From a virus: DNA of 32,925 nt. How positions within the stretch are numbered: the stretch's first letter is position 1; each line of letters opens with the position of its first letter. The position numbers were made by a program, and so were the translations under genes. The DNA lies in the IMG/VR virus record IMGVR_UViG_3300017969_002719, positions 1 through 32,925 of that record. One strand, given 5' to 3'. This document shows positions 1 through 32,925 of this stretch, piece by piece. Under the pieces are notes generated by a model that was given only the letters and a program-made list of their open reading frames with translations, had not been told where the DNA came from and did no database searches.

Positions 1-1
1 A

Positions 2-928
2 ACACTTAGAGTAGAAGATAAACTCATAGAGATTGGTATACTTAATGATAGTACTGCTTTAACTGATGGATTAGCAGACGAATCAGGATTAAGAGTTAAT
101 AGTCTAAGTGGAAGTAAAGATTTGCTTTGGAGATTTGCAACAAATGCCTTCACATCTAACGTAAACATAGACTTATTGAATACAAATTTAACTTATAAAA
201 TTGGTGGCGTAGACAAACTAACAAACAACAGTTTAGTTAATGTTACAAGTGCTCCACAATTAACAAGTCTTGGTACACTATCAGCATTATCTGTTGATAA
301 TATAAGACTTGACGGAACTACTATTAAAGTAGGTGCAGCTATATCACTAGGCGATGCATCTGACAATCTGTTAGCAATGAATCTTATTGGTACTAATGGT
401 ATCAATATTACTGCATTAGGTGACATTAATATAACAGATAATCAAAAAATTACTGGTGCAGGCAAAGCAATTAGTGAAAAACAAGCAGCAATTTTATCAG
501 TTAGCGAAGATTCAGATGATACAGTTGCAAACAAAGGCTATGTAGACGAAGAAATTGCAACAGAAACTATAGTATTTTCTATGGACATTACAGGTTTAGG
601 TTCTGGTACAGCATTACAAAATGCTGTAGCAGGATATTTAGATGATTTGTATCCTTTAACAACAACACATAACAGAAAGGTAGCTAGAATACATGCAACA
701 TCATATTCAGGCGCAACTGTATCGGGTGTTGATATTGAATCAATAAAACAAATAAGTTATATTGCTGTTGATGCAGGAGGAACATTAAACGAAACTGTTA
801 CGCAAGATGTAGTATTTGATCCAGCTGGTGCATCTGGTAGTGTTGTACTATCGCCAGTAAGATCTGTAATGACATTTGAAAGTAACGGAACAAATTGGCA
901 GTGGGTATCAACAACCGCATATCCATAA
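2..928 (+). CDS. Tail fibre / virion structural protein, 5'-truncated by window edge
   Basis: The reading frame is open from base 2 and ends at TAA 926-928, so at least 308 codons of a longer protein are present and the start lies outside the window. The chain is rich in Asn, Thr, Ser, Ala and Gly with no Cys. It has the segment APQLTSLGTLSALSV, a unit typical of repetitive marine T4-like phage fibres. A later segment, DDTVANKGYVDEEIA, resembles the stretch that often links repeats to the C-terminal region of such fibres. The last ~55 residues (around VVLSPVRSVMTFESNGTNWQWV) look like a compact beta domain. Role inferred: part of the tail fibre or baseplate periphery. A TTG at 122 is not the real start because the frame continues upstream. 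Family level is fairly sure; exact fibre position is unknown. Confidence 0.75.
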   Translation, partial: TLRVEDKLIEIGILNDSTALTDGLADESGLRVNSLSGSKDLLWRFATNAFTSNVNIDLLNTNLTYKIGGVDKLTNNSLVNVTSAPQLTSLGTLSALSVDNIRLDGTTIKVGAAISLGDASDNLLAMNLIGTNGINITALGDINITDNQKITGAGKAISEKQAAILSVSEDSDDTVANKGYVDEEIATETIVFSMDITGLGSGTALQNAVAGYLDDLYPLTTTHNRKVARIHATSYSGATVSGVDIESIKQISYIAVDAGGTLNETVTQDVVFDPAGASGSVVLSPVRSVMTFESNGTNWQWVSTTAYP

Positions 929-932
929 AAAC

Positions 933-949
933 GATAAATAATATAAATG
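933..949 (+). promoter_or_regulatory. Candidate T4-type late promoter
   Basis: The spacer between two fibre genes (929-965) contains GATAAATA at 933-940 and TATAAATG at 942-949. The first fits the NATAAATA octamer described for late promoters of T4-like cyanophages; the second is one base from T4 TATAAATA. The first ends 25 nt before the ATG at 966, the same spacing seen at 3445-3452. A purine-rich AGGGG lies between promoter and start. The link to late transcription is inference from motif and context. Confidence 0.55.
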
Positions 950-965
950 CTTAGGGGTTACACGA

Positions 966-2453
966 ATGGCTTATCAAATAGACAGATATAACAATACATT
1001 ATTAACAACAGTCGAAGACGGAACTGTTGATCAAACCACTGACCTAAAATTTATAGGTAAAAACTATGCAGGTTACGGTGAGATCCAGAATGAAAACTTC
1101 CTGTTTTTGCTAGAAAATTTTGCTGGAGCAAATCAGCCAGCAAGACCAATCAGCGGACAGATTTGGTTTGATACTGGAAATAGCAAATTAAAATTTTATG
1201 ACGGCGCACAATGGCGAACAACAGGCGGCGCAGAAATTTCAACAGGCGAGCCAAGCGGACTTGCAGTAGGAGATTTTTGGTGGGATAGTGCAAACGATCA
1301 GCTTTATGTATACAACGGAACTAGCTTCATACTAATTGGCCCGCAGAATGCAGGCGAAGGCGTAACCCAAATGCAAAGTATGGAAGTTTTAGATACTACT
1401 AGTACTCCAAGAGGCATTATTGTAGCCATTATTGAAGATGAATATCTATTTATAACTAGCCCAAATGAATTTGACTTAAATGTAAGCGAAGTTAACTTAA
1501 GAGCTCAAGGATTTGATAGAATCAAAAAAGGTATTACCCTTAAAAATACAAAGGCAGCAACTAATGGTGTAACAAGTACTGATCACTATTTCTGGGGTAC
1601 AGCGTCTAACGCAGCAAAATTAGGAGGTATTCCTGCTAGTGATTTTGTACAAATTTCACAAGGACAAAATACTGTCTTTACAGAATCAATTGAAATACCT
1701 GACTCTGGTGCCTTTGTTGGAGATAGTAATGATTTACACATAAAAATTGATACTAATGGATTTGATGGCGTAATTCAAAACGTTACAAATAATGGTGTAA
1801 TTAAGTTTAAAACTACAGACAGCGGCGGCACATTAACCCACGTTGCAACAATAAACTCTACATCGCTTATTCCTGGAGCAGATGCAACATTTAATTTAGG
1901 TTCAGGTTCTGCAACATGGGCAAATGTATACGCTACATCATTTGTTGGTGAAGCTACTAAGGCAAATACACTTAGAGTAGGAACAAATTTCCGTAGTGCA
2001 AGTACAAGTGCAAATCCAGATACAGTTGCAGTTAGAGATGCGACAGGAACTATTGCAGCAAATTTATTTGACGGTACAGCAACAACAGCACGTTATGCTG
2101 ACTTAGCAGAAAAATACAGCACAGGCGAAGAATTAGCACCAGGTACAGTAGTATGTGTGTGCAGACATGATGATCATGAAGTTGAAGCAGCTGGCAGAGG
2201 TTGTATAGCAATTGGTGTAGTGTCAACTCAGCCTGCTGTAATGATGAACAGTGATGCAGAAGGACAATACATTGGCTTAAAAGGACGCTTACCGGTTAGA
2301 GTAATTGGTCCAGTAAGCAAAGGTGATGCAGTATATGTAGACGAAAATGGTTGTGCAAGTACTGCAATTAATGGCGGATCAATGGTTGGAATTGCACTAG
2401 AAAGCAATCATGACGAGGGTGAAAAGTTAGTAGAATGTGTGCTAAAGGTATAA
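966..2453 (+). CDS. T4-like phage tail fibre protein with conserved C-terminal domain
   Basis: This 495-residue protein begins at ATG 966 behind an AGGGG ribosome-binding site. The N-terminal half carries repeated W-F/W-D motifs: QIWFDTGNSKLKFYDGAQWR at about 65-84 and FWWDSANDQLYVYNGTSF at about 104-121. These are characteristic of marine T4-like fibre and virion proteins. Residues 200-375 are a beta-rich middle region. From about residue 379 (ADLAEKY...LAPGTVV) to the end is a conserved module found at the C-terminus of many phage fibre proteins; some related modules belong to the peptidase G2/autoproteolytic group, but I see no proof of cleavage here. It is followed after 9 nt by another structural gene. 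Role inferred: structural fibre component. Confident at the family level only. Confidence 0.8.
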   Translation: MAYQIDRYNNTLLTTVEDGTVDQTTDLKFIGKNYAGYGEIQNENFLFLLENFAGANQPARPISGQIWFDTGNSKLKFYDGAQWRTTGGAEISTGEPSGLAVGDFWWDSANDQLYVYNGTSFILIGPQNAGEGVTQMQSMEVLDTTSTPRGIIVAIIEDEYLFITSPNEFDLNVSEVNLRAQGFDRIKKGITLKNTKAATNGVTSTDHYFWGTASNAAKLGGIPASDFVQISQGQNTVFTESIEIPDSGAFVGDSNDLHIKIDTNGFDGVIQNVTNNGVIKFKTTDSGGTLTHVATINSTSLIPGADATFNLGSGSATWANVYATSFVGEATKANTLRVGTNFRSASTSANPDTVAVRDATGTIAANLFDGTATTARYADLAEKYSTGEELAPGTVVCVCRHDDHEVEAAGRGCIAIGVVSTQPAVMMNSDAEGQYIGLKGRLPVRVIGPVSKGDAVYVDENGCASTAINGGSMVGIALESNHDEGEKLVECVLKV

Positions 2454-2462
2454 GGAATCGTC

Positions 2463-3413
2463 ATGGCAGATATTACAGCAGCACGAATTAATAACTTACA
2501 ATCTCGAGTAGAACTAATTTTAGGAACAGGCTCGGGACAAAACGGTTATGGACAAACACTGTCAAGTAATCAAGTATCTAGTGCGCCGGGTGATAATAAT
2601 AATGTTATCACTGCCGAAGATTTAAACAACATCTATACTGATATTATTAAAGCAAGAGTCCACCAAGTTGGACCTGGCGATACTGGTATTGCTGAAGTAA
2701 TACAAAATTTAAACGTAGTTGCAGAAGAAACTAGCTTTTTTGTAAATGATGATGGTGTATCAAGTACAGATCCAGACGGTGATAAAAAAGGTATTGCTGA
2801 TTTTGAACGTTTAATGACTCAAGTAGAAGCTGATAAGAGGTTAATGGATAGCACACAAGCATCTTTAGAATATGGTATTGCTACTGCTAGAGCTTCAAAT
2901 TGGAACGGTCTATTATATCATGAATTTACAGTTACTTTTTCGTCAGAAAATCACAGAAGATTCTTTTTTAACACAGGCGGAGAAATTAGATTTACAGCAA
3001 ATGTAACTAACGCAGCAACGCCAAAAGGGTTAGATTGGACGCAGCTAACTTCGCAAGTTGGAATTATTAAATTTAAAGCAAACGAAACTTATCAAAAAAT
3101 TGGTTCAAATGCAGATACGGTAACACAAGCAATTGGTAATTATGGTTTAACTAGTGCTTATCAAACAATCTACCAAAAAGTTGGCGCAGGAACATACAGT
3201 GGTATATATGCAGGCAACTTATACACTATTAAAGCTAGAAGTGATATAGCAAATAGAATTATTTTTAGAGTTGAATTTAACGATACTGTATTTGATAATA
3301 ATATTGACAACAATGTAGACGGAAGACTTGAAAGTTTTGTTCAGCATTATAGAGCTGACTCAGACGTAGTTGTTCCTGCTCCTACTTATTTTAACGACCA
3401 CGAGTTGGCATAA
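2463..3413 (+). CDS. Virion structural protein paralogous to the N-terminus of the next fibre
   Basis: This 316-residue protein starts 9 nt after the preceding stop. It opens with a motif AARINNLQSRVELILGTG, followed by GYGQ and an ITAEDLNNIYTDIIKARVHQVG segment. A later stretch, SNWNGLLYHEFTVTF...FFNTGGEIRFTANV, covers about residues 145-180. The downstream 1498-residue protein has the same elements in the same order (RYNTLRDQVNLILG, GYGQ, ISAEDYENLYIDLIRIRAHQLG, GNWNGTINHIFQVTF, FFNAGGQIRCSANV). The two therefore share one domain of about 300 residues. Such proteins are annotated as virion structural proteins in marine T4-like phages; function beyond structure is not known to me. The shared domain may dock both proteins on the same tail position (inference). 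Confidence 0.75.
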   Translation: MADITAARINNLQSRVELILGTGSGQNGYGQTLSSNQVSSAPGDNNNVITAEDLNNIYTDIIKARVHQVGPGDTGIAEVIQNLNVVAEETSFFVNDDGVSSTDPDGDKKGIADFERLMTQVEADKRLMDSTQASLEYGIATARASNWNGLLYHEFTVTFSSENHRRFFFNTGGEIRFTANVTNAATPKGLDWTQLTSQVGIIKFKANETYQKIGSNADTVTQAIGNYGLTSAYQTIYQKVGAGTYSGIYAGNLYTIKARSDIANRIIFRVEFNDTVFDNNIDNNVDGRLESFVQHYRADSDVVVPAPTYFNDHELA

Positions 3414-3424
3414 TCCTATAGTAA

Positions 3425-3452
3425 TTTATTAGAATTTTTTTCTAAATAAATA
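3425..3452 (+). promoter_or_regulatory. Candidate late promoter overlapping an AT-rich inverted repeat
   Basis: The 64-nt spacer 3414-3477 holds AATAAATA at 3445-3452, matching the NATAAATA late octamer and ending 25 nt before the ATG at 3478. An inverted repeat lies upstream and overlaps it: TTTATTAGAA (3425-3434) pairs with TTCTAAATAAA (3440-3450) apart from one bulged A. The repeat has no U-run after it and is very AT-rich, so I do not call it a terminator. Confidence 0.5.
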
Positions 3453-3477
3453 CTATAATTAAAAAAGAGAGATGTAG

Positions 3478-6400
3478 ATGCCAACTGTAATTCTAGCTAA
3501 TAGATATAATACTCTTAGAGATCAAGTTAATTTGATTCTTGGTAGTTCAACATCTGTTACGCCTACATACGGTTATGGACAATCATTTACTACTCAAAGT
3601 GTTACTGGTACAGGATCAGTAACTGATCCTTTAGATGCTGATAAAATTTCAGCAGAAGATTACGAAAATCTTTATATTGATTTAATCCGTATTAGAGCAC
3701 ACCAATTAGGTGCTTCTAGTGTAACTATAAATCCCTTTGTTGTGGGCGACTACGATATAAATCTTGAAGATACTGATAAAGTTGAAGAAATTTATATGCA
3801 AGGTTTAGAGTCTCTTGCAACAGACATTGATACTGATAAATTTTTAGTTGATGCAACAACACAACTAAGTGTTTCTGCACTACTAGATTCTCAAAATGCA
3901 GTAATAACTAGTACAAGATATAATACAGTAAGTGGTAACTGGAATGGAACAATTAACCATATTTTCCAAGTTACTTTTGCAAGTGCAATTGCAAGACAAG
4001 AATTTTTTAATGCCGGCGGACAAATTAGATGTAGTGCAAATGTTGCATATACAGGATCTCAAGCTAAAACAGTTGACTGGCAAACTAGACTAAGTGCTAT
4101 GGGTGCTATTTCGTTTAAAGCAAATGCAACTTCTAGTAGTACAGGCGCAGGAACAGGTTATAGTATAGGAAACTATCAACTTGGCTCTGCATATCAAAAA
4201 GTATACCGTCAAACAGGCGGCTCAGTTTATACTAGAAATGATTATGAATTATTTGCTAGAGAAGTTAATGCAACTACAATACAATTTAAAGCATCATTTA
4301 CAGACGATGCACCAAATAATACAACATGGGGAATTGACGAAACTGTACTAGGAGACTTTAGTAGTATAGCAGAAGTTGCACTACCAAATGGACAAGTTAA
4401 CATTAATGGAACTGATTATGACACTGTGGTTATTTCAACTCCGCCGGTTGGATCATTACTTACTCCTTTAGGTAATACAATTCCAGTTCCGCCAACTATT
4501 ACAAGTTTTACAGCATTACCTAGCAGCATTTCAAGTGGAAGCAGTTCTACATTATCTTGGACTATATTAAATGGAACAAGTGCAAGTATCAACAGAGGCA
4601 TCGGAACGGTTAATTCTTCTAGTGGAAGTACAGTTGTTGGTCCTACATCATCAACAACATACACTCTAACAGCTACAAACAGTGACGGAACAGACTCAGC
4701 AACAGCAACAGTTAGTGTTGTACAACCCCCTGTTATTAATTCGTTTGGCGGCGCAAGCTCTGCTACAATTGGAAGTAGTATAGGATTATCGTGGAATGTT
4801 AGTAATGCAACAACTTTGATACTTTCTGCAGATGACGGATCGCCATCAGTTACAGTTACAGGCGCAACAGGTACTGAAAATGTAACTATTTCAAACAACA
4901 TTACATATACACTAACAGCATCAAACGCGGCAGGCACTGTAAGTGCAACTCACTACGTTGCAGCAACACAAGATCCTCCAACGCCTAGTATTAGTTTTAA
5001 TGATAGTGGTGTTGACACAAGAAGTTCAACGTTACTTTCTTGGACTTCCGGCGGCGGCACAACAACTACAGTTACAGTAACTAACCATAACGGAACTACT
5101 ATTTTTAGTAGTAACCTTACATCCGGCAACGAAACAATTACACCAACAGGAACAGGAACATACACAGCAAATATTACAACGTCTAACTCTTGGGGCAACG
5201 GATCGTATTCGACTACTTTTGAAGGAGTTCAAGCACCGTCAATATCATATGCTGCAAGTACAGTAGAAGTTAACAATAGTGTTACCTATTCGTGGAATGC
5301 TGGAGGATATACTAGTTCAATAGTTAGTATAATTGGTTCTAATGGCATTACGTACGGAGTACCAAATGGTACTGATTTAATAGGATCGGCTACGTCAACT
5401 CCGGCACTCACAGGCACATGGACTGTTAGAATTTCACCAAATGGATATCCTAATGGACTAACGTCAGTAAAAGGTGCAACATACGTAGAAGACACAATAG
5501 TAGTAACATCTCAGGCTTCTGTATTAACTGCCGCTAGTTGGGATCAAGCACAATATAATTCAGGTGACACAGCAACATTTAATTGGACACTTGATCCAAA
5601 CGATACAAATGCATCAGTCGGATATTCTTTAGTAGGTAGTCCTATCAACAATACATCTGGTTCTAAAACAGGATCTAATAGTGTATCGATTACAGTCTCA
5701 GGCAGAGGCTCCATTGCAGGAGCAGCTAGTTATGACGGAGTTAATATAAACGATAGTGCTACTGTTATTGATATTCCCTCAATAGTATATTTTACAGCAG
5801 GATCAAGTTCTATCACATCAGGAGATAGTACAACACTAAGCTGGGTTGTACAATATGCTGATACTGTTACTATTGACCAAGGAATTGGATCAGTTAATGC
5901 TTCAAGTGGTGCTACAACAATATCTCCTACAACAAATACTACATATACGCTTACTGCAACTAACGGAGCAGGAAGTGTAACAACTTCACAAACTGTTAAT
6001 GTTGGCTCAGCAGCACCATCACCGACTATGACTATTACAGCACCGTCATCGGCATATATAGGTGACCCATTTGATTTTAGTTGGTCGGCAACAAATGCAA
6101 CATCTACAACTAGAGTAATAGTTGGTGTACTCGGAAATTCAATAACCTCTCCAGGAACAGCTACGTCAGGAACCCAAACAATTCCTGCGCAAAATTCTGT
6201 AGGTACGGTAGCAATATCCGGTACTGCTACTGGCGCAGGCGGAACTGTAGCAGCAAATACTGTTGAAACAACTATCGGATATAGACCAAACTCAGCTTCA
6301 ATCACACCAAATCCTATTGGATTCACAGGTGCAGCAGGAACAGGGCAGTCTGATACATATACTATAGCAGTTTCGGGAACTCCAGGAGATACTGTAAATA

Positions 6401-7974
6401 TAAGTTGGACTTACGATAGAGGCCCATTCACTGGAAACAATAACGTTATTTTAGACTCAAATGGAGAAGCTTCTGGATCTGGAGTACACACTGACTGGGG
6501 AACGTTTACATATGTATTTACGTTTGGAGTTGGATCTCCTAGTTCAATAACAGTTGTACAAACAATTAATCCACCTGCAGCAGACCCGCCGACTATTAGT
6601 TTATCACCAAGCAGCGGCGCAATTAATTCAGATAACTTTACACTTACATGGAATTCTTATGGTACTGGTACTGTTGCATCATTATATAAACCAAACGGCA
6701 TCCTCCATGCACAATCTACAGACGCCACCGGTTCGGTTGTTGGACCGTTGAATGTTGTCGGTACATGGTCAGCATCTATATCTGACAGTGCAGGCAGTGA
6801 TTCGGCTTCTACAACAGTTACATATGCTCCTAGTCTAACTATAAGTCCTAGCTCTGTAGAAGTTAACGAGCCATATACAGTATCATTAACAAACGCTGAA
6901 CCAAACGGAACATACATCCTTACTGTATATGGCACATTGTATCCAGGTGGACAGCCATGGAGTACTTCAGGTACTAGCGTAACTTTTAATGCTGACTCGA
7001 GCGGAAACTATACCGTATCTAATCAAGTCCATACCGGTGAGATTGACTATTATATAACTTTATCAGGAACTAGTTCAATTGGCGGCTCTACAACATCAAA
7101 CACACTACAAGTGAGATATCCTCCACCAAGCGGATCGATTCAAGTTTCGCCAAGTTCTGGTGTTGCGAATTCTACCACGTTTACAGTAGCATGGAGTTAT
7201 TCAAATGCTAACAATGTTTATATTGAATATTTCAAAGACGGAGTATCTCAAGGTAGCTTCAGCCCAACGCTAAATCCGTCAAGTTTATCACAAACACTTA
7301 GTTCTGCAGGTACTTGGAGTTTTTCATTAATAGATGATAGCGGAACTTTAGCAACTGATAGTGTTCTAGTTACAGCAACACCACCGCCTACAGTCAGCGG
7401 ACAGATATACTTTGATGCTAGTTCTTATCAAGAAGGTGATTCAGCAGTTGCAATTTGGTCAACATCAAATACAACTACTACAGTAACAGCATATATGTAT
7501 CGTGATCTTAATACATTGGTTGTATCGGGTAATGGTACATCAGGTCAATTAGTATTTGATACAGCAGGTTACCCAGGCAGTTCACTTACAGCAGTACTAG
7601 CACACGGTACTGACACATTAGATACAGATAATGCAACAATTGATGCAGCAACAGGACCAACAATTGGTAGTATCGGCGGCTTGCCTGCTTCTGGTTATAT
7701 TATAGTAACTAGCGGAAGTAGCTTTAGTATTACTCTCACAGCCTACGACACAGGTGGTAGTGCATTATCTAATGGAGTAGGAACGTGGAGCGAAAGCGGC
7801 GCAAATACTACACTTACTAGCGTTAATGGATCTCAAGTTACTGACGGCACTGTAACTGGAACTTGGAGAGCCGGTACAAAATCTCAAGGCTTTTACGAAA
7901 ATTTAACAGTTACTTATACACACAACGATGGAAATTCAGTAAGTGCAAGTACCATAATTTATTGGGCTTCTTAA
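3478..7974 (+). CDS. Giant tail fibre/adhesin with about 13 Ig-like modules
   Basis: At 1498 residues this is the largest gene in the window. Residues 1-335 repeat the domain of the preceding 316-residue protein. From about 339 to the end there is an array of Ig/PKD-like modules of roughly 80-100 residues, with starts near 339, 417, 501, 587, 680, 768, 848, 938, 1037, 1118, 1215, 1302 and 1393. A typical module shows proline-rich entry, S-G-x-S-x-T-L-S-W, then T-Y-T-L-T-A-T-N-x-x-G. Modules 1 and 6 are especially similar (INRGIGTVNSSSG versus IDQGIGSVNASSG). The chain is Ser/Thr/Asn-rich and nearly Cys-free, without signal peptide or membrane segment, as expected for a fibre. Role inferred: extended receptor-contacting fibre. 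The adjacent modification genes make it a candidate glycosylation substrate, which is speculation. Confidence 0.8.
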   Translation: MPTVILANRYNTLRDQVNLILGSSTSVTPTYGYGQSFTTQSVTGTGSVTDPLDADKISAEDYENLYIDLIRIRAHQLGASSVTINPFVVGDYDINLEDTDKVEEIYMQGLESLATDIDTDKFLVDATTQLSVSALLDSQNAVITSTRYNTVSGNWNGTINHIFQVTFASAIARQEFFNAGGQIRCSANVAYTGSQAKTVDWQTRLSAMGAISFKANATSSSTGAGTGYSIGNYQLGSAYQKVYRQTGGSVYTRNDYELFAREVNATTIQFKASFTDDAPNNTTWGIDETVLGDFSSIAEVALPNGQVNINGTDYDTVVISTPPVGSLLTPLGNTIPVPPTITSFTALPSSISSGSSSTLSWTILNGTSASINRGIGTVNSSSGSTVVGPTSSTTYTLTATNSDGTDSATATVSVVQPPVINSFGGASSATIGSSIGLSWNVSNATTLILSADDGSPSVTVTGATGTENVTISNNITYTLTASNAAGTVSATHYVAATQDPPTPSISFNDSGVDTRSSTLLSWTSGGGTTTTVTVTNHNGTTIFSSNLTSGNETITPTGTGTYTANITTSNSWGNGSYSTTFEGVQAPSISYAASTVEVNNSVTYSWNAGGYTSSIVSIIGSNGITYGVPNGTDLIGSATSTPALTGTWTVRISPNGYPNGLTSVKGATYVEDTIVVTSQASVLTAASWDQAQYNSGDTATFNWTLDPNDTNASVGYSLVGSPINNTSGSKTGSNSVSITVSGRGSIAGAASYDGVNINDSATVIDIPSIVYFTAGSSSITSGDSTTLSWVVQYADTVTIDQGIGSVNASSGATTISPTTNTTYTLTATNGAGSVTTSQTVNVGSAAPSPTMTITAPSSAYIGDPFDFSWSATNATSTTRVIVGVLGNSITSPGTATSGTQTIPAQNSVGTVAISGTATGAGGTVAANTVETTIGYRPNSASITPNPIGFTGAAGTGQSDTYTIAVSGTPGDTVNISWTYDRGPFTGNNNVILDSNGEASGSGVHTDWGTFTYVFTFGVGSPSSITVVQTINPPAADPPTISLSPSSGAINSDNFTLTWNSYGTGTVASLYKPNGILHAQSTDATGSVVGPLNVVGTWSASISDSAGSDSASTTVTYAPSLTISPSSVEVNEPYTVSLTNAEPNGTYILTVYGTLYPGGQPWSTSGTSVTFNADSSGNYTVSNQVHTGEIDYYITLSGTSSIGGSTTSNTLQVRYPPPSGSIQVSPSSGVANSTTFTVAWSYSNANNVYIEYFKDGVSQGSFSPTLNPSSLSQTLSSAGTWSFSLIDDSGTLATDSVLVTATPPPTVSGQIYFDASSYQEGDSAVAIWSTSNTTTTVTAYMYRDLNTLVVSGNGTSGQLVFDTAGYPGSSLTAVLAHGTDTLDTDNATIDAATGPTIGSIGGLPASGYIIVTSGSSFSITLTAYDTGGSALSNGVGTWSESGANTTLTSVNGSQVTDGTVTGTWRAGTKSQGFYENLTVTYTHNDGNSVSASTIIYWAS

Positions 7975-7977
7975 TCC

Positions 7978-8016
7978 TTGACATTTCTTAAATCCTGTGT
8001 TATTATAATATAAATG
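7978..8016 (+). promoter_or_regulatory. Sigma70-type promoter overlapping a late-promoter-like octamer
   Basis: TTGACA at 7978-7983 is a perfect -35 box. It is followed after 17 bp by TATTAT at 8001-8006; an alternative TATAAT lies at 8004-8009 with 20-bp spacing. TATAAATG at 8009-8016 is one base from the T4 late octamer and is part of the 12-mer ATAATATAAATG that also occurs at 938-949. This is the clearest promoter in the window and sits where the structural genes end and the biosynthetic genes begin. It could allow host-polymerase (early) expression of the island as well as late expression. Confidence 0.65.
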
Positions 8017-8018
8017 GC

Positions 8019-8044
8019 AAAGTCAGATTGACTTTAAAAATCTG
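8019..8044 (+). repeat. Two overlapping, mutually exclusive inverted repeats in the 5' leader
   Basis: AAAGTCA (8019-8025) and TGACTTT (8029-8035) form a perfect 7-bp stem with a 3-nt loop. CAGATT (8024-8029) and AATCTG (8039-8044) form a second perfect 6-bp stem with a 9-nt loop. The stems share bases, so only one can form in RNA. They start within a few bases of the predicted transcription start and lie about 35-60 nt before ATG 8080. Possible roles are a DNA operator or a transcript 5' hairpin. No T-run follows, so a terminator is unlikely. Confidence 0.45.
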
Positions 8045-8079
8045 CTCCACACAATATATAATACACACAGGAGAAATCT

Positions 8080-8436
8080 ATGGATGAACGTTTAGAAAAA
8101 GCACTTGACTTTTCCAACTATATGACTACACTCAACAATCAAAAGCGTCTCCTCAAAGAAAAATACAATGACGATTTGATACATTTTTTTAGCGGCTGTC
8201 AATTTACCATAACTAGAGAACTTATAACCTTTTGTAGTACAATGTTGAATCTAGGACAAGATACAACGGTATTAATTGACGACAACGGCTTGCCTGCTTC
8301 TATTGATAACTTAGAAGATTTTTTAGAAGAAATTGTTGAAAAGTATTCTAGTGCATCTAACGATTATTATTCAGAATATAGTAATCTTAAGAAAAATAGA
8401 AAAGTGGAAAAATTAGTAGGATATGAGCAAGACTAA
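8080..8436 (+). CDS. Small conserved T4-like phage protein of unknown function
   Basis: This 118-residue protein has a good AGGAG ribosome-binding site 7 nt before the ATG. It begins MDERLEKALDFSNYMTTLNNQK and is acidic and mostly helical-looking. A lysine- and glutamate-rich segment lies at both ends, with no membrane segment and one CxF pair. I recall similar short proteins with the same opening in T4-like cyanophages, where they are hypothetical; this is from memory and unchecked. It is first in the transcript from the promoter at 7978-8006 and overlaps the next gene by 14 nt, so it is probably co-translated with the glycosyltransferases. No function is proposed. Confidence 0.75.
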   Translation: MDERLEKALDFSNYMTTLNNQKRLLKEKYNDDLIHFFSGCQFTITRELITFCSTMLNLGQDTTVLIDDNGLPASIDNLEDFLEEIVEKYSSASNDYYSEYSNLKKNRKVEKLVGYEQD

Positions 8437-9274
8437 AGGTGTATTTTTAATAGCCAAAAATAATTCACAAATTGACTATGTTAAGCAGGCTGTTTTTTTA
8501 GCAAAAAGAATAAAAAAATATTTAAATTTACCTACTACAGTAGCAACAGATTGCGTTGACTATTTAAAAGGTTCTTTTGATTCTAGTATATTTGATACTG
8601 TAATTGAACTAGATTGGACAGATGGAACAAACTCTAGGCTGTTCCATGATGGTGCTATGTCTCAAAGAACTGCAAGTTTTAAGAATAGTAATCGTGCAAG
8701 TGTCTACGAACTTTCTCCTTATGACGAAACTATTATAATGGACACTGATTATGTTGTGTCTAACAATATGTTATCAAATGTATTTGATCTAGATGTAGAT
8801 TTTGCTCTTTATAAAAATTCTAATGATATAGCAAAAGTTAGAAATGAAAATGAATTCAAATACATTACTGATTCTAGTGTAGATTTTTATTGGGCAACTG
8901 TTGTGTTTTTTAGAAAAACACCAACTAATAAAATATTCTTTGATTTAGTACAACACATAGAGCAAGAATGGACACATTACAAACGAACATACCAAATTAA
9001 TTCTTCACTTTTTAGAAATGACTTTGCATTTAGTATTGCTATTCATATTATGAATGGTTTTGAATCAGGAAGTTTTGCATCTCAGTTACCGGGTTCTATG
9101 CTTTACACAACCGACAAAGATATCCTTTGGAAACTACAAGATGACGAAATGATGTTTTTAGTTGAAAAGAAAGATTATTTAGGAGAATACACTGCAATCA
9201 AAACCAAAGGACAAAACATTCATGTAATGAATAAATTTAGTTTAGGTAGAATTATTGATGAGGTACCTCTATGA
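8423..9274 (+). CDS. Glycosyltransferase-like protein, GT-A fold with DxD (copy 1)
   Basis: This is a 283-residue protein. The N-terminus GVFLIAKNNSQIDYVKQAVFLAKRIKKYL looks like the first beta-alpha unit of a GT-A nucleotide-sugar fold. SPYDETIIMDTDYVV carries the metal-binding DxD at D107-T-D109. The gene downstream repeats the layout (SPYDETIVMDTDMLV), so the two are paralogs. The family resembles GT8-like phage transferases, which move a sugar from a nucleotide donor to an acceptor in the cytoplasm. Donor and acceptor are unknown. The start is ATG 8423, inside the end of the preceding gene, and the end overlaps the next gene as ATGA. The family is fairly sure; specificity cannot be read. 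Confidence 0.75.
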   Translation: MSKTKGVFLIAKNNSQIDYVKQAVFLAKRIKKYLNLPTTVATDCVDYLKGSFDSSIFDTVIELDWTDGTNSRLFHDGAMSQRTASFKNSNRASVYELSPYDETIIMDTDYVVSNNMLSNVFDLDVDFALYKNSNDIAKVRNENEFKYITDSSVDFYWATVVFFRKTPTNKIFFDLVQHIEQEWTHYKRTYQINSSLFRNDFAFSIAIHIMNGFESGSFASQLPGSMLYTTDKDILWKLQDDEMMFLVEKKDYLGEYTAIKTKGQNIHVMNKFSLGRIIDEVPL

Positions 9275-10113
9275 GTAAAGGTATAGTTGTTCTAGCACAA
9301 AACGGCGAAACAGATTATGTAATGCAAGCATGTTTGTTAGCAATGAGTTTACAAACACACAATAAAGAAACTAAAATTTCAGTTATTACTGATGACGATG
9401 TTCCTTTAAATTACCAAAAGTTTTTTGATAACATTATTCCGATCCCTTTTGGAGACGCTGCTGAAGAAAGTGAATGGAAAGTAGAAAATCGTTGGAAAAT
9501 CTATCATGCTAGTCCATATGATGAAACTATTGTAATGGATACTGATATGCTAGTTTTACAAAACATTGATAGATGGTGGGACTTCTTATCGAACTATGAG
9601 CTATTTTTTACAAACAAAGTACTAGACTATAGAGGAAACACTGCAAACACTAGTTATTATAGAAAAACATTTATTGATAATAATTTGCCTAATTTGTTTG
9701 CAGGATTTCATTACTTTAAAAAATCAGATTTTGCACAAGAATTTTATACATGGCTAGAACTTGTAATACAAAACTGGGAAGCATTTTACGAAAAAAATCT
9801 TACACCAGAAACTAGACCCAAACATGTAAGTATCGATGTTTGTGCAGCAATTGTTACTAAAATTTTAGACTGTGAAACTGAAATCACAAATTCTAAAACT
9901 AGTTTTCCAACATTTGTACATATGAAACCATATTGTCAAGGATGGGAACAAGTTAAATCAAGTTGGCAAGATAAGATACCAGTATATACGACAGAAAACT
10001 GCGAATTACAAATAGGCAACTATATACAATCAGGAATTTTTCATTATACAGAAAATAGTTTTATTGAAAAAACACCGGTTTTAAAAAGTTATAGGAGTTA
10101 TAATGGCGTCTAA
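9271..10113 (+). CDS. Glycosyltransferase-like protein, GT-A fold with DxD (copy 2)
   Basis: This 280-residue paralog of the preceding gene is joined to it by an ATGA overlap. GIVVLAQNGETDYVMQACLLAMSLQ aligns with the start of copy 1. HASPYDETIVMDTDMLVLQ carries DxD at D90-T-D92. The C-terminal half has FAGFHYFKKSDFAQEFYTW and HVSIDVCAAIVTKIL, the kind of acceptor-side elements seen in GT8-like enzymes. Cytoplasmic, with no signal or membrane segment. The two copies are well diverged, so they may add different sugars or act in sequence (inference). It overlaps the next gene by 11 nt. Confidence 0.75.
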   Translation: MSKGIVVLAQNGETDYVMQACLLAMSLQTHNKETKISVITDDDVPLNYQKFFDNIIPIPFGDAAEESEWKVENRWKIYHASPYDETIVMDTDMLVLQNIDRWWDFLSNYELFFTNKVLDYRGNTANTSYYRKTFIDNNLPNLFAGFHYFKKSDFAQEFYTWLELVIQNWEAFYEKNLTPETRPKHVSIDVCAAIVTKILDCETEITNSKTSFPTFVHMKPYCQGWEQVKSSWQDKIPVYTTENCELQIGNYIQSGIFHYTENSFIEKTPVLKSYRSYNGV

Positions 10114-11407
10114 TCTAGCTGAACTAATAACTAATTTAAAAGTAAAAGCAGCATCAAATGATGCATATGTGTATTATGACCAAGCAACTGGAAAAATACA
10201 CAAAGTTAGTGGCACAAAAGAAGATAGCGAATATGATGTACTAGCTGTTCCTATATATGATGCTAAACCTATTTTAAATGGTGAGTCAAATATTGACGAA
10301 TATACAGTAATTTACGACATAGTCGAAAAGCAAACTCGTTTGAAAAAAATAAATGCTGAACTAGCAGCAAATTCTCTTGGTAATTTTTGTTACGAACTTC
10401 CTAAGATTGAGTTTTCAAATATAAATCCGTTATACAAGTTTATAAAAGAGTATAAAGGTATTGATGTTTTTATTTGGAAACAAGGAGAAAAATATAACAA
10501 AGGTAATTTTGTATGGTTTGACAATAATGTTTACATTTTAAATGTAGATGTAAAGGCTGCTTCTAGTTTAGAAAATATCAGTAGAATATATATTAAAGAT
10601 GTATATATTCCAGACGTACCTACACCTACGCACGAAATTAATACTGGTAAAATGATTGTTAAAGAACAGCAGTATGTAGGAGTAAATGTTGATGTTTGGT
10701 ACGACGATGTTGAACACTACGAAGGTCAGCATATTTTTATAAACAACAAAGTTTATAAAATTAAAAAGAATCAACGCAAAGGTAGTAAGTTTAGAACAAA
10801 CAATGCTACTTTAGTCGAAAAAAATGTAAAGTTATATGATGACGAAAACAAAGACTTAGAATTTGAAAATGTTGATAATTATGAACTATTTTTAGATAAT
10901 AATAGTCTTTATATGTTTGTCGAAAAAGATAGCACTACTGAATTTGAAAATTACTCAACTGATAGAATAACACAATTTTATTATACCTCTAACAACAATA
11001 TTGTACACGGGGAAAATTTAAAAGATAATGTTAAATTTACAAACATTGAAGAACTTAAAAACGGAAGTTTAGTTTTATTAGAAAGACAATTATATAGAAT
11101 ACAGTCGGCTATAGATGTAGATATTGTACTAACACAAAATAAAATAAACAAAAAGTGGAACATTGCACTTCATCCATTAACTAAAAAGTTTTTAAAAACT
11201 TCATTTGCTAATTCTAATTCTATGCTTTATTTTAGTGTAACTTCTCCTAGCAATCCTAATGTTTTGTATAGAAGTTTGTCTTTTAAACTAAAAGAAATAT
11301 TGGAATCTACAGTTTCTTTTGATTTTGAATCAGACTATGAAACTGATGAAGTAAGCGTATATACATCAAAGTATTTTAATCATTATACACATGAGGTACT
11401 TGAGTAA
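10103..11407 (+). CDS. Unknown protein with two repeated aromatic beta modules
   Basis: I do not recognise this 434-residue protein. The N-terminus has DAYVYYDQATGKIHKVSG, a phrase seen in marine phage proteins of unknown role. Two internal segments resemble each other: about 120-147 (IDVFIWKQGEKYNKGNFVWF, then DNNVYIL) and about 196-222 (VDVWYDDVEHYEGQHIFI, then NNKVYKI). Both follow a pattern W/Y-x-x-x-x-x-Y-x-x-G-x-x-x-x-x-N-x-V-Y, similar to small carbohydrate-binding modules of the CBM5/12 type. It contains a single Cys (in NFCYEL) and is rich in Asn, Asp, Lys and Tyr. It could be a small fibre or decoration protein or a scaffold for the adjacent transferases; the carbohydrate-binding idea rests on spacing alone. 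Its start overlaps the preceding gene by 11 nt and its end overlaps the next as TAATG. Confidence 0.55.
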   Translation: MASNLAELITNLKVKAASNDAYVYYDQATGKIHKVSGTKEDSEYDVLAVPIYDAKPILNGESNIDEYTVIYDIVEKQTRLKKINAELAANSLGNFCYELPKIEFSNINPLYKFIKEYKGIDVFIWKQGEKYNKGNFVWFDNNVYILNVDVKAASSLENISRIYIKDVYIPDVPTPTHEINTGKMIVKEQQYVGVNVDVWYDDVEHYEGQHIFINNKVYKIKKNQRKGSKFRTNNATLVEKNVKLYDDENKDLEFENVDNYELFLDNNSLYMFVEKDSTTEFENYSTDRITQFYYTSNNNIVHGENLKDNVKFTNIEELKNGSLVLLERQLYRIQSAIDVDIVLTQNKINKKWNIALHPLTKKFLKTSFANSNSMLYFSVTSPSNPNVLYRSLSFKLKEILESTVSFDFESDYETDEVSVYTSKYFNHYTHEVLE

Positions 11408-12336
11408 TGTCAAAAATTTTTAAACCTATTGACTACGACATAATTTATCTAAGTTATGATGAACCAAATGCAGAAAAAAATTACGCAGACTTGTGTTCAA
11501 AAGTGCCCTGGGCAAAGCGTGTACACGGAGTAAAAGGTTCAGATGCTGCACACAAGGCTTGTGCTGAATTATCAGAAACTGAGCGGTTTATTACTGTTGA
11601 CGGCGACAATAGGATTAGGGAAGATTTTTTAAACCAAGAAATTGATTTTAACGAACACATGGATTTAGAAAATGCTGTAATAAGTTGGTGCGGCAGAAAC
11701 GAAATCAACGGGTTGCGTTATGGCAATGGTGGACTTAAATGTTGGCCTAAACAATATGTTTTACGTATGCGTACTCATGAAAATGCAGATCCAAATAATG
11801 CTCATGCCCAAGTAGACTTTTGTTGGGACGCTCATTACATACAAATGAACAGTACATATTCTGATGTATATAATAATGAAACACCTGCACAGGCTTGGAG
11901 AGCAGGATTTAGAGAAGGAGTAAAACTTGCCACTGATCGTGGTGTAAGAATTGCTAAAGAAGAATTTAAAAATAATCATTGGCGTTGCCTACATTGGCTG
12001 TACATTTGGAGTATGGTAGGTTCTGATGTTACTAACGGGCTTTGGGCTATATATGGTGCTAGAGAAGGGTTATATAAAACTATGTGTACAGACTGGGATT
12101 ATGTTAATGTTCGTGACTTTGAATATCTTAATAATTATTGGGATAATACTGTTTCAAAGAAAATCACCAATGATACATTATTAGAAGAAACTGTAGTATT
12201 AGGACAGCAACTAGTAAGTGAACTCAAATTACCTATAGCAGCAGCACCACTTGATAAAGATCAAAGTAAATTTTTTAAAGAAGTATATGAACATCCTGCT
12301 AGAACAGACCATCAAAGATTTATAGAAAAGTTGTAA
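11407..12336 (+). CDS. GT-A-like phage glycosyltransferase family protein (copy 1)
   Basis: This is a 309-residue protein. DIIYLSYDEPNAEKNYADL is followed by RVHGVKGSDAAHKACAEL, and then FITVDGDNRI with DxD-type residues D65-G-D67. These are the elements of a compact GT-A domain: a first strand, a donor-binding segment, and a metal-binding motif. GLRYGNGGLKCWPK and AWRAGFREGVKLA follow. A shorter paralog at 16886-17569 has the same order (RINGVKGIHQAH, WIVDADALI, IYGYGGVKLLPR, SWRSAFRECVKL). I recall such proteins only as uncharacterised marine phage genes, so the transferase call is structural inference. The start overlaps the previous stop by one base. Confidence 0.6.
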   Translation: MSKIFKPIDYDIIYLSYDEPNAEKNYADLCSKVPWAKRVHGVKGSDAAHKACAELSETERFITVDGDNRIREDFLNQEIDFNEHMDLENAVISWCGRNEINGLRYGNGGLKCWPKQYVLRMRTHENADPNNAHAQVDFCWDAHYIQMNSTYSDVYNNETPAQAWRAGFREGVKLATDRGVRIAKEEFKNNHWRCLHWLYIWSMVGSDVTNGLWAIYGAREGLYKTMCTDWDYVNVRDFEYLNNYWDNTVSKKITNDTLLEETVVLGQQLVSELKLPIAAAPLDKDQSKFFKEVYEHPARTDHQRFIEKL

Positions 12337-12337
12337 T

Positions 12338-13594
12338 ATGATTCCAATTTATGTAGACATAAAACCTCGAAAAAATAAACTTCCTTATGTTAACGGATTT
12401 ACTAAAAAGTTATACCGGAAGCATACAGCTAATCCTCAAGTGGATTTAGTAGACACAACACATCTTTATGCAGTGTTTGGTAATGATTTTGAACTTGTTT
12501 ATAAACCTATTTCTAAAATACCCAAGCGTAATAAGTTTACAAAAAAAGCACCAAAATTTTATTATCCAATACCACTTAGTCTTTGGTCAATAGAAACTGT
12601 ATTTGATCAAGTTGAGATAGAACCTGAAATTATTGAACAAATTAAAAAAGGTAATTGTAAAATATTGCTTCTTTGTCCATTTGAAGGATGGACATGGACT
12701 TGGTGGGATAGTCTTTTAGACATATTAAAATCTAAATATGACCTAAAAGAAAAACATGTTGTTTTTTTATCAGGAAATTATAATCCTCATCCTACTGTAA
12801 AAACAGTAACTTTTAATACTTGGGAACGGCAAATATACGGAAACTATAACGGAGATACACACTATAACACATTTATGAATGCTGTAGAGCGTCCTCGAAC
12901 ACATAAATTTATATGTTTAAATAGAAGACCTTCGATACATAGATATGCAACAGTAACGAGTTTATTTGATGTAAAAAAACAAGGAATTTTAACCTGTGCT
13001 AAGTCTGCAGGATACGGCAAAGATTATACTGATTGGGTTGAAGATTGTTTTTACCAAGACTATCCAGATCTAAAAGAAAAATATATCAACGAAGTAAAGC
13101 CGTTAATTCCGTTAACATACAATGATGGAATAAATCCTGAAGTTCAAAATCCTGCATCAAACGAATGGGGAAAAATAAGAAAATATTATGATAGTTATTT
13201 GTATATTGTAACAGAAACATTTTTTGAAAACAAAGCTCAAGGACAAGATACTTTATTTTTAAGTGAAAAAATGTTTAAGCCTATTGTTTTTATGCAACCT
13301 TTTGTTGCAATTGCTCGTCCTGGAACAGTAAAATTACTTAAAGAGTTAGGCTATAAAACATTTGGAGACTATATAGACGAATCCTACGACGATGTACTAG
13401 ACGATAAAACAAGACTAAAAATGGCTATTACTAGTATAAACACTTTTATAAGCAGGACTCATGAAGAATTAAACAAACTTATGATAGAAATGAAACCTAT
13501 ATTTGAACATAATTATAGATTGCTAAAAGAAAGACACGATGTTACAATATATAAAAATCTCAAAGAAGATTTAATGAATGCACTTATGGAATAG
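12338..13594 (+). CDS. Glycosyltransferase-like protein, LNRR...DESYDD family (copy 1)
   Basis: This is a 418-residue protein. KILLLCPFEGW near 155-165 looks like the start of a Rossmann-type domain. FICLNRRPSIHR at about 191-202 and LSEKMFKPIVFMQPFVAIAR from about 308 follow. LGYKTFGDYIDESYDD ends near 352. This layout, a basic arginine-rich motif, an SEK-x-F-K-P loop, then G-F/Y-K-T-F, is shared by a group of marine phage proteins that look like GT-B transferases; this comes from memory and is not proven. The gene at 29766-31007 shares the LGYKTFG and DESYDD part. Sugar and acceptor are unknown. One nt separates it from the upstream gene. Confidence 0.6.
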   Translation: MIPIYVDIKPRKNKLPYVNGFTKKLYRKHTANPQVDLVDTTHLYAVFGNDFELVYKPISKIPKRNKFTKKAPKFYYPIPLSLWSIETVFDQVEIEPEIIEQIKKGNCKILLLCPFEGWTWTWWDSLLDILKSKYDLKEKHVVFLSGNYNPHPTVKTVTFNTWERQIYGNYNGDTHYNTFMNAVERPRTHKFICLNRRPSIHRYATVTSLFDVKKQGILTCAKSAGYGKDYTDWVEDCFYQDYPDLKEKYINEVKPLIPLTYNDGINPEVQNPASNEWGKIRKYYDSYLYIVTETFFENKAQGQDTLFLSEKMFKPIVFMQPFVAIARPGTVKLLKELGYKTFGDYIDESYDDVLDDKTRLKMAITSINTFISRTHEELNKLMIEMKPIFEHNYRLLKERHDVTIYKNLKEDLMNALME

Positions 13595-13597
13595 ATA

Positions 13598-14872
13598 ATG
13601 ACAAAACCACTTTTTGATAGATTAAAATCCACAGAAAAATTTTGTATAATGCCGTGGATACATTGTGCAACACAAACAAACGGCGCAGTGCAACTATGTT
13701 GTGTTGCTTCTCCTATACACGAATTAAATCTTAATAATATGACTTGGGAAGAAATTTGGAATAGTCCGCAATACAAAGAAGTTCGCAAAAAGATGCTCAA
13801 CAATGAACCTGTCAAGTACTGTAATAGTTGTTATAAAGAAGAAGCTGCTGGAGTCAGAAGTCATAGACAGAACGAAAACGATGTTTGGGCAAATCAATGG
13901 AGCCCTATAAAAATAAATGAACTAAGACAAATTGTTGCAGAAACAAATGAAGACGGTTCTATAGATAGCGGCATTGTTAGTGTTGATTTTAGATTAGGCA
14001 ATACTTGTAATTTACAGTGTATAATGTGTAGACCACATGATAGCAGTAAATGGCTTAATCATTCTAAAATACTTGCAAAAAATTTAACTAGTGAAGCTAA
14101 GTGGGATTGGGAACATAAAAGTAATATTGTTGTTGAACAGTTCGAATGGTATAGAAACCAAGCGTTTTGGGATAGCTTTTATAAAGATGTACATAATATT
14201 AGAGATCTTATTTTTGCAGGAGGAGAGCCTCTACTAATTAAACAACACAAAGACTTAATAAAATATCTTGTAGAAATTGATCATGCTAAAAATGTAGAAA
14301 TACGTTATCATACAAATGCCACTGTTGTAGACGAAGAATTGTTAGAGCTTTGGACTCACTTTAAGAAAACACACATTATGGTAAGTTTAGATGCGCACGA
14401 AGATTTAAATTCTTATATTAGATATCCTTCAAAGTGGGATGAAGTAGTAAAGAATTTAAAAACATTTGATAATACTACTGGCGGCGACATTATTGTAGAC
14501 ATTAACACTACTGTTCAGGCACTTAACATCTATTGGCTACCAGAATTTGCTGAATGGCTTTGGTCGCAAAACTTTAAAAAAATAGGAAAAAGAACAAGAC
14601 GTAACGGACTATTTCACGCTGCTACACTACATTGGCCTCAATATCTTTGTACAAAGGTTTTATCTGCTGAATCAAAAAAACGAGTAGAAGAAAAGTTAAG
14701 AAACTTTATGGCAAAATATCCAGACAACAGCGAAGTACAACAATGGAGCGGATTAATAGATTTTATGAATAGTGAAGACTGGAGTGATAAGTTAGACCAA
14801 ACACTTGATTATTTAAAAACCTTAGACAATATGCGTCCTGTTAAATTTCCAGAAATTTATGAGTTAATATAA
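13598..14872 (+). CDS. Radical SAM protein with N-terminal twitch/SPASM-like domain (copy 1)
   Basis: This is a 424-residue protein. The radical SAM core motif is C137-x3-C141-x2-C144 in NTCNLQCIMCRP, with FAGGEPLL as the SAM-contacting GGEP motif. Ahead of the core is an auxiliary Fe-S region: C16 in FCIMPWIHC, C34-C35 after a G-x-V-x-L pattern, and C75-x2-C78. This reads like a SPASM/twitch domain placed before the core rather than after it, as in the family known as N-terminal twitch radical SAM proteins. Such enzymes use a 5'-deoxyadenosyl radical to abstract hydrogen from substrates; the substrate here is unknown. Paralogs are at 20195-21574 and 23430-24698. It ends in a TAATG overlap with an SGNH hydrolase. 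Confidence 0.85.
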   Translation: MTKPLFDRLKSTEKFCIMPWIHCATQTNGAVQLCCVASPIHELNLNNMTWEEIWNSPQYKEVRKKMLNNEPVKYCNSCYKEEAAGVRSHRQNENDVWANQWSPIKINELRQIVAETNEDGSIDSGIVSVDFRLGNTCNLQCIMCRPHDSSKWLNHSKILAKNLTSEAKWDWEHKSNIVVEQFEWYRNQAFWDSFYKDVHNIRDLIFAGGEPLLIKQHKDLIKYLVEIDHAKNVEIRYHTNATVVDEELLELWTHFKKTHIMVSLDAHEDLNSYIRYPSKWDEVVKNLKTFDNTTGGDIIVDINTTVQALNIYWLPEFAEWLWSQNFKKIGKRTRRNGLFHAATLHWPQYLCTKVLSAESKKRVEEKLRNFMAKYPDNSEVQQWSGLIDFMNSEDWSDKLDQTLDYLKTLDNMRPVKFPEIYELI

Positions 14873-15612
14873 TGTGGAAAGCATCAAAGTATCACAGAGC
14901 TTTAATTTTTGGAGACAGCTGGGGTAGAGGCGCTTGGACAACGCCTGACGGATCTTTTATCGACAATGGCGACAATTATTTCAGCGAAAAACTATTAGAA
15001 TATTTTTCAGAAATTGAAAATTTTTCTCAAGGCGGCGTAAGTAATGAATTTATATTAGAATCCTTAAGAGGTGTATTAGAATCTTACACTGTAAAATCTT
15101 TTAGAAAACCTAAAACTTGTATATTAGTAATACAAACAGAACCAATGAGAAGTGTTATATCTAAGATAAATCATAATACAGCTAATTTTAGTCACATATT
15201 TAAAAATGGCAATTATAAAGAATTTAATAAAACTTTAATAGATCTTTTTTACTATAACTTAAACGAAATCGGAAAAACATATAAAACTAAAATAAATTTA
15301 ATTGGCGGATGTAGCGACATTGATTTAAGTTTAACAAAACAATATCCTTATTTGAATGTTTTGTGTGAGTCGTTTTATAACCTACTAAGAGATCCTAGTT
15401 ATAAGAGCAGTATTTTTTCAGCAACTTATGATTACGAAAAATCAATACCAACGTACAGCCAAGATAATAGTGCAGTAATCACAGGTTCTGGACAAAAACT
15501 AAGATTACAACGCAAATTTCAAGGAGATGTATTTGGATATGATACAGATAACCATCCTTCTAGGAAAGGTATTGATCTTTGGACACAACAAATTCTTCAC
15601 AATCTAAAATAA
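14872..15612 (+). CDS. SGNH/GDSL-type hydrolase-like protein (copy 1)
   Basis: This is a 246-residue protein. ALIFGDSWGRGAW gives the block I nucleophile S16 in a GDS context. SQGGVSNEFI gives the block II glycine and LIGGCSD a later loop. Near the C-terminus H228 in YDTDNHPSRKG is the likely catalytic His. The acidic residues sit at -2 and -4 from it rather than the usual -3 of D-x-x-H, a variation to note. SGNH enzymes include esterases and O-acetyl transfer or removal enzymes acting on glycans. No signal peptide, so it probably acts in the cytoplasm. It follows an N-terminal-twitch radical SAM gene; the other SGNH gene (24688-25275) is also next to one. Confidence 0.7.
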   Translation: MWKASKYHRALIFGDSWGRGAWTTPDGSFIDNGDNYFSEKLLEYFSEIENFSQGGVSNEFILESLRGVLESYTVKSFRKPKTCILVIQTEPMRSVISKINHNTANFSHIFKNGNYKEFNKTLIDLFYYNLNEIGKTYKTKINLIGGCSDIDLSLTKQYPYLNVLCESFYNLLRDPSYKSSIFSATYDYEKSIPTYSQDNSAVITGSGQKLRLQRKFQGDVFGYDTDNHPSRKGIDLWTQQILHNLK

Positions 15613-15656
15613 ATTAAAAATACTTAGATAACTATAAGAATATAAGAGGAAAAAAT
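15613..15656 (+). promoter_or_regulatory. Spacer with AT-rich possible promoter and ribosome-binding site
   Basis: This 44-nt gap is one of the few real spacers in the plus-strand run. It holds AGAGGA seven nt before the ATG at 15657. The octamer AATAAATT at 15608-15615 is one base off the NATAAATA late motif. A clear sigma70 -35 box is not visible. An internal promoter is possible but weakly supported. Confidence 0.25.
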
Positions 15657-16883
15657 ATGAACGTAGCAATGATAGGATGCGGAAAATTAGGATTACCTTG
15701 TGCAGAGGTTATGAGTCATCATTACAATGTTGTTGGATATGATGTTGTAAAGGATCCTAGTGCAAAAATTCCGTTATTAAATACCGTTGAAGAAGCAGTT
15801 CAAAATGCAGATTTAATTTTTGTAGCTGTGCCAACTCCGCACAGTGAAGAATACGGTGGAAGTAAACCTATTGCTAACTTACCTACAAAAGATTTTGATT
15901 ACAGTATTGTCCAAGATGTTCTAACTGAAATTAACAAATATGTAACACAACAGCAATTGGTTGTTCTTATTAGTACAGTTTTACCAGGCACAGTTAGAGA
16001 ACATTTACGTCCTTGTATTACAAATGCAAGATTTATCTATAATCCTTATTTAATTGCTATGGGATCAGTCAAATGGGATATGGTAAATCCTGAATGTTTA
16101 ATTATTGGAACGGATGATGGTTCAGAAACAGGCGATGCAAAAATACTTACAGATTTTTATCAGCCGCTAATGGAAAACAATCCAATTGTAAATATTGGAA
16201 CATGGGACGAAGCAGAAGCAATTAAAGTTTTTTATAATACATTTATTAGTGCTAAAATTGGTTTAGTTAATATGATTCAAGACGTTGCTGAACGTAATGG
16301 TAATATAAACGTTGATGTAGTTACAGATGCACTTAAAAAAGCAACACAACGTATTACAGGTCCTCGTTATTTAACTGCTGGTTTAGGTGATGCAGGTGCA
16401 TGTCATCCTAGAGACAACATTGCACTAAGATATCTAGCAGAAAAACTAGATTTAGGTTATGATTTATTCCATGCTATTATGCATAGTAGAGATATGCAAG
16501 CAAAAAACATGGCTGAAAAATTAATATCTATCGCACAAGAAAAGAATCTGCCTGTAGTAATTCATGGCAGAGCATATAAGCCTTACGTACCGTACACTAT
16601 AGGAAGTTATAGTGAATTAGTCGGACACTTTGTAGAAGCCGCAGGCGTAAAATTAACATATGCAGATCCTCTTACAGGAGATACAACTGTTGATGATGAA
16701 CCTGCTGTAGTATTAATGGCACATAATGCTAAAGTAACTTATTCAGGCACAGGAGTTAGTGTTACTGATGATGAAATGTACTTCACTCCTACAACAGGTA
16801 GTGTAATTGTTGATCCTTGGAGGACTATGCCAAAACTAGAAGGTATAGAAGTTGTTCATTATGGCAACACTAGAAAAACATAA
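15657..16883 (+). CDS. UDP-glucose/GDP-mannose dehydrogenase family protein
   Basis: This 408-residue protein has a length normal for the family. VAMIGCGKLGLP gives the NAD-binding G7-x-G9-x-x-G12. VAVPTPH (the V-x-T-P segment), ISTVLPGTV and the helix FISAKIGLVNMIQDVAER are the expected landmarks. GLGDAGACHPRDNIAL carries the catalytic cysteine at C249; the usual FGGSCFPKD is changed to C-H-P-R-D. IHGRAYKPYVPYTIGS corresponds to the C-terminal GLAFKP segment. The family oxidises the C6 alcohol of a nucleotide sugar to an acid using two NAD+; the exact sugar cannot be read and the altered motif warns against naming UDP-glucose. It has its own AGAGGA site and a 44-nt leader, and is followed after 2 nt by a GT-like gene. 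It would supply an acidic sugar donor to the nearby transferases. Confidence 0.85.
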   Translation: MNVAMIGCGKLGLPCAEVMSHHYNVVGYDVVKDPSAKIPLLNTVEEAVQNADLIFVAVPTPHSEEYGGSKPIANLPTKDFDYSIVQDVLTEINKYVTQQQLVVLISTVLPGTVREHLRPCITNARFIYNPYLIAMGSVKWDMVNPECLIIGTDDGSETGDAKILTDFYQPLMENNPIVNIGTWDEAEAIKVFYNTFISAKIGLVNMIQDVAERNGNINVDVVTDALKKATQRITGPRYLTAGLGDAGACHPRDNIALRYLAEKLDLGYDLFHAIMHSRDMQAKNMAEKLISIAQEKNLPVVIHGRAYKPYVPYTIGSYSELVGHFVEAAGVKLTYADPLTGDTTVDDEPAVVLMAHNAKVTYSGTGVSVTDDEMYFTPTTGSVIVDPWRTMPKLEGIEVVHYGNTRKT

Positions 16884-16885
16884 AC

Positions 16886-17569
16886 ATGTACGATATAGTC
16901 TTTATAAGTTATAATGAACGTTATGCAGACACAAATTACGAAAAACTAAAAAAACGGTTTCCTGTTGCTAAACGTATTAACGGAGTAAAAGGAATACACC
17001 AAGCCCATATTGCTGCTGCTAAAAAATGCCTAACAAAAATGGTTTGGATAGTAGACGCTGATGCTCTCATTGTAGACAACTTTAATTTTGATTATGTAGT
17101 TCCAGACTGGGATTTAGATACTGTACACGTATGGCGCAGTCAAAATCCTGTTAACGATTTAATTTACGGCTATGGCGGAGTAAAGTTATTACCTCGTAAA
17201 TTAACAATTAATATGGATACTAGTAAAACTGATATGACAACTAGTATAAGCGATAAGTTTAAAGTAGTTGAACAAATATCAAATTATACCTCCTTTAATA
17301 CAGACCCTTATAGTTCTTGGCGTAGTGCATTTAGAGAATGTGTTAAATTGTCGTCAAAAGTAATTGAAGGACAAGTAAGCGAAGAAACAGAATCTAGATT
17401 AAAAATTTGGTGTAGTGTAGGCGAAGAACGTAAAAATGGTAAATGGGCAATTAGCGGAGCACTAGCTGGAAAAGAATACGGTACAGTAAATTCTAATAAT
17501 GATGCTGCGTTAAAACTTATAAATGACTTTGACTGGCTAGAGGAACAATTTAATGCAGCCAGTATATAA
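16886..17569 (+). CDS. GT-A-like phage glycosyltransferase family protein (copy 2)
   Basis: This 227-residue protein is a shorter paralog of the gene at 11407-12336. DIVFISYNERYADTNYEKL, RINGVKGIHQAH and WIVDADALI (D57-A-D59) mirror the larger copy, followed by IYGYGGVKLLPR and SSWRSAFRECVKL. The C-terminal ~80 residues of the larger copy are absent. I infer a glycosyltransferase fold from the DxD and strand pattern; specific activity is unknown. The last 17 nt overlap the start of the next gene, whose GAGGAA ribosome-binding site lies inside this gene. Confidence 0.6.
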   Translation: MYDIVFISYNERYADTNYEKLKKRFPVAKRINGVKGIHQAHIAAAKKCLTKMVWIVDADALIVDNFNFDYVVPDWDLDTVHVWRSQNPVNDLIYGYGGVKLLPRKLTINMDTSKTDMTTSISDKFKVVEQISNYTSFNTDPYSSWRSAFRECVKLSSKVIEGQVSEETESRLKIWCSVGEERKNGKWAISGALAGKEYGTVNSNNDAALKLINDFDWLEEQFNAASI

Positions 17570-18599
17570 GATAAAACAAGTTCACATTGAACTAACAGAT
17601 AAGTGTCAAGCACAATGTCCAATGTGTGCTAGAAATTTTAATGGTGGCAAAACTCGTCCTTTTATACGTAATGGCGATATTAGTATTGAACAATTTAAAG
17701 AATGGTTTCCTAAACACTTTTTAGCACAACTAGATAATTTTTACAGTTGCGGCAACTACGGTGATCCTGCATTTGCAAAAGATTGTTTAGAAATTTATTC
17801 TTATGTTCGAGAGTGCAATCCAACTGCTAGACTTGCAATACATACTAACGGAGGTATGCGTAATACAGAATGGTGGCGCAAACTTGCAAAACAAAATGTC
17901 GAAGTTATATTTGCTGTAGACGGCTTTAAGGGTAAGCATGAACTATATCGTAAAAATACAAAGTTTGATAAAGTAATTGAAAATTTACGTGCATTTGTTG
18001 ATGCAGGAGGAAAAGCAAGAGTAGATAGTCTTGTGTTTGCACATAACGAACATGACGTAGAAGAACTTGAAAAATATATATTAAATTTAGGTGTTGAAAA
18101 AATTAATTTTATTAGTACTTCGAGATTTTATAATATAGATAAATTTGAAGTACACAACGATAATGGTGAAGTAATATATTATTTAGAACCTGCACAGCGT
18201 TCAAAATTTAAAAAAACTCCTAATTTAGAGTTAGATAAACTAGTTGATAAAAATATTAGAGAAAACGTTTTATCTAATGCAACAATTAACCCGTTATGTC
18301 AGACAGACCAAAGTGTTTATATAGATCCTTACGGAAATATTTTTCCGTGTTGTTGGTTAGGAAGTGATTATCTAGAAAACCATATTGAAGAAAAATTACC
18401 AATACATACTTTGCGTAATTTAGCAGTAGACAATACAAAGGAAATAATACAACGAGTTGGTTTACCAAATTGTCAAGACGGTGTTTTGCATACTGATAAA
18501 ATATTATTTAAGTTATTACCAGAGTACTGGCAAGGAAAAGATAAGTGCATGACTTGTGTTAAGTCGTGTTCAAAAAGTGTATACGATCAAAGAAAATGA
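17553..18599 (+). CDS. Radical SAM/SPASM protein
   Basis: This 348-residue protein starts at ATG 17553 behind GAGGAA, 17 nt inside the preceding gene. The core cluster motif is C18-x3-C22-x2-C25 in TDKCQAQCPMCARN. The usual GGEP is replaced by NYGDPAF, as in some SPASM enzymes. A C-terminal SPASM domain is visible: C249, then IDPYGNIFPCC with C266-C267, and C332-x2-C335-x3-C339. Unlike the three N-terminal-twitch proteins here, the auxiliary domain is in the usual position. SPASM enzymes often modify peptides or sugar-derived substrates. The order of genes suggests work with the adjacent transferases, but the substrate is unknown. It is joined to the next radical SAM gene by an ATGA overlap. 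Confidence 0.85.
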   Translation: MQPVYKIKQVHIELTDKCQAQCPMCARNFNGGKTRPFIRNGDISIEQFKEWFPKHFLAQLDNFYSCGNYGDPAFAKDCLEIYSYVRECNPTARLAIHTNGGMRNTEWWRKLAKQNVEVIFAVDGFKGKHELYRKNTKFDKVIENLRAFVDAGGKARVDSLVFAHNEHDVEELEKYILNLGVEKINFISTSRFYNIDKFEVHNDNGEVIYYLEPAQRSKFKKTPNLELDKLVDKNIRENVLSNATINPLCQTDQSVYIDPYGNIFPCCWLGSDYLENHIEEKLPIHTLRNLAVDNTKEIIQRVGLPNCQDGVLHTDKILFKLLPEYWQGKDKCMTCVKSCSKSVYDQRK

Positions 18600-19603
18600 A
18601 CAATAATTTTCAAGACATACCGTGGGATAATATTACAGAGTTTGGGCAGAAAACCCTCCTAAAGAGCCATCTTTTTACAGTTTCGTGGATTCTGGCTAGA
18701 TTTTGTAATTATAACTGCTCATATTGCTGGCCATACGCTAGATCTAGTACCCCAGACCACCAAGATTTAAAAATTTACTTAAACACCCTTGACAGCATCA
18801 AAGCACAGGCTCGTGCAAATGGTTTTACAGATTTCCACTTCAGTTTTAGCGGTGGTGAACCAACAGCCTATAAATACTTTGGGGAGATCATAGATCATTA
18901 CTGTAGTGATACAGCACCCGGGTATCAGAGTATACACATGACTACAAATCTTTCGCCAGGAAGCAAATGGTGGAGTAGATGGTTAGACAATACTAAAACT
19001 CTAGAGCGTAGGAGTATAACAGCAAGTTACCACGCAGAGTTTGCAAAAGAACAGGAGTTTGGAGACAAGTGCCTCCAGTTAATGAACGATGAAACGTTTG
19101 TCACAATCAATCAAGTTATGGTTCCAGAAATGTTTGACGAATTATACGAACGCTGTGAGCGGTTTGCCGATAGAGGTATCAATGTCACACTTAAACCCCA
19201 GTCCGATCCTACTGCATCCTATGTTGTATCTGGATACACAACTGAACAAATTGGAAGAATGCAAACAGGATTCCCACAACAAATCCCAGATAGATACAAA
19301 AAGTTAATTCCTTTGTTACAAGTTGAACTCTTAGACAGTAAAGGAAATACATATTATATAGATCAAGCAGAAAGATTTAATGCGTTTGGATTTAATAAGT
19401 TTCAAGGATGGACTTGTAATGCAGGCTATCAAGGTATTGTAATACGTGAAAATGAAGTTAAACGTAGCTATAGTTGCCATGATGAGCCAATTGGAACACT
19501 TAGTGAAGGATTTGAAATATTTAAAGAACCGCGTAAATGTATTACTCCAACATGTGTTAGTAGTGCAGATTCAAAATTGCCAAAGGTAAAAAATGAAAGT
19601 TGA
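18596..19603 (+). CDS. Radical SAM protein with C-terminal cysteine domain (type B, copy 1)
   Basis: I place the start at ATG 18596 (335 residues), which forms an ATGA overlap with the previous stop; an upstream in-frame start would add ten residues inside the previous gene. The core motif is C37-x3-C41-x2-C44 in ARFCNYNCSYCWPY, with FSGGEPTAY next. The C-terminus has WTCNAGYQG, a Cys in SYSCHDE, and KCITPTC, as in the paralogs at 21571-22548 and 22526-23437. This suggests an extra Fe-S cluster. Bases 18600-19260 are about 40% G+C by hand count of lines while the rest of the gene falls near 27-35%, a compositional step inside one gene. Substrate unknown. Confidence 0.82.
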   Translation: MNNNFQDIPWDNITEFGQKTLLKSHLFTVSWILARFCNYNCSYCWPYARSSTPDHQDLKIYLNTLDSIKAQARANGFTDFHFSFSGGEPTAYKYFGEIIDHYCSDTAPGYQSIHMTTNLSPGSKWWSRWLDNTKTLERRSITASYHAEFAKEQEFGDKCLQLMNDETFVTINQVMVPEMFDELYERCERFADRGINVTLKPQSDPTASYVVSGYTTEQIGRMQTGFPQQIPDRYKKLIPLLQVELLDSKGNTYYIDQAERFNAFGFNKFQGWTCNAGYQGIVIRENEVKRSYSCHDEPIGTLSEGFEIFKEPRKCITPTCVSSADSKLPKVKNES

Positions 19604-20195
19604 CATACAGGACATATTATTTTGGATGGACGCAATTCGAAACAGCGAAGACAGATACCGTACCTTAGAAAGTTTTTGGAAAGGTCAAATAAATTCAAAA
19701 ATATGGCTTATAGAAAAATTACAAGAACATATAGAACTTGATGATAATTCTATTGAAATATGTGCAGGTTGGAATGGTGTACTTGCTAGTTTACTTTTTA
19801 ATAGTAACATTCCTATCACTACAATCAGTAGTATTGATATAGACCCTGAATGTGAAGAAGTTGCAAATACTATAAACAAAAGATATCACATTGATGGTAA
19901 GTTTCAAGCTATTACTGCTGACATGTCTAAATATTACTATGGTGCGGATATTATTATTAATACAAGTTGCGAACATTTAACGCAAGAACAGTATGAAGCA
20001 TGGTTAGATTTAGTACCAGCAGATTCGTTGATTGTATTACAAAGTAATAATTTTACTGATATTGAAGAACACATTAGATGTGCGTTTGATATTGATGATT
20101 TTGTAAGAATGAGTAAAATAAATCCTATATACAAAGATACATTATCTTTGCCTTTGTATAATAGATACATGATAATTGGAAAAAGAAGCAGCTAA
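19593..20195 (+). CDS. Class I SAM-dependent methyltransferase-like protein
   Basis: This is a 200-residue protein. SIEICAGWNGVLASLLF (motif I, about 53-69) is the glycine-rich SAM-binding loop with E55 in front. IDIDPECEEV places acidic D82/D84 at the end of strand 2. ITADMSKYY follows with D110, and IIINTSCEHL is the motif IV position. Methylates an unknown acceptor, perhaps a sugar, amine or carboxylate on the island's product. Its ATG lies 11 nt inside the previous gene, and its stop forms a TAATG overlap with the next. It lies between radical SAM genes. Confidence 0.7.
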   Translation: MKVDIQDILFWMDAIRNSEDRYRTLESFWKGQINSKIWLIEKLQEHIELDDNSIEICAGWNGVLASLLFNSNIPITTISSIDIDPECEEVANTINKRYHIDGKFQAITADMSKYYYGADIIINTSCEHLTQEQYEAWLDLVPADSLIVLQSNNFTDIEEHIRCAFDIDDFVRMSKINPIYKDTLSLPLYNRYMIIGKRSS

Positions 20196-21574
20196 TGGCA
20201 ATAGAAAAATATAAAAAACAGCTTGAAGATATAACAGGCTCACCAACATTTTGTATTTTGCCGTGGATACATTTAGCCACTCGCCCTAACGGCGATATGA
20301 GATTGTGTTGTACATCAAATGCTAGTGGAGCAGGTTTTGATCATAAAATTGGATTGGTTAAAAATGAGGACGGAGAACCTGCTAACTTTGCACACACTGC
20401 TCCGTTAGAAGCATTTAATAACAAGTATATGTGTAGTGTTCGTAAAACTATGCTAGAAGGTAATATACCAGCAAGTTGTACAGGATGTTTTAAAGAAGAA
20501 GATCAAGGAATTGTAAGTAAACGTATTTGGGAAACAGGCTTTTGGATACAAGATGAAGGTTTAGATGTTGAAGAATTAATACAACAAACAGAAGAAGATG
20601 GTACTGTTCCTAGTCGTTTACAATATTTAGATTTACGCTTAGGACATACTTGTAATATTAAGTGTGTAATGTGTTCACCTCATGATAGTAGCAAATGGGT
20701 AGGTGATTGGAAAAAACTTATACCAGTGCTCCAAGACCCCGAAGTTAAAAATCAAATGACTTGGGACAAAAAGGGGTTTAACAACAAATGGTATGAAGAA
20801 GGAAAATTTTGGGACGAGTTGTATGAACAAATACCTAATCTAAAGCAAGTGTACTTTGCAGGCGGCGAACCGTTAATGATTAAAGAACATAAAACTTTTT
20901 TAGAAGAAATCATACGTCAAGGCTATGCGCAAAACATATTACTTCGATATAACTCAAATGGTATACTTGTTGATGAAGAATTAATTAATATTTGGAGTAA
21001 ATTCAAAAAGGTAAAATTTGCTGTAAGTATAGATGCTTGTTTTGAAAGAGACGAGTATATAAGATATCCAACAAGTTTTAAAGATGTAGAACGCACACTG
21101 CACTTACTTGATAATACGCCTGATAATATTCATGTTAGCATAGCAACAGCTATACAAATTTTTAATATAAAACATATACCTGATTTTATAAAATGGAAAG
21201 TAAACAGTAATTTTAAAAAAATGAATATAGGAACTATTGACGGACACGTAATGGGCGGCGGACTAGTTAATGCACACCTAGTACATATTCCAACATTTCT
21301 TAATATTTCAATACTTCCAGAAAAGGATAAACAAGAAGTACAACAAAAATTTGATGAACTAAAACAATGGTTGTGGGACAATTATACTCAAGATGATGAT
21401 TTTTGGGTTAAAAATCCAAAAGGTTGGAATCAGTGGGAAGGCATTTTAAATTATATGCACAAATATGACAACAGCCGGTTGTTATCAGGTTTTAAAGAAT
21501 ATGTAAACAAACTAGACAATATACGAGGTTTATCAGCTTCAAGTATTTTTCCAGAGTTAGAGCATTTGCTATGA
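20195..21574 (+). CDS. Radical SAM protein with N-terminal twitch/SPASM-like domain (copy 2)
   Basis: This 459-residue protein is the longest of the three copies. N-terminal auxiliary motif: FCILPWIHLATRPNGDMRLCC with C20 and C38-C39, then C95-x2-C98. Radical SAM motif: C153-x3-C157-x2-C160 in LGHTCNIKCVMCSPHDSSKW, almost the same phrase as in copy 1. FAGGEPLMI is the SAM motif. RYNSNGILVDEELINIWSKFKKV and IRYPTSFKDV match copy 1 across the rest of the barrel. It is joined by an ATGA overlap to a type B radical SAM gene, a pair that is mirrored on the other strand at 22526-24698. Reaction and substrate are unknown; copy 1 and copy 2 are close enough to act on related substrates. Confidence 0.85.
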   Translation: MAIEKYKKQLEDITGSPTFCILPWIHLATRPNGDMRLCCTSNASGAGFDHKIGLVKNEDGEPANFAHTAPLEAFNNKYMCSVRKTMLEGNIPASCTGCFKEEDQGIVSKRIWETGFWIQDEGLDVEELIQQTEEDGTVPSRLQYLDLRLGHTCNIKCVMCSPHDSSKWVGDWKKLIPVLQDPEVKNQMTWDKKGFNNKWYEEGKFWDELYEQIPNLKQVYFAGGEPLMIKEHKTFLEEIIRQGYAQNILLRYNSNGILVDEELINIWSKFKKVKFAVSIDACFERDEYIRYPTSFKDVERTLHLLDNTPDNIHVSIATAIQIFNIKHIPDFIKWKVNSNFKKMNIGTIDGHVMGGGLVNAHLVHIPTFLNISILPEKDKQEVQQKFDELKQWLWDNYTQDDDFWVKNPKGWNQWEGILNYMHKYDNSRLLSGFKEYVNKLDNIRGLSASSIFPELEHLL

Positions 21575-22548
21575 AAGACATAATTAGAATAGAATCAAAT
21601 ATACCTAAAGATATTTTAAGGATAGAATTATTTTTAAGTAATATTTGTAACTATAATTGCTGGTATTGTTTTCCAGGATATCACGAAGGTGATACACCAT
21701 GGCCTAAGTTTGAAAGAATAAAAGATAATCTTAGTCATATTATTGATTATTATAAAAGTAATGGAAATAAACGTGAAATACATCTACATATAATCGGCGG
21801 TGAACCTACATTATGGAGAGAGTTTGGCACTTTTGTAAAATATTTTAGCGAAGAACATAAGTGTGTTATTAGTATGAGTTCTAATGGAAGTAGAACTATA
21901 CGATGGTGGAACGAGTATGGCGATTATGTTGACCATACTATGTTAAGTTGTCATCACGAAAGAGTTGATCCTGCACACATTGCAGAAGTTGGTGATATTT
22001 TATACACTAAAAATAAAACTGTGAATGGAATGGTATTAATGGATCCAACTGTTTGGGACAAATGCGTTTCTATAGTTGAAGCACTTAAGAAAAGCAAATA
22101 TGAATGGCCAATTACTGCACTTGAAGTACACAATGATAAACAAAAATATACACAAGAACAAAAAGACTATCTTAGCAATTCTTTAAAGCGTTGGCCTAAC
22201 AAAGAATATTGGCTCGGTGCTGAGAAGTTACCTAGAAATAATCCTACAGTAATTTTTTCTGATAAAACAGAACAAGAAGTTCCACGTAACTGGCTATCGC
22301 TAAACAATAAAAATATTTTTACAGGTTGGGAATGTAATATTGGAATAGATACTTTCTTTATTGATAAAACTGGTGATATTAGAGGAGGCTGTGGACAACC
22401 AATTTATAATTTAGATACATGCTATAACATTTATGATGAAGATTTTATTAACAAGTTTGCTCCAACAATAATACCTACTATTTGCAGGAAACAAGGAGTG
22501 TGTGATTGTCAACCAGAAACAAATGCTAGGAAACAACGTTTACTTTAG
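21571..22548 (+). CDS. Radical SAM protein with C-terminal cysteine domain (type B, copy 2)
   Basis: This is a 325-residue protein. Core motif C26-x3-C30-x2-C33 in NICNYNCWYCFPGY, SAM motif IIGGEPTLW, then SSNGSRTIRWW. The C-terminus has WECNIGIDTFFIDKTGDIRGGC and a final cluster ICRKQGVCDC, the same plan as 18596-19603. It is the last plus-strand gene before the convergent point; its 3' end overlaps that of the minus-strand radical SAM gene by 23 nt. It starts by ATGA overlap inside the N-terminal-twitch partner. The product may be made by the two enzymes in sequence (inference from adjacency). Confidence 0.82.
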   Translation: MKDIIRIESNIPKDILRIELFLSNICNYNCWYCFPGYHEGDTPWPKFERIKDNLSHIIDYYKSNGNKREIHLHIIGGEPTLWREFGTFVKYFSEEHKCVISMSSNGSRTIRWWNEYGDYVDHTMLSCHHERVDPAHIAEVGDILYTKNKTVNGMVLMDPTVWDKCVSIVEALKKSKYEWPITALEVHNDKQKYTQEQKDYLSNSLKRWPNKEYWLGAEKLPRNNPTVIFSDKTEQEVPRNWLSLNNKNIFTGWECNIGIDTFFIDKTGDIRGGCGQPIYNLDTCYNIYDEDFINKFAPTIIPTICRKQGVCDCQPETNARKQRLL

Positions 22549-23437
22549 TCAACGGAATGTCTGCTGCACAGGTACACCATTTACGTGTACAAACAATTGG
22601 TTCTTTTGGTATTTCAAAACTACCGTCGTAAATATTGCCTAAGCTCCCACCTACTCTACATGTAGCACGATGTACTTCACCGTCCCAGTTAATCATTAGA
22701 CTTTCTAGCCCTGCATTACAAGTCCAATTTTCAAATTGATTCCATTTGTACTTAATAATATCATTAGCATGTACTTTGTGTTCCCCGTCGATAACACAAT
22801 TTGCTTTAACAGTTGAAGTTTTACTAAGTATCCATTCTAGGTCTTTTTCTTTATAACGCATATCGTCAAAGTAATCTCTGTCATCTGCTTTAGTCCAGCG
22901 TATACGTCTAGTTACATACGGAACATGATGAGAATCTAACAAAATAGCAGCAGCCTTTACATCTTCCATATATTCATGATGACACATTAAGTTTACTTGA
23001 AATTTAGTATCCTTACTCTCCATATCAAGCAACTGTGTATATCTAACAACATTTTCTGTTGCTCTTATAGAATGTTCATTGTCAAAATGTAAACTAAACA
23101 CCCATTGGTCCACAGGCTGTTTAATATACCATTCGGGGGAACGTAATGCATTAGTTGTAACACTTAGCCATTGTAGTCTAGCACTAGCACATTCTAATAT
23201 ATCATTAATTTTAGGATGCACAGTAGGTTCACCGCCAGTTAAACTTAAACGTATAGGTTTGTTTATTTTTTCTAATTCGTATATTGTGTTAACCATAACA
23301 TCTAAGTCAGTGTGTGGTGAAAAATTGTCGTGTATTTCAGCAGGACAATACGCACAGTCTAGGTTACAGCGTTTACCAATATTCCATTCAACATGTATAC
23401 TATCTTGATGACCCCATCTACTTTCTATTCTATACAT
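22526..23437 (-). CDS. Radical SAM protein with C-terminal cysteine domain (type B, copy 3)
   Basis: The chosen start is the ATG at 23437 (303 residues), with GGAG upstream and an 8-nt overlap with the preceding gene's stop. A TTG three codons earlier is less likely. Core motif C24-x3-C28-x2-C31 in KRCNLDCAYCPAEIH, SAM motif LTGGEPTVHP. C-terminus WTCNAGLESLMINWDGEVHR, then Cys and VCTRKWCTC, matching the 18596 gene (WTCNAGYQG). Local lines reach 37-45% G+C, above the flanking genes. It follows an N-terminal-twitch radical SAM gene on the same strand. The substrate is unknown. Confidence 0.83.
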   Translation of the reverse strand: MYRIESRWGHQDSIHVEWNIGKRCNLDCAYCPAEIHDNFSPHTDLDVMVNTIYELEKINKPIRLSLTGGEPTVHPKINDILECASARLQWLSVTTNALRSPEWYIKQPVDQWVFSLHFDNEHSIRATENVVRYTQLLDMESKDTKFQVNLMCHHEYMEDVKAAAILLDSHHVPYVTRRIRWTKADDRDYFDDMRYKEKDLEWILSKTSTVKANCVIDGEHKVHANDIIKYKWNQFENWTCNAGLESLMINWDGEVHRATCRVGGSLGNIYDGSFEIPKEPIVCTRKWCTCAADIPLTKVNVVS

Positions 23438-24698
23438 ACGGAGCAAACTCCGGGTTTACAGTAAGAAAATCTTGATTACGTGTTTTATCTAGCGCACGAT
23501 TAAAATTTACACAATCTTGCCAATGGGTAGGATGCATGTCTTTTGCTTCTAAGAAATTTATATTATCTTGTATTTGTTGTAGTGTAACTTGCTTTATTAT
23601 ATCATACTCTTTAACTAAACTATAGCCTAATACTTTGTGTTTCATTTGTTCAAGATTATTAATTACAATTGTTTTTAAAAAGTTTGGAATAACTTGAGCA
23701 GATAGTGCCATGGGATAGTTTACACGATGCGAGTAAAAAACAATACCCATTTCTTCTAAAAAGTATTCTATTACTTTGTCAATCTGCATAATATTGTTTG
23801 CTTGTACAGTAAACGCACCTACTACACGACTTACATTAGGAAATGACTTAAACACTTTGATGTTTTCTTCTATTTCGCTAAACTTACCATTGCCTCTAAT
23901 GTACTCGTAGACATCGTGTATACCGTCTATACTTACGTTTACAGCGATTGATTTAAACTTAGGCCAATAATCGTGTATAGTGCGTCCCCCTTTTATACCT
24001 AGCGTAGTACCGTTTGTAGCATACTTTAGTTCTATGTTTTCGCCGTAAGGTGCTAGAAGATCTAGGATCTTGTAATGATAAGGATCCATCAAAGGTTCCC
24101 CACCCGCAAATTCTACTCTGCGGAAGTGCGGCAATAGTTTAGTAAAGGATGCCCACCAGTTTTCACTGTTGTCAAACGGTCCAATATATTTTCCAGGTGT
24201 GTCTGTAAGTTTGTCTATAATTGGAATAAGAATATTATTCTCTTTTTCGTAAAAAGGTTTTACCTCACTCCAGTCTTTCCATTGTGTACTATCTAAAGGA
24301 TTGCACATACGACATTTGAGGTTACAGAGATTATTGAGCTTAATTTCCATAGTAGGAAGCTCAAATGGCATTGTATAATTGTCGTCTAGTGCGTCTAGTG
24401 CATCTGGATACAAGTTTATACGTGCTTCTGGTATAACCCCTGCTATATGACGCTGTCGTAAGCTCTGTACGCCCTGATCTTCTAGGTCAAAGCACGGCTT
24501 ACAAACTTCTGGACGCTCGTTATTTAATACTTGCCTGCGTACTTCTCGCATGGTATCGTTGTTCCATGCTTCTTCTAGAGTTTCATTTTGTATAAATCCA
24601 ATAGGAGCACTACGGCAACAAACCTTAATTGCTCCGTCTTCTCGTGTAGCAAGCCCTGTAAACGGGTGCATACAAAATGTACACGATTTATTTTTCAT
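23430..24698 (-). CDS. Radical SAM protein with N-terminal twitch/SPASM-like domain (copy 3)
   Basis: This is a 422-residue protein. N-terminal auxiliary motif: C6 and C9, then GAIKVCC with C27-C28, and C66-x2-C69. Radical SAM motif C125-x3-C129-x2-C132 in NNLCNLKCRMCNP, SAM motif FAGGEPLMDP. It differs from the plus-strand copies by an extra Cys near the N-terminus and a longer insert between the two motifs. The first half of the gene (about 23930-24640) has lines of 43-52% G+C against 27% in the 3' part and in the next gene upstream, hinting at import or recombination. Its start overlaps an SGNH hydrolase by 11 nt. Reaction unknown. Confidence 0.84.
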   Translation of the reverse strand: MKNKSCTFCMHPFTGLATREDGAIKVCCRSAPIGFIQNETLEEAWNNDTMREVRRQVLNNERPEVCKPCFDLEDQGVQSLRQRHIAGVIPEARINLYPDALDALDDNYTMPFELPTMEIKLNNLCNLKCRMCNPLDSTQWKDWSEVKPFYEKENNILIPIIDKLTDTPGKYIGPFDNSENWWASFTKLLPHFRRVEFAGGEPLMDPYHYKILDLLAPYGENIELKYATNGTTLGIKGGRTIHDYWPKFKSIAVNVSIDGIHDVYEYIRGNGKFSEIEENIKVFKSFPNVSRVVGAFTVQANNIMQIDKVIEYFLEEMGIVFYSHRVNYPMALSAQVIPNFLKTIVINNLEQMKHKVLGYSLVKEYDIIKQVTLQQIQDNINFLEAKDMHPTHWQDCVNFNRALDKTRNQDFLTVNPEFAPYV

Positions 24699-25275
24699 TT
24701 AATACCTTAACTATATTCTTACTAGTAGCTTTATGAGATCGTATACCAGGATGTAAATTATCTGTCCCTTTGTCTAACAAAACCATACCATCTTTGCAAA
24801 AATTTGAAATTTCTAATCCTTTAATTGTGCATTTAGACAACTCGTGTATAGAAAATGGATAGTGTAAATATTTTAAATTTTTTGATCTTAAAAAAAGATC
24901 TGCATGATGAATACACAACCAACTTTTTGTATTATAATCTGTTTTGTTCATCATTTTTTGCCAAGATTTATCTTTTTTTGAAGCATTAAATCTTTTTCTT
25001 AATGACTTAAATCTAGCACCCCATTTACTAAAAATTAAATCTCTATGTGTATGTGTCCACATAATTACAATAATATCTGTTGGTTTATAATCAAATGTTA
25101 AAATCTCATATAATATTTCTGTGTTACTAGCAGAAGGTTCTCCTTTGTTTATTAACTCTAAGTTTAATTCTTCAGCTACTAAAACTGGCCATGATAATTT
25201 GCTTGGAAAAAGACCATCTCCAGGTAACCCGGCTCCCCAAGTGTAAGAACAACCGAAGGTAATTAATCTTGACAT
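24688..25275 (-). CDS. SGNH hydrolase-like protein (copy 2)
   Basis: This is a 195-residue protein. ITFGCSYTWGAG puts the nucleophile at S10 in a G-C-S context typical of one SGNH branch. KGEPSASNTEI carries the block with N near 54. DNLHPGIRSH near the C-terminus supplies the catalytic D-x-x-H. It has no signal peptide. Shorter than the plus-strand SGNH protein (246 residues) and only distantly alike. It may add or remove acyl groups on the island's glycan (inference). It overlaps the PP-loop gene by 13 nt and the N-terminal-twitch radical SAM gene by 11 nt, so all three are translated as a unit. Confidence 0.68.
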   Translation of the reverse strand: MSRLITFGCSYTWGAGLPGDGLFPSKLSWPVLVAEELNLELINKGEPSASNTEILYEILTFDYKPTDIIVIMWTHTHRDLIFSKWGARFKSLRKRFNASKKDKSWQKMMNKTDYNTKSWLCIHHADLFLRSKNLKYLHYPFSIHELSKCTIKGLEISNFCKDGMVLLDKGTDNLHPGIRSHKATSKNIVKVLNEK

Positions 25276-25943
25276 TTGTTAATAGCCCATTCTCTTTCTT
25301 TACACCAAAAACATTCTCCGCAAGTGGGTACATTTTTACCCGGAGTCCATGTAGTATAATCTAATCCTTCAAACTCGCCTTCGCAACTTCGAGTTAAATT
25401 TAATAAATCTTCTATTTTATTTTCATAGTACTGTTTTATAATCCAGTCTTTACTAGTATACACGAAAGGATGATAAATGTCAACTCCCATATGTTCCATA
25501 TGTACAGGTAACGTACCTTCGTCTCTTTCAGATAATGCTCCGGGTATTTCTATGTCTGGATTTTTATTTACTCCTGCAAACCAAGCATCTAATTTGTGTT
25601 CGTGTGCAATATATTCATTATGCGCCCTAAGTATAATTCTATTACCAGGTTTAATTTTACCGTATTCGTCTTTTATATTTGTAGTATGCGGTTCTTCCAT
25701 TTCTGGAGGAATAAATCCTTCAATGTGATGTATTGTGTGCGGAAAATTAAATTTAAACCAACGTACTACTTGTCTTGCAATATATCCTTGCCAAGGTCTC
25801 GACTTCCACATACGTATTTGTGTAGTAAAAAATATTTCGGCATTAGTTTGTTTTAAGATAAGGTATGCTAATAAAGCACTATCTGCTCCTCCACTAAGAC
25901 TAATTCCAATTCTCTGCCATTTTGGATTTAAGTATAAATTCAT
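25263..25943 (-). CDS. PP-loop ATPase, QueC-like, with cysteine zinc site
   Basis: This is a 226-residue protein. ISLSGGADSALLAYLIL gives the PP-loop SGGxDS at 17-22. C187 and C208-x2-C211-x2-C214 (TCGECFWCKEREW) form a C-terminal four-cysteine set like the zinc site of QueC, the enzyme that makes the nitrile 7-cyano-7-deazaguanine from a carboxylate by adenylation. PP-loop enzymes more broadly activate carboxylates or amides for amination or thiolation. No other queuosine-pathway gene is visible in the window, so the substrate may be different, for example a sugar acid or amide (inference). The start forms an ATGA overlap with the upstream kinase-like gene. Confidence 0.7.
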   Translation of the reverse strand: MNLYLNPKWQRIGISLSGGADSALLAYLILKQTNAEIFFTTQIRMWKSRPWQGYIARQVVRWFKFNFPHTIHHIEGFIPPEMEEPHTTNIKDEYGKIKPGNRIILRAHNEYIAHEHKLDAWFAGVNKNPDIEIPGALSERDEGTLPVHMEHMGVDIYHPFVYTSKDWIIKQYYENKIEDLLNLTRSCEGEFEGLDYTTWTPGKNVPTCGECFWCKEREWAINKCQD

Positions 25944-26632
25944 ATTTTTTGTAAAACTCTTTCTATAAACTCTATAGGATAATTATTTCTAAAACTATTC
26001 CAGCATAATTTATCCATAGTTTCGAATGTCTGCGGAGTATTCCACTCAATACCTAAAGTTTCTAAATGCTCTCGCATTTTATCTTGACGTGTACTGTATA
26101 TGTGACTTTCTACATCTGCAATACTAAAGTTAGGTTCGGTGTTATGGTATGTAAAAAAGTAATTAATACTTTTTAGTTTTCCATCTATTACAAAATAACT
26201 TGAAGGATGCATTGAATATTTGTGAAGGCCTAAACTTTTATGTGCATTAATTATTTCGATCATTTGATCTTGCCAGTCCGGTAACACATTATCATAATTT
26301 TCTGTTAAGCAACCTGCACGATTCCAAAAATCTTTTCCGTCAATTTCTAAATAAATTTTACGGTTTGTAGTATCAATCTCTTTTATTTTAGGAACAAGCT
26401 CGGGAAAATTTTCAGTCATTAGAGTTAAGTATTTTACTTCTCTATCAAATTTTTCTTGCATTAGACTAGGATCAACTACTTGATTTTGTCCTTTATGGTA
26501 TTCTCCGTCATTATAATACCATTGTACAAATGTAGTCAAATTAGAATCAACAAGACTTGTATAAATTAAATTGTTTCTACAGAGTCCAGTTCCGGGTATG
26601 TCGTTAAAATAATACTCAAACTTAGTATTCAT
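25940..26632 (-). CDS. Kinase-like fold protein lacking catalytic residues (copy 1)
   Basis: This is a 230-residue protein. MQEKFDREVKYLTLMTENFPELVPKI looks like a kinase alpha-C helix with E65. PDWQDQMIEIINAHKSLGLHKYSMHPSSYFVIDGKLKSINYF matches the usual H-x-D...N catalytic loop and D-F-G region of aminoglycoside or lipopolysaccharide kinases. The catalytic Asp is absent at HPSSYF and the DFG Asp is replaced (SINYF). I infer a pseudokinase or a strongly diverged phosphotransferase. A smaller paralog is at 28013-28567. It is the first gene of the inner minus-strand operon, divergent with 27 nt from an oxygenase gene. Confidence 0.5.
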   Translation of the reverse strand: MNTKFEYYFNDIPGTGLCRNNLIYTSLVDSNLTTFVQWYYNDGEYHKGQNQVVDPSLMQEKFDREVKYLTLMTENFPELVPKIKEIDTTNRKIYLEIDGKDFWNRAGCLTENYDNVLPDWQDQMIEIINAHKSLGLHKYSMHPSSYFVIDGKLKSINYFFTYHNTEPNFSIADVESHIYSTRQDKMREHLETLGIEWNTPQTFETMDKLCWNSFRNNYPIEFIERVLQKI

Positions 26633-26659
26633 ACTACTACTTACCGCATAAGTAGTTAT
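26633..26659. promoter_or_regulatory. 27-bp divergent spacer filled by an inverted repeat
   Basis: Two genes start back to back with ATGs at 26632 (minus) and 26660 (plus). ACTACTTA at 26636-26643 and TAAGTAGT at 26649-26656 form a perfect 8-bp inverted repeat around a 5-nt centre. Both starts follow TAAGTAGT by three bases. CATAAGTA at 26647-26654 is one base from the NATAAATA late motif. A symmetric protein-binding site or paired near-leaderless promoters are possible. Confidence 0.5.
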
Positions 26660-27475
26660 ATGATAAGAGGAATTGGCGGAAAACCGTATATTAACTTAGA
26701 TCCTTACTTAGACATAGAAGGATTCAAAAATTTGCATCCTGAAATATGTCGAGGATTTGCACTAGCACGAGATTATGCAAAAGAAGGCACGTGGATGGCA
26801 CCCGGGTTTGATTGGAAAGATTGTAGTTACACTATTAATTGGAAGCCTATATACAAGGCATGGGAAGAATATCAAGCATTACCAGACGATAATCCTATTA
26901 AGATAGAAGGCAATAAAATATTACCTACTAATTTTGGTGACTATAAACAACGAAATATTTTTACACGTTATTTAAAAGCTACTCTAGATGCTAACGATCC
27001 TTACATATATTATTTTTTATGGAATGAAGGCGATTGGAACGAACGCAATGCCGAACGTCAAAAAACAGAAGAAAGCTCATATTTTCCAGGAGCAGTTAAA
27101 TGGGTAGAAAATTTAGTTACAGAAGGTGTTATTGATCAAATAGGACGTGTGATATTTTTTCATTGTGATCATAACGGAAGAGCATTTGAACACAGAGATT
27201 TAGATGCAAACAATGGCGTCATGGACGATAAACAATATAGTCCGCACAACAACGAATTTATACACATACGCTATCGTACAAAAAGAGGATTTTATATATG
27301 GGATCCAGAAACACAAAACAAGCACTATCTAAATTGTCATGCAGGTTTTTGGAATGACCAAGATTGGCATGGAGGTGAAGAATCTAAAGAAATTGAATAC
27401 GGTATGCGAGTTGATTGTAAGTTTACACCAGAGTTTAGAAAAGTACTTGGTATAAATACTTTAGAATTTTATTAA
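26660..27475 (+). CDS. 2OG-Fe(II) oxygenase-like protein (largest copy)
   Basis: This is a 271-residue protein. AFEHRDLDAN gives the iron ligands H178-x-D180, DWHGGEE gives the distal H237, and GMRVDCKF supplies R250 for the 2-oxoglutarate carboxylate. This is the usual H-x-D...H...R triad plus arginine of the double-stranded beta-helix fold. These enzymes hydroxylate or desaturate a substrate while turning 2-oxoglutarate to succinate and CO2. It is a lone plus-strand gene between two minus-strand genes, ending with a 4-nt convergent overlap with another oxygenase. Substrate unknown; a hydroxylated amino acid, peptide or sugar fits the context. Confidence 0.75.
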   Translation: MIRGIGGKPYINLDPYLDIEGFKNLHPEICRGFALARDYAKEGTWMAPGFDWKDCSYTINWKPIYKAWEEYQALPDDNPIKIEGNKILPTNFGDYKQRNIFTRYLKATLDANDPYIYYFLWNEGDWNERNAERQKTEESSYFPGAVKWVENLVTEGVIDQIGRVIFFHCDHNGRAFEHRDLDANNGVMDDKQYSPHNNEFIHIRYRTKRGFYIWDPETQNKHYLNCHAGFWNDQDWHGGEESKEIEYGMRVDCKFTPEFRKVLGINTLEFY

Positions 27476-28020
27476 CCCCATATATTAAAAAGATACTTTG
27501 GAGTTAGTCCTGCATTTGCACCAGCATGCCAGCTTTTTCTATCTGGCCATTGATATACATTTCCTTGTGCTTCATTATATAAACAAGTATCGTCTAAAAT
27601 AAAAATATGTCCAGGTCTAGGAATATCTATATGACAATGAAATCTTTTAAGATCTCCACTAGCATCTAACGTTTTTTCGTCATCTGTAATATCCCAATGC
27701 CACGGTGCAACATCGCCTGGTAATACTTTACTAATCCAACAATTTATATACGATTTCATTCCGACAAAATCCATAAATGTTGTAACTATTTCTTTGGGGA
27801 ATTGTTCGCCCGGAAAATGCATTTCCCAACTAGCATTACCGCCTTCTGCTTTAAATTTATAACCTGCATCACGCAACGGTGCTGCAACTTCCAGAACACC
27901 TTCTACATGATGTCCTACATCGTGTCTTGGACCTATGTACGCAGGTGTAGAATTGTTTACACATTCAATAACTGCATTCCAGTCTATTATGTTATTACAG
28001 TTTCCTATAAATTTAACCAT
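27472..28020 (-). CDS. 2OG-Fe(II) oxygenase-like protein
   Basis: This is a 182-residue protein. LPGDVAPWHWDITD gives H108-x-D110, preceded by the typical P-G entry loop. RPGHIFILDDTCLYNEAQGNVYQWPDRKSWHAGANAG carries the distal H165. A basic residue ten positions later is K175, which can take the place of the usual Arg for 2OG binding. Resembles the small aspartyl/asparaginyl-hydroxylase type of phage oxygenases. Start ATG at 28020 overlaps the stop of the kinase-like gene by 8 nt. Substrate unknown. Confidence 0.75.
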   Translation of the reverse strand: MVKFIGNCNNIIDWNAVIECVNNSTPAYIGPRHDVGHHVEGVLEVAAPLRDAGYKFKAEGGNASWEMHFPGEQFPKEIVTTFMDFVGMKSYINCWISKVLPGDVAPWHWDITDDEKTLDASGDLKRFHCHIDIPRPGHIFILDDTCLYNEAQGNVYQWPDRKSWHAGANAGLTPKYLFNIWG

Positions 28021-28567
28021 TTAAAAAATTCCCAGGCCAGTTTCCTATGTTTTGTTTTATTGTATATTCATATGTATCTTTGATATTTAAAATGCCGTTT
28101 TCAAATTGAAATCTATTTTTGTCGTTTATAACATCTCCAATAGCATCTTGTTTTATTTCGTCATCGTGACATAGACAGGCATGTAAATCCATTATACAAA
28201 TTTTATCGTTTTTTACAAAAAAAGTATGTGGATATATATTAAGTTTATATAATCCTGCATCCTTTAAGTCTTGTAGAATATACTTAATTTGTTCTCTCCA
28301 GTCATTTGGTAAATTTTTGTTAAAATGAAATAAATGATTTAGATTAGTATCATACCACTTAAATTTAATTTCTTTTTCTAAAGAGTTAACAGAAGTAATC
28401 TCAGGAGCATACCATTTGTGAGATATTAATCCTATGCCTCTTATTTCTTGGTTAAACCAAAACGAATCTTTAAATTTCATTACAAATGTGTCATCGTCAT
28501 AAAGCCCGTCATATATAGGTGTTGCTTGACATAAGTTGCCATCTATATATTTTTTAAATGGAGTCAT
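28013..28567 (-). CDS. Kinase-like fold protein, diverged (copy 2)
   Basis: This 184-residue protein is a paralog of 25940-26632. TFVMKFKDSFWFNQEIRGIGLI places K31 and E41 at the ATP-binding Lys and alpha-C Glu positions. PNDWREQIKYILQDLKDAGLYKLNIYPHTFFVKNDKICIMDLHA aligns with the catalytic loop and ends in MDLH at the DFG Asp position (D127). The catalytic loop Asp is missing (NIYPHTFF). Unlike copy 1 it keeps the Lys, Glu and metal-binding Asp, so it may still bind nucleotide. No signal or membrane segment. It sits between two oxygenases; start overlaps the upstream stop by 14 nt. Confidence 0.5.
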   Translation of the reverse strand: MTPFKKYIDGNLCQATPIYDGLYDDDTFVMKFKDSFWFNQEIRGIGLISHKWYAPEITSVNSLEKEIKFKWYDTNLNHLFHFNKNLPNDWREQIKYILQDLKDAGLYKLNIYPHTFFVKNDKICIMDLHACLCHDDEIKQDAIGDVINDKNRFQFENGILNIKDTYEYTIKQNIGNWPGNFLNG

Positions 28568-29237
28568 AAATTACTCTTGTGTCTAAGTTAAGTTTGTCTA
28601 CTGCTTTTTCTAATTCAGATATTGAATCTTTTTCTAACATAAAAGAAATTGATTTGTCGTTATTTTGTTTGAAATTTGATAATTTATTATTTTTGTTCCA
28701 GTAATTTAACTTTGGACTAATAAATTGATCTACAACATATCTATAATTTTCAGGAGGATTGTTAATAGATAAATTTACTCCTACTGGAGCAGTTAGTGTA
28801 TTTTTATTCAGTAGTTTTCTAACAACCAATTGATATCTACTAGCATCTCCAAAATTTACTGCACTATGTAGTCTTCCGGCATCCATAATATACCAAATAC
28901 CTGGCAGTGTTTGGTGCATGTCTTTTTTGTCTAAGTCTACTAGATAGCTTTCACCTTTTTGTAATGCCAAATGCCATCTATCATCAATGTCAGAATGCAT
29001 AGCATAACACGTTTTAATGTCTAGTTTTATAATTCTAGCTTCGCCTCGATCGCTAGGCAAACTATCAATAATTTCTTCCCAAACAGTATTTTTAAATTCG
29101 TCTTTAATTTCCCAAGGATCGTAAAAGAAATCACCAGTAGGTTGATTTAAACTTAATTTAAAATCAATATTGGGTAAGGAGTTACGTGCTTCATCCATTA
29201 ATTTGTTTGAAACAACAAGTGAAATTCTTTCAATCAT
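28554..29237 (-). CDS. 2OG-Fe(II) oxygenase-like protein with C-terminal extension
   Basis: This is a 227-residue protein. CYAMHSDIDDRWHLAL gives H81-x-D83; GRLHSAVNFGDASRYQLVVR gives distal H124 and R134, exactly ten residues later. This is the aspartyl/asparaginyl-hydroxylase-like arrangement. About 85 residues beyond the oxygenase core, rich in Asn, Lys and Ser, are not recognised. First gene of this minus-strand operon and divergent by 38 nt from the next oxygenase gene. Substrate unknown. Confidence 0.75.
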   Translation of the reverse strand: MIERISLVVSNKLMDEARNSLPNIDFKLSLNQPTGDFFYDPWEIKDEFKNTVWEEIIDSLPSDRGEARIIKLDIKTCYAMHSDIDDRWHLALQKGESYLVDLDKKDMHQTLPGIWYIMDAGRLHSAVNFGDASRYQLVVRKLLNKNTLTAPVGVNLSINNPPENYRYVVDQFISPKLNYWNKNNKLSNFKQNNDKSISFMLEKDSISELEKAVDKLNLDTRVIYDSI

Positions 29238-29275
29238 AACATATTTATGATATAAAGTAGGGTTATAAATACGTT
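29238..29275. promoter_or_regulatory. Divergent spacer with mirrored late-promoter octamers
   Basis: On the plus strand TATAAATA at 29264-29271 is a perfect T4 late octamer ending 4 nt before the ATG at 29276. On the minus strand CATAAATA (29249 down to 29242) also fits NATAAATA and ends 4 nt before the ATG at 29237. The two 15-mers ending in ATG, TATAAATACGTTATG and CATAAATATGTTATG, differ at two positions. If these are used, transcripts would start at or near the start codon. Confidence 0.55.
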
Positions 29276-29776
29276 ATGACTGTGCATATTGAACCTTTTT
29301 GGAATGATTTCTATAAAAAACTCAACTATACTACTGAACATTTCAAAGATCCTAATCAAGTTGAACATTGGAAAAACAGTGGACACGATTTAGAAAAATT
29401 AACAATTGATGTATATCAATTGTCGTATACCAATGAATTTACAGAAACAGTTAAATCTTATTTTCCTAATCTTAAACATATTGGCATTGCAATACATCGA
29501 TTAGTTCCTGGTAACTATCTTCCAGTACATCAAGACAAATATGGATTTTATTCTAAAAAATATAATGTTACAGATTTAAACAACATAAAACGCTACGTCA
29601 TATTTTTAGAAGATAGTGTACCAGGGCATATGCTAGTTGTAAACAACGACTGTTTTACAAATTGGAAATCGGGCAACGTTAAATCTTGGCAAGGTGAAAC
29701 ACCTCACAGTGCTATAAATTTAGGTATGCACAATAGATATACTTTACAAGTTACAGGCATTGTTAATGAAATCTGA
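29276..29776 (+). CDS. 2OG-Fe(II) oxygenase-like protein (small)
   Basis: This is a 166-residue protein. LVPGNYLPVHQDKYG gives H85-x-D87 after the P-G entry loop, GETPHSAINLGMHNRYTLQV gives H144 and R154. The full H-x-D...H...R set is present in a minimal oxygenase core, so it is probably active. Together with four other oxygenases it marks hydroxylation as a main chemistry of the island. It overlaps the next gene by 11 nt. Substrate unknown. Confidence 0.8.
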   Translation: MTVHIEPFWNDFYKKLNYTTEHFKDPNQVEHWKNSGHDLEKLTIDVYQLSYTNEFTETVKSYFPNLKHIGIAIHRLVPGNYLPVHQDKYGFYSKKYNVTDLNNIKRYVIFLEDSVPGHMLVVNNDCFTNWKSGNVKSWQGETPHSAINLGMHNRYTLQVTGIVNEI

Positions 29777-31007
29777 TAGAATAATTTTATTAGAAAATTT
29801 CAATGGAACCTCATGTTTAATATTGGAAGACTGTAGTCGTGTGTTATTAGCTGATTACGATAGCGGCGAAGAACATTTCTATTCTCCTAAGATACAAGAC
29901 TTTAAAAATTATATAGAGTTATTAGGAAATATAAATGTTCCTTATATGATGTTTAACAATACGTTTGAGTCAGTGCAATTCAACACTCTAAAATACGATA
30001 GCTCAACAGTTGATTTTTTAAACAAACAAGGTTTGCACATTTTTTTAACTGAAAATCTAATGAAATACGATAGTGATAGAGTATATCATTCAAGAAGGGC
30101 AAAACAAAACTTTTTGCAACTTAATAATGATAATGGCATAAACGCAGGAATTTTTAATAATCCACGCTGCGGACAATTAGATAGTATACAAGATTTTGTT
30201 AATAACAACAATTTAAATAACGTAACAGTTTATACTTCTGAACACGGTGTTTCAAAAGCATTTTTGAGATATAAAAATTTAAAGTTTGCATGGAAAGATT
30301 TATTTTTACAGCAGTACATAAAACAAAATATTGATAAATCTGTTGTACAAAAACAAAAAATAAAATATACGTTTGTTAATTCAAATTGGAGATATGAACC
30401 TTATAGACATATCATAGCAGCATATCTTAAAAATTATAACTCTAAAATTAGTTGGAGTTATAAATCTACACAAGAAAACTTTAAAAGAAATATTTGGTTC
30501 GAACCTAATAACAAGCTACTGAATGGTTTTAAAAAATTAAATGAAACAGTTCCTTTGTCGTTAGATGTTAATGTTAAAAATCCTACAGTATTAGAAGGCA
30601 ACATTTTAGATAGATTTAAGTTACCAGAATTTGATAATGTGCCAGATATGCCAAACACAATATATTCTGATGCATTCTGTAGTATTGTAAATGAATCAAG
30701 TTTTTTAGATATTACTAGTTACATAAGCGATAAAACTTTATCTGCAATTTTTAACCATATGCCTTTTGTAATTGTTGGACCGCCAAAGTCTCTGCAAACT
30801 GCAAAAGATATGGGCTTCAAAACTTTTGGTAATTATTGGGACGAATCCTATGATGATGAATTTGATCATACAAAACGTATGTATAAAATTTTTGATGTTA
30901 TAGATACTATTGCAGCATATAGCAATGAAGAACTAGCCAGGATCCAGCAAGACATGCAATCGTTGCTGATATATAATAAGCAGCAAATAAAAAATTTAGA
31001 GTTATAA
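29766..31007 (+). CDS. Glycosyltransferase-like protein, DESYDD family (copy 2)
   Basis: The start is ATG 29766 (413 residues); TTG two codons upstream is less likely. IILLENFNGTSCLILEDCS begins the protein, YTFVNSNWRYEPYRHIIAAYL occupies the place of LNRRPSIHR in the 12338-13594 gene, and ISDKTLSAIFNHMPFVIVGPPKSL leads to GFKTFGNYWDESYDDEFDHT, with DESYDD at 359-364. The C-terminal third is therefore paralogous to that gene while the N-terminal half is much diverged. Family role inferred as transfer of a sugar; evidence is weaker than for copy 1. It ends directly before the next oxygenase gene. Confidence 0.55.
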   Translation: MKSDRIILLENFNGTSCLILEDCSRVLLADYDSGEEHFYSPKIQDFKNYIELLGNINVPYMMFNNTFESVQFNTLKYDSSTVDFLNKQGLHIFLTENLMKYDSDRVYHSRRAKQNFLQLNNDNGINAGIFNNPRCGQLDSIQDFVNNNNLNNVTVYTSEHGVSKAFLRYKNLKFAWKDLFLQQYIKQNIDKSVVQKQKIKYTFVNSNWRYEPYRHIIAAYLKNYNSKISWSYKSTQENFKRNIWFEPNNKLLNGFKKLNETVPLSLDVNVKNPTVLEGNILDRFKLPEFDNVPDMPNTIYSDAFCSIVNESSFLDITSYISDKTLSAIFNHMPFVIVGPPKSLQTAKDMGFKTFGNYWDESYDDEFDHTKRMYKIFDVIDTIAAYSNEELARIQQDMQSLLIYNKQQIKNLEL

Positions 31008-31529
31008 ATGAGTATAGATTATTCAGTCTTTGACTGGCAAGAGACATATATGATAGACGAAGTCCCTGCAGATGATGTTTGGGAAAATTTTGCTACGGTA
31101 AAAAAATTAAACTTAGAATCGCACTATCGTAATCTTAACATGCCAAAAGAATGTTCTAAACATTTTATGGCGTTCTCTCCAACACTAGATGATACATTAA
31201 CTTCTTACATAGAACCTTTCAAAGATAAAAAACATCATTATAACTTTTTAAAACTTACCCCTGGTTACAATCTTTGGATGCATTATGATAGCTATTCTAC
31301 TTTTGTGCGTTATAACAACATTACAGAAGTACAATCAGAAAATATCAATAGAACTATTGTAATGCTCACAGACTGGGAACCCGGACAAGTACTACAAATA
31401 AAAAATGATACACATACTAAATGGAGTGTAGGAGACACATATTCTTGGAGTGCATACGCTTGGCACGGTGTTGGTAACTTTGGTTTTACAGATTTTGTAG
31501 TAATGCAAATTACGTGGTTAGACGAATGA
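31008..31529 (+). CDS. 2OG-Fe(II) oxygenase-like protein lacking the usual 2OG arginine
   Basis: This 173-residue protein starts at ATG 31008 with no gap. LTPGYNLWMHYDSYST gives H92-x-D94 after the P-G loop, SAYAWHGVGNFGFTDFVVMQ gives distal H153. Where other copies carry Arg or Lys ten residues after this His, here there is F163, and no basic residue is near. Either a different residue binds 2OG or the protein has another cofactor role. Its end overlaps the aminotransferase as ATGA. Substrate unknown. Confidence 0.7.
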   Translation: MSIDYSVFDWQETYMIDEVPADDVWENFATVKKLNLESHYRNLNMPKECSKHFMAFSPTLDDTLTSYIEPFKDKKHHYNFLKLTPGYNLWMHYDSYSTFVRYNNITEVQSENINRTIVMLTDWEPGQVLQIKNDTHTKWSVGDTYSWSAYAWHGVGNFGFTDFVVMQITWLDE

Positions 31530-32425
31530 GCTATACTTATGATAAAAAACATTTGCCTTTTGGACACTCTACTGCTGTAAACGATAGCACAGTACTAGAT
31601 GTTATAAAAACTATAAGTTTAGAAAACTTTGGTGATGTTGATATTAACAGAACTTTTTGTAAAGAATATTTAGAATGGATTAAACGTCATCCTAATACAT
31701 TTAAAGGACTAGACGAATTCAAATATGCTGTTTATTCGCACGGCACAAGTGAAGCATTTGATAAATTTTATTTAAAAAATTTAAACAGACGGTTTAGAAT
31801 TTTTAAATCGGAATATTTGTACCATCAGCTTGCATGGCGAAACAGCAATTTAGATTGGGCATATATTGAGGATACTAAACTTGATAAAAACGATGCAGTA
31901 ATTATAAGTTATCCTTTTGCTGACACAGGAAACAAACATGAACAAATGGATTTTATATTACATAATTGTGATGCATTAGGTATTCCTGTACTAATAGACT
32001 GTGCATATTATACAATTAGTTCAGGACTTGAATTTGATTTTACTCATAAGTGTATTACTGATATAACTTTTAGTTTGAGTAAAATGTTTCCTGTTGCACA
32101 CGCACGAATTGGTATGCGTTTAACACGAAAAGATGATGACGATACATTATTTGTTTATGAAAAAGCAAACTATCAAAATAGACTAGGTGCAATACTAGGT
32201 TTAGAATTAATTAAAAATTTTGAACCAGATTATATAGTAAACAAGTATAAAGATACACAAATAAAATTTTGTAATCTTACAAATACTGAACCAAGTTCTA
32301 CTGTCCTTTTTGGATTAGGTAATGGAATTTGGAACGATTACAATCGTGGAGGTATCACTAACAGACTTAGCTTCCACAATTATTTAGACAAAGGAGTTTT
32401 AGATGGCAGTACAATCGAACAATGA
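31526..32425 (+). CDS. PLP-dependent aminotransferase-like protein (fold type I)
   Basis: The start is ATG 31526 in an ATGA overlap; a GTG four codons upstream is less likely. The 299 residues are short for a fold type I enzyme. SHGTSEAF (72-79) is the phosphate-binding segment, IDCAYYTIS carries D158 that contacts the PLP ring nitrogen, and FSLSKMFPVAHARIGMRL has the Schiff-base lysine K186. These follow the class I/II order. It would convert a ketone or aldehyde to an amine using an amino donor, or act as a related PLP enzyme. The end overlaps the amidinotransferase by 23 nt, so the two products may work in succession: amine made here, guanidinylated next. That sequence is inference. Confidence 0.75.
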   Translation: MSYTYDKKHLPFGHSTAVNDSTVLDVIKTISLENFGDVDINRTFCKEYLEWIKRHPNTFKGLDEFKYAVYSHGTSEAFDKFYLKNLNRRFRIFKSEYLYHQLAWRNSNLDWAYIEDTKLDKNDAVIISYPFADTGNKHEQMDFILHNCDALGIPVLIDCAYYTISSGLEFDFTHKCITDITFSLSKMFPVAHARIGMRLTRKDDDDTLFVYEKANYQNRLGAILGLELIKNFEPDYIVNKYKDTQIKFCNLTNTEPSSTVLFGLGNGIWNDYNRGGITNRLSFHNYLDKGVLDGSTIEQ

Positions 32426-32925
32426 TTGGGATCCATTAGAAGAGATTTTTGTTGGTACAGCAAAGGGTGCAGTACTACCTACAATGGACCCGAGTGTTCG
32501 TAGTTTTTCTTATGCTACTTATAGTGAAGAAGAACTTGTAGGCTTAGAAGGACCACATGACAAACAAATTATGGAAGAGGCAGAAGAAGATTTAGATATC
32601 TTGGCCGACACACTAACTAAGTTAGGCATTAAAGTACATCGTCCTACTCCTACTGATCACAGTAAAGAATTTAGTTCACCTGACTGGACTACTACTGGCT
32701 GGTATAGCTTTTGCCCAAGAGATTTGTTATTACCGTTAGATAACATGATTATTGAATGTAGCAGTCCTATGAGAGCAAGGCAGTATGAAACTAGAGTGTA
32801 CTATGATTATTTGTATCAGCAAATGAAAGAAGGCACACAGTGGATTAAAAGTCCTTCACCTATACTAAAGGACGACTTATATCAATTTGACGATTTAAGT
32901 GTCCCTACGGTGCGTAACAATGAAA
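32403..32925 (+). CDS. Glycine/inosamine-type amidinotransferase, 3'-truncated by window edge
   Basis: The ATG at 32403 follows AAGGAG by 6 nt and gives 174 codons before the window ends. WDPLEEIFVGTAKGAVLP is the N-terminal hallmark of glycine amidinotransferase and streptomycin-type inosamine-phosphate amidinotransferase. VHRPTP and TTGWYSFCPRDLLL, then NMIIECSSPMRARQYE, match the same family through the first half. The active-site His and Cys lie beyond the window. The family transfers an amidino group from arginine to an amine, leaving ornithine. With an aminotransferase directly upstream, a guanidino-sugar or guanidino-amino acid product is possible. Confidence 0.88.
   Translation, partial: MAVQSNNDWDPLEEIFVGTAKGAVLPTMDPSVRSFSYATYSEEELVGLEGPHDKQIMEEAEEDLDILADTLTKLGIKVHRPTPTDHSKEFSSPDWTTTGWYSFCPRDLLLPLDNMIIECSSPMRARQYETRVYYDYLYQQMKEGTQWIKSPSPILKDDLYQFDDLSVPTVRNNE

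What the first reader, a model, noticed from the sequence alone, without database searches (positions are those of the whole stretch)
8080..32925. Dense phage-encoded modification island with seven radical SAM enzymes and five oxygenases
Between the fibre genes and the window end almost every gene is an enzyme: seven radical SAM proteins, five 2OG-Fe(II) oxygenases, five glycosyltransferase-like proteins plus a more diverged sixth, two SGNH hydrolases, a nucleotide-sugar dehydrogenase, a PP-loop enzyme, a methyltransferase, an aminotransferase and an amidinotransferase. The motifs are seen; the combined role is inference: synthesis and attachment of an unusual glycan or modified peptide on the virion or host surface.
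Basis: partly seen in the sequence, partly recalled or inferred. Interest (0 to 1): 0.85.

Follow-up and report, generated by a model that had tools for sequence, protein, structure and literature searches.

The report
Fibre-linked enzyme island in marine phages
This uncultured marine T4-like phage carries, right behind its tail-fibre genes, a block of sugar-transfer and radical-chemistry enzymes that is fixed next to the fibres in hundreds of related phage sequences; it most likely builds and attaches an unusual sugar decoration to the virus's own receptor-binding parts, although its real target is still unproven.

Summary
Seven radical SAM genes are confirmed. Five oxygenase motifs, a sugar dehydrogenase, a PP-loop enzyme and a strong StrB1-type amidinotransferase are also there. 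A near-identical longer contig ends the island 3.7 kb past the window, adds an eighth radical SAM gene and an epimerase, and closes it with a tropism-determinant protein. Two of the six "glycosyltransferases" and the "methyltransferase" stay unverified.

In 74/74 loci found through one gene, and 66/66 found independently through another, the fixed order is fibre gene, 118-aa protein, GT8, GT8, adhesin-like protein, GT2-like enzyme, then usually a radical SAM enzyme. What follows is exchangeable; related contigs hold 2-22 radical SAM genes (median 8). No cultured phage searched carries the fixed genes. Two sub-modules recur: GT2+MT+radical SAM (also chromosomal in Bdellovibrionota) and oxygenase-aminotransferase-amidinotransferase.

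All island proteins look soluble, and 115 noncoding bases leave no room for a peptide precursor. I favour cytoplasmic decoration of virion fibres or adhesins (about 0.42) over host-surface remodelling (about 0.27). The general kind of island is published (pelagimyophage host recognition cluster; a T4-like genome with 12 radical SAM genes). The fixed cassette, its chromosomal counterpart and the guanidinylation module were not found described.

The parts
122..7974 (+). Fibre/structural genes (122-928, 966-2453, 2463-3413, 3478-7974) that precede the cassette; the last is a 1498-aa, 31% Ser+Thr protein whose distal part is variable among relatives
   Evidence: PHROG tail/virion matches; fibre order conserved in relatives; DNA similarity breaks at about 4.4-8.05 kb; S/T content
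8080..8436 (+). 118-aa conserved boundary protein, function unknown; first gene of the fixed cassette
   Evidence: Always followed by GT8a (74/74, 66/66); alignment A11; no match in cultured phages
8423..9274 (+). GT8a, GT8-type glycosyltransferase
   Evidence: Profile matches glycogenin, E about 1e-5, invariant DxD
9271..10113 (+). GT8b, paralogue of GT8a
   Evidence: Same family by profile; in the alignment that matches glycogenin
10103..11407 (+). Adhesin-like protein with conserved ends and a variable middle holding two CBM5/12-like modules
   Evidence: Alignment A2; AlphaFold pLDDT 76; Foldseek: phage 7-7-1 tail fibre 9rkv, Milano receptor-binding complex 8fqc, chitin-binding modules
11407..12336 (+). 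GT2a, unclassified GT-A-like enzyme, marker of the cassette
   Evidence: AlphaFold pLDDT 85.5; Foldseek top hits SunS, TarP, RmlT, E 3e-4, TM about 0.3; over 570 IMG/VR relatives
12338..13594 (+). Putative glycosyltransferase (unverified), family shared with 29760-31007
   Evidence: Family found by profile; no PDB or Pfam support
13598..14872 (+). Radical SAM 1, N-terminal twitch/SPASM type
   Evidence: NF033640 374 bits; PF04055, SPASM
14872..15612 (+). SGNH-hydrolase-like protein
   Evidence: GDS motif only; no Pfam match
15657..16883 (+). UDP-glucose/nucleotide-sugar dehydrogenase
   Evidence: PF03721, PF00984; phrog_9148 4e-91; TIGR03026
16886..17569 (+). GT2b, paralogue of GT2a
17553..18599 (+). 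Radical SAM 2
   Evidence: PF04055
18566..19603 (+). Radical SAM 3
   Evidence: PF04055; rS3/5/6 are one family
19593..20195 (+). Putative methyltransferase that travels with GT2 in phages and Bdellovibrionota; fold unverified
   Evidence: Linkage; no Pfam match
20195..21574 (+). Radical SAM 4, N-terminal twitch type
   Evidence: NF033640 388 bits
21571..22548 (+). Radical SAM 5
   Evidence: PF04055
22526..23446 (-). Radical SAM 6
   Evidence: PF04055
23430..24698 (-). Radical SAM 7, N-terminal twitch type
   Evidence: NF033640 328 bits
24688..25275 (-). SGNH-hydrolase-like protein
   Evidence: GCS at the usual GDS position; distantly related to the SGNH protein at 14872
25263..25943 (-). PP-loop ATPase-fold enzyme
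   Evidence: SGGADS motif; profile matches GMP/NAD synthetases, ThiI, E 4e-4 to 2e-3; weak QueC
25940..26632 (-). Unclassified protein (pair with 28013-28567)
   Evidence: No confident PDB match
26660..27475 (+). Putative 2OG-Fe(II) oxygenase OG1 (motif only)
   Evidence: HxD...H
27472..28020 (-). 2OG-Fe(II) oxygenase-like OG2
   Evidence: HxD...H; one family with OG4 and OG5
28013..28567 (-). Unclassified protein, paralogue of 25940-26632
28554..29237 (-). 2OG-Fe(II) oxygenase OG3, Asp beta-hydroxylase type
   Evidence: Profile matches 7v4f 4e-16 and Pro cis-4-hydroxylase 3e-8; PF05118 weak
29276..29776 (+). 2OG-Fe(II) oxygenase-like OG4
29760..31007 (+). Putative glycosyltransferase (unverified)
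   Evidence: Family with 12338-13594
31008..31529 (+). 2OG-Fe(II) oxygenase-like OG5, first gene of the oxygenase-AT-AMT module
31514..32425 (+). PLP aminotransferase-like (AT)
   Evidence: PF00155 0.003, SLSK, 3if2 0.001
32403..32925 (+). Amidinotransferase (AMT), cut by the window end; 352 aa on the longer contig
   Evidence: Full copy matches StrB1 1bwd 4e-84, SxtG 4e-57; longer contig

Best explanation
The island is the enzyme half of the phage's host-recognition module. A fixed cassette (118-aa protein, two GT8 enzymes, an adhesin-like protein, a GT2-like enzyme) is encoded directly behind the fibre genes. It is followed by an exchangeable set of tailoring modules: GT2b + putative MT + twitch-type and other radical SAM enzymes; oxygenase + aminotransferase + StrB1-type amidinotransferase; UDP-sugar dehydrogenase + epimerase. 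Inferred mechanism: in the infected cell's cytoplasm these soluble enzymes make tailored sugars (oxidised, aminated, guanidinylated, remodelled by radical chemistry) and the GT8/GT2 enzymes place them on newly made fibre or adhesin proteins before assembly. Swapping tailoring modules together with fibre tips would change how the virion tip binds, or how it is recognised. Shown here: the anatomy, the linkage, the modularity, solubility and enzyme classes. Inferred: the product, the acceptor and the purpose.
For: Core order anchor-GT8a-GT8b-(adhesin)-GT2a in 74/74 loci ascertained through GT2a, the gene before it structural in 66 of 71 with a listed predecessor, median gene overlap 6-8 bases inside the cassette. 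Independent ascertainment through the 118-aa protein: GT8a next in 66/66, GT8b 65/66, GT2a 54/54, radical SAM downstream in 46/48 (some contigs are in both sets). Radical SAM genes: 1 of 303 upstream genes, 247 of 920 downstream. The cassette contains an adhesin-like gene with carbohydrate-binding modules and a variable middle. The right end is bounded by a Mtd_N tropism-determinant protein. DNA similarity among relatives breaks at the fibre tip, the adhesin middle and after GT2a. Island content covaries with fibre identity beyond GT2a relatedness. No transmembrane segments in any of 39 proteins scanned from this phage; 0 of 943 island proteins in relatives have 4 or more. Oxygenase in 42/45 and AT in 38/45 loci that hold AMT.
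Against: No acceptor or product is known. The fibre/content covariation is weak and could partly reflect shared ancestry. GT2a fold similarity is distant (TM about 0.3). The adhesin call rests on a pLDDT-76 model and local module matches. Chromosomal relatives of GT2, MT and the radical SAM enzymes sit near ordinary GTs and membrane proteins, which would suit cell-surface glycans. A published reading of similar islands favours host O-chain modification (PMC7029224). The TM scan is a simple hydropathy threshold.
Confidence: 0.42

Rival explanations
1. Host-surface remodelling: the enzymes alter host O-chain or capsule sugars made in the cytoplasm on lipid carriers, changing the receptor and excluding other phages.
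For: Proposed in the literature for pelagimyophage host-recognition clusters with GT8, UDP-glucose dehydrogenase and radical SAM cassettes (PMC7029224). Chromosomal Bdellovibrionota relatives lie beside GTs and membrane proteins. UGD and epimerase are typical of surface glycan loci.
Against: No flippase, polymerase, GtrA/GtrB-like or other membrane protein in this island, and none with 4+ TM segments in 943 island proteins of relatives. Invariant coupling to fibre genes and an internal adhesin gene is not required by this model.
Confidence: 0.27
2. Virion protein side-chain modification without a glycan as end product: radical SAM and Asp-hydroxylase-type enzymes act directly on residues of fibre or adhesin proteins, GTs adding simple sugars.
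For: Twitch/SPASM-type radical SAM enzymes often act on peptides (general knowledge); OG3 resembles Asp beta-hydroxylase and Pro hydroxylase.
Against: OG-AT-AMT, UGD and epimerase point to small-molecule/sugar chemistry. No recognition domain for a peptide was found.
Confidence: 0.13
3. A small-molecule or RiPP-type product (bioactive compound) made during infection.
For: The enzyme mix resembles natural-product clusters: StrB1-type amidinotransferase, many radical SAM enzymes, PP-loop enzyme.
Against: 115 noncoding bases and no small ORF leave no place for a precursor peptide in the window; no exporter; position fixed behind fibres.
Confidence: 0.1
4. Hypermodification of phage DNA by oxygenases and glycosyltransferases.
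For: Other phages use TET-like oxygenases and GTs for this (general knowledge; a review passage in PMC12619734).
Against: The island sits in the structural region behind fibres; its oxygenases are small and, where classifiable, of amino-acid hydroxylase type; no pyrimidine-modifying enzyme was recognised. Not tested experimentally.
Confidence: 0.04

Closest known systems
Host recognition cluster (HRC) of pelagimyophages (Zaragoza-Solas et al. 2020, PMC7029224)
   Same: Hypervariable island after the baseplate/VrlC genes with tail fibres, GT8 enzymes, UDP-glucose dehydrogenase and radical SAM cassettes.
   Different: That paper, in the passages read, does not describe the fixed 118aa-GT8-GT8-adhesin-GT2a cassette, the oxygenase-AT-AMT module or the chromosomal counterpart. 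The cultured type phage HTVC008M has four 2OG oxygenase genes in the same place but none of the cassette families in the 100 kb examined.
T4-like environmental genome TARA_ERS488813_N000010 with 12 radical SAM genes (Nishimura et al. 2017, PMC5332604)
   Same: T4-like marine phage with many radical SAM genes.
   Different: There interpreted as Fe-S metabolism; no fibre-linked cassette discussed in the passages read. Only 5 of 39 relatives here carry an A-type Fe-S carrier gene.
Radical SAM cluster of Vibrio jumbo phages such as K566
   Same: Three radical SAM genes close together among unnamed genes.
   Different: About 23% identity, and no structural gene is annotated in the 31 kb shown around it.
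Virion glycosylation in mycobacteriophages (cited in PMC12619734)
   Same: Phage-encoded GTs glycosylate structural proteins.
   Different: No radical SAM, oxygenase or amidinotransferase tailoring known to me.
Streptomycin-type guanidinylation (StrB1, PDB 1bwd)
   Same: AMT is closest to StrB1 (4e-84) and is encoded next to a PLP aminotransferase.
   Different: No cyclitol pathway; here with an oxygenase in a phage fibre island.

Membership tests
Host recognition cluster of marine T4-like phages | Island in the structural region directly after baseplate/VrlC-like genes and containing tail fibres | tested here: met
   On the longer contig G002: gp53/gp25/gp6-like genes, a 5153-aa protein, fibres, then the island; gp6-like gene matches baseplate wedge proteins of many T4-like phages
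Host recognition cluster of marine T4-like phages | Right border at neck gene gp14 | tested here: inconclusive
   No HTVC008M gp13-15 match on G002, whose contig ends soon after; right border seen is a Mtd_N protein and a VWA protein
Host recognition cluster of marine T4-like phages | Hypervariable content between relatives | tested here: met
   Mean Jaccard 0.11 downstream of GT2a at 40% identity clusters; content turns over while GT2a stays 60-85% identical
NF033640 twitch-domain radical SAM | Score above the curated cut-off of 170 bits | tested here: met
   374, 388 and 328 bits for three of seven; the other four far below
GT8 (glycogenin-type) | Profile similarity to GT8 structures and a DxD motif | tested here: met
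   Glycogenin E about 1e-5, invariant D107 and D109; Pfam GT8 itself not matched
Known GT2 family | Sequence match to a GT2 Pfam/PDB entry | tested here: not met
   No Pfam or PDB sequence match; only a distant GT-A-like fold
StrB1/AGAT amidinotransferases | Full-length similarity and C-terminal GGxHC motif with catalytic Cys | tested here: met
   1bwd 4e-84 over residues 3-350; GGFHCNT present
Prokaryotic viperins | NCBIfam NF038283 cut-off of 180 bits | tested here: not met
   Best 48 bits, generic radical SAM core only
RiPP biosynthetic cluster | Precursor peptide gene beside the maturase | tested here: not met
   115 noncoding bases in 24.8 kb, longest gap 44 bases
O-antigen/seroconversion locus | Membrane flippase, polymerase or Gtr proteins | tested here: not met
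   No TM protein in this island
Virion glycosylation system | Glycan demonstrated on a virion protein | not testable with these tools
   Needs mass spectrometry

The most novel reading that the evidence does not exclude
A large uncultured group of marine T4-like phages coats its receptor-binding tips with exotic, guanidinylated and radical-SAM-tailored glycans made by exchangeable modules. The GT2-radical SAM core is shared with Bdellovibrionota chromosomes; the direction of transfer is unknown. This would be a new class of virion modification, with up to 22 radical SAM genes per phage contig.
Probability: 0.3. Interest if true: 0.88.

Novelty: new variant of a known kind. Interest (0 to 1): 0.63.

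Why it matters
If right, abundant ocean phages decorate their own receptor-binding parts with chemistry otherwise known from antibiotic and cofactor pathways, and the modular swaps give a direct way to ask how host range or phage competition is tuned. Independently of function, the fixed GT8-GT8-adhesin-GT2 cassette is a simple marker for a large uncultured phage group. The GT2a family (no Pfam, PHROG or PDB match, over 570 viral loci) and the oxygenase-AT-AMT module are concrete enzyme targets.

Tried and rejected
Megablast of the island and tblastn of GT2a, GT8b and the 118-aa protein against cultured phages: no match. Viperin-type defence or antiviral role: rejected, matches are generic radical SAM core only. 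7-deazaguanine DNA modification from QueC/QueE-like matches: weak and scattered, not pursued. Fe-S supply genes as part of the system: only 5 of 39 relatives have an A-type carrier, so not a constant part. I first labelled 25940-26632 and 28013-28567 as aminoglycoside-phosphotransferase-like from reading the sequence; the profile search did not support this and the label is withdrawn. GT label for 12338-13594 and 29760-31007 could not be verified. Scan of genomes for GT2: 18 of 291 Bdellovibrionota, 1 of 399 Pseudomonadota, that one being the centre genome itself. A diverse alignment of the 118-aa protein was too variable to search with and was replaced by a closer set.
Full report
WHAT THE WINDOW IS. 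The window is a 32,925-base IMG/VR virus record. A 75,652-base contig (IMGVR_UViG_3300018424_003600, called G002) contains it at 99.94% identity over its whole length; the position on the reverse complement of G002 equals window position + 34,949. G002 gives the context: recombination genes gp46/47, baseplate genes including gp53-, gp25- and gp6-like genes, a 5153-aa protein, fibre genes, the island, then further structural and VWA genes. The gp6-like protein matches baseplate wedge proteins; 121 phage records match, all under 60% identity and the best at about 36%. It is therefore a T4-like phage of an uncultured group.

THE OBSERVATION. All seven radical SAM genes are real: PF04055 over cut-off in each, intact CX3CX2C. 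Three belong to NCBIfam NF033640, radical SAM proteins with an N-terminal twitch domain, at about twice the cut-off. They fall into three families: rS1/4/7, rS3/5/6 and rS2. The five oxygenases have HxD...H; one has firm support as an Asp beta-hydroxylase-type enzyme. GT8a/b match glycogenin by profile. GT2a has no sequence relative in Pfam, PHROGs or PDB, but a confident model (pLDDT 85.5) resembles GT-A enzymes SunS, TarP and RmlT, with low TM. The two proteins of the GTx family, the methyltransferase and the SGNH proteins stay motif-level or unverified. Beyond the window end the island continues with the full amidinotransferase, an eighth, weakly B12-binding radical SAM protein, a third SGNH-like protein and an NAD-dependent sugar epimerase (window-equivalent 32403-36646). 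It then meets a protein with a Major tropism determinant N-terminal domain.

LINKAGE TO FIBRES. Searching IMG/VR with a GT2a alignment gave more than 570 relatives, of which 80 were fetched. In all 74 loci that contain the 118-aa protein, the order 118-aa protein, GT8a, GT8b, one gene, GT2a is exact. The gene before is structural in 66 of 71 with a listed predecessor, and successive genes in the cassette overlap by a median of 6-8 bases. Because those loci were chosen through GT2a, I repeated the search through the 118-aa protein: GT8a follows in 66/66, GT8b in 65/66, GT2a in 54/54 with enough room, and a radical SAM gene downstream in 46/48 (some contigs are shared by both sets). The five relatives found earlier through a radical SAM protein show the same order at 53-57% GT2a identity. 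Upstream of the 118-aa gene 1 of 303 genes is radical SAM; downstream 247 of 920 are. Whole related records hold 2-22 radical SAM genes, median 8. The seven in this window are therefore typical for the group, not exceptional.

FIXED AND VARIABLE PARTS. DNA similarity between the window and close relatives (about 67-76%) runs through the fibre N-terminal region, then 118aa-GT8a-GT8b, then GT2a. It breaks at the distal part of the big fibre, in the middle of the 10103-11407 protein, and after GT2a. That protein has conserved ends and, in this lineage, an insert with two W/Y-G-V-Y modules. Its model (pLDDT 76) matches phage 7-7-1 tail fibres, the Milano receptor-binding complex and CBM5/12 chitin-binding modules locally. 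I read it as an adhesin; this is moderately supported. Gene content after GT2a has low overlap between loci (mean Jaccard 0.11) and covaries weakly with the identity of the preceding fibre protein after allowing for GT2a relatedness (partial rho 0.20, p 0.003-0.016 by permutation).

TWO RECURRING CHEMISTRY MODULES. First, GT2 (a and/or b), the putative MT, twitch radical SAM, rS2- and rS3-type radical SAM and often AT are clustered on Bdellovibrionota chromosomes, in contigs of up to 2.0 Mb. The GT2 family occurs in 18 of 291 sampled Bdellovibrionota and only 1 of 399 Pseudomonadota, the centre genome itself. In a 52-sequence tree, GT2a and GT2b are separate groups. Phage members form one group in each (100/98 and 100/97), with bacterial members outside. 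Branches are long and the root is a midpoint, so direction of transfer is not established. Second, among 45 other viral loci that encode the amidinotransferase, an OG2-family oxygenase is present in 42 and AT in 38, often as oxygenase-AT-AMT in a row as in this window. Oxidation, transamination and amidination is a coherent route to a guanidino compound; this is inference. The amidinotransferase is closest to StrB1. Several of the 45 loci are near-duplicates, so they represent fewer independent lineages.

WHERE THE PRODUCT ACTS. None of the 39 proteins scanned from this phage has a predicted TM segment; none of 943 island proteins in relatives has four or more. Only 115 of 24,846 bases are noncoding. 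So the island offers neither a flippase, polymerase or Gtr-type protein nor room for a precursor peptide. Cytoplasmic modification of newly made virion proteins is the simplest reading. Host glycan intermediates on the inner membrane face remain possible, and the authors of the pelagimyophage study favour host O-chain modification (PMC7029224).

KNOWN AND NEW. Host-recognition clusters with fibres, GT8, UDP-glucose dehydrogenase and radical SAM cassettes are published (PMC7029224), and so is a T4-like genome with 12 radical SAM genes (PMC5332604). Not found in the papers searched: the invariant cassette with its internal adhesin, the GT2a family, the chromosomal counterpart and the amidinotransferase module. 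The cultured phage HTVC008M lacks these families in the 100 kb examined but has four oxygenase genes at the same place.

LIMITS. ORFs in relatives were called by a simple script. Loci are ascertained by similarity and not phylogenetically independent. The papers library is open-access only, and only selected passages were read. No product, acceptor or expression data exist here.

Noticed in passing
G009 (IMGVR_UViG_3300044846_001128), reverse-complement 17960-19028; G005 141960-142286: A-type Fe-S carrier genes (and, by reading the sequence, an IscU-like gene in G009) lie directly downstream of the radical SAM cassette in one sub-lineage; only 5 of 39 records have the carrier.
   Followed up: partly
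L152, L156, L196, L197, L199, L203 (Bdellovibrionota chromosomes): A recurring pair of a small membrane-anchored-looking protein and a larger HTTM/carboxylase-like membrane protein sits beside the chromosomal GT2/radical SAM module; it was not seen in the phage islands.
   Followed up: no
G728, the record holding L110 (117,247 bases): 22 radical SAM genes in one viral contig; the listed ones lie between about 62 and 105 kb.
   Followed up: no
window 19593-20195 and relatives: The putative methyltransferase family has no Pfam, PHROG or NCBIfam match, yet follows GT2b directly in 31 adjacent gene pairs.
   Followed up: partly
L079, L104, L117, L119, L128, L130, L131, L133: The Mtd_N tropism-determinant-like gene (right border here) lies inside the island, just before GT2b, on the opposite strand, suggesting recombination around tropism genes.
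   Followed up: no
L151, L145, L146 and similar MAG contigs: Phage contigs with the full cassette are binned into Bdellovibrionales, Neomarinimicrobiota and Rickettsiales MAGs; the host of the group is not settled.
   Followed up: no
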